Positions 1-64,000 of a stretch of 64,000 bases of DNA are shown here, piece after piece. The stretch spans positions 434,001 to 498,000 of the forward strand of contig NZ_SLXS01000002.1 of NCBI RefSeq assembly GCF_004340785.1, read 5' to 3'. How positions within the stretch are numbered: the first letter of the stretch is position 1; every line of letters begins with the position of its first letter. Below the pieces are notes generated by a model, which saw only the letters and a list, made by a program, of their open reading frames with translations, searched no databases and had not been told where the DNA came from. Origin of the DNA: Tumebacillus sp. BK434. GTDB taxonomy: Bacteria; Bacillota; Bacilli; Tumebacillales; Tumebacillaceae. A program made the translations under genes and the position numbers.

Positions 1-896
1 AGCTGGCCGCGCTGTACACGGCGTTTGTGGACGGGATCGGGTCGCCGCTCCCGGCGGTGGAAGCGCAGTATGCAGACTTTGCGGTCTGGCAGCGGTCTTA
101 TTTGCAGGGCAAGGTGCTGGAGGAGCAGTTGAGCTTCTGGCGGGAGTTCCTCGGCGGGCCGATTCCACAGCTGGGGCTGCCGTTCGACTACCCGCGTCCG
201 GAGCTGCCGGCACAGCGCGGGGCGATGCGGCGGTTTGCGCTGTCGGCAGAGTTGTCGCAAGCGGTGAAGCACCTGTGCGAGGCGGAAGGTGTGACGCTGT
301 TTATGGCGCTGTTGGCGGCGTTTGATGTGCTGTTGTACCGCTTGACGGAGCAGACCGATCTGTTGGTCGGCACGCCGGTGGCGGGACGGACGCAGTCGGC
401 GGTGGAAGGGATGATCGGATTCTTTGTTAACACGCTGGTGCTGCGCAGCGACTTGTCGGGCAACCCGACGTTCCGGGAACTGCTGGGCCGGGTGCGCGAG
501 ATGAGCTTGCAGGCGTTTGCTCATCAGGAGGTGCCGTTTGAAAAATTGGTCGAGCGGCTGCAGCCGGAGCGGTCGGCCAGCCAATCGCCGTTTTTCTCGG
601 TGATGTTCGTGCTGCAAAACGTGTCGGCCGATGTGTTGCAACTGCCCGGCGTGGAGGTCGCTCCGGAAGTGTCGCATCATGGCGGGGCGAAGTATGACCT
701 GACCTTGTCGTTTTTAGATGGCGGGGACGTGCTGTACGGGCAGATGGAGTACAGTACGGAACTGTTTGCGGAAGGGACGGTGGGGTGGATGATCGACCAG
801 CTCGTCGCTTTGCTGGAAGGGATTGTGGCTGCTCCGGATACGCGGATTGCGGCGTTGGAGATGCAAGAAAGTTCTTTGGATGAGTTGTTTTTGTAG
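1..896 (+). CDS. NRPS, C-terminal condensation domain (5' end outside window)
   Basis: The reading frame is open from base 3 to the TAG at 894-896, so this is the 3' end of a larger gene cut by the window edge. The roughly 297 residues visible are the second half of a condensation domain: the QYADFAVWQ segment, the AGR and IGFFVNTLVLR core motifs, and HQEVPFEKLVE near the end. The protein stops about 40 residues after the last condensation motif, where an adenylation domain would normally begin, so the enzyme ends in a C domain without its own A-T or TE. It is convergent with the large minus-strand NRPS operon and separated from it by a shared terminator. It may belong to a second assembly line or hand its product to a protein encoded elsewhere. 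Domain identity is sure; role in the product is unknown. Confidence 0.9.
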   Translation, partial: LAALYTAFVDGIGSPLPAVEAQYADFAVWQRSYLQGKVLEEQLSFWREFLGGPIPQLGLPFDYPRPELPAQRGAMRRFALSAELSQAVKHLCEAEGVTLFMALLAAFDVLLYRLTEQTDLLVGTPVAGRTQSAVEGMIGFFVNTLVLRSDLSGNPTFRELLGRVREMSLQAFAHQEVPFEKLVERLQPERSASQSPFFSVMFVLQNVSADVLQLPGVEVAPEVSHHGGAKYDLTLSFLDGGDVLYGQMEYSTELFAEGTVGWMIDQLVALLEGIVAAPDTRIAALEMQESSLDELFL

Positions 897-916
897 GGGG
901 ATGGGTGGTCGGGTCT

Positions 917-1025
917 GGGCGGGAGATGCTCCGGGTTCACGGTGAAATCTGAACCCTTGATTGAGTAAAACCGTTATAGAGGAAGGGTATAAGATTTCAA
1001 TTTCACCACTCCGCATCTCCCGCCC
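917..1025. repeat. 109-bp imperfect palindrome between convergent NRPS genes
   Basis: A 13-bp arm GGGCGGGAGATGC at 917-929 is matched exactly by its reverse complement at 1013-1025. Inside it, GGTGAAAT at 941-948 is matched by ATTTCACC at 1000-1007. Between the inner arms the sequence is AT-richer and shows no ORF. It could be a structured 3' UTR or the remnant of a small terminal-inverted-repeat element. No target duplication was recognised. Confidence 0.5.
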
Positions 1026-1082
1026 TCCCCCGAGGGGCTCTGGTGTTTGGTGGAGGTTTTTGAAAGAGTGAAGAACAGAGAA

Positions 1083-1125
1083 AAGACCTTGGAATGGTGG
1101 TTTTTCCATTCCAAGGTCTTTTTTT
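1083..1125. terminator. Bidirectional rho-independent terminator
   Basis: A perfect 15-bp stem (AAGACCTTGGAATGG at 1083-1097 with its complement at 1106-1120) encloses an 8-base loop. It is followed by T5 on the plus strand and by TTTT on the minus strand. It lies between two convergent NRPS genes. The T-run overlaps the TAA stop (1124-1126) of the minus-strand gene. Confidence 0.93.
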
Positions 1126-4100
1126 AGCGGGGGAGGTGTTGTTTGAGGTGGTTGGTGAGGAGTTTGACGTTCGGTTGTTTCATGATCGTTTCGTGGTCGC
1201 CGGGGACCGGGATCACGTTGATGTTCGCGGAGCAGGCGCCCCAGCCGAGCGTCTGGTCTGTGATGTCGGTGGGCTGCTCTTCGGCGAGGAAGAGCGTGAC
1301 CGTGCCCGGGTATGTCGCGGGCGTGTAACGGTCGTGCGCGTCTTTGATCGCACGATAGACTTTGAGGAGACGTTTGAACTGAAGCAGTTCCACGTCTGGC
1401 GGCAGCAAGTCCATCGCTTGGGCCGCCTCGAAGATGCGGCGGTGGACTTCCTCGGTGTCGAGGTGGATCAGCTCGTCGATCTCCGGCGGGAGGGTGAAGC
1501 CTTTGCCCCGCGCCGTCTTGCGGACGAACCAGATCGCGAATGTCTTCTCATCGGTGTAGTCGCCGTGCTCGGCGATCTTCGGCACGTAGGTGTCGAAGAG
1601 CGAGAGCAGTTCGACTTTTTCGCCGCTGGCGATCAGCTGCTGGGCCATCTCAAAGGCGATGACGCCGCCGAAGCAGTAGCCGCCGATGTAGTAGGGGCCG
1701 GCCGGCTGGACGGTGCGCATCTCGGCGATGTAGGCAGCAGCCGCTTCTTCGATCTGCGCGTGGGCGTCGCGGTCGTCTTGCAGACCTTGCGCCTGGAAGG
1801 CGTAGAAGGGCTGCTCGGCGTCCATGGTCTGGGCGAGGTCGACGTAGTCGAGCACGCCGCCGGTGCCTTCGTGGACGACGAAGAACGGGGTGCGCGAGCC
1901 GGTCGTCTTGAAGCCGATCAAGGGCGAGACGTGGTCGGACGCCTGATCCTGGCGCACGAGCTCGGCCAGATGTTCGATCGTGCCGCCTTGGAAGAGCGCG
2001 GCGAGCGGCAGGTCGTCTTTGAATTGATTCTGCAGCTGCGACATCAGGCGCACGGCGAGCAGAGAGTGTCCGCCGAGCGAGAAGAAGTTGTCGCGGATGC
2101 CGATCGGCGAGACGCCGAGCACTTCTTCCCAGACGGCCGCCATGCGCGCTTCCAGCTCGTCGCGCGGCGCGACGTAATCGTCCGCGCGGGCGAAATGGTC
2201 GCTGCTCGGCGCGGGCAGGGCGCGGCGGTCGACTTTGCCGTTCGGTGTGAGCGGCATCTTGTCGAGCACGAGGAAGAAGGACGGCACCATGTGCTCGGGC
2301 AGTTTGGCCTGCATGAAGTTGCGCACATCGGCGATGTCGATCTCGACGCCCTGCGGGCCAACGAGGTAGGCGGCGAGGCGCTTGTCGCCCGGCGTGACTT
2401 CGTGGGCGATGACGATCGATTCGCGCACGTCCGGGTACTGGCCGACCACCGTTTCGATCTCGCCGAGCTCGACGCGCATACCGCGGATCTTGATCTGGTT
2501 GTCCTGACGCCCGACGAATTTGATCGTGCCGTCGGGGCGGAAGTAGCCGCGGTCGCCCGTCTTGTACATCCGCTCGCCCGGCACGAACGGGTCGGGCAGG
2601 AAGGCTTCGGCGGTGCGCTCCGGGTTGTTGTGGTAGTTGCGGGCGAGGCCGACCCCGGTCAGATAGAGGTCGCCGTAGACGCCGATCGGCACAGGCTGCA
2701 GGCTGCTGTCCAGCACGTAGACGCCGTTGTTGTCGATCGGGCGGCCGACCGAGACGAATCCTTCATCGGTCGCATCGGCCGCGGTGCAGGTCTGCACGGT
2801 GGAGTCGATCGACACTTCGGTCGCGCCCCACGTGTTGTGCAAGCGGCAGCCGATGCGCTCTTGGAACAGGCGCACGAGCTCCGGACGCAAGCCTTCGCCG
2901 GAGGAGACGACGTTGCGCAGGCACTGGAGCTGCGCCCGGTCTTCCGGCGTGATCGTTTCGACGACCAGCGAGAGCATCGGCGGGACGAACTGGATCGCCG
3001 CCGCCTGGTACTTGATCGCGGCGTCGAGGATGGCGCGCGGGTCGCGGTGCAAGCCGGGCTCCATCAGGGCGATGCGCGCGCCGACCATCAGCGGCCAGTA
3101 GAACTCGACCGCCGAGTCGTCGAAGGTCAAGGTCGTTTTTTGCAGCACGGTCTCATCCGGCTGTAGTTGGTGATAGCGCTGCATCCAGCACATGCGGTTG
3201 ACCCAGCCGCGGTGCGTCGAAGCGACGCCTTTGGGCTTGCCGGTCGAACCGGAAGTGTAGTAGATGGAGACGAGATGCTCCGGCTGCAGGTCGAGCTCCG
3301 GCTTCGTCGCCGGGCACGCTGCGATCTCCGGCCACTGCGCATCGATGCAGAGGAACGTGGAGACGTCCTCCGGCATCTTGTCGCGCAGGTGCGCTTGGGT
3401 CAGCACGACCGGGGCGCTGGCTTCTTCGGCGAGCTGCGCGATGCGCGCGGTCGGCGCTTCCGTGTCGATCGGCATGAAGGCGCCGCCCGCTTTCAGGATG
3501 CCGATCAGCGCGATCACCAGCTCGTGGGAGCGCTCGATGCAGACGCCGACCGGGGTGTCCGGCCCGACGCCGTGCTGCAGCAGGTAGTGCGCAAGCTGGT
3601 TGGCGCGCGCTTCGAGCTCGGCGTAGGTCATCGTGTCGTCGCCATAGATGGCGGCGACGCGCTCCGGCGTGCGGGCGGCCTGCGCTTCGAACAGCTCGTG
3701 GAGCAAGGCGTCCTGCGGGAAGTCGACTGCGGTGTCGTTCCAGCCGAACAGCACCAGTTCGCGCTCGTCTGGCGGCAGAATCTCCGCTTTGGCGATCGAT
3801 TGCGCCGGGTCGGCCAACAGGGAGGCGAGCAGGACTTGGAAGTGCACCGCCATGCGCTCGATGGTCGCGGCGTTGTACAGGTCGGTGCTGTATTCGAAGA
3901 GCGCCTGCAGCCCGGTCTCCTGCTCGATCAGGGTCAGCTCGAGGTCGAATTTGGCCGTGCCGCGCTGCAGCTCGACATGCTCAAACGTCAGGTCGGAGGA
4001 GGCTGCGCGTTGCTGCGGCGCGTTTTGCAAGGTGAACATGACTTGGAACAGCGGGTGGCGGCTCAAGTCGCGCTCCACGTGCAGCTCGTCGATCAGATGC

Positions 4101-7100
4101 TCGAACGGCAGGTCCTGATGGGCGTACGCCCCCAGCGCCGTGTCGCGCACGCGGGCGACCAGTTCGGCGAAGCTCGGTGCGCCGCTCAGGTCGGTGCGCA
4201 GGGCCAGCGTGTTGACGAAGAAGCCGATCAGCCCTTCGACTTCCGCCCGGTGGCGGTTGGCGATCGGCGTGCCGAGGATCAGGTCGGTCTGCCCGCTGTA
4301 GCGGTGCAAGAGCGCGTTGAATGCGGCAAACATCGTCATGAACACGGTCGCGCCGTGCTGCTGGTTGAACGCGTGCAGCCGATCGCGCAGCTCTTGGCTT
4401 AGCTCGAAGCGATGCACCGCGCCGCGGAAGGACTGCACCGGCGGACGCTGGCGGTCGGTCGGCAGTTCCAAAGTCGGCAGCTCGCCGCTGAACTGGTTTT
4501 TCCAAAATTCGATCTGGGCGTCGAGCACAGCGCCCTGCAGATGCTCGCGCTGCCAGACGGCGTAGTCGGCGTACTGGATGGCGAGCTTCGGCAGCGGCGC
4601 AGGTTGCCCGTGCCGGAACGCATCGTAGAGCGCGAAGATCTCCTGGATGAACACGCCCATCGACCAGGCGTCGGTGACGATGTGGTGCATGGTGACGATC
4701 AGCATGTGCTGATCGGGCGCCAGTTTCAGCAGCGCGGTGCGCACGAGCAGATCGGTCGCCAGCTTGAATGGCCGGCCGGTTTCTTCGGCGATCAGGCGCT
4801 CCGTCTCCTGCTCCTGTGCGTCAGGGTCGAGAGCGGACAGATCGGTCACGGTCAGCGGCAGATCGACCTCTTCCTGAATCACCTGCTCGGCGACGCCGCC
4901 GGTGGTGATGAAGTTGGTGCGCAGGCTTTCGTGGCGTGCGGCGACCGCTTGGAACACGTCTTGGAGCAGAGCGGTGTCGAGCGGCCCGCTCAGGCGCACG
5001 ACCAGCGGAATGTGGTAGGCGCTGCTGCCTGCGTCGAGCTGGTCGAGGAACCACAGGCGCTGCTGAGCGAAAGACAGCGGCAGCCGGTCGCCGCGCGGTG
5101 CCGGGGCGATCGCAGCCAAGGCTGTGCCTGCCGACAGCTGGCGCGCTGCGTCGATGCGCGCTGCGAAGTCGCCGAGGACGGAGACTTCGAACAGGGCGCT
5201 GAGCGGCAGTTCGATCTGGAAGCTCTGGCGGACGCGGGAGATCATCTGCGTCGCGAGCAGCGAATGCCCGCCGAGCGCAAAGAAATTGTCATGCACGCCG
5301 ACCTGCTCTGCGCCGAGCAGCTCGGACCAGATCGCCGCCAAAAGTTGTTCGGTCGCCGTGCGCGGCGCGACATAAGCCGCTTCCTGTTCGGCCCGGCCGA
5401 TCTCCGGCAGCGGGAGCGCTTTTTTGTCGATCTTGCCGTTCGGGGTGAGCGGCAGGGCCTCGAGCACGACGAAGTGTGACGGCACCATGTACTCCGGCAG
5501 TTTCCGGCGCACGATCTGGCGCAAGTCGGCTGCCGACAGCGCTTCGCCTGTTGCCGGCGCGGGCACCACGTAGGCGACGACGCGCTGGTCGCCCGGCTGG
5601 TCTTCGCGCACGATGACGGTGGTCTCTTTGACGGACGGATGCTCGGTCAGCACCATCTCGATCTCGCCGAGCTCGATGCGGAAGCCGCGCACTTTGACCT
5701 GATGGTCGAGGCGCGAGATATAGTCGAGCGTGCCGTCCGGCAGCCAGCGCACGAGGTCACCGGTGCGGTAGAGGCGGGTGCCCGGCACAAACGGGTTCTC
5801 GATGAAGCGCTCGGCCGTCAGCTCCGGCTGATGCAAATAGCCGCGGGCAAGTCCGGCACCGCCGAGCAGCAGTTCGCCCGCCACGCCGCTTGGCACCGGC
5901 TGCAGGTGCTGGTTCAGCACGTAGGCCTGCGTGTCGTCGATCGGACGGCCGATCACCGGCGCGCCGGTCTGGCCCGGCTCCATCTTGGCGAACGTGGAGT
6001 AGACGGTGTCTTCGGTCGGGCCGTAGATGTTGTAGATGTTCTGCAAGGTCGGCACGTCGTGCAAACGCTGCACGACAGCCCGCTTCAGCGGCTCTCCGCA
6101 GAGCACGACGGTGGTCACGTTCGGCGGGATCGCCGCGGTGCGCGCCAGTTCCGCAATCGAGGAGGGCACGGTGTTGATCAGCGTGACCTCGCTCCTCGCA
6201 GGCAGCTGCGGCAGGTGCAGGGCGCTGTCGGCGAGGATCAGCTTGCCGCCGAATGCGAGCGGCACCCACAGCTCGAAGACAGACAGGTCGAAGCAGACCG
6301 AGGTCGAGAACAGCATGCCCGCATATTCTTCCGGCGCGAGCAGTTCTTTTGCCCAATGCACGAGCGTCGACACACTGCGGTGCTCGACGGCGACGCCTTT
6401 CGGGCGGCCGGTCGAGCCGGAGGTGTAGATCACGTAGGCGAGATGGTGCGGCTCGGTCGCGGTGACCGGGTTGGCCGTGCTCTCCGCTGCGATCTCCGCC
6501 TGCGCCGTTTCGTAGCAGACCGTCGCGCCGCCATGCCCTTGCAAGGTCTCGGCAAAACGGGACTGGGTCAGCAGCAAGGACGCTTTTGCATCTTCCAACG
6601 TGTACAGCGAGCGGTCGGTCGGATAGTTCGGGTCGAGCGGTACGTAGGCGCCGCCCGCTTTCAAGATCCCGAGCAGCGAGATGACCAGCTCAGCCGAGCG
6701 CTCCATGCACAGGCCGACCAAGGACTCGGTGCCGATGCCGCGCTTTTGCAGGTAGTGTGCCACCTGATTGGCGCGGGCGTTCAGCTCGGCGAAAGTCAGG
6801 CGGCGCTCGCCGTCGATCAGCGCGATGGCGTCCGGCGTGCGGGCGGTCTGCGCTGCGAGCAGCTCGGGGAGCGTCTGCTGCGGGTGCCCGATGCCGGTGT
6901 CGTTCCACGCGGTGAGCACTTGGTGCAGCTCGCTTTCGCTCATGAAGGACAGCTCGCCGATCGGCATCGCCGGATGGGCGAGGATGTTTTCCAGCAGGTT
7001 GTGGTAGTGCACCGCCAGACGGGCCACCGTCGCTTCATCGAACAGGTCGGTGTTGTACTCCAGCGCCGCCGCCATGCCGTCCCCATGCTCGGTGACGGTC

Positions 7101-10100
7101 AGCGACAGGTCGAACTTGGCCGCACCGCGCTGCAAGGGCAGCGGACGGAAGGTCAGACCTTGCGACACCGCTTCGGTGAGCGGCGCGTTTTGCAGCATGA
7201 ACACGACTTGGAACAGCGGGTGGCGGCTCAGGTCGCGCTCAAGCTGCAGCGACTCGACCAGCTTTTCGAACGGCAGGTCCTGGTTGGCGTACGCGCCGAG
7301 CGCAGTGCGGCGGACGCGGGCGACCAGCTCCGGGAACGTCGGGTTGCCGCTCAGGTCGGTGCGCAGGGCCAGCGTGTTGACGAAGAAGCCGATCAAGCTT
7401 TCGACTTCGCCGCGCTGGCGGTTGGCGATCGGCGTGCCGAGGATGACGTCCTCCTGATTCGAGTAGCGCGCGAGCAAGGTGTTGAAGGCGGCGAACAGGG
7501 TCATGAACAGCGTTGCGCCTTCCGCCTGCGAGAAGCTCAGCAGGCGCTGATGCAGCTCGCGCGGCAGCTCGAAGCGGTGCGTCGCACCTTGGAACGTCTG
7601 CACCGGCGGGCGCGGACGGTCGGTCGGCAGCTCCAGCACGGGCAGTTCGCCTGCGAATTCGCCTTGCCAAAACGCGATCTGGTCGGCGAGCACGTCCCCT
7701 TGCAGCCAGTTGCGCTGCCAGACGGCGTAATCGGCGTACTGCACGGGCAGCGGGGCGAGCGGTGAAGGCTTGCCGTCGGCAACGGCCGCGTAGACGGCCG
7801 TCAGTTCCCCGATCAGCACGCCCATCGACCAGACGTCCGACACGATGTGGTGCAAGGTCAAGACCAGCACATGATCGTCATCGGCCAGTTTGAGCAGCCC
7901 GGCGCGGATCAGCAGGTCGTCCGCCAAGGAGAACGGACGGCGCGTTTCCGCTTCGATCAGCCGCTCGGTCTCCGCGGCCTGCACGTCCTCCGCCAGACCG
8001 CTCAGATCGAAGACGAGGAGCGGGAGCAAGGCCGATTCGCGGATCACTTGCTGCGGCGTGCCTTCTGCGGTCAGGAAGTTGGTGCGCAGCGCTTCGTGGC
8101 GCTGCACGATCTCATGCAGGCTCTGTTCGAGCGCAGCGGTGTTCAGCGCGCCGCTCAATCGCACCGCCAGCGGAATGTGGTAGGCGTCGGTGCTGGCCTC
8201 CAGCTGGTCGAGGAACCACAGGCGCTGCTGCGAGAAGGACAAAGGCAGGTGCCCTTGGCGGTCGGCAGGGACGATCGCCGGAACGGAAGCGGTCTGTCCG
8301 CTGTGCTTGGCAGCCTCGATGCGGGCGGCGAAGAGGCGGACGGTGGACGCTTCGAAGATCGTCGCGAGCGGAAGTTCGACGCCGAGCTGGGCGCGGACGC
8401 GAGAGATCATCTGCGTTGCGAGCAGCGAGTGGCCGCCGCGGCTGAAGAAGTCGTCGTCAGCGCCGACTTGATCTGCGTTCAGCAGGTCGGCCCAGATCGC
8501 AGCGAGCTGCTCTTCTGTGGCGGTGCGCGGGGCGACATAGGCCGTCTCGCTGGCCGCTGTGCCGAGCTCCGGCTGAGGCAGCGCTTTGCGGTTGACTTTG
8601 CCGCTTGCGGTCAAAGGCAGCTCGGCGAGGAAGACGTAGGCGCTCGGCACCATCGCGGCGAGCAGGCGCTGTTCGAGGAACTTGCGCAGCTCGGTCGCCG
8701 TGACTTCTGCGCGGGTGACCGCGTAGGCGGCGAGATAGGTCTGACCATCGGCATCTTGCCAGTCGACGACCGCCGCGTGTTCGACCTGCGGATGGTGCAG
8801 CAGCGCCGCTTCGATCTCGGTGGTCTGGATGCGGACGCCGTGGATCTTCACTTCGTTGTCGAGGCGGCCGAGCACTTCCAGCGCGCCGTCCGGGCGGTAG
8901 CGGCCGCGGTCGCCCGTCAGGTAGACGAGGTCGGCCGCAACTGCGCGCGCCGGGTTGGGCAGGAAGCGCTTGTGCGTTTCTTCCGGCGCATTCAGGTAGC
9001 CTTTGGTGCAAAACGGCGTGCGGATGACGATCTCGCCCGGTTCACCGACGCCGGCCAGCGCACCCGATGCGGTCTGCACGAGCGCCTGCGTGTTCGGCAG
9101 CGGGAAACCGACCGGCTGAGTGCCGGCGAGCAGGCGGTCCGGTACGAGGTGGAACAGTTTGGCCATCGTCGTCTCAGTCGGGCCGTACAGGTTGACGACC
9201 TGCCCGCTCGGGAAGGCCTGACGCCAGCGGGCGACCAGCACGTCGTTCAGCTTCTCGCCGCAGAAGAAGGCGTAGCGCAAGGAAGGCAACGCGACATCCT
9301 GCGTCTTATAGGTCAGCCAGGACTGGGCGACCGATGGGACGGTCTGCAGGACGGTGATCCCCTCTTCCGCAAGCCACGACAGCACGGTGTCGGCGCCGAG
9401 GTCGTCGAGGACGCGGGGCAGGCAAAGCGTGGCGCCGGAGACGAGCGGCAGGAACACGTCGCGCAGGAACGGGTCGAAGGACAGATGGATCAGCTGCGCG
9501 GCGCGGTCATCGCGGGTCAGCGCAAACGTTTCGCGCTGCCAGCTCATGAAGTGGTTCAGGCCGCGATGCGTGCCGAGCACGCCTTTCGGAACGCCGGTCG
9601 AGCCGGACGTGTAGAACAGGTATGCCGGGTCGTCCGGGTCGATCTCCGGGAAGGGCAGCTCTTCCGCGTGGCTGGTAGATGGCGCATCGTTTGCCGCCAA
9701 TCCAGTCAAAACGTGCCCCGAGTGCGGATCGACCGCCAGCAGCGGATAGGCTGTCAGCGACGCATCCAGTTCCTCCACGCTGCGCTCGCTGATGTGCAGG
9801 AGCAGACGGGCGTTCGCTTCCTGCAGCAGGGTCTGCTGGCGCTGCAGGGGCTGGTTCTGGTCGACGTTGAGCAGGACGCCGCCGCTCTGCAGGACGGCGA
9901 ACAAGGCGGCGATCAGGCCGAAGGAGCGCTGGCCGTACAGGGCGACCGTGTCGCCTTTTTGCACGCCGGCCGCCAGCAGGGCGCGAGTCAGTTCGTCGCG
10001 GCGCGCGATCAGCTCCCCATAGCTCCACCGGCGCTCCCCTTGGGAGACGGCGGTGTGTGCCGGAGCTTCGGCGGCGCGTTCCGCCAGCATCGCTTGGATC

Positions 10101-13100
10101 GACAGGTGGGCAGGCGCGTCCAGCTCCATTTTTGCATCGGGCAAAAGGGAACGTGTCGCCGCCGTCACCAGCGAGTAGTCGCTGACCTTGGCCTCGGGCG
10201 CTGCTGCGATCTGCTCCAAGAGGCCGGTCAACTGCTCGAGGAACACGTGCATCCGCGCAGGCGAGAACAGGTCCTGACGATAGGACAGGCGCAGGTGCAG
10301 ATCGTCTGCCAGCTCGTCGAGGTACAACGTCATCATGAACTTGGACGGCGCTTCCATGCCTTCTTGCGGCTCTAAGGTCAGACCGGGCAGCGCGAGCGTC
10401 TGTTGCGGCGTGTTGTTCAGGTTGATCATCACGTCGAACAGCGGATTGCGCCCGGCGGTGCGGTCGGGCTGGACTTCTTCGACCAGCTTCTCGAACGGCA
10501 GGTGCTGGTGAGCAAACGCGCCGACGGTCGCCTCGCGCACCCGCGCCAACAGCTCGCGGAAGCTCGGGTTGCCGCTCAGGTCGGTGCGCAGGGCCAGCGT
10601 GTTCAGGAAGAAGCCGATCATCCCTTCCGTCTCCGAATGGCTGCGTCCGGCGATCGGCGTGCCGACGATGATGTCCTCCTGGCCGGACAAGCGGCTGAGG
10701 AGCAGGTTGAACGCCGCATTCAGCGTCATGAACAATGTCGCGGCTTCCTGCTGCGACAATCGCTTCAGCCGGTCGGTCAGCTCTGCAGGCAGCTGTGCCG
10801 ACACCGTGCCGCTTTCCAAGCCCGGCGCTGCGCCAAACGCTTTGTCGGACGGCAGGTCGAGCACCGGCAGGGGGCCTGCCATCGCTTGCTTCCAATAGGA
10901 CAGCTCGGTTTGCAGCACTTCGCCTTGCAGCCAGTCGCGCTGCCAGACGCAGAAGTCTTTGTATTGCAACACCGGCTCGGCGAGCGGAGATGCAGCGCCG
11001 GTGACGAACGCCGCGTACAGCTTGGAGAACTCGCCGATAAACACGCCGAGCGACCAGCCGTCGGCGATGATGTGGTGCAGCGTGATCTGCAAAAGATGCT
11101 CGGTCGCCGTCAGCTTCAAGAGCTGCACGCGCAGCAGGGAGTCTTGTTCCAGATCGAACGGGCGGGCGATCTCTGCGCGCACGAGCGGTGCGGCCGCCTG
11201 CTCTGCATCGGGGCGAGCTCTCAGATCGATCTGCTGCAGGGCAAACGCGGACTGCTCGCGGATCACCTGCTGCGGCACGCCATCGACGGCGATGAAGTTG
11301 GTGCGCAGGGTCTCGTGGCGCGCGAGGAGCGCGGCAAAGCTCTGCTCCAGCGCCGCCAGGTCGAGCGACCCGGTGAGGCGCAGCGAGCCTGCGATGTTGT
11401 ACGCGCCGCTGTTCGGCTCCAACTGCGCGAGGAACCACAAGCGCTGCTGGGCGTAGGAGAGCGGCACGTTCTGCACGTCTTTGGCCGGAAGCAGCGGCGG
11501 CAGTGCAACCGTGCCTGCGCCTTGCAACTCAGCGATCTTCTTTGCCAGCTTGGCGACGGTCGGCGCTTCGAACAGCACCGCCATCGGCAGGTCGAGCGTG
11601 AATGCGTCGCGGACGCGGGCGGTCAACTGGGCGGCCAGCAACGAGTGGCCGCCGAGCTCGAAGAAGTTGTCGTAGATGCCGACTTGCTCCGCGTTCAAGA
11701 GGTCGGCCCAGATCGCAGCTACTTTCGCTTCCGTCTCATCGCGCGGCGCGACATATTCTTTCGCCGCCGCACGCGGGTCGGGCGCAGGGAGGGCTTTGCG
11801 GTCGATCTTGCCGTTCGAGGTGAGCGGCATCGCGTCGAGCAGCACGAAGAAGGACGGCACGAGGTGCGCCGGCACTTTCGCTTCCAGCTGTTCGCGCAGG
11901 TCGGCCGCCGCGAGCGTTTGGCCGGACTGGGCGGTGAGGTAGGCGACGAGCACTTTGCCGCCGATCACGTCTTCGCGCGGGAGGACGACCGCTTCCTGCA
12001 CGCCCGGCAGCGCGCGCAGCGCCTCTTCCAGCTCGCCGATCTCAATGCGGATGCCGCGGATCTTCACCTGATGGTCGAGGCGGCCGAGGTATTCGACCGA
12101 TCCGTCCGGCAAAAAGCGCCCGACGTCGCCCGACTTGTACAGGCGTGCGCCGCTGCCCGGACGGAACGGGTGCGGGATGAATTTCTCGGCGGTCAGTTCC
12201 GGGCGGTTCAGGTAGCCGCGCGCCACGCCGATCCCGCCGATGTGAATCTCGCCGGAAGCGCCGAGCGGCACCGGCTGAAGCTGCTCATCGAGGATGTACA
12301 GTTCCACGTTGTCGATGGGACGCCCGATGTGCGGCTGCAAGAGGCCGGCCGTCAGCTGGGTCAGCGTGGCGCAGACGGTGCCTTCGGTCGGGCCGTATGC
12401 GTTGATGAACAGCCGCCCTTGTGCCCACAGTTTGACCAGCTCGGCGGAGCAGGCTTCCCCGGCGGAGACGATCGTCTTCAGCGCGGGGAACTCCGCTGCC
12501 GGCAGCAGCGCCAAGACGGACGGCGGCAAAGTGACGACGCTGATCTCGTGCTGCTGCATTAGCGAGATCAGGCCCGGTCCTGGCATCAACTCTTCCTGCG
12601 GGGCCATGTACAAGGTCGCGCCTGCCACCAGCGCGGTGAAGATCTCCGACACAGACGCGTCAAAGGAGAACGAGGCGAACTGCAGCAGGCGGGTCGCGCT
12701 GTCGATCTGGAACGCTTTGATCTGCGCATGGGTCAGGTTGGTCAGCCCGCGATGCTCCAGTTGCACGCCTTTCGGTTGCCCGGTCGAGCCGGAGGTGTAG
12801 ATGATGTAGGCGAGGTGCTGCGGCTCGGTGCAGAGCTCCGGGTTCGCGCCGCTTTCCGCCGCCAGCTCATCAGCCTGCGCGTCGAGGCAGAACAGCACCT
12901 CCGGCCGGAGAGAAAACTTGTCCTGCAGCGCTTCCTGCGTCAACAGCACCGGCACGCCCGAGTCTTCCAGCATAAACGCAAGGCGCTCCTGCGGGTAGTT
13001 GGGGTCCAACGGCACATACGCGCCGCCCGCCTTCAAGATCCCGAGCAGGCCGACCGCCATATCTGGCGAGCGGCGCACGGAGATCCCGACCCGCGTTTCC

Positions 13101-14677
13101 GGCCCGACGCCAAAGCGGCGCAGCTTGTGCGCCAATCGGTTGGCACGCGTGTTCAACTCGGCATAGCTCAATGCCGTGTCGCCGAAAACGACAGCCGTCG
13201 CGTCCGGCGTGCGCTCCGCCTGCTGTTCGAACAGGACGTGCACCGGCCGCTCGTCGAACGGCGTGCGGGTGTTGTTCCAGTCGATCAGCTGCGTGCGGGT
13301 CTCGAGGTCGCTGAGCACCTTGAACGCGCTGAGCGGGAGATCCGGATGGGCCGCGATGCTCGTCACCAGCTGCTTGAAATGGCCGGCCATGCGCTCGACG
13401 GTCGCCGTGTCGAACAGATCGGTGTTGTATTCGAGCGTCGCGGACAGGCCGTCCGCCTCTTCGACCATGATCAAGGTCAGGTCAAATTTTGCCGTGCCCG
13501 TGTCGATCTTCAGCGGGCGGAACGTCAAGCCGGGCAGGCTGAACGCCGGCAGATCGGCGTTTTGCAGGACGAACATCACCTGGAACAGAGGCGAGTAGCT
13601 CATGTCGCGGGCCGGCTGCAGCTCCTCGACCAGCTTTTCGAACGGAACGTCCTGGTTGGAGTACGCGCCGAGCGTCGAGTCTTTGACGCGGCCGAGCAGT
13701 TCGCGGAACGTCGGGTTGCCGCCCGCATCGGTGCGCACGACCAGGGTGTTGACGAAAAAGCCGATCAAGTCTTCGATCTCCGCCTGGTTGCGCCCGGCGA
13801 TCGGCGTGCCGACGAGCAGGTCGCTCTGCCCGGTGTAGCGGTAGAGCAGCGTCTTGAACGCCGACAGCAAAGTCATGAACAAGGTCGCGCCTTCCTGCTG
13901 GGACAGCTCGTTCAGTTTCTGCGCCGTCATCGCGGGCAAGGTGAAGTGGTGCATCTTGCCGGACGTCTTCTGCACCGACGGGCGCGGACGGTCGGCCGGC
14001 AGTTGCAGGACGGGCAGTTCGCCTTGCAGCTGCTCTTTCCAATAGGGCAGCTGTTGGTTCAGCACCTGCTCTTCCCAGTTCTCCTGCTGCCACAGCGCGT
14101 AGTCGGCATATTGCAGAGGCAGTTCGTCAAGCGGCGATTCTTCGCCGTCCAGAAAAGCCTGATAGAGCGTCACGCACTCGCGGATCAGCACGCCCATCGA
14201 CCAGCCGTCCGACACGATGTGGTGCATGGTCAGGATCAGCACATGCAGGTCGTCCGACTGGCGGACGAGCGAGGCGCGCAACAGACCGCCTTTGGCCAAA
14301 TCAAAAGGGCGCTTGGACGCATCGAGCACCAAGGCGGCGACTTGCGCCTCCTGATCATCGGAGGGCAGGGCGTCGAGGTCGGTCACCGGCAGCGAAAAAT
14401 CGGAGTCGGGGCGGATGATCTGCATCAGCTCGCCGTCGTGCTCCTGGAACGCGGTGCGCAGGGTCTCGTGGCGCATCACGATCTCCTGCAGACTCGCTTC
14501 CAAGGCGGGGATGTGGAGCGGGCCTTCCAGCCGCAGGGCGGCCGGAAGGTTGTAGGTGCTCCCCGGATTCAGTTGTTCTAAAAACCACAGCCTCTGTTGC
14601 GAGAAGGAGGCCGGGATCGCATAAATCTCATCCTCTGCTTCGGAGAGGAGCGTGATGTCTTGATCTTGGGTGGTCAT
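1124..14677 (-). CDS. NRPS, four modules plus thioesterase (C-A-T x4, TE)
   Basis: This 4517-residue protein is the last enzyme of the operon. C-domain His motifs lie near residues 155 (HHIVSDG), 1202 (HHIIADG), 2279 (HHIVSDV) and 3335 (HHIVTDA). Adenylation cores (YTSGSTG) lie near 629, 1691, 2752 and 3809, and carrier sites (GGHSL) near 1009, 2083, 3136 and 4203. A thioesterase fills about 4235-4517, with GYCFGG (Cys4335 in place of the usual Ser) and a GDHETI histidine motif. Specificity codes read by alignment to GrsA are DASTVAAVCK (reported for Tyr), DPRQFCLMAK, DLFNVCIVYK and DDVQVSTIDK (the last three unassigned). The second A domain is divergent throughout, and the fourth has NTWGATE in place of NxYGPTE. 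The start is an ATG with AAGGAG 10 bases upstream inside the 3' end of the previous gene (4-bp gap), so translation is probably coupled. It likely adds residues 7-10 and releases the lipopeptide. Confidence 0.95.
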   Translation of the reverse strand: MTTQDQDITLLSEAEDEIYAIPASFSQQRLWFLEQLNPGSTYNLPAALRLEGPLHIPALEASLQEIVMRHETLRTAFQEHDGELMQIIRPDSDFSLPVTDLDALPSDDQEAQVAALVLDASKRPFDLAKGGLLRASLVRQSDDLHVLILTMHHIVSDGWSMGVLIRECVTLYQAFLDGEESPLDELPLQYADYALWQQENWEEQVLNQQLPYWKEQLQGELPVLQLPADRPRPSVQKTSGKMHHFTLPAMTAQKLNELSQQEGATLFMTLLSAFKTLLYRYTGQSDLLVGTPIAGRNQAEIEDLIGFFVNTLVVRTDAGGNPTFRELLGRVKDSTLGAYSNQDVPFEKLVEELQPARDMSYSPLFQVMFVLQNADLPAFSLPGLTFRPLKIDTGTAKFDLTLIMVEEADGLSATLEYNTDLFDTATVERMAGHFKQLVTSIAAHPDLPLSAFKVLSDLETRTQLIDWNNTRTPFDERPVHVLFEQQAERTPDATAVVFGDTALSYAELNTRANRLAHKLRRFGVGPETRVGISVRRSPDMAVGLLGILKAGGAYVPLDPNYPQERLAFMLEDSGVPVLLTQEALQDKFSLRPEVLFCLDAQADELAAESGANPELCTEPQHLAYIIYTSGSTGQPKGVQLEHRGLTNLTHAQIKAFQIDSATRLLQFASFSFDASVSEIFTALVAGATLYMAPQEELMPGPGLISLMQQHEISVVTLPPSVLALLPAAEFPALKTIVSAGEACSAELVKLWAQGRLFINAYGPTEGTVCATLTQLTAGLLQPHIGRPIDNVELYILDEQLQPVPLGASGEIHIGGIGVARGYLNRPELTAEKFIPHPFRPGSGARLYKSGDVGRFLPDGSVEYLGRLDHQVKIRGIRIEIGELEEALRALPGVQEAVVLPREDVIGGKVLVAYLTAQSGQTLAAADLREQLEAKVPAHLVPSFFVLLDAMPLTSNGKIDRKALPAPDPRAAAKEYVAPRDETEAKVAAIWADLLNAEQVGIYDNFFELGGHSLLAAQLTARVRDAFTLDLPMAVLFEAPTVAKLAKKIAELQGAGTVALPPLLPAKDVQNVPLSYAQQRLWFLAQLEPNSGAYNIAGSLRLTGSLDLAALEQSFAALLARHETLRTNFIAVDGVPQQVIREQSAFALQQIDLRARPDAEQAAAPLVRAEIARPFDLEQDSLLRVQLLKLTATEHLLQITLHHIIADGWSLGVFIGEFSKLYAAFVTGAASPLAEPVLQYKDFCVWQRDWLQGEVLQTELSYWKQAMAGPLPVLDLPSDKAFGAAPGLESGTVSAQLPAELTDRLKRLSQQEAATLFMTLNAAFNLLLSRLSGQEDIIVGTPIAGRSHSETEGMIGFFLNTLALRTDLSGNPSFRELLARVREATVGAFAHQHLPFEKLVEEVQPDRTAGRNPLFDVMINLNNTPQQTLALPGLTLEPQEGMEAPSKFMMTLYLDELADDLHLRLSYRQDLFSPARMHVFLEQLTGLLEQIAAAPEAKVSDYSLVTAATRSLLPDAKMELDAPAHLSIQAMLAERAAEAPAHTAVSQGERRWSYGELIARRDELTRALLAAGVQKGDTVALYGQRSFGLIAALFAVLQSGGVLLNVDQNQPLQRQQTLLQEANARLLLHISERSVEELDASLTAYPLLAVDPHSGHVLTGLAANDAPSTSHAEELPFPEIDPDDPAYLFYTSGSTGVPKGVLGTHRGLNHFMSWQRETFALTRDDRAAQLIHLSFDPFLRDVFLPLVSGATLCLPRVLDDLGADTVLSWLAEEGITVLQTVPSVAQSWLTYKTQDVALPSLRYAFFCGEKLNDVLVARWRQAFPSGQVVNLYGPTETTMAKLFHLVPDRLLAGTQPVGFPLPNTQALVQTASGALAGVGEPGEIVIRTPFCTKGYLNAPEETHKRFLPNPARAVAADLVYLTGDRGRYRPDGALEVLGRLDNEVKIHGVRIQTTEIEAALLHHPQVEHAAVVDWQDADGQTYLAAYAVTRAEVTATELRKFLEQRLLAAMVPSAYVFLAELPLTASGKVNRKALPQPELGTAASETAYVAPRTATEEQLAAIWADLLNADQVGADDDFFSRGGHSLLATQMISRVRAQLGVELPLATIFEASTVRLFAARIEAAKHSGQTASVPAIVPADRQGHLPLSFSQQRLWFLDQLEASTDAYHIPLAVRLSGALNTAALEQSLHEIVQRHEALRTNFLTAEGTPQQVIRESALLPLLVFDLSGLAEDVQAAETERLIEAETRRPFSLADDLLIRAGLLKLADDDHVLVLTLHHIVSDVWSMGVLIGELTAVYAAVADGKPSPLAPLPVQYADYAVWQRNWLQGDVLADQIAFWQGEFAGELPVLELPTDRPRPPVQTFQGATHRFELPRELHQRLLSFSQAEGATLFMTLFAAFNTLLARYSNQEDVILGTPIANRQRGEVESLIGFFVNTLALRTDLSGNPTFPELVARVRRTALGAYANQDLPFEKLVESLQLERDLSRHPLFQVVFMLQNAPLTEAVSQGLTFRPLPLQRGAAKFDLSLTVTEHGDGMAAALEYNTDLFDEATVARLAVHYHNLLENILAHPAMPIGELSFMSESELHQVLTAWNDTGIGHPQQTLPELLAAQTARTPDAIALIDGERRLTFAELNARANQVAHYLQKRGIGTESLVGLCMERSAELVISLLGILKAGGAYVPLDPNYPTDRSLYTLEDAKASLLLTQSRFAETLQGHGGATVCYETAQAEIAAESTANPVTATEPHHLAYVIYTSGSTGRPKGVAVEHRSVSTLVHWAKELLAPEEYAGMLFSTSVCFDLSVFELWVPLAFGGKLILADSALHLPQLPARSEVTLINTVPSSIAELARTAAIPPNVTTVVLCGEPLKRAVVQRLHDVPTLQNIYNIYGPTEDTVYSTFAKMEPGQTGAPVIGRPIDDTQAYVLNQHLQPVPSGVAGELLLGGAGLARGYLHQPELTAERFIENPFVPGTRLYRTGDLVRWLPDGTLDYISRLDHQVKVRGFRIELGEIEMVLTEHPSVKETTVIVREDQPGDQRVVAYVVPAPATGEALSAADLRQIVRRKLPEYMVPSHFVVLEALPLTPNGKIDKKALPLPEIGRAEQEAAYVAPRTATEQLLAAIWSELLGAEQVGVHDNFFALGGHSLLATQMISRVRQSFQIELPLSALFEVSVLGDFAARIDAARQLSAGTALAAIAPAPRGDRLPLSFAQQRLWFLDQLDAGSSAYHIPLVVRLSGPLDTALLQDVFQAVAARHESLRTNFITTGGVAEQVIQEEVDLPLTVTDLSALDPDAQEQETERLIAEETGRPFKLATDLLVRTALLKLAPDQHMLIVTMHHIVTDAWSMGVFIQEIFALYDAFRHGQPAPLPKLAIQYADYAVWQREHLQGAVLDAQIEFWKNQFSGELPTLELPTDRQRPPVQSFRGAVHRFELSQELRDRLHAFNQQHGATVFMTMFAAFNALLHRYSGQTDLILGTPIANRHRAEVEGLIGFFVNTLALRTDLSGAPSFAELVARVRDTALGAYAHQDLPFEHLIDELHVERDLSRHPLFQVMFTLQNAPQQRAASSDLTFEHVELQRGTAKFDLELTLIEQETGLQALFEYSTDLYNAATIERMAVHFQVLLASLLADPAQSIAKAEILPPDERELVLFGWNDTAVDFPQDALLHELFEAQAARTPERVAAIYGDDTMTYAELEARANQLAHYLLQHGVGPDTPVGVCIERSHELVIALIGILKAGGAFMPIDTEAPTARIAQLAEEASAPVVLTQAHLRDKMPEDVSTFLCIDAQWPEIAACPATKPELDLQPEHLVSIYYTSGSTGKPKGVASTHRGWVNRMCWMQRYHQLQPDETVLQKTTLTFDDSAVEFYWPLMVGARIALMEPGLHRDPRAILDAAIKYQAAAIQFVPPMLSLVVETITPEDRAQLQCLRNVVSSGEGLRPELVRLFQERIGCRLHNTWGATEVSIDSTVQTCTAADATDEGFVSVGRPIDNNGVYVLDSSLQPVPIGVYGDLYLTGVGLARNYHNNPERTAEAFLPDPFVPGERMYKTGDRGYFRPDGTIKFVGRQDNQIKIRGMRVELGEIETVVGQYPDVRESIVIAHEVTPGDKRLAAYLVGPQGVEIDIADVRNFMQAKLPEHMVPSFFLVLDKMPLTPNGKVDRRALPAPSSDHFARADDYVAPRDELEARMAAVWEEVLGVSPIGIRDNFFSLGGHSLLAVRLMSQLQNQFKDDLPLAALFQGGTIEHLAELVRQDQASDHVSPLIGFKTTGSRTPFFVVHEGTGGVLDYVDLAQTMDAEQPFYAFQAQGLQDDRDAHAQIEEAAAAYIAEMRTVQPAGPYYIGGYCFGGVIAFEMAQQLIASGEKVELLSLFDTYVPKIAEHGDYTDEKTFAIWFVRKTARGKGFTLPPEIDELIHLDTEEVHRRIFEAAQAMDLLPPDVELLQFKRLLKVYRAIKDAHDRYTPATYPGTVTLFLAEEQPTDITDQTLGWGACSANINVIPVPGDHETIMKQPNVKLLTNHLKQHLPR

Positions 14678-14681
14678 GAGT

Positions 14682-17600
14682 TTATTTCTCCTTCTTCATT
14701 CGGTATCCCGCACGGGAGCGCTTGGTCAGGCCGCTGCTGCCGCCCGAGGCGGGAGCGGGAGCGGCGTCGGTTGCTGCTGTCGGTGCGGCCGTTTGCGCCG
14801 CTTCTTGCACCGCGTGGTCGATCAGGGCGGCGAGCTCGGCGATCGTCGTCGCTCCAAACAGGGAGCGCATGCCGATCTCGACTTGGAACTGGCCGCGCAC
14901 GCGGGTGATCAGCTTGGTGGCGAGCAGCGAATGCCCGCCGAGCGTAAAGAAGTTGTCGTGCACGCCGATCTCCTGCACGCCGAGCAGCTCCGTCCAGATC
15001 GCCGCCAGCTGTTCTTCTACAGCGTTGCGCGGGGCGACAAAAGCGGTGCTCAGCTCGTCGCGCGACAGTTCCGGCGCGGGCAGGGCTTTGCGGTCGACTT
15101 TGCCGTTCGGGGTGAGCGGCAGCGCGTCGAGCAGGACGATCGCCGACGGCACCATGTATTCGGGCAGGCGGTCTTTGACGCTCTGGCGCAGTTCGCCAGC
15201 GGTCGGCGGGGTGTCGCTCGTGGCGACGGCGTACGCGATGACGCGCTTGTTGCCCGGCTGGTCTTCGCGCACCAGCACGACCGCCTCGCGGACGTGCGGA
15301 TGGTCGTTCAGCGCCGCTTCGATCTCGCCAAGCTCGATGCGGAAGCCGCGGATCTTCACCTGATGGTCGAGGCGGCCAAGGTATTCGATCACGCCGTCCG
15401 GCATCACTTTCGCCAGGTCGCCCGTCTTGTACAGCTTGCCTGCGCCAAACGGGTTGGGGATGAACTTCTCGGCGGTCAGCTCAGCGCGGTTGTGATAGCC
15501 GCGCGCGAGGCCGATCCCGCCGATGTGCAGCTCTCCGGCGACGCCGATCGGCGCCGGCTGCAGGAAGCGGTCGAGCACGTAGAGCCGGATGTTGGCGATC
15601 GGGTAGCCGATCGGCACGCTCTTGCGTCCGCTGTCCTGCGTGCAGGCCCAGTAGGTAACGTCGACCGATGCTTCGGTCGGGCCGTACAGGTTGTGCAGCT
15701 CGACCAGCGGCAGGCGACTGAAGAAGCGCTCCTGCAGATCGAACGGCAGCGCTTCGCCGGAGCAGATCACGCGCCGGAGCGAATTCAGCTCCTCGAGGCC
15801 CGTCTCGTCGAGAAACACTTGGAGCATCGACGGCACGAAGTGCAGGGTGGTGATGCGCGCCGTGGAGATCAGATCGCGCAGGTACGCGCTGTCCTTGTGC
15901 CCTTCCGGCAAGGCGACGACGAGGCAGGCGCCGGTAAACAGCGGCCAGAAGAATTCCCAGACCGACACGTCAAAAGAGAACGGCGTCTTCTGCAAAACGC
16001 GGTCTGTCGCGTCCAGCCCGTACATCTCCTGCATCCAGAGCAGGCGGTTGACGATGCCTTGGTGCGGGATCATCGCGCCTTTCGGGTTGCCGGTCGAGCC
16101 GGAGGTGTAGATCATGTAAGCGAGGTTGTCCGGGGTGACGTTGACCTCCGGGTTGCTCGCTGCAGCCAAGGCCACTTGATCCCACTCTGTGTCGAGGCAC
16201 AGCACCTGCGCGGAGTGCGGCGGCAGCTGGCTGAGCAGATGCGACTGGGTGAGCAGCACGTCCGCCTGCGAATCTTCGAACAGGTAGGCGAGGCGCTCCG
16301 GCGGATAGGTCGGGTCGAGCGGGATGTAGGCCCCGCCCGCCTTCAGGATGCCGTAAAGGGCGATCACCATCTCGAACGAGCGCTCCATGCAGACGCCCAC
16401 TTTGTCGTCCGGCCGGATGCCGAGCGCGCGCAGATGGTGTGCGAGCTGATTGGCGCGGGCGTTCAGCTCGGCGTAGGTCAGCGTTTCGCCTGCAAACATC
16501 AGAGCCGGTGCGTCTGGCGTTCGCTCCACTTGCGCCTCAAACAGCAAGTGCAGAGGGAGATTCATGTCCGGATACGTTTTCGCTGTCTCATTAAAGCCGT
16601 GCAGGAGCTGGTCGAGCTCTGCGGCGCTTTGGAACGGCAGGCGGCCGATCTCCGTGTCGGGTGACGTGACGATCGTTTCGAGCAAGGCGGTGAAGTGTGC
16701 AGCCATGCGATCGATCGTCGCGCTGTCGAACAGGTCGGTGTTGTATTCGAACTGTGCCGTCATGCCCTGCTCCGTCTCCATCATCGAGAGCAGCAGGTCG
16801 AACTTGGCCGTGTTGGCTTCCAGTTCGAGCGGCTGCAAGTTCAGCTCGCCCGCCCGCAGACCGGACAGCGGCGCGTTTTGCAGCACGAACATCACTTGGA
16901 ACAGCGGGGTGCGGCTCATGTCGCGCTCCAGCTTCAGCTCGTCGACGAGCATCTCAAACGGCAGATCCTGATGCGCATACGCACCGAGCGCGCTGCTTTT
17001 CACGCGCTGCAGCAGCTCGCGGAACGTCGGGTTGCCGGTCAGGTCGGTGCGCAGAGCCAGCGTGTTCACGAAAAATCCGATCAGCGCTTCGACTTCCGCT
17101 TGGCGGCGGTTGGCGATCGGCGTGCCGACGATCAGGTCTTCCTGCGAACTGTAGCGGTGCAGCAAGGTGTTGAACGCCGCGAACAAAGTCATGAACAGCG
17201 TGCTGCCTTCTCCTTGCGAGAAGGAAAGCAGCTTTCCGGTCAGCCCGGCCGACAGTGTGAACGGCCGCACCGCGCCGCGGTAGGTCTGCACGGGCGGACG
17301 GGGGCGGTCGGTCGGCAGTTCGAGCAGGGGCAGGTCGCCTGCGAAGACCTGTTTCCAGTAGGACAGCTGCTCGTCGAGCACTGCGCCGGTCAGATGCTGG
17401 CGCTGCCAGAGCGCATAGTCGGCATACTGGATGCTCAGCTCCGGCAGCGGCGAAGCATGGCCGGCGGCAAACGCTTCGTACAGCAGGGTCACCTCTTGAA
17501 GCATCACGCCCATCGACCAGGCATCGGAGACGATGTGGTGCATGGTCAGCACCAGCACGTGCGCTTCGTCCTCAAGCTTGAACAGGGCGGCGCGCACGAG

Positions 17601-20600
17601 CAGGTCGAGCGCGAGTTGGAACGGGCGCTCCGCTTCTTCCGCGATCATCCGCTTCAGTTCCGCCTCCTGCTCCGCTTTGGAAAAACCGCTCAGGTCGCGC
17701 AGCGGCAGCGGGAGGTGGACGTCCGCTTGGATCACCTGCTGCCCGTCGCCGTCGACGGAGATCAAGTTCGTGCGCAGCGCTTCGTGGCGGCGGACGATCT
17801 CTTGGAACGTCGCTTCCAGCGCCGGGCGGTTCAGCGGCCCGTTTAGCTGCACGACGGTCGGCAGGTTGTAGGCGCTGCTCCCCGCGTCGAGCTGGTCGAG
17901 GAACCACAGGCGCTGCTGTGCATACGACAGCGGGAGCGCCTTGTCGCGCGGGCCGGCGGTGATCGGCGGCAGCAGCGCTTGGCGATCTGCCGCGTCAGCT
18001 TCCACTGCGATGCGCTCCGCAAACTCGGCGAGCTGCGGCCGCTCGAACAAGACGCCAAGCGGCAGGTCGATGCCGAACTGGTGGCGGACGCGGGAGATCA
18101 TCTGCGTCGCGAGCAGCGAGTGTCCGCCGAGGGCGAAGAAGCTGTCAAAAGCGCCGACTTCCTGCACGCCGAGCAGGTCGCTCCAGATCGCGGCGAGCTG
18201 CTCTTCCAGCGGGGTGCGCGGCGCGGTGAACGCCTGCTCCGCATCGTCGCGGGTGTAGGCCGGCGCGGGGAGCGCTTTTTTGTCGATCTTGCCGTTCGGG
18301 GTGAGCGGCAGGGCGTCGAGCAGCACGAAGGCGGACGGCACCATGTACTCCGGCAGTTTGTGCTTGACCGTGCGGCGCAGCTCGGACACGGTCGGCAGCG
18401 CGTCGCCAACGGCGACCACGTACGCGGTGATGCGCTGGTCGCCGGGGAGGTCTTCGCGGACGATGACCGTCGTCTCCGCCACCTGTGGGTGCTGGCTGAG
18501 CACCGCTTCGATCTCGCCGAGCTCGATGCGGAAGCCGCGCACTTTGACTTGGTGGTCGAGGCGGCCGAGGTAGTCGAGCGAGCCGTCCGGAAGGTATTTC
18601 ACGAGGTCGCCGGTGCGGTAGAGACGACCGGTGCCGCTCGGGTCGAACGGATTTTGGATAAACTTCTCGGCGGTCAGCTCCGGCTGGTTCAGGTAGCCGC
18701 GGGCGAGTCCGTCGCCGCCGAGGAAGAGTTCACCGGCCACGCCTGTCGGAACGGGCTGCAGCTGCGGGTTCAGCACGTAGGCCTGCGTGTCGGCCAACGG
18801 GCGGCCGATCAGCGGATGTCCGGTTGCCTCGCGTTCGATCAGGGCGTAGGTCGAATAGGTTGTGTCTTCAGACGGTCCGTAGAGGTTGTAGACTTTCTCC
18901 ACGGTCGACACGCGGTACAGCGCCTGCACGAGCGAGCCTTTCAGCGGTTCGCCGGCGAGGTTGATCACGCGGGCGCTCGTCGGGATCGCTTCCATCCGCA
19001 AAAGTTCGGCGATCGCCGACGGGACGGTGTTGATCAGCGTCACTTCGTCTTTGGCCGGCAGCAGTGGCAGGTGCAGGGCGTTTTCGGCGAGGATGACCTT
19101 GCCGCCCCACGCGAGCGGCACGAACAGTTCGAAGATCGACAGGTCGAAGCAGACCGACGTCGAGAACAGCACGCCTGCGTATTCGTCGGCGGTGTAGACA
19201 TCCCGCGCCCAGTGCACGAGCGTGCTCGCGCTGTGATGCTCGATGGCGACGCCTTTCGGACGGCCGGTCGAGCCGGACGTGTAGATGACATAGGCCAGAC
19301 TGTTCGGCGTGGCGTCGCTGTGCGGATTGTCCGCTTGCGCAGCGGCCAGCGCTGCGCCGAACTGATCGAGGCAGAGCCGTTCACCGGTGTGGTGGTGCAG
19401 GCGGTCGAGCAGCTTTGCTTCTGTCAGCAGCAGGGCGACGTTGGCGTCTTCCAGCGTGTACAGGATGCGCTCCGCCGGGTAGTTCGGGTCGAGCGGCACG
19501 TAGGCACCGCCCGCTTTCAGCACGGCGAGGATGGCGACCGGCAGCTCCAGCGTGCGCTCGAGGCAGATGCCGACCAGGGATTCCGCTCCGATGCCTTTTT
19601 GCTGCAGCAGGTGCGCGAGGCGGTTGGCGCGCTCGTTCAGCTCCGCGTAGGTCAGGCGCGTTTCGCCGTCGATCAGGGCGATGCGGTGCGGCGTTTGGGC
19701 CGCTTGTGCTTCGACGAGCGCGGACAGCGTCAGTTGCGGGCTGCCGGATGCGGTGTCGTTCCACGCGGTGAGCAGCTGGTGCCGCTCCGGCGCGCTCAAG
19801 ATCGGCAGTTCGCCAAGCGTGGTCTCCGGCTGCTGCACGATTGCGGTCAGCAGGTGCAGCAGGTGGCCGGCCATCCGCTCGATCGTCGCGGCGGTGAACA
19901 GGTCGGTGTTGTATTCGAGCGCTGCGCACAGCCCGTCGGCGCGCTCTTCCACGAACAAAGTCAGGTCAAATTTGGCCGTGCCGTTGTCGACTTCGACGCG
20001 CGAGACGTGCAGCTCCGGCAGCTCGAAGTCGGGCAGCAGGGCGCTTTGCAGTGCGAACATCACTTGGAAGAACGGCGTGTAACTTCTGTCGCGCGCCGCG
20101 CCGAGCTCTTCGACCAGCTTCTCGAACGGCACTTCATCGTGTGAATAAGCGCCGAGCGTCGTCTCTTTCACGCGGCCGAGCAGCTCGCGGAACGTCGGGT
20201 TGCCGGAGACGTCGGTGCGCAGGACGAGCGTGTTGACGAACAAGCCGATCGAGCGCTCGATCTCTTGATGCGTGCGCCCTGCGACCGGCGTGCCGACGAG
20301 CAGGTCGTCCTGTCCGGAGTAGCGGTGGAGCAGCGTTTTGAAGGCGGCGAGCAGGGTCATGAACAGCGTCGATTCTTCGCGGCGGCTCAACGCTTGCAGC
20401 GCGGCATGCAGTTCGGTCGGCAGGGCAAAGCGATACGTCGCGCCGGCATAGCGCTGCACGGACGGACGCGGCGCGTCGGTCGGCAGTTGCAGCAGCGGAA
20501 GCTCGCCGCCGAGGGCGTGTTTCCAATATGGCAGTTGCGCCGCCAGCACGCCGTGGGCCAGACGTTCCTGCTGCCAGTGGGCGAGGTCGGCATACTGGAT

Positions 20601-23600
20601 CTGAAGCTCCGGCAGCGGCGACGGCTGTCCGCTGGCGAACGCTTGATACAGCGCCGCCCACTCGCGGATGAAGAGGCCCATCGACCAGCCATCGGAGACG
20701 ATGTGATGGAAGGTAAGCAGGAACAGATGGTCTGCCGCATCCAGGCGCAGCAAGGTCGCGCGGAAGAGCGGGCCTGCTGCCAGCGTGAACGGACGGCTGC
20801 CTTCTGCGGCGGCGAGTTGCAGGGCCAGCGCTTCGCGCTCCGCTTGCGGATGCCCGGTCAGATCAACGCGGGACAGAGGCAGTTCGGCGCGGAGGGCGAC
20901 GATCTGCTGCAGCTCTTCGCCGACGGGCAGGTAGGAGGAGCGCAGGACTTCATGGCGGTGCATGATCTCGCCAAGCGCCAGTTCCAGCGCCGCTTCGTTC
21001 AGTTGCCCGGTCAGGCGCACCGCGCCCGGGATGTTGTAGACCGGGCTGTTCGGCATCAGCTGATCGAGCAGCCACATCCGGCGCTGGGCGTAGGAGACGG
21101 GGAGCTGGTAGACGTCGAGCTCGTCCGCTTCAGCGACAGCGGCCGCTTGGCTGCGGGCTGCCTGCAGCTCTTGCAGGGCGAGGCGCTCCGCTTCCTGTGC
21201 GGCACCTTCTGCCGCCAGCGCGTCGATGTGCGCGGCGAGGCGTTCCACCGTCGGGTGCTCGAACACGTCGCGCAGCTTGAGCTCGACGCCAAACTGGCTG
21301 CGCAGGCGCGCCAGCACTTGTGCGGCGAGCAGCGAGTGGCCGCCGCGCTCGAAGAAGGAGTCGCAGGCGCCGACTTGCTCCGCGTGCAGCACCTCCGCCC
21401 AGATCGCGGCGACTCCCGCTTCTGTTGCGGTGCGCGGTGCGGTGTACGCTTGCGCTTGCGCTCCTGCCTCCGGGGCGGGCAGCGCTTTTTTGTCGACTTT
21501 GCCGTTCGGGGTGAGCGGCAGGGCGTCGAGCGCGACGAAGGCGGACGGCACCATGTAGTCGGGCAGCTTGTGCTGCACGGCGCTCTGCAGGTCGGCCGGA
21601 CTCGGCTGCGCTTCGCGGTCGGCCGCCACCCAGTAGGCGACGATGCGCGGGTCGGACGGTAGGTCGGTGCGGACGATGACGACCGCTTCCTGCACGAGGT
21701 CGAGCGCGTTGAGCACCGCTTCGATCTCGCCGAGCTCGATGCGGAAGCCGCGCACTTTGACTTGCTGGTCGAGGCGGCCGATGTAGTCGAGCGACCCGTC
21801 CGGCAGGCGGCGCACCAAGTCGCCGGTGCGGTAGAGGCGTTCATGGCCCGATGCGGCAAACGGATTCGGGATAAACTTCTCGGCGGTCAGCTCCGGCTGG
21901 TTCAGGTAGCCGCGGGCCAGTCCGGCGCCGCCGAGGAACAGCTCGCCCGCCACGCCGATCGGCACCGGCTGCAGCTGCGGGCTCAACACATAGGCTGCGG
22001 TGTCGGTCAGCGGACGGCCGATCAGCGGATGTGCGGTGTTCCGCTCCATCAGGGCGTAGGTGGAGTAGGTCGTATCTTCGGACGGGCCGTACAGGTTGTA
22101 GACTTTCTGCACGGTCGGCACTCCGTAGAGCGCCTGCACCAAGGCCCCTTTTAACGGCTCGCCGGCGAGGTTGATCACGCCGGCGCGCTCCGGGAGGGCA
22201 GACAGGCGCAGCAGCTCGGCGATCGCCGACGGGACGGTGTTGATCAACGTCACTTCGTCACGCGCCGGCAGCTCAGGCAGGTGCAGGGCGTTGTCGGCGA
22301 GGATGACCGCACCGCCGCCTGCGAGCGGGACGAACAGCTCATAGATCGACAGGTCGAAGCAGACCGAGGTCGAGAACAAGGTGCCCGCATACTCGTCCGG
22401 CGTGTACACGCTGTGCGCCCACTGCACCATCGTTGCCGCGCTGTGGTGCTCGATGGCGACGCCTTTCGGTCGGCCGGTCGAGCCGGAGGTGTAGATGACA
22501 TAGGCCAGATGGTGCGGCAGGACGGCGCTGTCCGGGTTGGAGGACGGGTGCGCGGCGATCTGCTCAGCCAGTTCGGCCGCGTCGAGGCACCAGGTCTGGC
22601 CCGGGTGCTGGGGCAGGCGGTCGGCGAGGCTCGCTTGCGTCAGCAAGACGGCGGCCATGGCGTCTTCCAGCGTGTACCCGATGCGGTCGGCCGGATAGTT
22701 CGGGTCGAGCGGAACGTAGGCGCCGCCCGCCTTCAGCACGCCGAGGATCGCGACGGGCAGCTCGGCGGTGCGTTCGAGGCAGATCCCGACCAGCGTTTCC
22801 GGGCCGACGCCTTGCGCTCGCAGTTCGTGGGCCAGACGGTTGGCGCGCGCGTTCAGCCCGGCGTACGTCAAACGCTCATCGCCTGCGATCAGTGCGGTGC
22901 GGTCGGGCGTCTTGGCCGCCTGCGCTTCCACGAGGGCGACGAGGGTGGTCGCGGGCAGGCCGGACGCATGTTGGTTCCACTCGTCGAGCAGAAGCGCACG
23001 CTCTTCCGCGCCGAGCATGTCCAGCTCGCCGATGCAGCGCTTCGGGTCGGCGGTCACCGCTGTCAACAGCTGCGTGAAGTGTCCGGCCATGCGCTCGATC
23101 GTCGCCGCGTCAAACAGATCGGTGTTGTACTCCAGCACAGCGTTCAACGCCCCGTCCTGCTCTTCGACGAACAAGGTCAGGTCAAATTTGGCTGTGTTGC
23201 TGTCCACCTCGAGGCGGCGCAAAGTCAGCCCTGGCAGGCCGAACTCCGGCAGCGGCGCGTTTTGCATGGCGAACATCGCCTGGAACAGCGGCGAATGGCT
23301 CATGTCGCGGGCCGGCTGGAGCTCTTCGACCAATTTTTCAAACGGGACATCTGCGTGCGCGGTGGCGCCGAGCGCAGCCGTTTTCACACGGCCGAGCAGC
23401 TCGCGGAACGCCGGGTTGCCGGAAGCGTCGGTGCGCACGACCAAGGTGTTCACGAAAAAGCCGATCAGCGCTTCCAACTCCGCCGCCCCGCGCCCTGCGA
23501 CCGGCGTGCCGACGAGCAGGTCGGTCTGGCCGGAATAGCGGTGGAGCAGCGTGTTGAACGCAGCGAGCAGGGTCATGAACAGCGTCGCGCCTTCCTGCCG

Positions 23601-26600
23601 GCTCAGCTCGTGCAGCTTGGCGGTGAGCGCAGCCGGCAGGGTGAAGCGGTGCAGGCGGCCGGCGTAGGTCTGCACGACCGGGCGCGGACGGTCGAACGGC
23701 AGCTGCAGGAGCGGCAGGTCGCCGCTGAGCTGTTGTTTCCAGTAGGCGAGCTGCTCCGGCAGCACATGCGGCAAAAGCTGCTCTTGCTGCCACTGCGCGT
23801 AGTCTGCATATTGCAGAGGCAGCTCCGCGAGCGGCGAGGGCTGACCGTTCGTAAACGCCGCGTAGAGGCGCATCCACTCCTCGACAAACAGGCCGATCGA
23901 CCAGCCGTCCGAGACGATGTGGTGGAAGGTGATCAGCAGCAGATGATCGTCGGCGGCCAGCTTGACCAGCGTCGTGCGCAGCAGCGGACCTTGGGCGAGG
24001 TCGAACGGGCGGGCCGCTTCTTCGGCGGCAGTCTGGTGCGCCTGTTCTTCGCGCCGTTCGCTTGGCACGCCGCTCAGGTCGATCTGCTGCAGGATAAGCG
24101 CCGGTTCACCGATCTGCTGCTGCACCGAGCCGTCCGCCTGATGGAAGGTGGCGCGCAGCACGTCGTGGCGGCGGAGGATCTCCTGCAGGCTCTGCTCCAG
24201 CGCCTGTTGATCGAGCGCGCCTTGCAGGCGCACCGCACCCGGCATGTTGTAGACGGGATGGCCCGGCAGCAGCTGGTCGAGGAACCACATGCGCCGCTGG
24301 GCGTCTGACAGCGGCAGGAGGTCGTTCGCGCCGCGCTGTGTTTTCACGATCGGCGGCAGGGCGGCAGCGGCTGCTCCGGCCAGATGTTGGGCGAAGTCGC
24401 CCAGCTCCGGTTTTTCAAACAGCAGAGAGAGCGGCACGTCGAGGCCGAACTGCTGGCGGACGCGCGAGATCATCCGCGTCGCCAGCAGCGAATGCCCGCC
24501 GAGGCTGAAGAAGTTGTCGTGCAGGCCGATTGGGTCTGCGCCGAGCAATTCTGACCAGAGCGCGGCCAGCTTGGTTTCCGTCTCGGTGCGCGGCGCGATG
24601 TATTCGGCCGTCGCGCCTGCAGGATCGGGCGCAGGCAGCGCTTTGCGGTCGATCTTGCCGTTCGGAGTCAGGGGCAGCGCATCCAGCAACAGGAACGCCG
24701 ACGGCACCATGTAGTCGGGCAGCTTTTGTTTGACGGTGGTGCGCAGGTCGCTCGCGGTCGGGAGCGCCTCGCCTGCCGCGACGACGTAGGCGACGACGCG
24801 CTGGTCGCCCGGGAGGTCTTCGCGGACGATGACGGTCGCTTCTTGCACCTGCGGGTGCGCCAGCAGCACCGCTTCGATCTCGCCGAGCTCGATGCGGAAG
24901 CCGCGCACTTTGACCTGATGGTCGAGGCGGCCGAGGTAGTCGAGCGAACCGTCCGGCAGATAGCGCACGAGGTCGCCGGTGCGGTAAAGGCGTTCGCCTT
25001 CCGCAAACGGGCTCGGGATGAATTTTTCTGCCGTCAACTCCGGGCGGTTCAGATAGCCGCGGGCCAGACCGCCGCCGCCGAGCAAAAGTTCACCGGGCGT
25101 GCCGAGCGGAACGGGCTGCAGCTCCGGGCTGAGCACGTAGGCTTTGGTGCGCGGCAGGGGACGGCCGATCAGCGGTTGCATTTGACTCTCCCGCTCGATC
25201 AGGGCGTAGGTGGAGTAGGTCGTGTCTTCGGACGGGCCGTAGAGGTTGTAGACTTTCTCGACGGTCGGCACGCCGTACAGCGCCTGGACGAGCGAGCCTT
25301 TCAGCGGTTCCCCGGCGAGGTTGATCACGCGGACGCTTAACGGGATCGCTTGCATCCGATGCAGTTCGGCGATGGCTGAGGGCACGGTGTTGATCAAGGT
25401 CACTTCATCACGGGCTGGCAGTTCTGGCAGCGCCAGCGCATTTTCGGCGAGGATCACCTTGCCGCCGCCCGCGAGCGGGACGAACAACTCGAAGATCGAC
25501 AGGTCGAAACAGATCGACGTCGAGAACAGCACCCCGGCGTACTCGTCCGGCGCGTACGCTTCATGCGCCCAATGCACGAGCGTCACGGCGCTGTGGTGCT
25601 CGATTGCCACACCTTTCGGGCGACCTGTCGAGCCGGACGTATAGATGACGTAGGCGAGGTCAGTCGGGGTGGAGCTGGCCGGCAGGTTGCCTGCACCGTT
25701 AAAAGCTGCCAGTTCCGCTTCGGCCGCATCGAGGCAGAGCAGCTCACAGCCATGCCCTTGCAGGCGATCAGCATGAGCGGTCTCGGTGATCAGCAGGGCA
25801 ACGCTGGCGTCTTCCAGCGTGAACAGCACGCGCTCCGCCGGATAGTTCGGGTCGAGCGGCACGTAAGCGGCGCCCGTCTTCAGCACGGCGAGCAGAGCTG
25901 CAACGAGGGCGGCCGAGCGGTTCATGTACAGACCGACCAGCTTGCCCGGCGCAATGCCTTTTGCAGTCAAAAGAGAAGCGATCGCATTGGCGCTCGCGTT
26001 CAGCTCGGCATAGGTCAGGCGCGTTTCGCCGTCGATCAGCGCGATGCTGTCAGGCGTGCGTTCCGCTTGGCGTTCGAACAGCTCATGCAGACCGTGTTCC
26101 TGCGGATAGTCTTTGTCGGTGGAGTTGAACGCCACCAACAGTTGCTCCAGCTCCGCGTTCGACAAGAACGGCACTTCGCTTACCGGGCGCGACGGGTCTT
26201 GCAGGACGGCAGCGAGCAAGTTGCCAAAATGGCCGCCCATCCGCTCCATAGTGGCGCGTTCGAACAGATCGGTCTTGTATTCCAACTCCCCGCGCAGGCC
26301 GTCTGCCGTCTCGCTCATCGACAGCGTCAGGTCAAATTTGGCCGTGCCGCTGTGCAGGTCGAGCAGGCTCCACTCGAGCCCTTTCAGCTCTAAATTGGCC
26401 AGTGGCGTGTTTTGCAGTACGAAGAGCACTTGGAACAGGGGCGATACGCTCAGATCGCGCTCCGGCTGCAGCTCTTCGACGAGCTTCTCAAACGGCACTT
26501 CCTGGTGCTCATAGGCTGCCAGGGCCGATTTTTTCACGCGTTGCAGCACTTCGCGGAAGGTCGGGGCGCCCGTCAGGTCGGCGCGCAGCACGACGTTGTT

Positions 26601-27497
26601 GACGAAGAATCCGATTAAAGGTTCGACCTCTTCGGCATCGCGTCCGGCGACCGGCGTGCCGATGCGGAGATCGGTTTGGCCGGTATAGCGGTAGAGCAGC
26701 GTCTGGAATACCGCCGCCAGCACCATGAACGGGGTAGCTTGTTCCGTCTGGCACAGTGCTTGCAGCGGTTCGTTCAGTTCGCGGGGCAGGGCAAAAGCAA
26801 TCGTCTCGCCGCTGACGCTCGGGCCGGGTGGACGCGGATGGTCGGTCGGCAGTTGCAGGGCGGGCGGTTCGAGGCCCAGTTCGTTTTTCCAAAATTGAAT
26901 CATCTCGTCGAGCGCCTCGCCCTGCATCCAGTCGCGCTGGAAGTGGGCGTAGTCGGCGTACTGGAAGGGCAGCTCTTCCAGCGGGGAAGGCTTGCCGTCC
27001 ACAAATGCGCCGTACAGCGCCGACAGCTCGCGGACGAGCACGCCCATCGACCAGCCGTCGGAGATGATGTGGTGGAGGTTGAGGAGCAGAATATGCTCCT
27101 CGTCCTGCACTTGATAGAGGTCGGTGCGGAAGAGCGGGCCTGCGCTCAGGTCGAACGGCAGGCAGGCCGCCTCGCGCACGAGGGCGATCAGTTGAGCTTC
27201 CCGTTCCGACTCGTCGAGCCGAGTCAGGTCGTGCAGGGGCAGGTGATGCTCCTGCTCGCTTTTCACCATCTGCATCAGTTCGTCATCCTGCAGGCGGAAG
27301 GTCGTGCGCAGCGTCTCATGACGGCGCACGATCTCCTGCAGGGCAGCTCCCAGCGCGGCGGTCTGAAGCGGTCCGCAAAGGCGCAGGGCGGCCGGCATGT
27401 TGTACAGGGCCTGCCCCGGGCTCAGCTGGTCGAGGAACCAGAGCCGCTGCTGGGCAAACGAGGCAGGGAACGCGTAGAGTTCAGGTTGTGTGGTCAC
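14682..27497 (-). CDS. NRPS, four modules (C-A-T x4)
   Basis: This 4271-residue enzyme carries four complete elongation modules. C-domain His motifs lie near residues 146, 1194, 2269 and 3322 (the last is HHIVSDA). Adenylation cores are near 622, 1674, 2741 and 3802, and carrier sites near 1001, 2051, 3127 and 4189. The specificity codes read are DLFNNALTYK, DLYNNALTYK, DLFNNALTYK (Ala-type from memory of published tables) and DVWHISLVDK (Ser-type). No epimerization domain follows any carrier domain. The C-terminus is an Ala/Pro/Thr-rich linker ending in a basic tail, a possible docking element for the next enzyme. The start is GTG with a GAGAGGA site about 9 bases upstream. It follows the preceding NRPS gene by 42 bp. 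Module 1 is nearly identical in DNA to the single-module gene upstream. Confidence 0.95.
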   Translation of the reverse strand: MTTQPELYAFPASFAQQRLWFLDQLSPGQALYNMPAALRLCGPLQTAALGAALQEIVRRHETLRTTFRLQDDELMQMVKSEQEHHLPLHDLTRLDESEREAQLIALVREAACLPFDLSAGPLFRTDLYQVQDEEHILLLNLHHIISDGWSMGVLVRELSALYGAFVDGKPSPLEELPFQYADYAHFQRDWMQGEALDEMIQFWKNELGLEPPALQLPTDHPRPPGPSVSGETIAFALPRELNEPLQALCQTEQATPFMVLAAVFQTLLYRYTGQTDLRIGTPVAGRDAEEVEPLIGFFVNNVVLRADLTGAPTFREVLQRVKKSALAAYEHQEVPFEKLVEELQPERDLSVSPLFQVLFVLQNTPLANLELKGLEWSLLDLHSGTAKFDLTLSMSETADGLRGELEYKTDLFERATMERMGGHFGNLLAAVLQDPSRPVSEVPFLSNAELEQLLVAFNSTDKDYPQEHGLHELFERQAERTPDSIALIDGETRLTYAELNASANAIASLLTAKGIAPGKLVGLYMNRSAALVAALLAVLKTGAAYVPLDPNYPAERVLFTLEDASVALLITETAHADRLQGHGCELLCLDAAEAELAAFNGAGNLPASSTPTDLAYVIYTSGSTGRPKGVAIEHHSAVTLVHWAHEAYAPDEYAGVLFSTSICFDLSIFELFVPLAGGGKVILAENALALPELPARDEVTLINTVPSAIAELHRMQAIPLSVRVINLAGEPLKGSLVQALYGVPTVEKVYNLYGPSEDTTYSTYALIERESQMQPLIGRPLPRTKAYVLSPELQPVPLGTPGELLLGGGGLARGYLNRPELTAEKFIPSPFAEGERLYRTGDLVRYLPDGSLDYLGRLDHQVKVRGFRIELGEIEAVLLAHPQVQEATVIVREDLPGDQRVVAYVVAAGEALPTASDLRTTVKQKLPDYMVPSAFLLLDALPLTPNGKIDRKALPAPDPAGATAEYIAPRTETETKLAALWSELLGADPIGLHDNFFSLGGHSLLATRMISRVRQQFGLDVPLSLLFEKPELGDFAQHLAGAAAAALPPIVKTQRGANDLLPLSDAQRRMWFLDQLLPGHPVYNMPGAVRLQGALDQQALEQSLQEILRRHDVLRATFHQADGSVQQQIGEPALILQQIDLSGVPSERREEQAHQTAAEEAARPFDLAQGPLLRTTLVKLAADDHLLLITFHHIVSDGWSIGLFVEEWMRLYAAFTNGQPSPLAELPLQYADYAQWQQEQLLPHVLPEQLAYWKQQLSGDLPLLQLPFDRPRPVVQTYAGRLHRFTLPAALTAKLHELSRQEGATLFMTLLAAFNTLLHRYSGQTDLLVGTPVAGRGAAELEALIGFFVNTLVVRTDASGNPAFRELLGRVKTAALGATAHADVPFEKLVEELQPARDMSHSPLFQAMFAMQNAPLPEFGLPGLTLRRLEVDSNTAKFDLTLFVEEQDGALNAVLEYNTDLFDAATIERMAGHFTQLLTAVTADPKRCIGELDMLGAEERALLLDEWNQHASGLPATTLVALVEAQAAKTPDRTALIAGDERLTYAGLNARANRLAHELRAQGVGPETLVGICLERTAELPVAILGVLKAGGAYVPLDPNYPADRIGYTLEDAMAAVLLTQASLADRLPQHPGQTWCLDAAELAEQIAAHPSSNPDSAVLPHHLAYVIYTSGSTGRPKGVAIEHHSAATMVQWAHSVYTPDEYAGTLFSTSVCFDLSIYELFVPLAGGGAVILADNALHLPELPARDEVTLINTVPSAIAELLRLSALPERAGVINLAGEPLKGALVQALYGVPTVQKVYNLYGPSEDTTYSTYALMERNTAHPLIGRPLTDTAAYVLSPQLQPVPIGVAGELFLGGAGLARGYLNQPELTAEKFIPNPFAASGHERLYRTGDLVRRLPDGSLDYIGRLDQQVKVRGFRIELGEIEAVLNALDLVQEAVVIVRTDLPSDPRIVAYWVAADREAQPSPADLQSAVQHKLPDYMVPSAFVALDALPLTPNGKVDKKALPAPEAGAQAQAYTAPRTATEAGVAAIWAEVLHAEQVGACDSFFERGGHSLLAAQVLARLRSQFGVELKLRDVFEHPTVERLAAHIDALAAEGAAQEAERLALQELQAARSQAAAVAEADELDVYQLPVSYAQRRMWLLDQLMPNSPVYNIPGAVRLTGQLNEAALELALGEIMHRHEVLRSSYLPVGEELQQIVALRAELPLSRVDLTGHPQAEREALALQLAAAEGSRPFTLAAGPLFRATLLRLDAADHLFLLTFHHIVSDGWSMGLFIREWAALYQAFASGQPSPLPELQIQYADLAHWQQERLAHGVLAAQLPYWKHALGGELPLLQLPTDAPRPSVQRYAGATYRFALPTELHAALQALSRREESTLFMTLLAAFKTLLHRYSGQDDLLVGTPVAGRTHQEIERSIGLFVNTLVLRTDVSGNPTFRELLGRVKETTLGAYSHDEVPFEKLVEELGAARDRSYTPFFQVMFALQSALLPDFELPELHVSRVEVDNGTAKFDLTLFVEERADGLCAALEYNTDLFTAATIERMAGHLLHLLTAIVQQPETTLGELPILSAPERHQLLTAWNDTASGSPQLTLSALVEAQAAQTPHRIALIDGETRLTYAELNERANRLAHLLQQKGIGAESLVGICLERTLELPVAILAVLKAGGAYVPLDPNYPAERILYTLEDANVALLLTEAKLLDRLHHHTGERLCLDQFGAALAAAQADNPHSDATPNSLAYVIYTSGSTGRPKGVAIEHHSASTLVHWARDVYTADEYAGVLFSTSVCFDLSIFELFVPLAWGGKVILAENALHLPLLPAKDEVTLINTVPSAIAELLRMEAIPTSARVINLAGEPLKGSLVQALYRVSTVEKVYNLYGPSEDTTYSTYALIEREATGHPLIGRPLADTQAYVLNPQLQPVPTGVAGELFLGGDGLARGYLNQPELTAEKFIQNPFDPSGTGRLYRTGDLVKYLPDGSLDYLGRLDHQVKVRGFRIELGEIEAVLSQHPQVAETTVIVREDLPGDQRITAYVVAVGDALPTVSELRRTVKHKLPEYMVPSAFVLLDALPLTPNGKIDKKALPAPAYTRDDAEQAFTAPRTPLEEQLAAIWSDLLGVQEVGAFDSFFALGGHSLLATQMISRVRHQFGIDLPLGVLFERPQLAEFAERIAVEADAADRQALLPPITAGPRDKALPLSYAQQRLWFLDQLDAGSSAYNLPTVVQLNGPLNRPALEATFQEIVRRHEALRTNLISVDGDGQQVIQADVHLPLPLRDLSGFSKAEQEAELKRMIAEEAERPFQLALDLLVRAALFKLEDEAHVLVLTMHHIVSDAWSMGVMLQEVTLLYEAFAAGHASPLPELSIQYADYALWQRQHLTGAVLDEQLSYWKQVFAGDLPLLELPTDRPRPPVQTYRGAVRPFTLSAGLTGKLLSFSQGEGSTLFMTLFAAFNTLLHRYSSQEDLIVGTPIANRRQAEVEALIGFFVNTLALRTDLTGNPTFRELLQRVKSSALGAYAHQDLPFEMLVDELKLERDMSRTPLFQVMFVLQNAPLSGLRAGELNLQPLELEANTAKFDLLLSMMETEQGMTAQFEYNTDLFDSATIDRMAAHFTALLETIVTSPDTEIGRLPFQSAAELDQLLHGFNETAKTYPDMNLPLHLLFEAQVERTPDAPALMFAGETLTYAELNARANQLAHHLRALGIRPDDKVGVCMERSFEMVIALYGILKAGGAYIPLDPTYPPERLAYLFEDSQADVLLTQSHLLSQLPPHSAQVLCLDTEWDQVALAAASNPEVNVTPDNLAYMIYTSGSTGNPKGAMIPHQGIVNRLLWMQEMYGLDATDRVLQKTPFSFDVSVWEFFWPLFTGACLVVALPEGHKDSAYLRDLISTARITTLHFVPSMLQVFLDETGLEELNSLRRVICSGEALPFDLQERFFSRLPLVELHNLYGPTEASVDVTYWACTQDSGRKSVPIGYPIANIRLYVLDRFLQPAPIGVAGELHIGGIGLARGYHNRAELTAEKFIPNPFGAGKLYKTGDLAKVMPDGVIEYLGRLDHQVKIRGFRIELGEIEAALNDHPHVREAVVLVREDQPGNKRVIAYAVATSDTPPTAGELRQSVKDRLPEYMVPSAIVLLDALPLTPNGKVDRKALPAPELSRDELSTAFVAPRNAVEEQLAAIWTELLGVQEIGVHDNFFTLGGHSLLATKLITRVRGQFQVEIGMRSLFGATTIAELAALIDHAVQEAAQTAAPTAATDAAPAPASGGSSGLTKRSRAGYRMKKEK
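24551..27497 (-). repeat. Duplicated NRPS module, copy A
   Basis: This segment matches 27791-30737 at a constant offset of 3240 bases with no visible indel, with long identical stretches across the A domain and the first part of the C domain. The match decays in the carrier domain near 24500. It marks a recent module duplication or gene conversion. Confidence 0.85.
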
Positions 27498-27539
27498 AGT
27501 TGTTCGTCCTCTCTCTCTAGGTGTAAGAATCGATCCGGG

Positions 27540-30500
27540 TTAGAGCGTTCTGCGCTCCCGGTTCAGCTTTTTCATCGTCGGTCTGCTGGGCGCTGTGGCC
27601 TGCTGTTGCTGCAAGGTTTCGATCATCGTGGACAGCTCGGCGACCGTCGCCACTTCAAACAAGGAGCGCACCGGCAGTTCCACCGCGAAGACGGGACGAA
27701 CGCGGGTGACGAGCTGCATGGCGAGCAGCGAATGGCCGCCGAGGTCGTAGAAATTGTCGTGGATGCCGACGCGCTCGATGCCGAGCAGCTCCGCCCAGAG
27801 CGCGGCCAGCTTGGTTTCCGTCTCGGTGCGCGGCGCGATGTATTCGGTCGTCGCGCTGGAAGGGTCGGGCGCAGGCAGCGCTTTGCGGTCGATCTTGCCG
27901 TTCGGAGTCAGGGGCAGCGCATCCAGCAACAGGAACGCCGACGGCACCATGTAGTCGGGCAGCTTTTGTTTAACAGCAGTGCGCAGGTCGCTCGCGGTCG
28001 GGAGCTCCTCGCCAGCCGCGACGACATAGGCGACGACGCGCTGATCGCCCGGCTGGTCTTCGCGGACGATGACGGTCGCTTCCTGTACCTGCGGGTGCGC
28101 CAGCAGCACCGCTTCGATCTCGCCGAGCTCGATGCGGAAGCCGCGCACTTTGACCTGATGGTCGAGGCGGCCGAGGTAGTCGAGCGAACCGTCCGGCAGA
28201 TAGCGCACGAGGTCGCCGGTGCGGTAAAGGCGTTCGCCTTCCGCAAACGGGCTCGGGATGAATTTTTCTGCCGTCAGCTCCGGGCGGTTCAGATAGCCGC
28301 GGGCCAGACCGCCGCCGCCGAGCAAAAGTTCACCGGGTGCGCCGAGCGGAACGGGCTGCAGCTCCGGGCTGAGCACGTAGGCTTTGGTGCGCGGCAGAGG
28401 ACGGCCGATCAGCGGCTGCTTTTGACTCTCCCGCTCGATCAGGGCGTAGGTGGAGTAGGTCGTGTCTTCGGACGGGCCGTAGAGGTTGTAGACTTTCTCA
28501 ACGGTCGGCACGCCGTACAGCGCCTGGACGAGCGCGCCTTTCAGCGGTTCCCCGGCGAGGTTGATCACGCGGACGCTTAACGGGATCGCCTGCATCCGGT
28601 GCAGTTCGGCGATGGCCGAGGGCACGGTGTTGATCAAGGTCACTTCATCACGGGCTGGCAGTTCTGGCAGCGCCAGCGCATTTTCGGCGAGGATCACCTT
28701 GCCGCCGCCCGCGAGCGGGACGAACAGTTCGAAGATCGACAGGTCGAAGCAGATCGACGTCGAGAACAGCACCCCGGCGTACTCGTCCGGCGCATACGCT
28801 TCATGCGCCCAATGCACGAGCGTCACGGCGCTGTGGTGCTCGATCGCCACGCCTTTCGGGCGACCTGTCGAGCCGGACGTATAGATGACGTAGGCGAGGT
28901 CAGTCGGGGTGGAGCTGGCCGGCAGGTTGCCCGCGCCGGTGTGGGCGGAAAGTTCCGCTTCGGCCGCATCGAGGCAGAGCAGTTCACAGCCATGCCCTTG
29001 CAGGCGGTCAGCATGAGCGGTCTCGGTGATCAGCAGGGCAACGCTGGCGTCTTCCAGCGTGAACAGCACGCGCTCCGCCGGATAGTTCGGGTCGAGCGGC
29101 ACGTAAGCGGCGCCCGTCTTCAGCACGGCGAGCAGAGCGGTTACGAGGGCGGCCGAGCGGTTCATGTACAGACCGACCAGCTTGCCCGGCGCGATACCTT
29201 TTGCAGCGAGATGGCTGGCGATCTGATTCGCGCGCGCGTTCAGCTCGGCATAAGTCAGTCGAGTGTCGCCGTCGATCAGCGCAATGCTGTCAGGCGTGCG
29301 TTCCACTTGGCGTTCGAACAGCTCATGCAGACCGTGTTCCTGCGGATAGTCTTTGTCGGTGGAGTTGAAATCCACCAACAGCTGCTCCAGCTCCGCGTCC
29401 GACAAGAACGGCACTTCGCTCACCGGGCGGGACGGGTCTTGCAGGACGGCAGCGAGCAGGTTGCCAAAATGGCCGCCCATCCGCTCCATAGTCGCGCGTT
29501 CGAACAGATCGGTCTTGTATTCCAGCTCCCCTTGCAGGCCGTCTGCCGTCTCGCTCATCGACAGCGTCAGGTCAAATTTGGCCGTGCCGCTGTGCAGGTC
29601 GAGCAGACTCCACTCGAGCCCTTTCAGCTCAAGGTTGGCCAGCGGCGCGTTTTGCAGCACGAAGAGCACTTGGAACAGGGGCGATACGCTCAGGTCGCGC
29701 TCCGGCTGCAGCTCTTCGACGAGCTTCTCAAACGGCACTTCCTGGTGCTCAAAGGCTGCCAGAGCCGATTTTTTCACGCGTTGCAGCACTTCGCGGAAGG
29801 ACGGGGTGCCCGACAGGTCGGCACGCAGCACGACGTTGTTGACGAAGAATCCGATCAAGCCTTCAACTTCTTCCGAATCGCGTCCGGCGACCGGGGTGCC
29901 CATGCGCAGGTCGGTCTGTCCGGTATAGCGGTAGAGCAGCGTCTGGAACACGGCTGCCAGCACCATGAACGGGGTGGCATGTTCCGCCTGACACAGCGCT
30001 TGCAGCGGCTCGTTCAGCTCGCGGGGCAGGGCAAAAGCAACTGTGTCGCCGCTTACGCTCGTGCCGGGCGGACGCGGATGGTCGGTCGGCAGCTGCAGCG
30101 CGTACGAGTCGTGGCCCAGTTCGTTTTTCCAAAATTCGATCAGGCCGTCGAGCGCCTCGTCCTGCATCCAGTCGCGCTGGAAGTGGGCGTAGTCGGCGTA
30201 CTGGATCGGCAGCTCTTCCAGCGGGGAAGGCATGCCGTCCACAAATGCGCCGTACAGCGCCGACAGCTCGCGGACGAGCACACCCATCGACCAGCCGTCG
30301 GAGATGATGTGGTGGAGGTTGAGCAGCAGGATGTGCTCCTCGTCCTGCACTTTAAAGAGATCGGTGCGGAAGAGCGGGCCAGCGCTCAGATCGAACGGCT
30401 GGCCGGCCGCCTCGCGCAGAAGGGTGTTCAACTGCGCTGCCCGTTCCGACTCATCCAGCCCGGTCAGGTCGTGCAAAGGCAGGTGATGCTCCTGCTCGAT

Positions 30501-30737
30501 GCTGACCATCTGCATCAGTTCGTCATCCTGCAGGCGGAAGGTCGTGCGCAGCGTCTCATGACGGCGCACGATCTCCCGCAGGGTCATTTCAAGTGCTGCG
30601 GTCTGCAGCGGTCCGCAGAGGCGCAGGGCGGCCGGCATGTTATAGAGTGCCTGCCCCGGGCTCAGCTGGTCGAGGAACCAGAGCCGCTGCTGGGCAAACG
30701 AGGCGTGCAATGCGTAAAGTTCCGATTGTGTAGTCAA
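27540..30737 (-). CDS. NRPS, single module (C-A-T)
   Basis: This 1065-residue, one-module enzyme has condensation (HHIISDG near residue 147), adenylation (YTSGSTG near 622) and carrier (GGHSL near 1000) domains. The code is DLFNNALTYK, the Ala-type code also found three times in the next enzyme (once as DLYNNALTYK). The start codon is TTG at 30737: the frame reads TTG-ACT-ACA-CAA with GGGAGGAG seven bases upstream, and the protein beginning (MTTQ) matches the GTG- and ATG-started neighbours. The C-terminus ends in a short basic tail (KKLNRERRTL) that may dock with the next enzyme. It appears to have arisen as a copy of module 1 of the downstream gene, or the reverse. By gene order it would add residue 2. 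Confidence 0.95.
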   Translation of the reverse strand: MTTQSELYALHASFAQQRLWFLDQLSPGQALYNMPAALRLCGPLQTAALEMTLREIVRRHETLRTTFRLQDDELMQMVSIEQEHHLPLHDLTGLDESERAAQLNTLLREAAGQPFDLSAGPLFRTDLFKVQDEEHILLLNLHHIISDGWSMGVLVRELSALYGAFVDGMPSPLEELPIQYADYAHFQRDWMQDEALDGLIEFWKNELGHDSYALQLPTDHPRPPGTSVSGDTVAFALPRELNEPLQALCQAEHATPFMVLAAVFQTLLYRYTGQTDLRMGTPVAGRDSEEVEGLIGFFVNNVVLRADLSGTPSFREVLQRVKKSALAAFEHQEVPFEKLVEELQPERDLSVSPLFQVLFVLQNAPLANLELKGLEWSLLDLHSGTAKFDLTLSMSETADGLQGELEYKTDLFERATMERMGGHFGNLLAAVLQDPSRPVSEVPFLSDAELEQLLVDFNSTDKDYPQEHGLHELFERQVERTPDSIALIDGDTRLTYAELNARANQIASHLAAKGIAPGKLVGLYMNRSAALVTALLAVLKTGAAYVPLDPNYPAERVLFTLEDASVALLITETAHADRLQGHGCELLCLDAAEAELSAHTGAGNLPASSTPTDLAYVIYTSGSTGRPKGVAIEHHSAVTLVHWAHEAYAPDEYAGVLFSTSICFDLSIFELFVPLAGGGKVILAENALALPELPARDEVTLINTVPSAIAELHRMQAIPLSVRVINLAGEPLKGALVQALYGVPTVEKVYNLYGPSEDTTYSTYALIERESQKQPLIGRPLPRTKAYVLSPELQPVPLGAPGELLLGGGGLARGYLNRPELTAEKFIPSPFAEGERLYRTGDLVRYLPDGSLDYLGRLDHQVKVRGFRIELGEIEAVLLAHPQVQEATVIVREDQPGDQRVVAYVVAAGEELPTASDLRTAVKQKLPDYMVPSAFLLLDALPLTPNGKIDRKALPAPDPSSATTEYIAPRTETETKLAALWAELLGIERVGIHDNFYDLGGHSLLAMQLVTRVRPVFAVELPVRSLFEVATVAELSTMIETLQQQQATAPSRPTMKKLNRERRTL
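27791..30737 (-). repeat. Duplicated NRPS module, copy B
   Basis: This is the partner of 24551-27497 at an offset of 3240 bases. The carrier domain and C-terminal tail of the two copies differ, so the shared unit is C-A plus the linker to the carrier domain. Confidence 0.85.
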
Positions 30738-30755
30738 ACGTGTTCTCCTCCCTAT

Positions 30756-30776
30756 CGATCGGTTTACGCGATCGGT

Positions 30777-30781
<5 letters not shown>
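30756..30781. repeat. Tandem 13-bp duplication across a stop codon
   Basis: CGATCGGTTTACG occurs twice without a gap in the 39-bp spacer between the first two NRPS genes. Each copy carries the TAA (minus strand), so the stop of the FAAL gene is repeated in phase plus one. It is probably replication slippage. Confidence 0.7.
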
Positions 30782-36047
<5,266 letters not shown>

Positions 36048-36158
36048 ACTCCTTTAAGTAAGTAATGAATTTTCTGTTGTGTCAGATCAGAGATCCAATA
36101 AGAAGTGAGAGGTTTCAACCCCGTTAAAAATATCGAGTTTTTGGCTTTACTTCCAATC

Positions 36159-36188
36159 AATGTAATGCATGAAAGGAGGCGATGTCAA
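36159..36188 (-). promoter_or_regulatory. Candidate sigma-A promoter of the lipopeptide operon
   Basis: On the minus strand TTGACA (36183-36188) and TACATT (36159-36164) are 18 bases apart and point into the FAAL gene, leaving a leader of roughly 110 bases. The perfect -35 box in an AT-rich gap is the main support. No operator or riboswitch was recognised in the leader. Confidence 0.55.
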
Positions 36189-36250
36189 CTAAATTCAGGA
36201 AAATTGTTACACAGGTCATTGCCCGAAAGGGAAACCACTACTTAAAGCAA

Positions 36251-36280
36251 AAACAGCACCCGATAAGGTGCTGTTTAACT
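36251..36280 (-). terminator. Rho-independent terminator of the DJ-1/PfpI gene
   Basis: AAACAGCACC (36251-36260) pairs with GGTGCTGTTT (36266-36275) around a 6-base loop. On the minus strand the stem is followed by TTGCTTT. It lies 23 bases after the stop at 36298 and separates this gene from the NRPS promoter. Confidence 0.85.
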
Positions 36281-36297
36281 TTCGGTAACAAGTTTAT

Positions 36298-36861
36298 CTA
36301 ACTGACGGAGCCGTTTTTGAAGAACTCCAACTGCCCTTTTGCACGCTCTTCGTCGATCACGCCGAGCTGCTGCGCCACGGCCACGGCAAACTCCACGTAC
36401 GCGGAGCCGACGCCGGTGATGAAGCCCGGCGTGATGACCACATCTTCTTCGACTTGGTTGTCCCAGTTGAACAGGTCTTTGACCAGTTCGTTGTCCGGTT
36501 CTTCGTCCACGCGGAACTTGGCATCGCCAAGCACACCCGCATCGGCGAGCAGCACCGGGCCGCCGCAGATCGCCGCGATCCATTTGTCCTGGCGGCGGAA
36601 CTCGACGACCAGCCGTTTCAGATGGTCTTTGCCGATCAGATCGGCCGGGTCGCCGCCCGGGATGATCAGCAGGTCGTAGTCGTCGACGCTAACGTCTGCC
36701 AACTGCACGTGCGGCGCGAAGCGCAGACCGCTGACGCCGGTCACGAAGTCGCACGGCTCGGCTGCCGTGGTGACGATCTCATATTGGCGGCGGAGTTGAA
36801 TGCCCAGGATGTTAATTTCGAAATCTGCGAAGCCCTCATAAAGTAAAAACAATGCCTTCAT
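36298..36861 (-). CDS. DJ-1/PfpI family protein (glutamine amidotransferase-like fold)
   Basis: A 187-residue single-domain protein of the DJ-1/ThiJ/PfpI superfamily. It shows the strand-turn LIIPGGDPAD near residues 65-74 and the nucleophile elbow AAICGGP with Cys99. Members act as glyoxalases, deglycases, chaperones or transcription-factor domains; which applies here cannot be told, and no DNA-binding domain is attached. The start is the ATG at 36861, with GCAGGTG six bases upstream, rather than an in-frame start 18 bases earlier. It has its own extended -10 promoter and terminator, so it is a single-gene unit between the NRPS operon and the divergent tail operon. A link to either cluster is not shown by the sequence. 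Confidence 0.88.
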   Translation of the reverse strand: MKALFLLYEGFADFEINILGIQLRRQYEIVTTAAEPCDFVTGVSGLRFAPHVQLADVSVDDYDLLIIPGGDPADLIGKDHLKRLVVEFRRQDKWIAAICGGPVLLADAGVLGDAKFRVDEEPDNELVKDLFNWDNQVEEDVVITPGFITGVGSAYVEFAVAVAQQLGVIDEERAKGQLEFFKNGSVS

Positions 36862-36897
36862 TCTTGCACCTGCCTTCATTAAGTTCGTGCTGTTCCG

Positions 36898-36906
36898 ATT
36901 ATATCA
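36898..36906 (-). promoter_or_regulatory. Extended -10 promoter for the DJ-1/PfpI gene
   Basis: The minus strand reads TGATATAAT, a perfect extended -10 (TGnTATAAT), about 37 bases before the ATG at 36861. No good -35 is visible, as expected for this promoter class. Confidence 0.6.
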
Positions 36907-36987
36907 TTCGTTTGAAAATTTTGATATGCCATCTCCTTCAACAACTAGCAGGGTCTGCGGGCTAGTAAGCATGGGAGGTGAGCAAGC

Positions 36988-37779
36988 ATGTCGCTCGATC
37001 TGGTCTCACAGGTCAAAAGCATCATGCATTTTGTGGAAGAAACGTGCCCTGGCCTTCCGCTCCATGTGGAAAAGAGCGGGGCGGTCTCCGCAGCCCCTGC
37101 CCTCTTGGTGGAGCATGTGCGCTCACAGGCCGCTCCGATGACGGCGACGGCCGTGCAGGACTCGTCGTGGTGGAAGATCACCTTTTTCACGCCCGACTAC
37201 TGGGCGGGCAAACGGGTGGCAGGCGCGCTGAAAGACGCCTTGCAGCAAGAGCGCGAGGTGCCGGCGCGGCTGTTCGATTACAGCCACCCCGCCCCGGCAG
37301 CCGAAGCGGCGGCGACGGGCCGATTGCCCGCCGGCGTCTACCGCGTGCAGGTCAGCGGCGTCGGCCGCGACGGGGCGGAGAGCATGCCGTCCGCGCCGGT
37401 CGATGTGACGCTGGCCGAACCGGGCAGCATCCGGCTGGTCATCCCGCGCCTCGAGCACGGCATCGGCGTCTTTCGCAGCTACTGCGTCTATCTTGGCGGC
37501 AGGCTGGCGCTTGTGGCCGAGCAGGATGCGCTGGGCAACACCGTCTGCGCGGTGGACGAGCTGCCCGCACCTGACGCGGCCGCCCCGGTCGAGACGTCTG
37601 CCGTTCTGGAGCGCTACTTCTATGTAGAAGACGTGCAGAGCGTCACGTTCGGCGAGCGCGGCGAGCACGGCCTGTTCGAAGGCATCGTGCGGCTGAAGAC
37701 GCGGCTGACCGTGCCGAAGCGGGCGGAATTCGCTGAAAAAGTGCTTCAAGTTTCGGCGGCGCTAGCGGCTACTAAGTAG
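36988..37779 (+). CDS. Putative tail terminator / completion protein, first gene of the tail operon
   Basis: A 263-residue protein I do not recognise by name. It begins eight bases after GGGAGGTG and lies directly before a small gene and the sheath gene, where contractile-tail clusters carry a tail terminator or completion protein. Residues 1-105 look like a small alpha/beta tail-terminator-type domain. About residues 110-175 read like an Fn3/Ig-type beta sandwich (AGVYRVQVSGVGRDGAESMPSAP, cut here to the idea of strand-loop-strand). About 205-245 is another beta-rich stretch. The assignment comes from position and general character only. The frame has the GC-rich codon usage of its neighbours. 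Confidence 0.45.
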   Translation: MSLDLVSQVKSIMHFVEETCPGLPLHVEKSGAVSAAPALLVEHVRSQAAPMTATAVQDSSWWKITFFTPDYWAGKRVAGALKDALQQEREVPARLFDYSHPAPAAEAAATGRLPAGVYRVQVSGVGRDGAESMPSAPVDVTLAEPGSIRLVIPRLEHGIGVFRSYCVYLGGRLALVAEQDALGNTVCAVDELPAPDAAAPVETSAVLERYFYVEDVQSVTFGERGEHGLFEGIVRLKTRLTVPKRAEFAEKVLQVSAALAATK

Positions 37780-37792
37780 GGAGGTGAGAGGA

Positions 37793-38005
37793 ATGGAAGA
37801 CATCAACGAAATCCCGGAGCAGAGCCGCGAAGCGGTGTTTCAGCTCCAAGCGATCCTGGAGGCCGATTCGTACGAGGTGCTGAACGTTGCTCCGTACGTG
37901 TTGAGAGGCGCGGTCGTCCGCGCCGGGCTGTCGGCGAACGATCTCGTGACCATGACCCAAATCAAGCAGGCGATTCAAGCATTTTTGCAGGCTCCGGCAA
38001 AGTAA
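37793..38005 (+). CDS. Small conserved-position tail-cluster protein (unknown)
   Basis: A 70-residue mainly helical protein starting at the ATG at 37793, six bases after GGGAGGTGAG-type pairing; an in-frame GTG nine bases earlier overlaps that site and is less likely. It ends 33 bases before the sheath gene. PBSX carries a comparably short gene at this place (XkzB-like, from memory). No function can be read from the sequence. Confidence 0.7.
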   Translation: MEDINEIPEQSREAVFQLQAILEADSYEVLNVAPYVLRGAVVRAGLSANDLVTMTQIKQAIQAFLQAPAK

Positions 38006-38038
38006 AACGGAGCGATAACTCTCGGAGGTGAAGGTAAG

Positions 38039-39445
38039 ATGGCAGGAGGAAAATGGACGATTCTCGATACTCTCGATCCGTCTCAACGTTCTGGTTTCTA
38101 TATTAACTTTGTAGCAGATGCAGCAGCAGGTGTGCAGGCAGGCGTGCAAGGCGTCGTGGCGATCCCGGTCACTGCGCCGTGGGGTCCGGAAGGCCAGCTG
38201 GTGAAGATCACGTCCGATCTGGAATTTGCAGCGGCGTTCTCCCGTCTGGAGGAAGGCTCGGCGAAGAATCTCGTGCTGCAAGCGCTGAAAGGCGGCGCCA
38301 GCACCGTTCTGGCCTACCGCATGGCGGTCGGCGCAAAAGCTGCGACCGCGACCTTGAAGGCGGGCGCGACCGATGCGGTCAAAGCGACTGCCGTCTACAC
38401 CGGCGCATACGGCAACGAGCTGACCGTCTCGGTCACCGATGCGGTGGCAGGCGCGAAAGAATTCAAGATCTTCGACGGTGCGAAAGTGCTGGAGAAATTC
38501 AGCTTTGACGGCACTGCGACCGGCCTGATCGCAGCGGTGAACGGCCAGTCCCACTACGTGGAGCTGACCAAGCTTGCCGACGGCACGTTCACCACGGCGG
38601 TCAACGAGCCGCTGACGGGCGGTGCATCCGGTCAGGCGGTGACCAACGCCGAGTATTCGGACGCGCTTGCCGTGCTCGAAGGCCATGCGTATGAATTCAA
38701 CATTTTGACGATCGGTTCCGGCGAGGGCGACCTGCAGGAGACGGCAGCCGAATTCATCCGCCGACTGCGCGGCGAAGGCCACTTTGTGCAGCTCGTGCTC
38801 GGTCACAGCGCCAATGGCGATTTTGACGGTGCGAAAGCGGCAGCGCTCGGCCTGAACCACGAAGGCATCGTCTACCACAACATCGGCGTCAAGCTGGGCG
38901 GCAAGACCCTGACCCCGGCCGAGTTCTCCGGCCGCATCGCCGGCATGATCGCCGGTGCCGGCCCGGATGCCTCGATCACCTATGCGCTGATCGGCGGCAT
39001 CGACGGCCTGGCCAACCTGCTCAACCACAACCAAATCCGCGAAGCCAACAAAGCGGGTCTGGTCGCCGCCTTCTACGACGGTGAGACCTACCGCATCGAA
39101 AAAGGCATCAACACGCTGACGTCCTACTCCGGCACGCAGCATGAAGGCTATTCCAAGATCAAGAACATCTCCGTCCTCGATGCGATCGGCAACGCCCTGA
39201 CCATCTCGGCGAACAAAAACTACATCGGCAAAGTGCTCAACGACGAAGTCGGCCGCGATGCGCTGCTCGGCGCGATCCGCGCGGCGTTCGACATCTTTGA
39301 GCAGGGCCGCCTGATCCAAAAAGGCTCGCTGGTCGGCCTCGACCCGACCCGTCCGTCGGTCGGCGACCAAGTCTTCCTCGACCTGCGCGTCACTCCGATC
39401 GACGCGATGGAAGAAATCTATACAACGATCCGAGTGGGCCGCTAA
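38039..39445 (+). CDS. xkdK: Contractile tail sheath protein (XkdK-like)
   Basis: A 468-residue phage tail sheath protein, close to the size of PBSX XkdK. The N-terminus carries the family feature of a short arm leading to the segment GVVAIPVTAPWGP near residues 39-51, and the C-terminal part (GNALTISANK, then FDIFEQGRLI) matches the conserved sheath core that packs on the tube. The start ATG follows GGAGGTGA by eight bases. Sheath subunits form the contracting outer cylinder that drives the tube into the target. It is followed by the tube gene 35 bases downstream. Confidence 0.92.
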   Translation: MAGGKWTILDTLDPSQRSGFYINFVADAAAGVQAGVQGVVAIPVTAPWGPEGQLVKITSDLEFAAAFSRLEEGSAKNLVLQALKGGASTVLAYRMAVGAKAATATLKAGATDAVKATAVYTGAYGNELTVSVTDAVAGAKEFKIFDGAKVLEKFSFDGTATGLIAAVNGQSHYVELTKLADGTFTTAVNEPLTGGASGQAVTNAEYSDALAVLEGHAYEFNILTIGSGEGDLQETAAEFIRRLRGEGHFVQLVLGHSANGDFDGAKAAALGLNHEGIVYHNIGVKLGGKTLTPAEFSGRIAGMIAGAGPDASITYALIGGIDGLANLLNHNQIREANKAGLVAAFYDGETYRIEKGINTLTSYSGTQHEGYSKIKNISVLDAIGNALTISANKNYIGKVLNDEVGRDALLGAIRAAFDIFEQGRLIQKGSLVGLDPTRPSVGDQVFLDLRVTPIDAMEEIYTTIRVGR

Positions 39446-39480
39446 CGCGGTCCGCTCTCATTTCAGGAGGGTGATTCCAC

Positions 39481-39933
39481 ATGGCGATGAACGCAGGCTA
39501 CGCGATTAACGGTTCCTTCGGCACCTTGTACGAAGGCGATACCTTTATGGCGAATTGCAAAAAAGTAGAAGCAAAAGTAACGATCGACAAAGAGGAGCTC
39601 AAGCTCTCCTCGACCCGCCGCACCGGCTACAAATCGAAAGGCGTCAAAGGCGAAGGCACGATCGGCCTGTACAAAGTCGACTCCAAGTTCCTCGAGCGCG
39701 TCACCTCCTACATGAGCAACGAGCGCTCCGTGCAGTTCGTCGGCCAGCTCCTCGTCGTGCTCGACGATCCGGAGTCTCTGGGCGTGGAGAAAGTGCTGCT
39801 CAAGAACGTCAAGTTCTGGGAAGTCAACTTCGGCTGGACGCTCGACTCGATCCTCGAAGAAGAGATTCCGTTCACCTTCGAAGACATCCAGATCTCGTCG
39901 GCGATCAAAGGCGACGCGACGAAAGCCCGTTAA
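39481..39933 (+). CDS. xkdM: Tail tube protein (XkdM-like)
   Basis: A 150-residue protein of the XkdM/DUF2001 family, which forms the inner tube of PBSX-type tails. The beginning (YAINGSFGTLYEGD) and the repeated beta-strand pattern fit the family, as does the length. The ATG follows CAGGAGGGTG. A hairpin with a T-rich tail comes directly after this gene, so sheath and tube, the two high-copy parts, can be made in excess of what follows. Confidence 0.9.
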   Translation: MAMNAGYAINGSFGTLYEGDTFMANCKKVEAKVTIDKEELKLSSTRRTGYKSKGVKGEGTIGLYKVDSKFLERVTSYMSNERSVQFVGQLLVVLDDPESLGVEKVLLKNVKFWEVNFGWTLDSILEEEIPFTFEDIQISSAIKGDATKAR

Positions 39934-39960
39934 GTTTTGAGCATCGCGTGACTATATAGA

Positions 39961-40002
39961 GGCTGGGAAGGGAATTTCGGTTCCCGCCCAGCCATTATTT
40001 TT
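39961..40002 (+). terminator. Intra-operon hairpin, likely partial terminator after the tube gene
   Basis: GGCTGGG (39961-39967) pairs with CCCAGCC (39987-39993), and inside it GGGAA pairs with TTCCC around TTTCGG. ATTATTTTTC follows. Its position after sheath and tube suggests attenuation rather than the end of the operon. Confidence 0.75.
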
Positions 40003-40019
40003 CTAGGAGGCCACTAGCC

Positions 40020-40463
40020 ATGAAAAAAGAAGAAACGAAATCCCTCGCCATGACCCAAGATCTGTACGTCGACCCGCTCGAAGCGCTGCTGTCTGTCGAT
40101 GCGGACAAGTCCCCGGAAGACGATGTGTACTTGAAGCGCTTGAACGCGAAGTTTCGCGTGCGAGGCCCGAAGCAGTCTGAGTACAAAGCGACCTTGGAGC
40201 GCTGTGTGAAAGAGACGGGCAAAGGCAAGAACCTGCGCCGTTCGCTCGACACCGACATGTTCCAAAAGCTGCTCGTTCACACCTTCACCGTCTCCCCGAA
40301 CCTGGCCGATCCGAAGCTGGCAGAAAAATACGGCGCGCTGGTGGCCGAAGAAGTGGTCGAGAAAGCGCTGCTGCCGGGCGAAGTCGACAAGCTGGCGGAG
40401 CGCATCCTGGAGCTGGGCGGCTACGGTGAAGACGACGACCTGGTGGAAGAAGCAAAAAACTAA
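40020..40463 (+). CDS. xkdN: Tail assembly chaperone, zero-frame product (XkdN-like)
   Basis: A 147-residue protein of the XkdN family, in the place of the lambda gpG-type tail assembly chaperone between tube and tape measure. The ATG follows CTAGGAGGCC. Its last codons are GCA-AAA-AAC before TAA, which form the classic slippery heptamer A-AAA-AAC (40454-40460). The -1 frame after it is open for 53 codons, so a longer chaperone is almost certainly made by programmed frameshifting. Such chaperones coat the tape measure and recruit tube subunits. Confidence 0.88.
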   Translation: MKKEETKSLAMTQDLYVDPLEALLSVDADKSPEDDVYLKRLNAKFRVRGPKQSEYKATLERCVKETGKGKNLRRSLDTDMFQKLLVHTFTVSPNLADPKLAEKYGALVAEEVVEKALLPGEVDKLAERILELGGYGEDDDLVEEAKN

Positions 40464-40621
40464 TTCGCGACGGGCACGGCGAGGCGGTGCTCCTGCACGC
40501 GATCTTTATCGAAACGGGCCGTTTCCCTTCCGAGGTGCAAAAGCTACCTCGCGGGGAAAGGGCCTTTCTTTATGCCTCGATCATTGTGGAGATGGAAAAT
40601 CGTAGAAAAGCGATGAAGTAA
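40460..40621 (+). CDS. Frameshift extension of the tail assembly chaperone (-1 frame)
   Basis: Reading in the -1 frame after the slip at 40454-40460 gives 53 further residues (beginning LIRDGHGEAV and ending in a helical ENRRKAMK segment) to the TAA at 40619-40621, which overlaps the ribosome site of the tape measure gene. The fusion 40020-40621 would be about 200 residues. It has no good start codon or RBS of its own, as expected for a gpGT-type extension. Confidence 0.85.
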   Translation, partial: LIRDGHGEAVLLHAIFIETGRFPSEVQKLPRGERAFLYASIIVEMENRRKAMK

Positions 40622-40633
40622 GGAGGTGAATCT

Positions 40634-43600
40634 ATGTCAGGAGCAACGGATTCTGCGCAAAGGTTAGCGGAATTGACACCGAAAATGAACGCGCTTAACA
40701 ATGCAACCAACTATGCGGTTGGCAGCATGAGTAAACTCGCTTCCATTTCCTTTGATGCGCTCACTCAGTCGGCCAGCCGGCTGTTTGGTGTCATGAAAAG
40801 TGTCGGAGAACAAGCGGTTCAGGTGTCAATGAAGGTCGAAGTACAGGCGGCTACACTCAAAAAATATTATGAAAACCAACTGTACAACCAGTACAAGGCC
40901 CAGAATTTTAGCGATGACGACGCGAGGGATCTTTCAGGCGCACTAGCATCTGGAAAAGCGCAGAAACATTTTCAACAGGTAGAAGCGATCAGAGCCAACT
41001 CGCTGCTAGAAGAAGAGGATATTTTCAAAAGCCTCCTAATGGCGGAGCAACTGAAATCCCTGCAATCTGAAGCAGACATCAATAAAATGGTCGACATCGC
41101 TTCCGGCAGACAGACCGAGATGAAAAACGTGGTCGCAATGTTCCAACAGTTGGAGAATGGCGATTATTTTCGAGGATTTCAGAATGCTGTCGATCTCGGG
41201 GTCGACAAAGACGACCTAAAGAAGATATACAATTTTGAATTCAGCGGCCCTGGTGAGATGAACTTTGACGGTATCAAAGGTGCCGATAATTTGACCGATC
41301 AAGAAAAAAGCGCCAGAGCATCCCAGGCTGTTATGGAACTATTGGCCAAGAATAACATTGGCATGGCTGAGCAGCAGTCGAAGTCGATGTTGGGAACCTG
41401 GGGTACTATTCAACTGCGTCTCGAACAGATCTACCGACGCTCGATGGGGCTAGATGAGAGCGGCACGCCCAAGAAGGGCTCCATTTTTGATGACCTCTTG
41501 AAAGTCAGCAGCGCGGTGGAAAGTGCCTTGAAAAATGTCAGCAACTTGCAGGCGCTGACTGACCCCAACCTGAACATCTGGGAGAAACTCGGAGCGATCA
41601 TGATGTCGCTGAAAGACCAGTTTTCCAACTGGTGGTACAGCGGTGGTTCGGAAACTGTCGAGCAGATCGCAAATGACATGGGCAAAGCGTTAGGCACGGG
41701 CATTACCGCTATTTTCAGCTCCGATATTTCTGCGGATAAAAATGTGTTCGTCTCGCTGGGCTTGACGATCGTCAAGGGGCTTTTGAAAGGTTTTGTCGAA
41801 GGATTCGACCTTGGTGCGATCATGGACTCCACCTTTGGTAAAATTGCACTCCTTCTTGGCGGTGGATGGTTGATAAAGAAGATGTTCACTCCAAAAGGCG
41901 ACTTGCTTTCAGGTCTGATTTCAGGAGCAAAAGGTAAGCTCATTGACGGCGCCTTGTCCAAAATATTCAAAGATACCAACCACCCCAAGGAAATATCCGG
42001 GAAGATAGACACCGTTACGAGTCACCTTGCGACGATCGTCGGTCACCTGCAAAAGATCGTCGAATGCGTTTGCCGACATTGCGATTGCAAGCAGGCAATG
42101 AGTGGAGAATTGTCGGGCGATTCCAATAGCAATCGAAGGAATAGACGCAATAGAACTCGTAATCCAGTTGGGAATCTGCGCAGGAGAGTCGAATCTGACG
42201 ACAGAAGGATCGCTCGAAATAATAGACGTGTCAATCTTGACGAAACGGTAAGGCGGACTGCTGGAAGGGACTCCGCAACAAGCAGAGCAAACGCCAGGTT
42301 CAATGCAGGTGGTACTTCTGGCACCAACGCAGGGGGCAACGTAAGGAACCAGACAGGCGGTACACCAAGCCTCCAGAGATGGGGAAATACGGGTGCTCCT
42401 CCAAGTCTTCAAAGCTGGGGCAATACCGGTGCTCCGCCAAGCCTCCAGAGATGGGGCAATACCGGAGCACCTCCAAGCGTCCAAAGGTGGGGCAATTCAG
42501 GCAGTACCCAAAGCATCCAAAGTTTGAGCAATCCTAGCGCTGCTCCAAGTATCCAGAGATGGAACATGGGAGCTCCCCAAACAAGTCCTTCCACATGGGG
42601 CAATGCTACGACAAACGCAATGTCCGGTGCAATGGCAAGCCCAAGGGCTAATCCAGGGACGAATGCAGGAGGCACAGCAACGAACCAAGCATTGGCAAAC
42701 GCAAGGGCCACGACAGGAATCCAGGCAGGGGGCAATGCACCGACCAGTGGATTAACGAGTCCCGTGACTCCTGCAGGAACGAATGCAGGAGGCACTGCAA
42801 CGACCAGTGCCATGGCAAACGCAAGAGCCGCTACCCGAACGAATGCTGTGCCCGGCGTGACGAGCCAGGCAAGTCCCCATGCGGGACCGCGGGTGGACAT
42901 CCCCGAAGGCGGAAAAAGCTCGCTGCTGAAATCGTTTGCCAAAAAAGGGATCAGACGCATCCCCGGTGTGAGCACCGCATTGTCTGTCTTTGACATCTTT
43001 AAGGCAAAGGACAAGGCTGGCGCAACGATCAAAGCGGCCGGTTCCGGACTGGGAGGCTGGGGTGGAGCCGCAGCAGGCGCTGCGCTTGGGACGGCGATCT
43101 TCCCTGGCGTGGGTACAGTTGTCGGTGGCCTGATCGGCGGTATTGCGGGGGCAATGACCGGCGAAAAGGTCGGAGAAATCACATCGAAGAAACTTGATAC
43201 AGAAGGATTTACCGCTCGCAGGAGTGCGAGTAGACTTTCCCCTTCGCGCGTCACGCCATCGTCTGGAACTGGCAGTATGGCGAGGGATTACAGAAGCTCG
43301 CTGAACAGCATGGAATCGTACAGCAGCGGGTTCCAGACATCGCTGACCAACGGCATGGGAACAACATTCTCCGGTCTGCCGGTGGTGGCGAACCAAGGCA
43401 TGCTCGGGCTGCAGTCAACCGTTGGCGGTGGCTTCAATCGGATGATGGCACAGAGCAATACGCAGTTGTCCGGCATGAGCGGGATGTTTGGCACCAATTT
43501 TAATACGGCGAGCAACACGGCTGTGGCGTCGGTTGCGCCGCTTCCGGGAAAAATCGGCGGCATGCTGAACACAATTCCAGGGCTCGTCAATACTAGCGGA

Positions 43601-44089
43601 ATGAGCTCGATCGGCGTTGGGATCGTCGGCAGCATCTCTGCCGGAATGCTCACCGCGCTCTCCGGGTTGCCTCCGATCGCGCAGTTACTGCTTGGCAATG
43701 CGGCAAACGGCCTGCAGCAAAGCAGTTCCAAAGCTCCGGTCCACTCATCAGACGAGCAGGAAGTGATGAACCGCCGAAAATATTATGCCTATCAATACCA
43801 TGGCGGCGGCCTCGTCGAAAATGAAGGCTGGGCGATCCTCAAGCGCAAAGAGATGGTGCTCGACGAGAACCTCTCCTCCTTCATCCGCACCTCGGCGGCC
43901 ACCTCGACCGGCCAGGGCGTATCCGGCAACAGCAGCGGGCCGGTCAACATCCAGATCGGCGCACTGGCGAACACGCTGCAAGTCCGCGAAGAGGCGGACA
44001 TCCACAACATCGCGGCTGCGCTGTCCAATGAGCTGAAGCGCGTGCTGACCAACCAAGGCGTCTACAGCCAGGCGGAGGTGGCGAGATAA
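40634..44089 (+). CDS. xkdO: Tail tape measure protein (XkdO-like)
   Basis: A 1151-residue protein, the longest of the tail cluster and placed after the chaperone, as tape measures are. The N-terminal 470 residues are largely helical with a hydrophobic stretch near 400-420. Then come a CVCRHCDC cluster (about 478-485), an Arg/Asn-rich basic stretch (about 490-560), 12-residue repeats (578-643), Gly/Ala/Asn/Thr-rich repeats (about 660-740), a glycine-zipper hydrophobic segment (about 805-853) and a C-terminal region ending in NIQIGALANTLQVREEADIHNI-like helix-forming sequence. Base composition drops relative to the neighbours in the first two thirds, which suggests exchange. It sets tail length and may be ejected into the target. 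Confidence 0.88.
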   Translation: MSGATDSAQRLAELTPKMNALNNATNYAVGSMSKLASISFDALTQSASRLFGVMKSVGEQAVQVSMKVEVQAATLKKYYENQLYNQYKAQNFSDDDARDLSGALASGKAQKHFQQVEAIRANSLLEEEDIFKSLLMAEQLKSLQSEADINKMVDIASGRQTEMKNVVAMFQQLENGDYFRGFQNAVDLGVDKDDLKKIYNFEFSGPGEMNFDGIKGADNLTDQEKSARASQAVMELLAKNNIGMAEQQSKSMLGTWGTIQLRLEQIYRRSMGLDESGTPKKGSIFDDLLKVSSAVESALKNVSNLQALTDPNLNIWEKLGAIMMSLKDQFSNWWYSGGSETVEQIANDMGKALGTGITAIFSSDISADKNVFVSLGLTIVKGLLKGFVEGFDLGAIMDSTFGKIALLLGGGWLIKKMFTPKGDLLSGLISGAKGKLIDGALSKIFKDTNHPKEISGKIDTVTSHLATIVGHLQKIVECVCRHCDCKQAMSGELSGDSNSNRRNRRNRTRNPVGNLRRRVESDDRRIARNNRRVNLDETVRRTAGRDSATSRANARFNAGGTSGTNAGGNVRNQTGGTPSLQRWGNTGAPPSLQSWGNTGAPPSLQRWGNTGAPPSVQRWGNSGSTQSIQSLSNPSAAPSIQRWNMGAPQTSPSTWGNATTNAMSGAMASPRANPGTNAGGTATNQALANARATTGIQAGGNAPTSGLTSPVTPAGTNAGGTATTSAMANARAATRTNAVPGVTSQASPHAGPRVDIPEGGKSSLLKSFAKKGIRRIPGVSTALSVFDIFKAKDKAGATIKAAGSGLGGWGGAAAGAALGTAIFPGVGTVVGGLIGGIAGAMTGEKVGEITSKKLDTEGFTARRSASRLSPSRVTPSSGTGSMARDYRSSLNSMESYSSGFQTSLTNGMGTTFSGLPVVANQGMLGLQSTVGGGFNRMMAQSNTQLSGMSGMFGTNFNTASNTAVASVAPLPGKIGGMLNTIPGLVNTSGMSSIGVGIVGSISAGMLTALSGLPPIAQLLLGNAANGLQQSSSKAPVHSSDEQEVMNRRKYYAYQYHGGGLVENEGWAILKRKEMVLDENLSSFIRTSAATSTGQGVSGNSSGPVNIQIGALANTLQVREEADIHNIAAALSNELKRVLTNQGVYSQAEVAR
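42365..42562 (+). repeat. 5.5 tandem copies of a 36-bp coding repeat in the tape measure gene
   Basis: Units beginning CCAAGCCTCCAGAGATGG start at 42365, 42401, 42437, 42473, 42509 and 42545 (last one half). Each encodes a 12-residue unit of the type PSLQRWGNTGAP. The later copies are more diverged. Confidence 0.9.
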
Positions 44090-44817
44090 TGTCGTACGGA
44101 ACGGGTCAGATCGGCCCTTTTTTGTTGACCTATTGGGATCAGGTCGGCGTGAGCAGGACACTGGCGTTTCCTGTTGCGCCGGCCCAGATCAGTGTCAAAT
44201 ACGCTCATGAGTTTCAGGAGTCGAGCGTGCTCGGCCTCGGCCAGACCGCCTTTCGCGGCGGCGATCAGCTGGCGGAGCTTAGCTTCTCCAGCTTTTTCCC
44301 CCGCGATTATGACCGGACGCTCGTCGACACCTGGGCGTACAGTTCCCCGGAATCGTTGAAATCGCCGCAGGAATTCGAGCGTATCATCCACGAGATTCGC
44401 CAGGTCGGCAAACCGTCGCGCCTGACGATCGGCGGAACGTATTTCAACGCCGATGTGATGATCCGCACCTTCGATGTCGAGCATCGCGGCGGCGAACCGG
44501 GCGATGTCTATTTCACGATCACGTTCAAGAAACACCGCACGTTGACGGTGAAGAAAACAGACCCCAAGCAAGGCACTTCCTCGGGCAGCGAACGCCCGCC
44601 GAGCGCCCCGGCCCCAAAAACGCATACCGTCGTCTCGGGGGATACGCTGTGGGCGCTGGCCAAGCGCTATTTGGGCAACGGAGCCAAATACATGGAGATC
44701 TACAACCTCAACACAGGCGTGATCGGCAAAGACCCCAATCTGATCCGCCCCGGCCAAGTTTTGAAGCTCCCGCCGTCTGCCGCAACTGGCGCGCCGAGCG
44801 TCGCCGGGGCGAAATAG
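44089..44817 (+). CDS. xkdP: LysM-bearing tail/baseplate protein (XkdP-like)
   Basis: A 242-residue protein whose ATG overlaps the tape measure stop (TAATG). Residues 1-150 form a beta-rich baseplate domain. A Pro/Ser linker is followed by a LysM domain at about 178-228 (HTVVSGDTLWALAKRYLG, then NLIRPGQVLKLP). LysM binds peptidoglycan, so the protein probably helps position the hub on the cell wall. The order after the tape measure and the size match PBSX XkdP. Confidence 0.9.
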   Translation: MSYGTGQIGPFLLTYWDQVGVSRTLAFPVAPAQISVKYAHEFQESSVLGLGQTAFRGGDQLAELSFSSFFPRDYDRTLVDTWAYSSPESLKSPQEFERIIHEIRQVGKPSRLTIGGTYFNADVMIRTFDVEHRGGEPGDVYFTITFKKHRTLTVKKTDPKQGTSSGSERPPSAPAPKTHTVVSGDTLWALAKRYLGNGAKYMEIYNLNTGVIGKDPNLIRPGQVLKLPPSAATGAPSVAGAK

Positions 44818-44832
44818 TAGGGAGGGACGAAC

Positions 44833-45864
44833 ATGCCAGTCATCACGCTTGACGATCGCAAACTGTTTGGCTACACGCTGGTGTCCTACAACGCCGCCGG
44901 CGTCAAAACGGAACTGAACTCGCTGGTTCAGGATTTCAACTGGAGCGGGGAACTCGACCAGTCTTCGATGAAGCTGGAAGTCAACCTCGCGCCGCATGAG
45001 GAGACCAAAACTTTGGTCACGCCGGGCGACCGTCTGGTGTTGTACGTCTTTCAGACCGACACCGACAAGACGATCCAGCTGTTCTCGGGAATGGTGGTCG
45101 AGAAGCAGATCCAAGGCGGGTATGCCGGGGTGACGCGAGTGGTCGCGCATGACCTGATGTACTTTTTGCTGAAGAACAGCGATGATTTCGTGTTTCGCAA
45201 CATGAAGGCGTCCGACATTTTGAAGAAGCTCTGCGTGCAGTTTGGCGTGGTGGCCGGGGTGATCGACGACTCCGGCCACCGCATCCCAAGCCTCGTCTGC
45301 CGCAACCAGACGCTGTACGACATGGTCGTCAAAGCGCTGCAGATCACGCGTGACGCGACCGGGCAGAAATTCTTCCTGCGCGCCGACGCCAGCGGGATCA
45401 TCCTGCGCAAAAAGCCGAAGGAACCGACGATGTGGGTGTTTCAGGAGAGTCATACGCTGCTCTCGGCCAACGTTTCGGAAAACATCTCGAACATGCGCAA
45501 CCACGTCAAAGTGATCGGGCACGCGGCCAATGAGGAGCAGAGCCCGATGCTGGCCGAAGCGAAAGACGACGCCGCCATCAAGCGGTATGGCCGCTTGCAG
45601 GAGCTGCACACCGCTGAGGAAGACGGCAAAGACAAAGCGTCGGCGCTCTCGGTGGCGCAGACTGTGCTGAAAAAACTGAACAAGCCGGAGCGGACGGCCA
45701 GCATCCAGGCGGTCGCCGTGCACGGCCTGTATCCGGGCGACCCGGTACAGGTTTATGAGCGTCAGACGGGCTTGTCTGGCGTGTATTATGTGAAATCGAT
45801 TCGCACCAGCGTCTCGACGGCCACTGCGACGGTCGACTTGGATCTCGTGTATGAGGATGAATAA
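44833..45864 (+). CDS. xkdQ: Baseplate hub protein (XkdQ-like, late control D type)
   Basis: A 343-residue protein matching the XkdQ hub family in position, length and features: DRLVLYVFQTDT, then the middle segment with RNQTLYDMVVKALQITRDATG, and a C-terminal VHGLYPGDPVQVYERQTG strand pair. Hub proteins form the trimer at the tail tip that connects tube and spike. The ATG follows TAGGGAGGGACG. Confidence 0.87.
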   Translation: MPVITLDDRKLFGYTLVSYNAAGVKTELNSLVQDFNWSGELDQSSMKLEVNLAPHEETKTLVTPGDRLVLYVFQTDTDKTIQLFSGMVVEKQIQGGYAGVTRVVAHDLMYFLLKNSDDFVFRNMKASDILKKLCVQFGVVAGVIDDSGHRIPSLVCRNQTLYDMVVKALQITRDATGQKFFLRADASGIILRKKPKEPTMWVFQESHTLLSANVSENISNMRNHVKVIGHAANEEQSPMLAEAKDDAAIKRYGRLQELHTAEEDGKDKASALSVAQTVLKKLNKPERTASIQAVAVHGLYPGDPVQVYERQTGLSGVYYVKSIRTSVSTATATVDLDLVYEDE

Positions 45865-45892
45865 TGAGAAGGAATAAAGAGGAGGGAAGACG

Positions 45893-46231
45893 ATGGGAGT
45901 GGGTGAATTGGCCGGGCTGATGGCAGACATCGCCAACCGGCAAGTCGGGGCGCAACTGCTGCCGGTCGAGCTCGGCACCATTCTGGAAGACATGGTCAAC
46001 GGCGGCGATCTGCGCATGAAGCCGGACTCGATGAAAATCGATCTGTCCTACAAGCACAAAGAACTGCTCGTAGCTGACAACCTGATCTTGCGCAAAGGCG
46101 ACCGCGTCGTGGCGGTCGGGATCAACGGCGGCCAGAACTACGCCATCCTCTGCCGCCTCAGCAAAAATCCGGCCCGGGCTGTGATTGGCAACGGCCAGTA
46201 TCGGGCCGGGGATCGGACGGTGGTCGAATGA
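45893..46231 (+). CDS. xkdR: Baseplate protein (XkdR/DUF2577-like)
   Basis: A 112-residue beta-rich protein after the hub gene, in the place of the DUF2577/XkdR component. It shows a small beta barrel pattern (LPVELGTILEDM, then LILRKGDRVVAVG). The ATG follows GAGGAGGGAAG, and its stop overlaps the next start (ATGA). Confidence 0.8.
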   Translation: MGVGELAGLMADIANRQVGAQLLPVELGTILEDMVNGGDLRMKPDSMKIDLSYKHKELLVADNLILRKGDRVVAVGINGGQNYAILCRLSKNPARAVIGNGQYRAGDRTVVE

Positions 46232-46680
46232 GCATCATGCCACAATTTCCTGCGCTGGACAACGCGTTTGACCTCGACGCGGCCGGGCAGGCAGCCGCAA
46301 ACACGGGCAACAACCCGGTGTTTGATTATCAACGAGGCGAGTTCGTGTTCACCGCGACCGGACGAGTGGCGGTGTCCGAGGGGCTGGAGAGCCTGAAGCA
46401 CTGGGCGAAAAAAGCGCTGCTCACCGCCCGCGACCGCTTTCTGGTCTATACGACCCAGTACGGCAACGAGGCACACGAACTGATCGGGATCGATCTGCCC
46501 GATGAGATTTTGTTTATGGAGCTGCAGCGCAACATCACCGAAGCGCTGATCTATGACGCGCGGGTGACAGCCTGCACCGATTTTCGCTTTGAGCGTCTGG
46601 CGGACCGCGTGATGTGCGACTTCACGCTGATCACGCCGCTTGGCGCCGAGGCGATGCAGTATACATTGGAGGTGAGCTAG
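46228..46680 (+). CDS. xkdS: Baseplate wedge protein (XkdS/DUF2634, gp25-like)
   Basis: A 150-residue protein of the DUF2634 family, the PBSX counterpart of the gp25/W baseplate wedge. The conserved segment is RVAVSEGLESLKHWAKKAL near residues 49-67. It overlaps the previous gene by 4 bp, and its 3' end carries the GGAGGTGA site of the next gene, so translation is coupled. Confidence 0.87.
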   Translation: MSIMPQFPALDNAFDLDAAGQAAANTGNNPVFDYQRGEFVFTATGRVAVSEGLESLKHWAKKALLTARDRFLVYTTQYGNEAHELIGIDLPDEILFMELQRNITEALIYDARVTACTDFRFERLADRVMCDFTLITPLGAEAMQYTLEVS

Positions 46681-46681
46681 C

Positions 46682-47845
46682 ATGAGTGAAAAAGATCTGT
46701 CGGCCGTATTTCCCTATCAGGATCAGACGGAGGAAGCGATTCGCCGGCGGATGCTGTCGGCGGTCGATCCTTCGTGGGACCAGTCGGAAGGCAGCTTCAT
46801 CTGGGATTCGCTGTCGCCGGCCGCCATCGAGTTTGCGCTCGCCTACATCCGGGCCAAGGAAGTGCTGCAGTGGGGCTTTGCCACCACCACTTTCGGCCCG
46901 TACCTCGACGCGCGCGGCGCAGAGCGCGGGATCTTTCGCCGCCCGGCCCAGAAAGCGGTAGGTGAAGTAACGGTGGAAGGCGCAGCGGGCGTCTACATCC
47001 CCGAAGGCACGATGTTCGCCACAGAAGCGGACGAGCTGAGCGATGAGAACCTGCAGTATTTCGTGACGACCGCAGACGGCACGATTCCGGGCAACAAAAC
47101 GCTGACGCTGCCTGTGGCATGCACGAAAGAGGGGAGCACCGGCAACGTGCTGCCCCAAAAGATCACCATCGCCGTCAGCAAGATTTCCGGTCTGACCAAG
47201 ATCGACAATGCCGACGCGATGAGCGGAGGGGTGGATGAAGAGACGGATGAGGCCTTTTTGAACCGCTATCTGAAGCATGTGCGCAACCCTGGCGCGTCGG
47301 GCAACATCGCGGACTACATCCGCTGGGCGCAAGAGGCGGACGCTTCGGTCGGCAAAGTGCAAGTGAGTCCGATTGCAGGTCAGCCTGGCCACGTGCAAGT
47401 CTTGCTCGTCGATTTGGAAGATCGGCCGGCCACTGCCGGGCTGATCAAAAAAGTGCAGGACTACATCGATCCGAACAGCGCGGGCGGCGGCGCGGGCATG
47501 GCGCCGATCGGAGCGAAGATTCATGTCGAGACGCCGACGCAGTTGGTGCTGTCGCTCCGCCTCCGACTGACCGTCATTCGCGGGTACGAGGAAGCCGGGG
47601 TGAAGCGGGCGGTGGTGCAAAACATCTCCAAATACTTGCGCACGCTCGTGCTCAACCCGGAGGATCGCTTCGTTCGCCTGTCCAAAGTGGGGCAGGCGAT
47701 CATGATGACCGAAGGCGTGCAGGACTTTGACCAGTTGACGATGGCGGTCGACGGCGTGCCGGTCACACAAAACTTGGAGATCGCGGCCGATGCGATGGTC
47801 GTGCTTGCGGAAGCGAACGTCGAATGGCTGCAGGCAGGTGAGTGA
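46682..47845 (+). CDS. xkdT: Baseplate J family protein (XkdT)
   Basis: A 387-residue baseplate J/gp47-like protein. The N-terminus has the typical QTEEAIRRRML motif and EGSFIWDSLSPAAIEFA segment, and the middle shows the GGVDEETDEAFLNRYL signature of the family. Together with XkdS and XkdU it forms the wedges that trigger sheath contraction. It overlaps the upstream frame of the next gene. Confidence 0.92.
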   Translation: MSEKDLSAVFPYQDQTEEAIRRRMLSAVDPSWDQSEGSFIWDSLSPAAIEFALAYIRAKEVLQWGFATTTFGPYLDARGAERGIFRRPAQKAVGEVTVEGAAGVYIPEGTMFATEADELSDENLQYFVTTADGTIPGNKTLTLPVACTKEGSTGNVLPQKITIAVSKISGLTKIDNADAMSGGVDEETDEAFLNRYLKHVRNPGASGNIADYIRWAQEADASVGKVQVSPIAGQPGHVQVLLVDLEDRPATAGLIKKVQDYIDPNSAGGGAGMAPIGAKIHVETPTQLVLSLRLRLTVIRGYEEAGVKRAVVQNISKYLRTLVLNPEDRFVRLSKVGQAIMMTEGVQDFDQLTMAVDGVPVTQNLEIAADAMVVLAEANVEWLQAGE

Positions 47846-47847
47846 CG

Positions 47848-49056
47848 ATGAGCGAACGTGAACGTGACGCCGTCACCCTGGCCAAGCTGCAGACGCTGAT
47901 GTCGTATGCCCCCACTCACTACGGGCGTTCCGAACTCTATCAGCAGTTGATGGAAGCGAACGCCGTGGAGTCGGTCGCGATGCGCAAGATGCTGGAAGAC
48001 GTGTTCGCCCAATTTTTCGTCGAGACGGCCACGTGGGGACTTGTCTTCTGGGAAACGGAGTTTGGCCTGATCACCAACGAGTCGCTGTCGTATCAGATGC
48101 GCCGGGCCCTCGTGCTGCAAAAGATGCGCGGGACGGGCACGATGACCAGCGAAACGATGGCTGCTATCTTGAGCTCGTACGGCGCGCGGACGGCGGAGAT
48201 CGATCAGGTGTTCGAAAGCTACAAGTTTGGCGCTGTGCTGGTCGATTTCATCTTGTCGCCAAAACGTCCCGTCGACGACGTCCACGCCAGCATCCGCGAG
48301 ACGATCAAAACGGTGCGCCCGGTGCATCTGGACTTTTGGATCGAATACCGGGAGCATGTCGCCGAGTCGTTCCGCGCCTGGTACAAAATGCGCACCGGGC
48401 GGGAGTATGCGCACAGCGATACGGTGCGCAGCGAGATGACCACACAGAATGAAGAGATGAAATTCGGGCAGACCGAAAAAAATCTGTTCCATTTGAACCA
48501 CTCGACCATCGGCAATACCATGTTTGTTTCCAGCGAACTAAACGATGAGTCATCCACGTTCTTAGAGCGCTCGTTGGATCATGAACACTACGACATGCAA
48601 GGGAATCTTGGCCAGGCATTTCTTCTCAATGGCTCTCAGGTCAATGGAGCGAACCGGACGCTGCACGCGGCGGTAAGCGCTGAAGGAAGTTCGGAGCTGA
48701 GGCAGACAAGCAGTGAGCAGATGGGCTTGATTGCAGACGGGAAGCCGGCGGTGCTTTTCGGTGTAAACAGCTGGGAAGTTCCATTTCGAGCATGTGCAGA
48801 TGCATACCGTTTCTCCTTTTCGAGACAGCCGGCTCGGCTGTTTCCAGAACGATTGGAAGAGCAGGCTGGAATGGAGCAGACACTGGCTGTTATCGAAGCG
48901 CATCCGCTTCAAGTTTTCGTGAGCCAAGCGGCAATATCAGTAGGGATGCTCAACGCAGCAGACGAAATGGATGTTGCGAAAGAGACCTGCAGTTGCGTGT
49001 TGTATCGGGCCGACCAAGACGGCGTGGAAACAATCTTGGAACAAAGAGCCCTGTAA
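47848..49056 (+). CDS. xkdU: XkdU-like baseplate protein with a C-terminal extension
   Basis: A 402-residue protein. Residues 1 to about 195 match XkdU/DUF2313 (KMLEDVFAQFFVETATWGLVFWETEFGL, shortened here to its FVETATWGL core), which is the full length of PBSX XkdU. The remaining 200 residues have no counterpart in XkdU and are AT-richer, and may add a tail-tip or fibre-attachment domain. The ATG at 47848 (AGGTGAGTGACG upstream) is preferred to the GTG at 47842 that overlaps the previous stop. The stop codon lies in the loop of a hairpin. Confidence 0.85.
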   Translation: MSERERDAVTLAKLQTLMSYAPTHYGRSELYQQLMEANAVESVAMRKMLEDVFAQFFVETATWGLVFWETEFGLITNESLSYQMRRALVLQKMRGTGTMTSETMAAILSSYGARTAEIDQVFESYKFGAVLVDFILSPKRPVDDVHASIRETIKTVRPVHLDFWIEYREHVAESFRAWYKMRTGREYAHSDTVRSEMTTQNEEMKFGQTEKNLFHLNHSTIGNTMFVSSELNDESSTFLERSLDHEHYDMQGNLGQAFLLNGSQVNGANRTLHAAVSAEGSSELRQTSSEQMGLIADGKPAVLFGVNSWEVPFRACADAYRFSFSRQPARLFPERLEEQAGMEQTLAVIEAHPLQVFVSQAAISVGMLNAADEMDVAKETCSCVLYRADQDGVETILEQRAL

Positions 49057-49077
49057 CGTCAGGGCTCTTTCATTTTC
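49043..49077 (+). terminator. Hairpin over the stop codon of the XkdU-like gene
   Basis: AAAGAGCCCT (49043-49052) pairs perfectly with AGGGCTCTTT (49061-49070), and CATTTTCC follows. The T-run is weak, so it probably attenuates transcription between baseplate and fibre genes. Confidence 0.65.
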
Positions 49078-49095
49078 CTAAGGGAGGTTGACCTC

Positions 49096-49635
49096 ATGAA
49101 ACATGAAGAAACAAAAGTAAAACTGGCGATCGGCGATGTCACGATCCAAATGTACAAGGCAGACGGGACGGTGCTCAAAAAACAGGAGCTGCGCAACCTG
49201 ATTGTCAAACAAGCGAGCGTTCTGATGGCCCGCCGAATGGCGCCGAGCGAGAATGTCGCCAACGGCTTCCAGTATCTCGCCCTCGGTAAAGGCGTTGGCA
49301 CAGGCAATCTACAGGAACCGCAGGTGGAAAATCCGGATCTGTCAGCGCTGCGGGATGAAGTGTATCGCAAGCCGATCACGACGTGGCGCTATTTGAACAG
49401 CGACGGCAGCGTTTCTGCCGCTCCGACCCATATCTTGGAACTTACAACTGAGATTTTGGAGGGTGAAGGTGTGCCGCAGGAGGCGGAATCTGTGCCGTTT
49501 ACGGAGATGGGGCTGTTCGGTGGCGATGCGTCGGGTGCTAAAGATTCTGGCTTCATGTTCAACCATAAAGTGTTCCCGGTCTGGAACAAGCCGATAGATG
49601 CCCGCTTGCGCATCGTCTGGAAGATTACCTTCTAA
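49096..49635 (+). CDS. Tail-tip protein of unknown role
   Basis: A 179-residue beta-rich protein between the baseplate and fibre genes. The start follows AAGGGAGGTTGACCTC. Recognisable features are an N-terminal strand-rich stretch (VKLAIGDVTIQMY), a segment LRNLIVKQASVLMARRM and a C-terminal FPVWNKPIDARLRIVWKITF-like strand, a pattern common in small phage tail-fibre connector or collar proteins. The function is inferred from place only. Confidence 0.7.
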   Translation: MKHEETKVKLAIGDVTIQMYKADGTVLKKQELRNLIVKQASVLMARRMAPSENVANGFQYLALGKGVGTGNLQEPQVENPDLSALRDEVYRKPITTWRYLNSDGSVSAAPTHILELTTEILEGEGVPQEAESVPFTEMGLFGGDASGAKDSGFMFNHKVFPVWNKPIDARLRIVWKITF

Positions 49636-49649
49636 AGGAGGGCTGAGAC

Positions 49650-51299
49650 GTGACCTATACGCCAAGATTCACCCGACCGCCGCAGGGCAATTATGACCCG
49701 GACAAAGCGTTCACTCAAATCCGGGCGGGCAGTGAGGCATATCTGCTGGAAGATGAAGTGAACGAAATGCAAGCGATCCTTCAAGAACAGGCTCGAAGTG
49801 TAGCACGAGACCTGTATCGGGACGGATTAAAAGAGCGACTGGTCGTCAAACGGGACACGAGCCGGGCGAACGTCTATCGCATCGCTCCGTTTGAAGTGAT
49901 GGCAGACGGCGTTAGCGTCCGCGTAACGGGTATCAACACAACAGGCACCCCGCGAACGGAAGCGGATGGCGAAGATAATTTGATCCTGATTCCAGCACCG
50001 CCGTTCGACAGTGAGGAGGAGCGCTACGACCCGGTGCTGCTTGAAGTGTTTGAGGAGGAAGTGCATGCCGGTCAAACGTTGTACCGACACGGAGCCCAAT
50101 CTAGCGATTTCACCATACCGAATGACCTCTGCGATAACCGGGTCGGCGCGGAAACTTCGCGCCGGATGCAAATGAAATCGGTATTGCGTGTGGTGGAGGA
50201 TGACCTGAGTGACTGGCAATATGACCTGAACGGCAGCCCTCTGACCCATTCGGAAGGCTGGGTGTTCCGCTCAGCTGCGGGGCGCACTGTGATTTGGCTG
50301 TTCACTCTTGCTTATTTGCCGGGTCAACAAGGTAATGAGCATGTCTTCGAGATGGCGCGATTGTCAAGCCTGAGGGATAGCGTCATTCCCTCTGGTTTCA
50401 TCAACACGCAGAAACTGGCGTACCAAGCAGTGACGTCAGATAAAATGGCCCCCGAAGTCGTCACCGCGGAAAAGCTGTCGAACGGCGCTGTAACGAGCAG
50501 TAAACTTGCCGCGAATGCGGTGAAAACCACGCATCTTGAAAATGCTGTGGTCACCGTCGACAAAATCGGCACAAATGCGGTCACGACATCGAAGATCGCC
50601 GACGGCCAGGTGACGATCGAGAAACTGGCGAACACAGCGATGAATACGTTGAATGACAGGATGGGACTGTCAGTTCCATCAGATGGATTTATTCCAATTC
50701 TGCGTTTCTTTCAGTGGTGGTCGGCGATCGGTAATTTTCCGGTCAAATGGGCGGGCGGACATTCGGCAGCAGAATGGGGAAGTCAAGTACTGCAAAAAGA
50801 GGGGCAAGCCTGGAAAGTTTTCGAAGGCATTACCTATATGAGCAGAACACATGCCACTTGGCAGGATAAAAAGATTCACATGTACATGGGGAACGCTGGC
50901 GCCTTAGCCGACAATGTCTCCATGTATTGTTTACAGAACATTACAAACACGACGGCAAGCGTTACGCCCAACGCGAACTATTCCAGTTATGCTGGTCAAA
51001 ACGCGGCGGCAAGCGCATCGGTTGCGTACAAGGTTTTTGATCCGGCAGGGAAGCCGGAATTGACGGACAATTTCACGGAAACGGTTACGCTAACCACTAC
51101 GAACATCGGCAGCGGTGGCTGGACGGTTCAAGTGCCAGCAGGACATGTGATGATTTTTATCTTGAAGTCCAGCCCATATTTGTCCTCAGGAAATCTGTAC
51201 TACAACATGCATGAGTTGCTTGCCCCGATAAGCCAAATGCCAAACTTTGCACCCCATCTGCCTACGTATCGCCGTCTCTTAAACGGTAAATGGGACTAA
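49650..51299 (+). CDS. Tail fibre protein 1
   Basis: A 549-residue protein with a GTG start 6-8 bases after AAAGGAGGG. Residues 1-230 form an N-terminal attachment region (PPQGNYDPDKAFTQ, then LLEDEVNEMQAI) that is clearly related to the next fibre gene and resembles DUF4815-type fibre bases. About residues 250-335 hold a run of 10-residue pseudo-repeats (AVTSDKMAP, AVTSSKLAA, AVTTSKIAD and so on), typical of trimeric fibre shafts. The last 200 residues are a beta-rich tip, presumably the receptor-binding part, AT-richer than the shaft. Confidence 0.85.
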   Translation: MTYTPRFTRPPQGNYDPDKAFTQIRAGSEAYLLEDEVNEMQAILQEQARSVARDLYRDGLKERLVVKRDTSRANVYRIAPFEVMADGVSVRVTGINTTGTPRTEADGEDNLILIPAPPFDSEEERYDPVLLEVFEEEVHAGQTLYRHGAQSSDFTIPNDLCDNRVGAETSRRMQMKSVLRVVEDDLSDWQYDLNGSPLTHSEGWVFRSAAGRTVIWLFTLAYLPGQQGNEHVFEMARLSSLRDSVIPSGFINTQKLAYQAVTSDKMAPEVVTAEKLSNGAVTSSKLAANAVKTTHLENAVVTVDKIGTNAVTTSKIADGQVTIEKLANTAMNTLNDRMGLSVPSDGFIPILRFFQWWSAIGNFPVKWAGGHSAAEWGSQVLQKEGQAWKVFEGITYMSRTHATWQDKKIHMYMGNAGALADNVSMYCLQNITNTTASVTPNANYSSYAGQNAAASASVAYKVFDPAGKPELTDNFTETVTLTTTNIGSGGWTVQVPAGHVMIFILKSSPYLSSGNLYYNMHELLAPISQMPNFAPHLPTYRRLLNGKWD

Positions 51300-51311
51300 A
51301 TTGTGCTTGGA

Positions 51312-51338
51312 GGAGGGGAACTTCCCCTCCCTTTTATT
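51312..51338 (+). terminator. Hairpin between the two fibre genes
   Basis: GGAGGGGAA (51312-51320) faces TTCCCCTCC (51322-51330), effectively a 7-bp GC-rich stem with a 5-base loop, followed by CTTTTATT. It could be a partial terminator. Confidence 0.7.
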
Positions 51339-51353
51339 AGGAGGTGACCTGGA

Positions 51354-52328
51354 ATGACGAAACATCCTGTATTCAATCGGAACCCGAAAGGAAATTTCAA
51401 TAAAGACAATCAGTTTACGCAGGTATTGATCGGCTCTGACGCCGTGTTGCTCGAAGATGAGCTGAATGAGATGCAAGCGATCCAAAGTAGCCGCGTTGAT
51501 GAACTGTACGATCTTCAGGACTACGACGGTGGAAAAACAGGGCTGGATTCCAACTTTGTCTATGGGGAGACATACGCTCATGAAATTCCCGCTTTCACTG
51601 CAAAAGTCGCGGGGCACATGATTCGTGTGTCTGGCTATGGAAACACGGGACAGTTTTCAACTGTACCAGAAGACAGCAATATTGTGTGCTTGGCACCCAT
51701 GCCGGAAGGACAAACTGAGCAAAGCGACCTGGTCTTTTTGGAAGTGAAGGAAGAAGTTCTGACGGGACACGAACCGCTTTTTCAACACGGCAATTTGGAT
51801 GCTAACTATCGATTGGATAATAAGTTGATCGATCCTCGCGTTGGACATGAAACAGCTCGTCGCCTCCAACTTCGAAGCAAACTGCGTTTGTTGCCAAACG
51901 TTGGTGAACTTCCAGCTAATCAACCGTGGCCATCGGCAATTTTTGCACTCGACTCTGCACTAGACCCATTAGGCGGACGCTATGTGTATGACCAGAATGG
52001 CAGATGGCGCTCAGAGAACGGCTACTATGCGATCCCCATCGCCACAGGGGTGAAGTACAAAGATCGCTTATATGGTATTACTACAGCTTTGTGGCCTGAG
52101 TTGATTAAAACCTACCTGACATACAGTGAAAGCGGTGATCTTATACAGGTCGATACTCGGTTAGGAGGAGTCTTTGTGCTGAGCAGCACAAAGATCACTC
52201 ATCGAGCCGAAGGGATCGATAAGGTTACAAATGTAAAGGACGGACGGGTGACAACTTGGCAATGCGCTTATGGATCGGTACCAGGCGGAGGAACTGGGAT
52301 GTATGCAGTGTTTAAAAAGGAATCATAA
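51354..52328 (+). CDS. Tail fibre protein 2 (paralogous base, different tip)
   Basis: A 324-residue protein whose first 190 residues align with fibre 1 (PVFNRNPKGNFNKDNQFTQ, LLEDELNEMQAI, RVGHETARRLQLRSKLRL against the matching parts), while its C-terminal 130 residues differ and lack the shaft repeats. It begins eight bases after AGGAGGTGACC. Two fibres with the same base and different tips imply either two receptors or alternate adsorption proteins. Confidence 0.82.
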   Translation: MTKHPVFNRNPKGNFNKDNQFTQVLIGSDAVLLEDELNEMQAIQSSRVDELYDLQDYDGGKTGLDSNFVYGETYAHEIPAFTAKVAGHMIRVSGYGNTGQFSTVPEDSNIVCLAPMPEGQTEQSDLVFLEVKEEVLTGHEPLFQHGNLDANYRLDNKLIDPRVGHETARRLQLRSKLRLLPNVGELPANQPWPSAIFALDSALDPLGGRYVYDQNGRWRSENGYYAIPIATGVKYKDRLYGITTALWPELIKTYLTYSESGDLIQVDTRLGGVFVLSSTKITHRAEGIDKVTNVKDGRVTTWQCAYGSVPGGGTGMYAVFKKES

Positions 52329-52351
52329 TTACGCCTAGAGGAGGGAGCTTC

Positions 52352-52735
52352 ATGTTACAAATCGTGACCGGAAGAGTGACAGTCGGAGGCGGTGTGCGGC
52401 TTGCGAGGGAAGCGCAGCGACCGATTCTTGTGACAGACACCAAAACAGTCTCAACTGCAGGGACGGTCCTTGCAACGCTTACGGTACCGGCCGGGCAGAC
52501 CTACCACCTCTCTGAAGTCAGCGTTGGCGGTGACACCGCGAACCGCATTGATGTTGTCATTCAGGGAAAAACGGTGCACACCATGTTCTACCCGGGGTAT
52601 GGGATGCACAACAAAACTTACGCAGCGATGCCAAAAGCATATGGCGGCGAGACGATACAAGTGATCAGCCGGCAAGCGACAGCCGGGATGCACACGGCAA
52701 CGATTATCGCTCACAAAGCAACTGAATTGTTCTAA
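52352..52735 (+). CDS. Small beta-rich tail-associated protein (unknown)
   Basis: A 127-residue protein after the second fibre gene, starting at an ATG nine bases after GAGGAGGGAG. It is beta-rich with no membrane segment (TGTVLATLTVPAGQTYHLSEVSV is a strand pattern, abbreviated in meaning). It may be a fibre tip or a fibre chaperone. I do not recognise the family. Confidence 0.7.
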   Translation: MLQIVTGRVTVGGGVRLAREAQRPILVTDTKTVSTAGTVLATLTVPAGQTYHLSEVSVGGDTANRIDVVIQGKTVHTMFYPGYGMHNKTYAAMPKAYGGETIQVISRQATAGMHTATIIAHKATELF

Positions 52736-52779
52736 CATGTAGGGCTGAAGTGAGTTCCAACAAGCGAGGTGAAACACCC

Positions 52780-53103
52780 ATGACGATCAACATCGAAGCG
52801 CTGAAACAGGGGTTGGATGATGTGAAGGAGCGGCAGTTGCAGTTTGAAAGCGAAGTGAAAGACGAACTGAGCAAAATCAAAGACACCCTGGTCGCCCAGG
52901 CGGTGGCCAACTCCCGCAATGAGACGATTCTCTCCTCGCTGGTCGAGGAGATCAAGAGCTTTCGCACCGAGTTTATGACCCTGCTCACCGAAAGCGTGAA
53001 GAGCACGAACAGCCAAAACAACGGCTGGCACGATCTGGCGGTCAAAGTGGTGATGAGCATCGTCGCCCTCGCTGCGGCTGTTTACGGAGGGTCCAAGCTA
53101 TGA
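52780..53103 (+). CDS. xhlA: XhlA-like membrane-associated lysis protein
   Basis: A 107-residue protein with a long helical, coiled-coil-prone N-terminal part (EALKQGLDDVKERQLQF) and one membrane helix at the C-terminus (about 85-104), the layout of XhlA. In PBSX, XhlA acts with a holin to let the amidase reach the wall. The ATG at 52780 follows GCGAGGTG by 9 bases and is preferred over an in-frame ATG 30 bases earlier. It overlaps the amidase gene (ATGA). Confidence 0.85.
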   Translation: MTINIEALKQGLDDVKERQLQFESEVKDELSKIKDTLVAQAVANSRNETILSSLVEEIKSFRTEFMTLLTESVKSTNSQNNGWHDLAVKVVMSIVALAAAVYGGSKL

Positions 53104-53837
53104 AGATCACCGACTTGCTCCTGACCAATCCGGACGCCCGCCCGCGCCGCCAGATCACGCCCAAAGGCGTCGTCCTGCACTGGGTCGCCAACCCGGGCAC
53201 CACCGCGCGCAACAACCGCGACTATTTTCAAAACGGGGTCAGCGCCGCCAAGCAGAACTGGGCATCGGCGCACTATGTGGTCGACGACAAGGAGATCATC
53301 CGCTGCATCCCTGAAACAGAGATGGCCTACCACGTAGGAGCGACTTCCTACAATAAAACTGCGCTGCAGCGCTTCGCTACATCCTACCCGAATGACTGTC
53401 TGATCGGCATCGAGCTCTGCCATGCCGACTGGGACGGTCATTTTGGCAAAGGCACCTGGGCGCAGGCGGTCGAGCTCGTCGCCGACATCCTGCGCCGCTG
53501 GCAGCTGCCCGTCACGGCGATCGTGCGCCACTACGACATCACCGGCAAGGAGTGTCCGCGCCTGATGGTGCGCGACCCGGCTGTGTTCGCCGCCTTCAAG
53601 GCGGATGTCGAGCGCATCTTGCATCCGCCGGCCCCCGCTCGCAAACCGGGCCCGGCGCCTGACGTTCCGGCCGACCACTTCGCGGCCGCAGCGGTCGCTT
53701 GGGCGTACCAGCACAAGATCTCGGCGGGCACCGACGCCGCGAAGCATTTTGCACCCGACCGGCCGATCACCCGCGCCGAAATGATCGTGCTGCTCAAGCG
53801 CACCTATGACCTCCTGAAAGGAGGTGAATCCCAATGA
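53100..53837 (+). CDS. N-acetylmuramoyl-L-alanine amidase (Amidase_2) with an SLH domain
   Basis: A 245-residue endolysin. Residues 1-175 are an Amidase_2 domain with the zinc ligands visible as His27 (VVLHWV), His144 and Cys152 (RHYDITGKECPR) and a glutamate at 105 (IGIEL). It cuts the MurNAc-L-Ala bond. A Pro/Ala linker leads to one S-layer homology domain at 192-236 (WAYQHKISAG, then FAPDRPITRAEMIVLL). SLH domains bind secondary cell wall polymer, so this one should direct the enzyme to the host wall. It overlaps both neighbours by 4 bp, giving the lysis order XhlA, amidase, holin. Confidence 0.92.
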   Translation: MKITDLLLTNPDARPRRQITPKGVVLHWVANPGTTARNNRDYFQNGVSAAKQNWASAHYVVDDKEIIRCIPETEMAYHVGATSYNKTALQRFATSYPNDCLIGIELCHADWDGHFGKGTWAQAVELVADILRRWQLPVTAIVRHYDITGKECPRLMVRDPAVFAAFKADVERILHPPAPARKPGPAPDVPADHFAAAAVAWAYQHKISAGTDAAKHFAPDRPITRAEMIVLLKRTYDLLKGGESQ

Positions 53838-54214
53838 CCGAATGGCTTTCCTACCTCCAAGAGCCCCTCGTGCTGCTGTGCATCGCCGGGGCTATTGTTG
53901 TGCTCATGCTGTTCCTCGACGCCAACCACAACACGCACCGCCTGCGCCAGGCCCTCTTGCAGCTGATGCTGCAGGCGGAGAAAAAGGCGGCGCAAGGCCA
54001 CTACGGCACCGTCAAAGGCTCCGACCTGATGGACCTCGTCGTCCAAAAGGCGGTCGCCGCCGTCGTCCCGCTCCTGCCGTTCTATCTGCGCCCCTTCTTC
54101 ACCGAGAAGTTCGTTCGCCACATGGCCGAGCTGCTCTATGAAAAAGCGCACGACTATCTCGATGACGGGCAGCTCAACGCTTCGTTCGTCCTTGAGGAGC
54201 GCGATCAGGCGTAG
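53834..54214 (+). CDS. Putative holin (LLH-type)
   Basis: A 126-residue protein with one N-terminal membrane helix (about 10-28, PLVLLCIAGAIVVLMLFL) and a long amphipathic segment containing QAEKKAAQGHYGTVKG near residues 46-61, which resembles LLH-family phage holins. It is the last gene of the tail and lysis operon and is followed by a strong terminator. GGAGGTGAATCCCA precedes the ATG. Confidence 0.72.
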   Translation: MTEWLSYLQEPLVLLCIAGAIVVLMLFLDANHNTHRLRQALLQLMLQAEKKAAQGHYGTVKGSDLMDLVVQKAVAAVVPLLPFYLRPFFTEKFVRHMAELLYEKAHDYLDDGQLNASFVLEERDQA

Positions 54215-54225
54215 CTCCTCACCCG

Positions 54226-54257
54226 GCCTGCCTCCTCAATGGGGCAGGCACTTTTTT
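54226..54257 (+). terminator. Rho-independent terminator ending the tail/lysis operon
   Basis: GCCTGCC (54226-54232) pairs with GGCAGGC (54243-54249), and ACTTTTTT follows, 12 bases after the holin stop. Confidence 0.88.
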
Positions 54258-54258
54258 A

Positions 54259-54287
54259 TTGCAGATCGCATGAATATATATTATATT
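54259..54287 (+). promoter_or_regulatory. Candidate sigma-A promoter for the 54346 gene
   Basis: TTGCAG (54259-54264) and TATATT (54282-54287) are 17 bases apart in an AT-rich stretch directly after the operon terminator. Confidence 0.6.
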
Positions 54288-54345
54288 CAAAATGGGAACA
54301 TAAGTTTGCAATATGGAATTGTAGAATTTATGGAAGGTGGCCGCG

Positions 54346-54654
54346 ATGTACGACCTGAAGGACGTCTATGGCGAAACGGTGCGCGACCCGAACTTCATGA
54401 GCGCGACCAAGCAAGCGGTGTTGGCCGAGTTCAAACAGCGCAGCCTGGAGGCTGGATATCCGCCGATCGTCGCGGACTTTTTCCTCGAAGTTGAGGGGGC
54501 GGACCGTTCCGAGCAGGCGCTGTTGAAACTGTTCGGCAAAATGCGGGAACGCTGGGGGCAGGAAGGTCGCTGGTTGACCACGACAGAAGCAAAAGCGGAC
54601 GGCTCCTGGCAGGAGATGCTGCAGACAGCCCGCGAGGTTTATGATTTTGAATAG
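54346..54654 (+). CDS. Small protein of unknown function, own transcript
   Basis: A 102-residue acidic, helical protein starting at the ATG at 54346, with GGAAGGTGG five bases upstream; an in-frame GTG nine bases earlier lies in that site. It has its own promoter and terminator and stands between the lysis genes and the sigma factor. No domain is recognised. Its place suggests a role in control or immunity of the tail cluster, which is inference. Confidence 0.7.
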   Translation: MYDLKDVYGETVRDPNFMSATKQAVLAEFKQRSLEAGYPPIVADFFLEVEGADRSEQALLKLFGKMRERWGQEGRWLTTTEAKADGSWQEMLQTAREVYDFE

Positions 54655-54658
54655 TATT

Positions 54659-54695
54659 AAAGGGACCCCGGAAATTTAAGTGGGTCTTTTTTTTT
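54659..54695 (+). terminator. Terminator after the 54346 gene
   Basis: AAAGGGACCC (54659-54668) pairs with GGGTCTTTTT (54682-54691) with two G-U pairs, and the T-run continues to 54695. Confidence 0.8.
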
Positions 54696-54713
54696 GTAGC
54701 ATTAAATTTACGG

Positions 54714-54742
54714 TTGTACTGTACGGCTAGATCGTTTAAAAT
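54714..54742 (+). promoter_or_regulatory. Sigma-A promoter of the sigma factor gene
   Basis: TTGTAC (54714-54719) and TAAAAT (54737-54742) are 17 bases apart, just before a LexA-type box, and lead into the sigma factor gene at 54803. Confidence 0.75.
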
Positions 54743-54743
54743 A

Positions 54744-54757
54744 AGAACACACGTTCG
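54744..54757 (+). promoter_or_regulatory. LexA/DinR (SOS) box over the transcription start
   Basis: AGAACACACGTTCG contains GAAC-N4-GTTC and agrees with the Bacillus SOS consensus CGAACRNRYGTTCG at all defined positions except the first. It begins two bases after the -10 box, where a bound repressor would block initiation. This indicates DNA-damage control of the downstream sigma factor. Confidence 0.82.
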
Positions 54758-54802
54758 TGTTTTTGTTTTTGTTCGGGGCAAGCTGCGTGCAGGAGGAACG
54801 AA

Positions 54803-55390
54803 ATGGAGAATCAGACCAAACACCTGGATCAATTGGCAGAAGACTGTAAGCGTGGCACAGTTTCCTTTGAAGAAGTGGTGAACAAAATGCGCAAACGCAT
54901 CAAAGCCATCGCGTGGCAGGCGGTCAGAGCCTACGAGCGATTCAAGCCCATGTACGATGTGGAGGATTATGAGAACCGCGTTTTGCTGGCGCTGGAAAAG
55001 GCGATCCGGGCTTGGGACCCGGAGCGCGAGGCGGGGTTTGCCACGTACTTCGAGCGGGTGGCGCAATATGAACTGAATGCGGTGCGCAAGGAGATGAGTG
55101 CTTTGTCCCGCCAGAGCAACCTCGACGCCTTCTCCGTCGAAGAACATCTGACCGAACAGGGCGGAGTGGTGCTGGTTGCCGCAGATGACAGTTTTCGGCG
55201 GAGCGAATTTTATGCGATGTTCAACCGCCTGCCGCTGACCGTCCAGCAGCGCACGATCTGCCTGCTGGTCATGCAAGGCTACAAAAACAAGGAGATCGCC
55301 GCCAGTCTCTGCATCACCGAAGCGGCGGTGTCGATGGCGCTGAAGCGCTTGCGTCCCAAATTTACTGATGCCGGACTGTCCGGATATTAA
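54803..55390 (+). CDS. Sigma-70 family RNA polymerase sigma factor (SOS-controlled)
   Basis: A 195-residue sigma factor. Region 2 is visible at about 45-105 (YDVEDYENRVLLALEKAI, then FATYFERVAQYELN) and region 4 at about 145-190 (QGYKNKEIAASLCITEAAVSMALKRLR in shortened form: KNKEIAASLCI helix-turn-helix). It resembles the small phage or late sigma factors of Firmicutes that turn on tail operons, as Xpf does for PBSX. The ATG follows CAGGAGGAACGAA. It has its own promoter with a LexA box and a strong terminator. The natural target is the tail operon at 36988, whose upstream region lacks a clear sigma-A promoter. Confidence 0.9.
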   Translation: MENQTKHLDQLAEDCKRGTVSFEEVVNKMRKRIKAIAWQAVRAYERFKPMYDVEDYENRVLLALEKAIRAWDPEREAGFATYFERVAQYELNAVRKEMSALSRQSNLDAFSVEEHLTEQGGVVLVAADDSFRRSEFYAMFNRLPLTVQQRTICLLVMQGYKNKEIAASLCITEAAVSMALKRLRPKFTDAGLSGY

Positions 55391-55405
55391 CATACGTAAC
55401 AACGG

Positions 55406-55447
55406 AAAAGAAGGCCGGTTCTGAATTTATGGAACCGGCCTTCTTTT
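55406..55447 (+). terminator. Strong terminator of the sigma factor gene
   Basis: A perfect 16-bp stem (AAAAGAAGGCCGGTTC at 55406-55421 with its complement at 55432-55447) with a 10-base loop and T-rich 3' arm. Confidence 0.93.
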
Positions 55448-55516
55448 GTGTTAATTCTGAGTCCCGCTTCGCCTATATAGGTAGCAGAAGGAACTAGCGA
55501 GAGGATGGGATTCACG

Positions 55517-55822
55517 ATGAGTCAAAAGATCATTTTGCCAAACCAGCAGGAGATCGCCGATCTGAGCACGGCGGTGGCCGACAGCCAGAAGCGGCGCGAT
55601 TCTTTGCAGCAGAGCCGCTATTGGAACGAGCCGATCTCGCGCGGTGAAGCGCAGCAGGCGATGGGGCAGATCGTCAACGATGCGCTGCAGACATTTCTCG
55701 CTTTTCTCGGCGAGAATTTTGAACTGACGGCGAAGTCGCCGCTGGGCGAACAGATCCTGCAAGAGCTGGAAGCGCTGGAAGCGGACGCGGGAACCGCTTC
55801 GGACGAGCCGGCCGATCACTGA
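55517..55822 (+). CDS. Small helical protein of unknown function
   Basis: A 101-residue helical acidic protein. The ATG at 55517 is chosen because GAGAGGA lies 11 bases upstream; an earlier ATG at 55505 directly abuts that site. It heads a group of three close genes with the HTH protein that follows. No family is recognised. The conserved-looking core is QSRYWNEPISRGEAQQAM. Confidence 0.65.
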   Translation: MSQKIILPNQQEIADLSTAVADSQKRRDSLQQSRYWNEPISRGEAQQAMGQIVNDALQTFLAFLGENFELTAKSPLGEQILQELEALEADAGTASDEPADH

Positions 55823-55857
55823 GACGAACATCACGACAGCCAGAGGAGGCATTGATC

Positions 55858-56238
55858 ATGGGCATGGTAAAACGCGACATCGACAAAGGCAGACGTATGG
55901 CAGACGTGATCGACTACGGGTCGACGGCAGCGCTGAAGACGGCGCTGCGTTCCCTGCACAAATTAAAGCTCGGCGCCGAACAGGGCTGCCCGACGGCGCA
56001 GGCGATCCTGATCGACCTGAAGACGGCGCTCGGCGAGTACCAAAGCGAGAAGGCTCGCGGCCGCGCGGCGGTGACGGAGCGGCAGAAAGAGGCGATCGTG
56101 CTGCACCTGATCGACGACCGCAGCATTCAGGAGACGGCCGAGCTGCTCGGCGTCGACCCGACGGCTATCTCGCACCGCGTGTCGTCCGGGCTGAAGCGGA
56201 TAGTCCAGTTTCTGCAGACGGGGCGTGCCGCCTCATGA
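55858..56238 (+). CDS. Sigma region 4-like / ArpU-type HTH protein
   Basis: A 126-residue protein with a C-terminal helix-turn-helix at about 75-120 (TERQKEAIVLHLIDD, then IQETAELLGVDPTAISHRV), like sigma-70 region 4 or the ArpU/Xpf group of phage late regulators. The N-terminal half is helical, without region 2. The ATG at 55858 lies 8 bases after GAGGAGG; a TTG six bases earlier is less likely. It overlaps the next gene (ATGA). It probably acts with or after the SOS-controlled sigma factor. Confidence 0.8.
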   Translation: MGMVKRDIDKGRRMADVIDYGSTAALKTALRSLHKLKLGAEQGCPTAQAILIDLKTALGEYQSEKARGRAAVTERQKEAIVLHLIDDRSIQETAELLGVDPTAISHRVSSGLKRIVQFLQTGRAAS

Positions 56239-56522
56239 TCCGCCGCCGACTCGGCCCGAGCCGCCCCGTCCGCACCCGCGAAGAGGTGGAACGGTATCTG
56301 CAGGACCCGAACCGCGAGATGACCGCCGAAGTCCTCGAGGAGCTCGCCGACGACCTGCTCGCCCCGATCTTAAAGGACAAGTCCCGCACCAAATCGGCCC
56401 GTCAGGAATACACGATCCTCTCCCCGCGCCAACTCGAACGCCGCTGGGAGCGGGAGGTGGTGTTCACCGCGCTCTCCAAAGGCGCGAAAGTCCTGCTCGG
56501 CTTGACGGTGGAAGAAGAATAG
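56235..56522 (+). CDS. Small basic/acidic protein of unknown function
   Basis: A 95-residue helical protein coupled to the HTH gene by a 4-bp overlap. It is the last gene before the IS element. No domain is recognised; the segment EEVERYLQDPNREMTAEVLE near residues 16-35 is the most distinctive. Confidence 0.65.
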   Translation: MIRRRLGPSRPVRTREEVERYLQDPNREMTAEVLEELADDLLAPILKDKSRTKSARQEYTILSPRQLERRWEREVVFTALSKGAKVLLGLTVEEE

Positions 56523-56523
56523 C

Positions 56524-56540
56524 AAAAAGCGGCCCGGTGC
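56524..56540. terminator. Left half of a terminator hairpin split by the IS
   Basis: AAGCGGCCC (56527-56535) is the left arm. Its partner GGGCCGCTT lies at 57854-57862 beyond the IS. Before insertion the loop was GGTGCT. On the minus strand the right end of the hairpin runs into TTTTTG, so it mainly ended the VioB-like transcript. Confidence 0.82.
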
Positions 56541-56585
56541 TGAACATATCCCTGTCAAGTAGACAGTGGGTAAACAAAGCACCCT

Positions 56586-57416
56586 CTATGCGACCTTATC
56601 TCGATATTCAATCGGGCTAAGGTCGTTTAGTTTTCGTTGAATTCGATCCTCGTTATAGAAACGAATATAAGCTTGAACTGCTTGCACGACTTCAGCTTTC
56701 GTTTTGAATTTGTTGATGTACATCAGTTCTGCTTTCAAGTGCCCAAAAAAGTTCTCGATGCAAGCGTTGTCCAAACAGTTTCCTTTTCGAGACATGCTTT
56801 GTGTTATATGATACTGATTGAGAAGATTTTTATATTGTCGAGATGTGTATTGGAACCCCTGATCACTATGAAGGAGGACTCCGGTCACATCTCTTTTTTT
56901 ATTTGCCTGGTGCACAGTATGCAACACAAGTTTGAGATCGTTCTTCTGACCGATCCTGTATGCAACAACCTCGTTGTTGAACATGTCGTAGATAGCGGAT
57001 AAATACAGGGTCTGATTGTTGAACTGAAGATACGTCACATCCGTGGCCCATTTTTGATTGGGCATAAGAGCTTCGAATTGACGTTTCAGATGATTCGGTG
57101 CTACTTCATGTTCAACCTTGCCAAAGAACCTCTTTTTCCGCCGGATCTTCGCTTGTACGTTTAACTCTTTCATCAGCCGATAGACTCGCTTGTGGTTGAC
57201 AATGATGCCATGACGTTTTCGCAACCAGGCCCTTACTCGATAGTATCCGTATATCCCTCTCACCTCTCGGTGACATTCTTTGATAAGACGTTTCAGTAAA
57301 TTGTCCTGACTTTGCTTGGTACTTTCCGTTTCTTGACGTCGCAGCCACTTGTAGAACCCGCTCCTCGAAACACCTGCCAACTTGCATAAGAGCATGACTG
57401 AATGCGTTTTGAGCAT
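56586..57416 (-). CDS. IS3-family transposase OrfB (DDE integrase domain)
   Basis: A 276-residue protein with an N-terminal HTH_21-type segment (REVRGIYGYYRVRAWL) and an rve integrase domain. The catalytic residues are visible as Asp in WATDVTY, Asp in LHSDQGFQYTS and Glu in NACIENFFGHLK. It is in the -1 frame relative to OrfA, and that frame is open upstream of its ATG past the OrfA stop, so an OrfAB fusion by -1 frameshifting in the A-rich stretch at 57448-57459 is likely. Confidence 0.93.
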   Translation of the reverse strand: MLKTHSVMLLCKLAGVSRSGFYKWLRRQETESTKQSQDNLLKRLIKECHREVRGIYGYYRVRAWLRKRHGIIVNHKRVYRLMKELNVQAKIRRKKRFFGKVEHEVAPNHLKRQFEALMPNQKWATDVTYLQFNNQTLYLSAIYDMFNNEVVAYRIGQKNDLKLVLHTVHQANKKRDVTGVLLHSDQGFQYTSRQYKNLLNQYHITQSMSRKGNCLDNACIENFFGHLKAELMYINKFKTKAEVVQAVQAYIRFYNEDRIQRKLNDLSPIEYRDKVA

Positions 57417-57436
57417 ATCTCGAATGGCTCGATATG

Positions 57437-57778
57437 CTATTTGGATTTGTTTTCTTTTTCGTCCCCCTTTTGTAAGGCTCGCATCTTTTTTAGCAATGCA
57501 ACCTCCGCCCGAAGTGCTTTCACTTCTTCCTCAACGGTCGCAAACTTCGTTTTTGGCCTGCCTTTGTGTGGAGATTTTGCCTTTCCTCGTCGTTCTTCCA
57601 AACCGACCATTCCATATTTATCGAAATTTCTTACCCACAGTTGGACCATAGTGTGGGAGGGTATTCCTAATAACTTCGCGATTGCTTTATACCCGATTTG
57701 ACCCTTTTTGTACATCTTCACTGCTTGATACTTGAACTCGGAAGAATAGGTCGATCTTACCCGTGTCTCTTTCTCCAT
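57437..57778 (-). CDS. IS3-family transposase OrfA (HTH and leucine-zipper-like)
   Basis: A 113-residue protein with a helix-turn-helix (AVKMYKKGQIGYKAIAKLLG) and a C-terminal coiled-coil stretch (VEEEVKALRAEVALLKKM), typical of IS150-group OrfA. It binds the element ends. It ends in an A-rich coding stretch suited to ribosome slippage into OrfB. Confidence 0.92.
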   Translation of the reverse strand: MEKETRVRSTYSSEFKYQAVKMYKKGQIGYKAIAKLLGIPSHTMVQLWVRNFDKYGMVGLEERRGKAKSPHKGRPKTKFATVEEEVKALRAEVALLKKMRALQKGDEKENKSK

Positions 57779-57848
57779 ACAAAAAACCCCTCCTGAGTTA
57801 ACAGTAGGGGTACTTTGTCCTGCTGTCTACACAGGAGGGATAATATCA

Positions 57849-57862
57849 GTGCTGGGCCGCTT
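57849..57862. terminator. Right half of the IS-split terminator hairpin
   Basis: GTGC (57849-57852) is the target duplication. GGGCCGCTT (57854-57862) is the right arm of the original hairpin, 42 bases past the stop of the VioB-like gene. With the IS in place, VioB-like transcription reads into the transposase genes on the same strand. Confidence 0.82.
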
Positions 57863-57904
57863 CTTGGTGCGCTTCTGATGCGTAACGCTTCATCGTAACA
57901 GCGC

Positions 57905-60900
57905 TTAGTAACGCTTCACCTTCGGTGCGAAATGGTTCGTCATCGCGTCGGTCATCTGCTGCGCGCCGTTCGCCACGGTGGTGACGGCGGTGAGCACCGC
58001 TTGCGGCGTGGACGCTTTGAAGGAGACGTTCCAGTCCAAGGTGATCGTCTCGTCGCCGTGTTTCGGTTTGGAGACGGAGAAGGACGCGGTGTAATCGGTG
58101 ACGCCTTCGAGGCCGGTCATGGTGTAGGAGTAGGAATCGGAGTTTTTCTTCCCCAACGTCTCGGTGATCTCGACCGTCTTCGAGAGCTTCAAGGTGCGGG
58201 TCTTGCCGTCGGCTGCGACTTTGAACGGCGCCCAAAACGGTTGGGCAAAATTGCAGGCGTAGTCGGCGACCGTCTTTTGCATCGCCGCCGGGAAGGTCCA
58301 GCTGCGCGACAAGGTGACCGGCTTGCCGGACGCTTGCACCGTGACCGGGATGTACAATTCCCCGAAGACGAGGTCGCGGATCGCATCGGTGTCCATCACG
58401 CCTTTGGTGTATTTGACCAGCCAGCGCGAGTTGGACGAAGTGCGGCTGTCTTCCTCCGCCAAGGCGAACTCGAGGTTGGTCTTTTTCGCCAGCGCTTTGA
58501 GGATCGGGTTGTCGCCTGCGCCGAGCTCCAAGTGGCCGCTGACCGTATGGCCGTAGTGGAGCAGGAAGGTCAGCCAGATGAACGTCTCCGGGCGCGGGAC
58601 GTTGATCAGGCGCATGCGCTCGGCGAGCGAAACGGCCGCATCGACCGCCGCTTGCGACTCGACGGCGGAGTTGAACTCATGCTCCAGCGCTTTGCCGAGT
58701 TTGCGCGAACGGTTGACGAGGTAGGACATCGGATAGCCCGGGCACTCGAACAGCTTGCGGTCTTGCTCCGGCATCGCGTCCATCACCCATGACGGAATGT
58801 TTTGCACCCCGTCAAATCCGCACGGGCCGCGCGAGGTGGAGATGCGCTGCAACGGCTCCATCTCCATCATCGTCAAGCCTTGGTTGAAGATCTCGCGCTT
58901 GAACAGCAGCTCCGGGTCGTCCGCGTTTGCACCGCCTGCCGGATCGGCAAACAGCGCCATGATGAACGGGTCGATCGGCTCGCCGTCTTTCCAGACCAGA
59001 TGGTTCTGGCCGTTCAGGAACGGCTTCTGCCCCTTTTTCTCCAGCAGGTCGAGGCGCAGCTTGCGGTCCGCGCCGAGGATGTCCTGCGGCGTCAGGTTGA
59101 GCAGGTCGAGGAAACCGTCGACGCGCAGTTCCGACTGCACGCCCGAAGTCTGCACGGCGCCAAGCGAGTTCATCACTTGCAGCGGGACGAAGCCGGCGTT
59201 CGCTTTGCCGTTGGTGACGACGAGCGACACCTCTTGGGCGTTGACGCCAAGCTCCGGCACGTCTTTTTTCGGGCCGCGCACGATGTCGTGCTTCTTGTCG
59301 TTGTGCTGCCAGACCAGCGCGCGGTCAAAACGGCGGTTGCCGTCGGCCGGGTGCAGCATGTGCGTGCCGGTCGCGCCCACTTCGTCGCTCGGCGGGTCCG
59401 GGTCGGTCGCCAGCTGCACGAGGCCCCAGCCGGAGAACTTGATCCGCAGGGCTAAAGTCTCTTCAAACAGCGCCGGAATGGTGGTCGGATCTTCTTCGTA
59501 TTTGCCTCCGTCCGGATGCTTCTGCTGGTAGGTCAGATCGGGCATCTGGTTGGAGTAGCCGCCGTGGACGCGGAACGGGAACTGCTTCTGGAACTCGTCG
59601 AGCTGGGAGAGGGTGGTCAGGCGCGAGAGGATCATGTCTTTCGTGTTTTCGTCGAGCGTGACGCCTGCCAGAGCTTCCTTTTGCGCGGCAGCCCAGCTCG
59701 CGACATCGCTCAAGACGCGCACCGCCAGATAGTCCATGCGGGCGTTGACGTCCTGCGAGCGCTCGGTCTGCGTGTAGATGCCGTGCAGCTGCTGGGCGTG
59801 GATCGGCAGCAAGGGCAGGCCGGCCGGGTCGAGGCGGAACATGTCCTGCAGGTTGACCGGGAAGAACGAGGCCAGTTCGAGGAACGGGCGGATCGCCAGC
59901 GACATCAGCGGCCACGAAGCCAGCATCTCGATCGCTTGGCGGCGGGGCTTGTCCGCGTCCCAGTGCGGGATCTCATACATGCGAGAGAGCCAGGACAGCA
60001 TGACGAGGTACGCCGCGTTAAAGTGCGACGGGAGCTCGGATGTGATCTGCTTCAGGCGCACGTTGTCGTCCACGTACAGCTGCTCGCGGACCGCTTCGAA
60101 TTCCACGCCCGACGCTTGAGCCAGCGCTTTCTCCTGCTCCAGCTCGGTCATGATCAGCACGAAGCGGTAGAGGTGCGAGTTGCGCAGGCGCTCGCCGAGG
60201 CGGACGATCGGCGTCGACGGATTGCGGCGGTTCGGGTCGCGCATCACTTTGGTCAGGTAGTTGCGCGTGCCGCCGATCTGCTCCACTTTGTCGAGGAACT
60301 CCAGCGCTTTGCTTTCAAAATTGGACGCGCCTTCGCCTTCTTCGACGATCTCTTTGACGATGTTTTCAACATGCTTGTAGTTGCGCAGCGGGTTCTCGAT
60401 GTTGCCGCGGGCAAAATGGTTGAAGTTCATGTCGCGGTTGATCGGGCCGATCGGCAAAAAGCCCTCTGCTGCGTGGGCCGGATCGAGCAGTTCGTTGTTC
60501 AGGTCGCGGTTGTTGTTCTCGACCCAGTTGAAGTCGAACGCCTGCTGGTAGAGGGGCAGGATGCCGCGCAGGTAGAAGTCGGCGATCGACTGGAAGCGCA
60601 GTTCTTCCACCGACGGCAGCCCGACCGCTTTCATCGCCGCAAACACTTTTTGCTCGACTTTGTCTTCCGGCGCGAGCGGCGTCAGCAGGTTGTAGAGCTG
60701 GTACAGCTTCTGCTTCAGCTCGGCGCGGCGGTCTTCCTTATCGATGTGATAGAGCATGCTTTCGAAGCGGTAGTCCAGCTCGAAGTCATACAAGCGTTTA
60801 AATAATTGCGAAGCCGATTCGCCAAACGGGTTGTCGTCCTGCAGGGAATCGGTCGATTCGTAGAGCACGAAGCGGCGGATGTTTTCGAGGCTCAAGCCGC

Positions 60901-61291
60901 TGATCGGCACTTCCACACCGTTGCCGCCGTCGACGTTCTCGCCGGCGATCTGTGCTCTCCAGTTCGGGATCACCCAGTTGCCGCTCTGTGCGCGCTTGGG
61001 CAGGCCGAAGCTCGGTGCTTCGCCGAGGCCGCGGAGCAGGCACTCGACGTAATGCAGGTGCAGCATCTCTTCATGGGCGACCATGAGGATGCTTTGCTTC
61101 CAGGCGCGCGCCCGTTCGAACTGCACGGCGCGGCGGCGGTTCGGCTTGCCGGCCGCAAGGGCGAACTCCTGCGGCGTGCTTTTAATCGAGCAGGCCGTAT
61201 AAAGGTAGGCATCGAGCAGACAGTGTTCGAGTTCGGCCGCTTCGTGCAGCAGATCGACCAGCAGTTTGCGTGCCTCTTGGTTGTCACTCAT
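57905..61291 (-). CDS. VioB/RebD-like ferritin-fold protein with C-terminal SRPBCC-like domain
   Basis: A 1128-residue protein. The N-terminus is a ferritin-like domain of the kind found in VioB, RebD and StaD: Glu22-His23 in AAELEHCLLDAYL and Glu74-Glu75-x-x-His78 in AHEEMLHLHYV are likely metal ligands. Those enzymes couple two indole-pyruvate imines in violacein and rebeccamycin synthesis. The long middle part fits VioB-type length (about 1000 residues). The last 134 residues (from about 995) read as an SRPBCC/polyketide-cyclase-type domain (KTVEITETLG, then GVTDYTASFSV and LDWNVSF), an addition not known to me in VioB. No VioA/RebO-type oxidase is near, so the substrate is unknown. The ATG follows AGGAGGG by 11 bases. 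The family match is from motif memory. Confidence 0.78.
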   Translation of the reverse strand: MSDNQEARKLLVDLLHEAAELEHCLLDAYLYTACSIKSTPQEFALAAGKPNRRRAVQFERARAWKQSILMVAHEEMLHLHYVECLLRGLGEAPSFGLPKRAQSGNWVIPNWRAQIAGENVDGGNGVEVPISGLSLENIRRFVLYESTDSLQDDNPFGESASQLFKRLYDFELDYRFESMLYHIDKEDRRAELKQKLYQLYNLLTPLAPEDKVEQKVFAAMKAVGLPSVEELRFQSIADFYLRGILPLYQQAFDFNWVENNNRDLNNELLDPAHAAEGFLPIGPINRDMNFNHFARGNIENPLRNYKHVENIVKEIVEEGEGASNFESKALEFLDKVEQIGGTRNYLTKVMRDPNRRNPSTPIVRLGERLRNSHLYRFVLIMTELEQEKALAQASGVEFEAVREQLYVDDNVRLKQITSELPSHFNAAYLVMLSWLSRMYEIPHWDADKPRRQAIEMLASWPLMSLAIRPFLELASFFPVNLQDMFRLDPAGLPLLPIHAQQLHGIYTQTERSQDVNARMDYLAVRVLSDVASWAAAQKEALAGVTLDENTKDMILSRLTTLSQLDEFQKQFPFRVHGGYSNQMPDLTYQQKHPDGGKYEEDPTTIPALFEETLALRIKFSGWGLVQLATDPDPPSDEVGATGTHMLHPADGNRRFDRALVWQHNDKKHDIVRGPKKDVPELGVNAQEVSLVVTNGKANAGFVPLQVMNSLGAVQTSGVQSELRVDGFLDLLNLTPQDILGADRKLRLDLLEKKGQKPFLNGQNHLVWKDGEPIDPFIMALFADPAGGANADDPELLFKREIFNQGLTMMEMEPLQRISTSRGPCGFDGVQNIPSWVMDAMPEQDRKLFECPGYPMSYLVNRSRKLGKALEHEFNSAVESQAAVDAAVSLAERMRLINVPRPETFIWLTFLLHYGHTVSGHLELGAGDNPILKALAKKTNLEFALAEEDSRTSSNSRWLVKYTKGVMDTDAIRDLVFGELYIPVTVQASGKPVTLSRSWTFPAAMQKTVADYACNFAQPFWAPFKVAADGKTRTLKLSKTVEITETLGKKNSDSYSYTMTGLEGVTDYTASFSVSKPKHGDETITLDWNVSFKASTPQAVLTAVTTVANGAQQMTDAMTNHFAPKVKRY

Positions 61292-61442
61292 CGTCTAGAA
61301 GTCCCTCCTTTTGTCCTTTTAATTCAAGTTAAATCTAGCATGTGTATATAAAGAATACAAGAAACAATTTTGTATATAGTTTAACTTTATACATTATGTT
61401 AGTATATACTTGAGGTAAGTCTGATTAACCGGAGGAAAAAGG
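61292..61442. promoter_or_regulatory. AT-rich divergent intergenic region with a dyad
   Basis: The 150 bases between the divergent VioB-like and DedA genes are far AT-richer than their surroundings. An imperfect dyad GTATATAGTTTAAC (61372-61385) / GTTAGTATATAC (61398-61409) is a candidate operator, and GTATATA recurs at 61344-61350. TTGTAT and TAGATT 17 bases apart on the minus strand could serve the VioB-like gene. Several other promoter readings are possible. Confidence 0.45.
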
Positions 61443-62030
61443 ATGGATCTGACCGATTTACAGGGGATTATGGAGCAATACCGCGCCTTTGGGCCGCTGC
61501 CGGGGATCTTGCTGGCGCTGCTGGAGACGTTTTTTCCGGTGTTGCCGCTGATCCCGATCGTGATGGCGAATGCGATGGCGTTTGGCTTGTGGGAAGGATT
61601 CTTTTATTCGTGGATCGGCGTCAGTCTGGGGCAGAGCCTGCTCTTTTTGCTGGTGCGCCTGCTCAGCCACCGGCTGCGCGACCGGATGCTGCGCAAGTAT
61701 AAGGATTCGGGGAAGTTCCTGAAGTGGATTGAGGAGAAGGGGTTTACATCGGTCTTTATTCTCTGTGCGTTCCCGTTCTCTCCTTCGACGACGGTGGCGG
61801 TGGTCGGCGGGCTGACCACGATCAGCATCCGCTCCTTCATTCTGGCGACGTTCGCGGCGAAAGGCGTGATGGTGTTCATCCTGTCCTACATCGGGCACGA
61901 CCTGCCGTCGTGGATCGAGCATCCGTGGAAATTCGGCGTGGTCGTCGCCTTGATGATCGGACTGTGGTATGGCGGAAGATGGGTGGAGAAGCGGGGGAAA
62001 GGAAAATATGCGGAACGGGCGGCCCTATAA
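61443..62030 (+). CDS. DedA/TVP38-type membrane protein (SNARE-associated/VTT domain)
   Basis: A 195-residue membrane protein with about five hydrophobic segments and the VTT-domain features: a re-entrant segment LPLIPIVMANAMAFG near 36-50 and FPFSPSTTVAVVGGLT near 110-125. Members move phospholipids or carrier lipids across the membrane. The ATG follows CCGGAGGAAAAAGG. It is divergent from the VioB-like gene and ends in its own terminator, with the stop in the loop. Confidence 0.88.
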   Translation: MDLTDLQGIMEQYRAFGPLPGILLALLETFFPVLPLIPIVMANAMAFGLWEGFFYSWIGVSLGQSLLFLLVRLLSHRLRDRMLRKYKDSGKFLKWIEEKGFTSVFILCAFPFSPSTTVAVVGGLTTISIRSFILATFAAKGVMVFILSYIGHDLPSWIEHPWKFGVVVALMIGLWYGGRWVEKRGKGKYAERAAL

Positions 62031-62042
62031 GGGCCGTTTTTT
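62020..62042 (+). terminator. Terminator over the stop of the DedA-like gene
   Basis: CGGCCCT (62020-62026) pairs with AGGGCCG (62030-62036) around the TAA stop, followed by six T. Confidence 0.88.
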
Positions 62043-62194
62043 GCATTTCCGGCGCAGTTTTGCGATGATGGAGGGAGGGTTGGGACGAGGTTTCACAGAT
62101 GCGTCACAGATTTGAAAAAAGATAGCCCGATAGAGTTATGTAATCCCCCTGGCCAGTCTGGTATCATTGCCCTTGTACGCAGGAGGTGCAAAAG

Positions 62195-62605
62195 ATGAAA
62201 CGAATAGCATGGATCGCTGCGCTGCTGACGGCAGCTGCACTGGCAACCGCAGGCTGCGGGACGGACGGTGGCACAGATCATGCGCAGCATGGGACGGGCA
62301 CGACGAAGCCGCAAAAGCTGAACATCGAGTTCACCACCACGCCAAGCCCTGCCAAAGCGGGCGCTGAAGCGGAGTTGGTCGCGACGATCGCGCGCGCCGG
62401 TGAACCGGTGACAGATGCCAAGGTGGAATTTGAAATCTGGCAAGGCGAAGGCGCTCATGAGACGCTGAACGTCAAAGGCGGCAACGATGGCCGCTATGCG
62501 CTGAAGAAGACGTTTACAACTCCGGGAACTTATCAAGTGACGATACACACAACAACGAAAGAACTGCATCAGATGCCGACGGTCTCTTTTGAAGTAGTAC
62601 AATAG
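62195..62605 (+). CDS. YtkA/FixH-like lipoprotein
   Basis: A 136-residue secreted lipoprotein. The start is the ATG at 62195 (AGGAGGTG seven bases upstream). The signal peptide is followed by Cys21 in an atypical lipobox (LATAGC) and a short His-containing stretch (DHAQHGT). Residues 35-135 form an Ig-like YtkA domain (FTTTPSPAKAGAEAELV, then FTTPGTYQVTIHT). Such proteins are found near cytochrome oxidase and copper genes. It precedes lgt and an SCO1-type gene, which fits a membrane-side role in copper or oxidase assembly. Confidence 0.85.
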   Translation: MKRIAWIAALLTAAALATAGCGTDGGTDHAQHGTGTTKPQKLNIEFTTTPSPAKAGAEAELVATIARAGEPVTDAKVEFEIWQGEGAHETLNVKGGNDGRYALKKTFTTPGTYQVTIHTTTKELHQMPTVSFEVVQ

Positions 62606-62629
62606 GTTGGGAAAAGCGGAGGTGCTTGG

Positions 62630-63409
62630 GTGAGAGAGTATCTGTTTACGATCTTCGGGTTTGGGATTCCGTCGCACTCGGTGATCTCGGCGCTGGCGAT
62701 TCTGCTGGGGCTGGGCGTCACCGCGTATTTTGCCAAGCTGGCGGGGCGGGACCCGGAGAAATTGAGCGACATGGCGTTTGCCGTGATCTTGGGCGGCCTG
62801 CTCGGTGCCCGCTTGTGGGAAGTCCTGTTCTTCCAAGGCGCGTACTACCTGTCGCATCCGCTGCAGATCTTCGCCGTCTGGGACGGCGGGATGTCGGTGC
62901 AGGGCGGGCTGATCGGGGGCATTTTGACCGGGGTCTGGTATGTGCGCAAGCTGAAATGGTCGTTCTGGGAGACGGCCGACCTGTTCGCGCCGGGCATGAT
63001 CATCGGCCAGGCGATCGGCCGCGCCGCCTGCTTCATGAACGGCGACGCCTACGGCGCACCGACGAACAGCGGCTTTGGCATCGTCTATCCGGAAGGCACC
63101 AACGCCTACGCCGAATACGGGGATCAGCCGCTCTGGCCGGCCGAAGTGTTCGAGAGCATGTGGTGCATGGTCGTGTTTGCGCTGCTGATCCTGCTGCGCT
63201 TCCGCCCGCTGCCCAAAGGTCTGATCTTTGTGATCTATGTCGCGCTCTACTCGATCGGACGCTTCTTCCTTGAATACCTGCGCGGCGATACGCCGGAATA
63301 TCTCTTCAACTGGACAGCAGGCCAATGGACCTCCGTCATCGCCATCCTCGTGACCTTGGCGCTGTGGGCGGGCACGCGCCTGCTGACGAAGGAAAGGGCT
63401 GTGAATTGA
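62630..63409 (+). CDS. lgt: Prolipoprotein diacylglyceryl transferase (Lgt), divergent type
   Basis: A 259-residue multi-pass membrane enzyme with the Lgt signature GQAIGRAACFMNGDAYG around Arg131 and WPAEVFESM near 164-172. It transfers diacylglycerol to the lipobox Cys of prolipoproteins. The HPTQLYE-type His is not apparent, and GRxGNFxN reads GRAACFMN, a variant form. The start is GTG with GCGGAGGTG five bases upstream. The stop overlaps the next start (TGATG). It is preceded by a lipoprotein gene, a natural substrate. Confidence 0.9.
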   Translation: MREYLFTIFGFGIPSHSVISALAILLGLGVTAYFAKLAGRDPEKLSDMAFAVILGGLLGARLWEVLFFQGAYYLSHPLQIFAVWDGGMSVQGGLIGGILTGVWYVRKLKWSFWETADLFAPGMIIGQAIGRAACFMNGDAYGAPTNSGFGIVYPEGTNAYAEYGDQPLWPAEVFESMWCMVVFALLILLRFRPLPKGLIFVIYVALYSIGRFFLEYLRGDTPEYLFNWTAGQWTSVIAILVTLALWAGTRLLTKERAVN

Positions 63410-64000
63410 TGGAAACCGCACAAAAACGCAACAACCTGTTCTGGAACGGGCTGATCGGTCTCATGATCCTCGCCTTTATCGTCGGGGTCGCCTACTGGTT
63501 CTGGTCGGGCTACACCAAGCTGCCCGTGCTGAACCGCGCTCCCAACTTCACGCTGCAAAACCTCGCCGGGGAGAACGTCAACTTCACCGACTACAACGGC
63601 AAAGTCCGCCTCGTCGAGTTTATCTACACCAACTGTCCGGACATTTGCCCGGTCACGACGGCGAAGATGGTCAATCTGCAAAAAGACTTGCAAGAAAAAG
63701 GCATCTGGGCTGACAAAGTCCAATTTGTCTCCGTCACGTTCGACCCGGAATATGACACCGCCGAAGTGCTGCAAAAACACGCCGATGCGATGGGCATCGA
63801 CCAGAGCGGCTGGACGTTGCTCCGCGGCACGGTAGAAGAGACGCAGAAGGTCGTGGAAAGCTACGGCAACTTCGTCGAAAAGCAGTCGGACGGCACGTTC
63901 ATCCACGCCACCCGCTCGCTGTACCTGGTCGACGCGAAAAACAACGTCCGCAAAGTCTACTACATGGGCGAAGAGATGCCGATCGATGAAGTGTTACACG
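63409..64000 (+). CDS. SCO1/SenC family copper chaperone (3' end outside window)
   Basis: The open frame starts at the ATG overlapping the lgt stop and runs past the window end, so it is partial (197 codons seen). A membrane helix at about 12-32 anchors a thioredoxin-fold domain with the copper ligands Cys76 and Cys80 (NCPDICP) and the conserved His in FIHATRS. SCO proteins deliver copper to the CuA centre of cytochrome oxidase. Coupling to lgt and the YtkA-like gene supports that role. Confidence 0.94.
   Translation, partial: METAQKRNNLFWNGLIGLMILAFIVGVAYWFWSGYTKLPVLNRAPNFTLQNLAGENVNFTDYNGKVRLVEFIYTNCPDICPVTTAKMVNLQKDLQEKGIWADKVQFVSVTFDPEYDTAEVLQKHADAMGIDQSGWTLLRGTVEETQKVVESYGNFVEKQSDGTFIHATRSLYLVDAKNNVRKVYYMGEEMPIDEVLH

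Follow-up and report, generated by a model that had tools for sequence, protein, structure and literature searches.

We analysed a stretch of 64,000 nucleotides from Tumebacillus sp. BK434 (the window). Pfam and PHROGs searches recovered contractile tail genes arranged as in PBSX between 36988 and 54214, and, judged from its sequence, this segment makes up a complete contractile tail operon of the PBSX type. The preliminary description had proposed a contractile tail cluster at these positions, and the searches confirmed it gene by gene. Its boundaries also coincided exactly with those of the tail and lysis operon, with a terminator-like stem following at 54226-54249, but they fell short of the whole unit, which continues to 56522 with five conserved genes. 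All features described below between 36988 and 56522 lie on the + strand. The cluster is flanked upstream by a DJ-1 gene (36298-36879), and its downstream edge is formed by an IS3-type element (about 56547-57842) with imperfect inverted ends (17/24). This element was apparently inserted in the terminator stem separating the cluster from vioB, and it is absent from the corresponding site in a congener, G002. A large NRPS gene block lies further upstream (1124-36047); the NRPS adjoining the cluster is 85% identical in a second congener, G001, and G002 has a different one.

The first gene, g1 (36988-37779), encodes a candidate tail terminator or collar protein into which an Ig/FN3-like domain is inserted (about residues 105-200). 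It is positioned two genes ahead of the sheath gene, where relatives have Phage_tail_terminator_8, and its residues 10-87 gave a weak in-register profile match to Phage_tail_terminator_8 proteins (E 0.001-0.003, Prob 10-22%). Its identity in G002 is 75%. A head-closure role for g1 was rejected, since the PHROG Hc3 match was limited to the inserted domain and neither a phage homologue nor a solved structural relative was found. We suggest that g1 may cap the headless tail, in a role comparable to that of the diffocin collar CD1362 (PMC10996793). The small gene directly 5' of the sheath, g2 (37784-38005), is conserved in G002, and positional equivalents of 57-116 aa were present in every relative examined.

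The tail sheath (38039-39445; XkdK/CD1363-like) was identified by phrog_279 (2e-88), by Pfam and by solved sheaths including diffocin CD1363, and the tail tube (39481-39933; XkdM/CD1364-like) by PF09393 (8e-32), PBSX XkdM (1e-18) and CD1364 (6e-14). The XkdN-like tail assembly chaperone (40020-40463; PF08890, 2e-22) carries a -1 frameshift site, A_AAA_AAC (40454-40460), followed by an in-frame extension of 53 codons (40454-40621), whose stop (40619-40621) lies just 5' of the ribosome site of the tape measure gene. In G002 the slip site is identical, but a G run differs by 1 nt and so shifts the extension; this difference may be a sequencing error or a loss. An ORF at 40426-40605 was rejected as a conserved gene; it lies in the +1 frame, and the genuine feature there is the chaperone's -1 extension. 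The tape measure protein (40634-44089; 1151 aa) was assigned from its position and a weak, low-complexity match to tail-length PHROGs. Its counterpart in G002 has 1281 aa and is 36% identical.

The baseplate genes follow. A LysM protein (44089-44817; phrog_380, 6e-62; Pfam) corresponds to the XkdP/CD1367-like tube initiator and is thus a structural protein rather than a lysis enzyme. The baseplate hub (44833-45864; XkdQ/CD1368-like; PF24032, 2e-62) is 343 aa long and matches residues 15-309 of the 581 residues of CD1368, ending where the C-terminal hydrolase of diffocin would start. Next come an XkdR-like baseplate protein (45893-46231; 93% in G002, with a weak match to PBP180 ORF25, 0.005), a gp25/XkdS-like sheath initiator (46228-46680; PF10934, 9e-26), an XkdT/CD1371-like baseplate J protein (46682-47845; PF04865, 6e-59; CD1371, 6e-33) and a Gp48/XkdU-like baseplate protein (47842-49056; PF10076, 2e-24). 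The conserved protein at 49096-49635 (phrog_5417, 3e-19; 78% in G002) is possibly a baseplate-fibre adaptor. AlphaFold models of this protein and of g1 had mean pLDDT values of 41 and 53, respectively, and the former was of no use as a structure model. Two tail fibres were identified, fibre 1 (49650-51299) by tail-fibre PHROGs and fibre 2 (51354-52328; 45% in G002) by an N-terminal domain common to fibre 1. The N-terminal portion of about 210 aa is conserved relative to G002, and the middle and C-terminal part of fibre 1 has diverged. A small protein (52352-52735; 65% in G002) was considered fibre-associated from its position.

The operon ends with genes for release. An N-acetylmuramoyl-L-alanine amidase with an SLH domain (53100-53837; PF01510, 7e-23; PF00395, 1.5e-8) is the endolysin. 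It is preceded by a coiled coil with a C-terminal TM segment (52780-53103; 89% in G002), an XhlA/BhlA-like holin candidate, and followed by a protein with one N-terminal TM segment (53834-54214; 81% in G002), a holin or lysis-accessory candidate; both were recognised by hydropathy. The full lysis set claimed earlier thus holds for the amidase by homology, while the single-TM proteins at 52780 and 53834 are holin candidates by topology alone. No head, packaging or integrase gene was found between the DJ-1 gene and the IS, so that the profile searches upheld the reported lack of portal, terminase, capsid and integrase in this interval.

Behind the operon lie five small genes (54346-56522) that are kept in G002. 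The operon terminator (54226-54249) has a 9-pair stem and a T run and is conserved in the congener, as is the subsequent promoter, TTGCAG-N17-TATATT, with a weaker LexA-like box, GGAACATAAGTTTG (54295-54308; whole element 54259-54308). If two mismatches are allowed, the window has no more matches to the LexA pattern than expected by chance, and this box is judged by its position and conservation only. The small protein that follows (54346-54654) is conserved in the DNA alignment with the congener and gave no match in an NCBIfam search. Next is a sigma-A-like promoter, TTGTAC-N17-TAAAAT, with a LexA box, AGAACACACGTTCG (54744-54757; whole element 54714-54757), 5' of a gene for a sigma-70 family factor (54803-55390; TIGR02937, 50.4 bits against a cut-off of 42.9; phrog_1740, 1.3e-11; 76% in G002). 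This box reads AGAACATACGTTCG in the congener; box and promoter are conserved there, and the surrounding spacer far less so. The pattern AGAACNNACGTTYG has three perfect matches in the 4.65 Mb genome, 5' of recA, lexA and the sigma gene, where about one would be expected under uniform base composition; the dinB box has one mismatch to the LexA pattern. Control of the sigma gene by LexA is thus strongly supported at the level of predicted sites. The remaining genes of the block encode a conserved small protein (55505-55822), a sigma region-4 HTH protein that is a regulator candidate (55852-56238; PF08281, 6e-9; 85% in G002) and another conserved small protein (56235-56522).

We propose the sigma factor as the activator of the tail operon. 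Its gene is linked to the tail genes and conserved together with them, and PBSX offers a parallel, which suggests that the factor may drive their transcription. No conserved sigma-A-type promoter 5' of 36988 was recognised by eye, scanned promoter-like sites were not above chance, and no sigma target promoter was found before 36988. No Xre-type gene was recognised in the cluster. The sigma factor was rejected as an Xpf homologue; its region-4 HTH alone aligns with PBP180 Xpf. Literature searches joining tailocin, LexA and sigma factor returned nothing beyond a meeting report.

We compared the cluster with known systems. In pairwise comparison with PBP180, the sheath, tube, chaperone, XkdP, XkdQ, XkdR, XkdS, XkdT, XkdU and amidase aligned one to one, and the defective prophages PBSX and PBP180 of Bacillus share the tail and baseplate genes in identical order. 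The XkdK-XkdU order and homology of the PBSX type are present, whereas its head and terminase genes (chromosome-filled heads) and its Xre/Xpf control were not recognised. PBP180 has terminase, portal and capsid, none of which occurs in the Tumebacillus cluster, and PBSX-type regions have Xre-family regulators. Expression of the PBSX late genes requires Xpf, a sigma-like factor (PMC8347963, PMC10141391), whereas the Tumebacillus sigma gene lies behind the operon, is LexA-boxed and has only the region-4 HTH in common with PBP180 Xpf.

The R-type diffocin of Clostridioides difficile (CD1362-CD1372) resembles the cluster, which is known from its genes, in being headless and contractile and in gene order. 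It has homologous sheath, tube, tube initiator, hub and triplex, and solved diffocin relatives exist for five cluster proteins (CD1363, CD1364, CD1367, CD1368 and CD1371). Diffocin is SOS-induced (PMC6088184, PMC4453579); its regulator was not found in the literature searched. The two differ in the hub, which has a C-terminal hydrolase in diffocin only, in g1, which cannot be recognised as the CD1362 collar, and in the LexA-boxed sigma gene behind the operon, a feature of the Tumebacillus cluster. The phage tail-like bacteriocin of Brevibacillus laterosporus 1821L/1951 likewise combines a PBSX-like tail with a spore-former host and is mitomycin-induced, but it has other lysis genes (a BhlA holin and an XlyA-type amidase) and a terminase gene nearby; the text consulted reports no LexA-sigma relay (PMC9406221).

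We consider it highly probable that the cluster is a domesticated, SOS-induced R-type tailocin of the PBSX type, contractile and headless. At the gene level, it has the complete contractile tail and baseplate set, fibres for target recognition and lysis genes for release (the amidase with SLH domain by homology, the holins by topology). Head and packaging genes are absent from the cluster and, for five Pfam models, from the genome. At the sequence level, the LexA box of the linked sigma gene points to DNA-damage control, and the genes are maintained by selection and not decaying. The earlier tailocin reading is supported by the local lack of head genes, by purifying selection in comparison with G002 and by outside relatives that also look headless, and the LexA box lends support to the mitomycin C induction proposed with it. 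We therefore regard the cluster as a genuine, maintained tailocin candidate of ordinary anatomy, with a notable SOS link. Most likely, it adds a new example to a known type of weapon, a harpoon against related bacteria that works like PBSX and diffocin.

In the proposed mechanism, DNA damage would activate RecA, and cleavage of LexA would release the sigma gene at 54803. The sigma factor, perhaps together with the region-4 HTH protein at 55852, would guide RNA polymerase to a promoter lying 5' of 36988. The products would then form particles and kill: the 1151-aa tape measure would set a tail length of about 170 nm at the usual 0.15 nm per residue, and g1 would cap the tail in place of a head. 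The amidase, aided by the single-TM proteins, would lyse the producer. The fibres would bind related cells, upon which the sheath would contract and the tube breach the envelope, dissipating the membrane potential as in diffocins. We are evenly divided on the more specific proposal of a two-step SOS relay, in which no phage repressor is recognised and host LexA alone would gate a dedicated sigma factor for transcription of the tail and lysis genes, together with a terminator cap bearing an Ig-like insert. The predicted LexA-to-sigma relay would offer a simple account of how a host takes over the control of a captured phage tail.

An unlikely alternative is that the cluster is a contractile injection system serving its owner in self-lysis, development or effector delivery, and not a bacteriocin. 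Streptomyces has headless contractile systems with roles of this kind, and the tape-measure lumen could hold cargo. However, no effector gene was recognised within the operon, and the presence of an amidase in the cluster and the divergence of its fibres are in keeping with release and a choice of targets. In the same genome, moreover, the eCIS lineage has a separate cluster (G000:C1:182907-207677). The AAA ATPase and T4 gp19-type tube characteristic of the Afp/PVC type are found there, along with the only other PF04984 sheath of the genome.

An intact prophage would have integrase, head and packaging genes, none of which was found in the interval from DJ-1 to the IS. We attach very little probability to a decaying, unproductive prophage remnant from which the head genes have been lost. 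Its phage ancestry is plain, and an IS lies at the cluster edge. The DNA is also in IMG/VR, as a viral contig of 19,251 bases (UViG_2795386103_000001) starting at g1 with 100% identity; by its length this contig would equal window positions 36988-56238. The cluster is thus classed as viral in an automated catalogue, probably wrongly. Against decay, G002 has the whole orthologous cluster beside the same vioB-like gene, plus the five downstream genes. None of the 23 genes compared has an internal stop in either species, and dN/dS is 0.05-0.33 for genes without synonymous saturation (both fibres and 52352 are saturated). Because the congener keeps the orthologous cluster with all genes open and dN/dS at or below 0.33 where measurable, the locus is not a decaying prophage; the nearest relatives outside the genus look headless too. 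Among the steadiest parts are the tube (97% identity to G002) and lysis genes (81-89%), and the most changed are the tape measure (36%) and fibres (45%). Steady tail and lysis parts with diverged fibres would fit a constant machine with changing targets.

It is scarcely credible that the cluster supplies only the tails of a split phage, a satellite or a gene transfer agent with heads encoded elsewhere. Heads could lie in unsequenced gaps, as the 32 contigs of the assembly amount to 97.85% completeness, and a contractile prophage-like region found separately in G002 does include genes of head type. The sheath of that region is only 30% identical, however, and the SPP1-type portal, HK97 portal, HK97 capsid, Terminase_3 and Terminase_6N models, which gave matches in control genomes, had none in the whole 4.65 Mb assembly. 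The wider-genome check for capsid genes suggested earlier was therefore negative for these five head and packaging models.

Returning to the tailocin reading, G001 provides an empty site of about 1.3 kb where the window has 36190-57904, with no trace of the cluster at its vioB site. Its vioB is 91% identical to that of the window, versus 80% for G002, and loss in G001 is the simplest reading. To our knowledge, few tailocins from Gram-positive spore-formers are well studied, and the orthologous cluster, diverged fibres and empty site in a congener make a natural comparison available. The empty site (G001:C1:804454-805499) holds an unrelated gene region with a RTAGNQAVQRML motif, which we take to be reminiscent of eCIS cargo proteins.

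Of 398 genomes in the class, 93 had sheath relatives, whereas g1 was limited to the two congeners; a sheath scan of the genome_contigs collection found no relative. The nearest sheaths outside the genus (32-35% identity) belong to family f8 (G057, G098, G118, G148, G167 and G259), in which g2, sheath, tube, chaperone, LysM, wedge, baseplate J and Gp48 genes occur in shared order. No recognised head gene was found upstream of the sheath in these clusters. They differ in having an ArpU-type regulator upstream in both of those tested (G057 and G118). Headless PBSX-type tails thus recur in the class, with control that apparently differs. In G259, two contractile tail clusters lie in tandem (G259:C1:1365961-1393511) with sheath starts 11.5 kb apart, and similar paired sheaths were seen in several other genomes of this family.

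Follow-up and report, generated by a model that had tools for sequence, protein, structure and literature searches.

In Tumebacillus sp. BK434, a short gene between the tail tube and tape measure genes of a contractile tail ends in a possible ribosomal slip site. The question raised by this locus is whether the gene gives rise to one protein or, when some ribosomes change frame, also to a longer one. We analyzed the locus within a stretch of 64,000 nucleotides, here called the window; all features are on the plus strand unless stated otherwise. The 0-frame product of the gene (40020-40463; 147 amino acids) matches PF08890 (Phage_TAC_5/XkdN) with an E-value of 2e-22 and 79.9 bits against a curated cut-off of 27, and the alignment covers the whole domain (profile positions 1-135 of 135). 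The product also matches phrog_389 in the PHROG collection, described as 'tail protein XkdN-like'. Profile comparison leads to PDB entry 3KLU, YqbN of B. subtilis (E 1.6e-31), which is also the top PDB match of the AlphaFold model of the chaperone (E 2e-4). By these sequence and model matches, the gene encodes a Phage_TAC_5/XkdN-like tail assembly chaperone, the analogue of gpG of phage lambda. In virions of phage phiCD508, the XkdN-like protein was not detected (PMC11948020), as expected for an assembly chaperone. The chaperone is 90% identical between the window and a congener, genome G005.

The gene is flanked by the genes for the tail tube protein (39481-39933) and the tape measure protein (40634-44089), as in systems of the gpG/gpGT type. 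At its 3' end, the in-frame codons of positions 40449-40463 are GAA GCA AAA AAC TAA. The slippery heptamer A-AAA-AAC thus occupies 40454-40460, in the phase X-XXY-YYZ and directly before the stop codon TAA (40461-40463). The -1 slip would be followed by 53 sense codons (40460-40618) and a TAA at 40619-40621. The -1 frame extension (40457-40621, KLIRDGHGEAVLLHAIFIETGRFPSEVQKLPRGERAFLYASIIVEMENRRKAMK) would form a gpT-like domain, and the predicted fusion has about 200 amino acids. The stop codon of the extension overlaps the Shine-Dalgarno sequence AAGGAGGTGA (40620-40629) of the tape measure gene, whose ATG lies at 40634. A preliminary description of the locus had placed the heptamer in the right phase immediately before the stop and had counted 53 open codons in the -1 frame up to the ribosome binding site of the tape measure gene; the heptamer was confirmed, and coordinates and count are correct. 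The gpG/gpGT layout that it had proposed agrees with the protein family, the position between tube and tape measure, the phase of the heptamer, and the conservation of both the -1 frame and the stop.

On its own, the window says little about whether the heptamer is used. The bare heptamer occurs seven times where 4.6 occurrences are expected, and the +1 frame is likewise open at this place, for 47 codons. Since such heptamers arise by chance and long open frames come easily in GC-rich DNA, the case for a frameshift rests on conservation. Two sources of homologues were used: phage records, searched by protein similarity, and 399 genomes of the same class, searched with a profile. Because the profile used for collection includes the terminal Lys-Asn, only the codons AAA-AAC and the A before them, and not the amino acids, count as independent evidence. 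Loci from a pattern scan, which had been selected on the heptamer, were kept out of the conservation count. Alignment-based scans of the sequence collection gave no result, as they lacked conserved stretches, and no relative came up when genome contigs were scanned with the protein of the window.

The heptamer A-AAA-AAC was found in phase in 99 of 99 distinct scorable loci sampled by homology, which represent 69 clusters at 80% identity. From the codon usage of the same genes, 0.078 would be expected per locus (about 8%). The heptamer lies directly before the stop in 93 of these loci, 3 nt (one codon) before it in five, and 18 nt (six codons) before it in one. All 99 also carry the extension, with a median length of 60 codons (47-72 codons in 98 loci, and 18 in locus L170). 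A stop conserved without the downstream frame, which the preliminary description had named as speaking against a frameshift, was not seen in any of them.

Next, we considered the substitutions within the extension. Among related loci compared in 36 disjoint pairs, 243, 146 and 701 substitutions fell on positions 1, 2 and 3 of the -1 codons. The 0-frame tail showed a similar pattern in the same type of comparison (68/41/245). This third-position bias indicates that the -1 frame is translated and selected; judged from the substitutions, it is under purifying selection, i.e., coding. In-phase heptamers in 99 of 99 loci, together with substitutions that follow the -1 codon phase, exclude chance. 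These two results also bear on the idea that the heptamer and the open frame are accidental remains and that only the 147-amino-acid chaperone is made. The near-expected number of heptamers in the window and the ease with which open frames arise would agree with this idea, as would a 1-nt deletion in the G005 extension, but neither the conservation nor the bias would, and the extensions of the window and G005 are near-identical as far as the deletion. We regard accidental remains as barely conceivable.

The deletion in G005 (locus L002, around 2020-2030) changes CGCGGGG to CGGGGG late in the extension and alters its last part. The codons past the deletion still match the window, with mostly synonymous differences. 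The deletion is either a sequencing error or recent decay. The truncation to 18 codons in L170 is comparable to it.

The extensions of the relatives align as one domain that starts with KLI, a motif that is almost invariant at the junction. In the window, this domain is predicted to be all-helical (mean pLDDT 88.7). Members match the PHROG families phrog_5646, phrog_10943, phrog_20560 and phrog_33439, which have no assigned function and, going by these matches, probably represent the extension called as an ORF. In Pfam, no convincing model for the extension was found. The preliminary description had also stated that ordinary gene calling overlooks this region, and this is borne out by the phage records, which show either a gap or only the 3' part as 'hypothetical protein'. 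The hypothetical ORFs annotated in PBP180, Jimmer2 and phiCDKH02 end precisely on the stop codon of the extension. Relative to MismyG, the record of EJ-1 contains an additional base immediately 5' of the slip site, so that both parts form a single ORF, through either a natural fusion or a record error.

That several phages have the 3' part annotated in this way could also mean that the extension is a small gene in its own right, which has its own start codon and whose translation is coupled to the end of xkdN. In the window, an in-frame GTG preceded by GAGG is indeed present at codon 10 of the extension. Across the family, however, ATG, GTG and TTG are absent from the first 10 codons in 45 of 69 clusters and from the first 20 codons in 32 of 69, and a start codon together with a Shine-Dalgarno core is found within the first 30 codons in only 14 of 69. 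Moreover, codons 3-10 already show the bias of the -1 frame (22/14/85), upstream of any conserved start codon, and the KLI junction is almost unchanged. A separate gene would also leave the invariance of the heptamer without a reason. Such a gene is thus highly improbable, albeit less so than accidental remains. The reading that we prefer is that the gene encodes an XkdN/TAC_5 tail assembly chaperone and that its expression involves a programmed -1 ribosomal frameshift, and the comparative sequence evidence makes this very likely.

We looked for stimulatory RNA signals on both sides of the heptamer. As a 3' stimulatory structure we accepted a stable fold beginning approximately 5-9 nt 3' of the heptamer. 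In the 69 clusters, 55-nt windows starting 3-5 nt past the heptamer had a mean z of -1.92 against dinucleotide shuffles, compared to -0.25 to -0.08 at other offsets. When synonymous codons were shuffled so that the -1 protein was kept (codons 3-20), the mean z was -1.78 ± 0.18 (s.e.m.), whereas control stretches gave approximately -0.3. The predicted stems often begin 7-8 nt past the heptamer. This family-wide 3' fold, predicted from sequence, is a probable stimulator. When one stem register was applied across the whole class, 429 of 648 pairs were canonical versus 413 ± 7 by arm permutation, and alternative registers gave similar covariation. The covariation is weak because the stems sit in different registers.

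The same fusion could arise without ribosomal frameshifting if RNA polymerase slipped on the six A residues, so that some transcripts contained one extra A. The homopolymer that this explanation needs, a run of six A, does occur and is conserved. Two indirect constraints argue against it. The run consists of exactly six A in 207 of 207 distinct loci (108 of which were selected on the pattern), preceded always by C or T and followed always by C in the X-XXY-YYZ phase, and a selected RNA fold just 3' is expected for slippage of ribosomes, not of polymerase. Polymerase slippage is very unlikely, though the least improbable of the three alternatives to a programmed ribosomal frameshift.

In the window itself, a candidate 3' hairpin and putative stimulator is predicted at 40465-40502, with 40465-40469 pairing with 40498-40502 and 40472-40477 with 40487-40492. 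Its predicted energy is -17.7 kcal/mol, with a z of 0.13 against shuffles and -0.35 with synonymous-codon shuffles. Being no more stable than shuffled sequences, this hairpin was rejected as a proven stimulator. In the first 23 extension codons, only 2 of 23 third positions differ from G005, compared to a 0-frame rate of 0.37 (P 0.003). A 3' stimulator in the window is therefore plausible as far as its sequence goes. An upstream stimulator resembling a Shine-Dalgarno sequence was also rejected: anti-Shine-Dalgarno duplex energies equaled the synonymous null (-4.31 and -4.26). The codons that directly precede the heptamer (40439-40453 in the window) show fewer synonymous changes throughout the family, two-fold codons included (14/121 versus 53/175), and a Shine-Dalgarno-like signal does not account for this.

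The following account of the slip, of its efficiency, and of what the two products do is inferred. Most ribosomes would terminate at TAA 40461-40463 and release the 147-amino-acid chaperone. A minority would slip back by one base with tRNA-Lys (on AAA) and tRNA-Asn (on AAC) bound to A-AAA-AAC, re-pair with AAA-AAA, and read the 53 further codons to give the fusion of about 200 amino acids. As in lambda, the chaperone part may coat the tape measure protein, and tail tube subunits may be recruited by the extension; the ratio of the two products would then govern tail assembly. In E. coli, A-AAA-AAC reportedly slips far less readily than A-AAA-AAG (PMC5009743). This weaker slipperiness, a figure from a host other than the one studied here, fits low-level use.

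Frameshifted tail assembly chaperones are a known kind, represented by lambda gpG/gpGT and P2 E/E+E', and this XkdN-like gene is another member. As in lambda, the chaperone gene lies between the genes for the major tail protein and the tape measure, and a -1 slip near its 3' end would yield a C-terminal extension at a low level (PMC5009743 for lambda). In contrast to lambda, where the heptamer is G-GGA-AAG, the slip site here is A-AAA-AAC, the chaperone belongs to PF08890, and the tail is contractile. With P2, as annotated in its record, the system shares the contractile tail, the position between tube and tape measure, the probable -1 slip near the stop, and an extension that ends at the start of the tape measure gene. 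The P2 heptamer, however, is T-TTT-TTG, and the chaperone parts have no detectable profile similarity. The P2 extension and that of the window family have a short motif in common (hhalign probability 53, E 1.4e-4, 16 columns), which is only suggestive as a sequence sign of kinship. The closest counterparts are XkdN of PBSX-like elements and of phages of Bacillus, Brevibacillus, Clostridioides, Lactobacillus and Streptococcus, which have the same family, the same heptamer, and a homologous extension. The records of the XkdN relatives examined are those of phages or defective phages, whereas the neighborhood in the window consists of tail genes only. For a cluster of HK97-like tail assembly chaperones, which have the frameshift in common with XkdN but belong to a different protein family, the GeneTack study measured 6-7% frameshifting (PMC3711429). 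No measurement for the XkdN family was found in our literature search, beyond whose reach lay key subscription papers, so an earlier listing is possible.

The surrounding tail-only gene cluster (36988-56522) was delimited by domain and PHROG matches, ORF inspection, and collinearity with G005. It comprises genes for an XkdK-like contractile tail sheath (38039-39445; PF04984 and related domains, phrog_279 with E 2e-88), the XkdM-like tube protein (PF09393, E 8e-32), the chaperone, and the tape measure protein (1151 amino acids; assigned by position and by its C-terminal half, which weakly matches PHROG tape-measure families). It further contains genes for a LysM protein, a YQBQ-like hub, a sheath initiator, baseplate J, a Gp48-like protein, fibers and an amidase, and two sigma-factor-like genes. 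Known families and ORF inspection revealed no capsid, portal, terminase or integrase gene within 36988-56522, with the qualification that a very divergent head gene could escape both. A contractile tail with lysis genes and no recognized capsid, portal or terminase is the gene content of a head-less contractile tailocin.

The cluster sits between peptide-synthetase genes and the gene for a large ferritin-like protein. It occupies the same chromosomal place in G005 (36815-56518 of the window versus 6639-28080 of the joined G005 stretch), and both flanks, the peptide-synthetase genes and the region after 57909, are collinear as well. Exceptions to the collinearity are diverged tape measure and fiber parts and an IS3-type insertion found in the window alone. 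The shared place and the collinear flanks point to a domesticated, vertically inherited contractile tail. From its genes, the cluster looks like a domesticated, tailocin-like contractile tail, and the upkeep of the extension in it suggests that tail assembly still depends on the extension.

What this system adds to the known kind is a heptamer that is invariant across the family, an RNA signal 3' of it, and a setting of tail genes only. In Gram-positive hosts, it combines an invariant heptamer, the weaker A-AAA-AAC in place of A-AAA-AAG, with a candidate 3' stimulator. We lean somewhat toward a broader view, in which a single fixed recoding cassette (exactly A6C, a stop usually directly after it, a selected 3' stem-loop, and a helical extension) is common to the PF08890 family and is kept even in a head-less domesticated tail; several function-unassigned PHROG families would then be the extension, which may be the same domain as P2 E'. 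The annotation of a large family is corrected, as most of the phage records examined lack the extension or list it as a hypothetical ORF of its own.

A few further features of the cluster were observed. The tape measure protein has 1281 amino acids at the same place in G005, and most of its length has no DNA match between the two genomes. The amidase encoded at 53100-53837 carries an S-layer homology domain. The sigma-factor-like genes (54803-55390 and 55852-56238) lie at the end of the cluster and possibly regulate it. Beside this end lies an IS3-type transposase pair (56586-57778, minus strand), which does not occur at that place in G005.

Follow-up and report, generated by a model that had tools for sequence, protein, structure and literature searches.

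The gene described here lies in a window of 64,000 nucleotides from Tumebacillus sp. BK434, the whole stretch of DNA that was analysed, and its product is probably a lineage-specific oxidative enzyme. Judged from sequence comparison, the order of its parts, with a PF12902 ferritin-like module first, a long middle region next and a predicted SRPBCC domain last, is a new architecture within the PF12902 group and was found only in Tumebacillus. The coordinates of all features are given in Table 1.

Table 1. Features of the ferritin-like/SRPBCC protein gene and of its surroundings (positions are those of the window; NRPS, nonribosomal peptide synthetase)
Feature	Position	Strand	Content or basis
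Ferritin-like/SRPBCC protein gene	57905..61291	(-)	1,128 aa; intact ORF, orthologs, codon counts
PF12902 ferritin-like domain, residues 1-395	60107..61291	(-)	Pfam match and alignment; candidate di-metal ligands, insertions
Helical extension, residues 396-500	59792..60106	(-)	Continues the family module; weak collinear second match to RebD
Middle region, residues 501-984	58340..59791	(-)	About 490 residues, no recognised family
SRPBCC (Bet v 1/START-like) domain, residues 985-1128	57908..58339	(-)	Predicted structure
Divergent intergenic region, 151 bp, shared with VTT-domain gene	61292..61442	.	Conserved A+T-rich stretches, ribosome sites on both sides
IS3-family element	56513-57876	(-)	Two ORFs, imperfect inverted ends; just downstream of the ferritin-like gene
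Contractile phage-tail cluster	38039-56238		Sheath, baseplate J, tape-measure-like, amidase-like, small membrane protein, sigma-like regulators
NRPS island	1124-36047	(-)	Four adjacent ORFs: 4517, 4271, 1065 and 1756 aa

The open reading frame begins with ATG, is preceded by a ribosome site of the GGAGG type and contains no internal stops. Orthologs of nearly equal length were found in T. avium (91% identity) and in a further Tumebacillus genome, G002 (80% identity), and the gene was present in all three Tumebacillus genomes examined. Nei-Gojobori counts over the whole gene yielded pN/pS values of about 0.19 for the window against T. avium and about 0.25 for the window against G002, which indicates a real gene under purifying selection.

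Outside Tumebacillus, neither the whole protein, searched against about 400 genomes from the phylum Bacillota, nor a profile, run on about 400 genomes from the class, gave a credible match. The weak hits at class level (E of 5e-4 to 1e-3) covered short stretches, in two cases full of stops, and were dismissed as chance. A scan of GTDB-based contigs, which detects close relatives only, returned T. avium alone, and the plasmid and phage collections gave no match to the whole protein at E 1e-5. Outside Bacillota, relatives were sought on plasmids and in one close-relative scan, and the restriction to Tumebacillus holds within that scope. Sequence searches of the PDB returned no credible relative, and a literature search returned no paper combining the terms ferritin-like, SRPBCC and diiron.

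The ferritin-like N-terminus proposed in an earlier note on this DNA was confirmed. The Pfam model PF12902 (Ferritin-like) matched residues 15-324 with E=1.7e-17 and a score of 64.5 bits (cut-off 22.3), the Tumebacillus orthologs likewise scored above this cut-off, and the ligand pattern was intact. Residues 1-560 of the three orthologs were aligned with eleven other PF12902 sequences: two of the RebD/StaD type, two of 360 aa encoded in genomes of the bacterial family to which Tumebacillus belongs, and the remainder from Nostoc, Methylobacterium, Asticcacaulis, Bradyrhizobium, Gloeothece, Pseudoalteromonas and Aureibacter. E22, E75, H78, E145, E320 and H373 were invariant in all 14 proteins, RebD included. 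A ferritin-like dinuclear site typically comprises four carboxylates and two histidines, and these six residues are candidate di-metal ligands. The same E/E/H/E/E/H set was observed in a 411-aa Methylobacterium protein encoded beside a GMC oxidoreductase gene, in a 544-aa Nostoc protein encoded beside a radical SAM gene, and in C. vibrioides 3hl1.

Compared with the PF12902 family, generic members included, the Tumebacillus domain carries insertions at about residues 157-230 and 325-370, and the ferritin-like domain therefore extends to about residue 395. Beyond it, a helical extension common to RebD and to the longer generic PF12902 proteins reaches approximately residue 500, with the conserved N410, Y428 and M463 aligning with RebD and with the 411-aa Methylobacterium protein. 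Full-length AlphaFold prediction reached a pLDDT of 36 and provided no usable model outside the C-terminus; the VIA-align list for this model contained the SRPBCC part and no ferritin fold, which is uninformative at such a pLDDT. In a tree built from the ferritin module, the Tumebacillus branch was very long and weakly supported, and we therefore assign it no sister group.

The earlier note had also called the protein VioB/RebD-like, with the metal-ligand pattern of imine-dimer and chromopyrrolate synthases. The protein would then be a synthase of the VioB/RebD/StaD type, with its SRPBCC domain replacing a VioE-like cyclisation step. The PF12902 module and the collinear helical extension are indeed common to both, the total lengths are similar, and the NCBIfam VioB model TIGR04492 was matched at E=1.5e-5. 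However, the score of this match was 23 bits, far below the cut-off of 1250, only profile residues 602-704 of 1003 were covered, and the Nostoc PF12902 protein beside the radical SAM gene scored higher on the same model (69 bits). By BLAST, other PF12902 proteins were likewise more similar than RebD, with 61 bits for Methylobacterium, 58 for Nostoc and 40 for RebD.

The comparison with RebD was based on two chromopyrrolate-synthase-type (RebD/StaD) proteins from actinobacterial plasmids, together with their clusters, in which genes for an FAD oxidoreductase, an FAD monooxygenase and a P450 lie alongside. In these proteins the PF12902 module occupies the last third, from about residue 656, whereas the Tumebacillus module starts at residue 7. 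The N-terminal ~640 residues of RebD have no counterpart in the Tumebacillus protein, and RebD ends at the helical extension, without SRPBCC, while the Tumebacillus protein continues to its SRPBCC domain. H23 is kept in the Tumebacillus protein and replaced by Leu in both RebD proteins.

VioB, RebD and StaD are encoded with a tryptophan oxidase gene, whereas none of the RebO type was found in the Tumebacillus genome: a RebO profile search of the assembly (97.85% complete) returned only matches of 35-66 residues at the N-terminal end of the profile. The genome has six PF01593 matches, and the five that were typed comprise one protoporphyrinogen oxidase and four proteins nearest to carotenoid/squalene-type oxidoreductases. 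Domain order, scores, the retained H23 and the RebO result together indicate that the proteins are linked through PF12902 and not as imine-dimer synthases; we regard a synthase role of the VioB type as very improbable for this protein.

With regard to the earlier claims, the orphan status of the gene held, both for its neighbourhood, where no pathway genes were found, and, as regards a tryptophan oxidase of the RebO type, for the assembly. The ligand pattern proved to belong to the whole PF12902 group, and the likeness to VioB/RebD gave way to closer generic PF12902 proteins, as far as tested. The note's alternative, some other job for the family in Firmicutes, fits better than a VioB/RebD role, but within the searches made this architecture occurred in Tumebacillus alone. 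Nothing ties the protein to the violacein or rebeccamycin pathways.

On plasmids, PF12902 genes often adjoin genes of oxidative enzymes, namely GMC oxidoreductases, radical SAM and LodA-type proteins, or enzymes of the RebO/P450/StaC type. In one Nostoc plasmid protein (L015 7857-9752) a LodA_C match is followed by PF12902, and the surrounding cluster includes a radical SAM gene and another PF12902 gene; a Streptomyces plasmid (L038) carries a similar gene set. On an Aureibacter plasmid (L042 2920-6675), a PF12902 gene directly precedes EboA and EboC genes.

By analogy, the Tumebacillus protein might be a maturation or protein-modifying factor. PF12902 genes accompany genes for LodA-type quinoproteins and radical SAM proteins in the Nostoc, Streptomyces and Bradyrhizobium clusters, and fungal PF12902 genes adjoin lodA/lodB-like genes (PMC4417212). 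Against such a role, which appears quite improbable, no LodA or radical SAM partner adjoins the Tumebacillus gene, and the middle region showed no similarity to the LodA-like or LodA-ferritin proteins tested.

The middle region gave no match of note in the Pfam search, no similarity to RebD residues 1-645 at the sensitivity used and, as tblastn of residues 566-1128 against plasmids, nothing even at E=10. Among the generic PF12902 proteins, no counterpart of either this 490-aa region or the SRPBCC domain was found. Residues 561-640 and 681-840 were the best-conserved long stretches of the protein, with 85-95% identity to G002, and pN was 0.014 for residues 561-720 (window against T. avium). The region probably holds a function important to the organism.

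For the last 146 residues, AlphaFold with the three orthologs gave a pLDDT of 82.8 and a pTM of 0.73. The modelled order is strand, helix, several strands and finally a long C-terminal helix, in agreement with the helix-grip fold, in which a curved sheet lies over this last helix. The best Foldseek matches were B. thuringiensis 3f08 (E 6e-8) and B. cereus 3cnw (E 4e-7), and VIA-align against 3cnw (B. cereus XoxI) gave Z 14.6 over 129 residues with an rmsd of 2.7; PYL receptors, a fern hydroxynitrile lyase and the ZhuI cyclase followed at Z of about 12-13. Even within the poor full-length model the SRPBCC stretch retained Z 13.3. On the strength of the AlphaFold model and the Foldseek and VIA-align matches, the last ~140 residues are predicted to fold as an SRPBCC domain.

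The SRPBCC-type C-terminus that the first reading had assigned to the last 134 residues is thus strongly supported by the predicted fold but not by sequence families: no SRPBCC Pfam family matched the C-terminal part at E<=10, in a search whose filters may hide weak matches. The XoxI-type proteins 3cnw and 3f08 have the same fold at about 19% identity, but they are small stand-alone proteins without a ferritin-like fusion, in contrast to the fused Tumebacillus domain. The SRPBCC part was the fastest-changing portion of the protein, with about 58-80% identity to G002.

Our favoured, still tentative, reading of the protein as an oxidative enzyme is a diiron-type cytosolic oxidoreductase whose SRPBCC domain holds the substrate, a hydrophobic small molecule; this reading is plausible though short of probable. 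The PF12902 match, the six invariant Glu/His positions, the predicted SRPBCC fold, the oxidative enzymes encoded near plasmid PF12902 proteins and the position of the NRPS genes speak for it, whereas the absence of a catalytic partner, transporter or regulator from an operon with the gene counts against it. We infer the metal identity, the oxygen chemistry, the substrate and any NRPS link. The N-terminal four-helix domain would bind a dinuclear metal, most likely iron, through the six conserved residues, and this site would activate oxygen or peroxide. The conserved middle region could contribute a second element of the active site or a docking element for the substrate. The SRPBCC domain would cup the hydrophobic small molecule, which would undergo oxidation and then, still in place, coupling or cyclisation; this molecule could be a product of the NRPS island or act beside it. 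SRPBCC domains can be non-catalytic, which counts against a catalytic reading.

A non-biosynthetic role in metal or peroxide handling, such as sequestration of Fe or Mn or a catalase-like activity, with the SRPBCC domain binding a lipid or haem-like ligand, is possible but unlikely. The ferritin-like domain with its intact ligand set and the absence of a biosynthetic operon are in line with it, as is the catalase activity reported for VioB (PMC9705886), a protein for which the 2021 review listed no crystal structure (PMC9705886). A length of 1,128 aa, a very conserved middle region and an SRPBCC domain would, however, be unusual for storage or scavenging.

The gene is probably its own transcription unit, and no catalytic partner, transporter or regulator was found in an operon with it. 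The divergent layout with the VTT-domain gene was kept in all three Tumebacillus species, with YtkA-like and Lgt genes beyond; no close ortholog of the VTT-domain neighbour was found in the sister genus. The intergenic region contains a near-palindrome, ACAAA(A/T)TTGT, which is largely conserved in the three species and is a possible operator. Right after the gene, a terminator-like palindrome, GAGCTCTGCC...GGCAGAGCTC, was present in T. avium and G002 and missing in the window.

The phage-tail cluster, in which no head genes were noticed, is likely a tailocin. With the ferritin-like gene at its 3' end in both the window and G002, the gene could be read as tailocin or prophage cargo. The gene lies, however, on the strand opposite to the tail genes, the whole protein had no match in PHROGs, and in two species it has its own terminator-like palindrome. 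T. avium carries the gene without a tail cluster at that site, which largely refutes the cargo reading and leaves it extremely improbable.

Condensation, adenylation and carrier domains were identified in the two ORFs of the NRPS island that were scanned. In T. avium, the ferritin-like gene is followed by a 264-aa gene and then, 1.3 kb downstream, by an NRPS gene in the same orientation. The 264-aa protein (L002 13453-14247) belongs to no Pfam family, and its gene converges on the ferritin-like gene. The window NRPS gene from 36047 has the T. avium NRPS start sequence and the orientation of the ferritin-like gene, from which it lies about 22 kb away, separated by the phage-tail cluster; the NRPS genes of G002 likewise lie beyond the tail cluster. 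The NRPS island was thus on the same side of the ferritin-like gene in all three species. Since it rests on location in three close relatives, the link is purely positional, and it may reflect simple shared ancestry. That the protein founds a Tumebacillus-specific family combining diiron oxidation, SRPBCC coupling or cyclisation and a new central catalytic domain, and tailors the product of the adjacent NRPS, seems decidedly unlikely.

For the family as a whole, PF12902 recurs near oxidative enzymes of unusual chemistry, the VioB/RebD step included. With PF12902, SRPBCC and a conserved middle region in one protein, the Tumebacillus gene would offer a compact system for probing the role of the ferritin-like domain.
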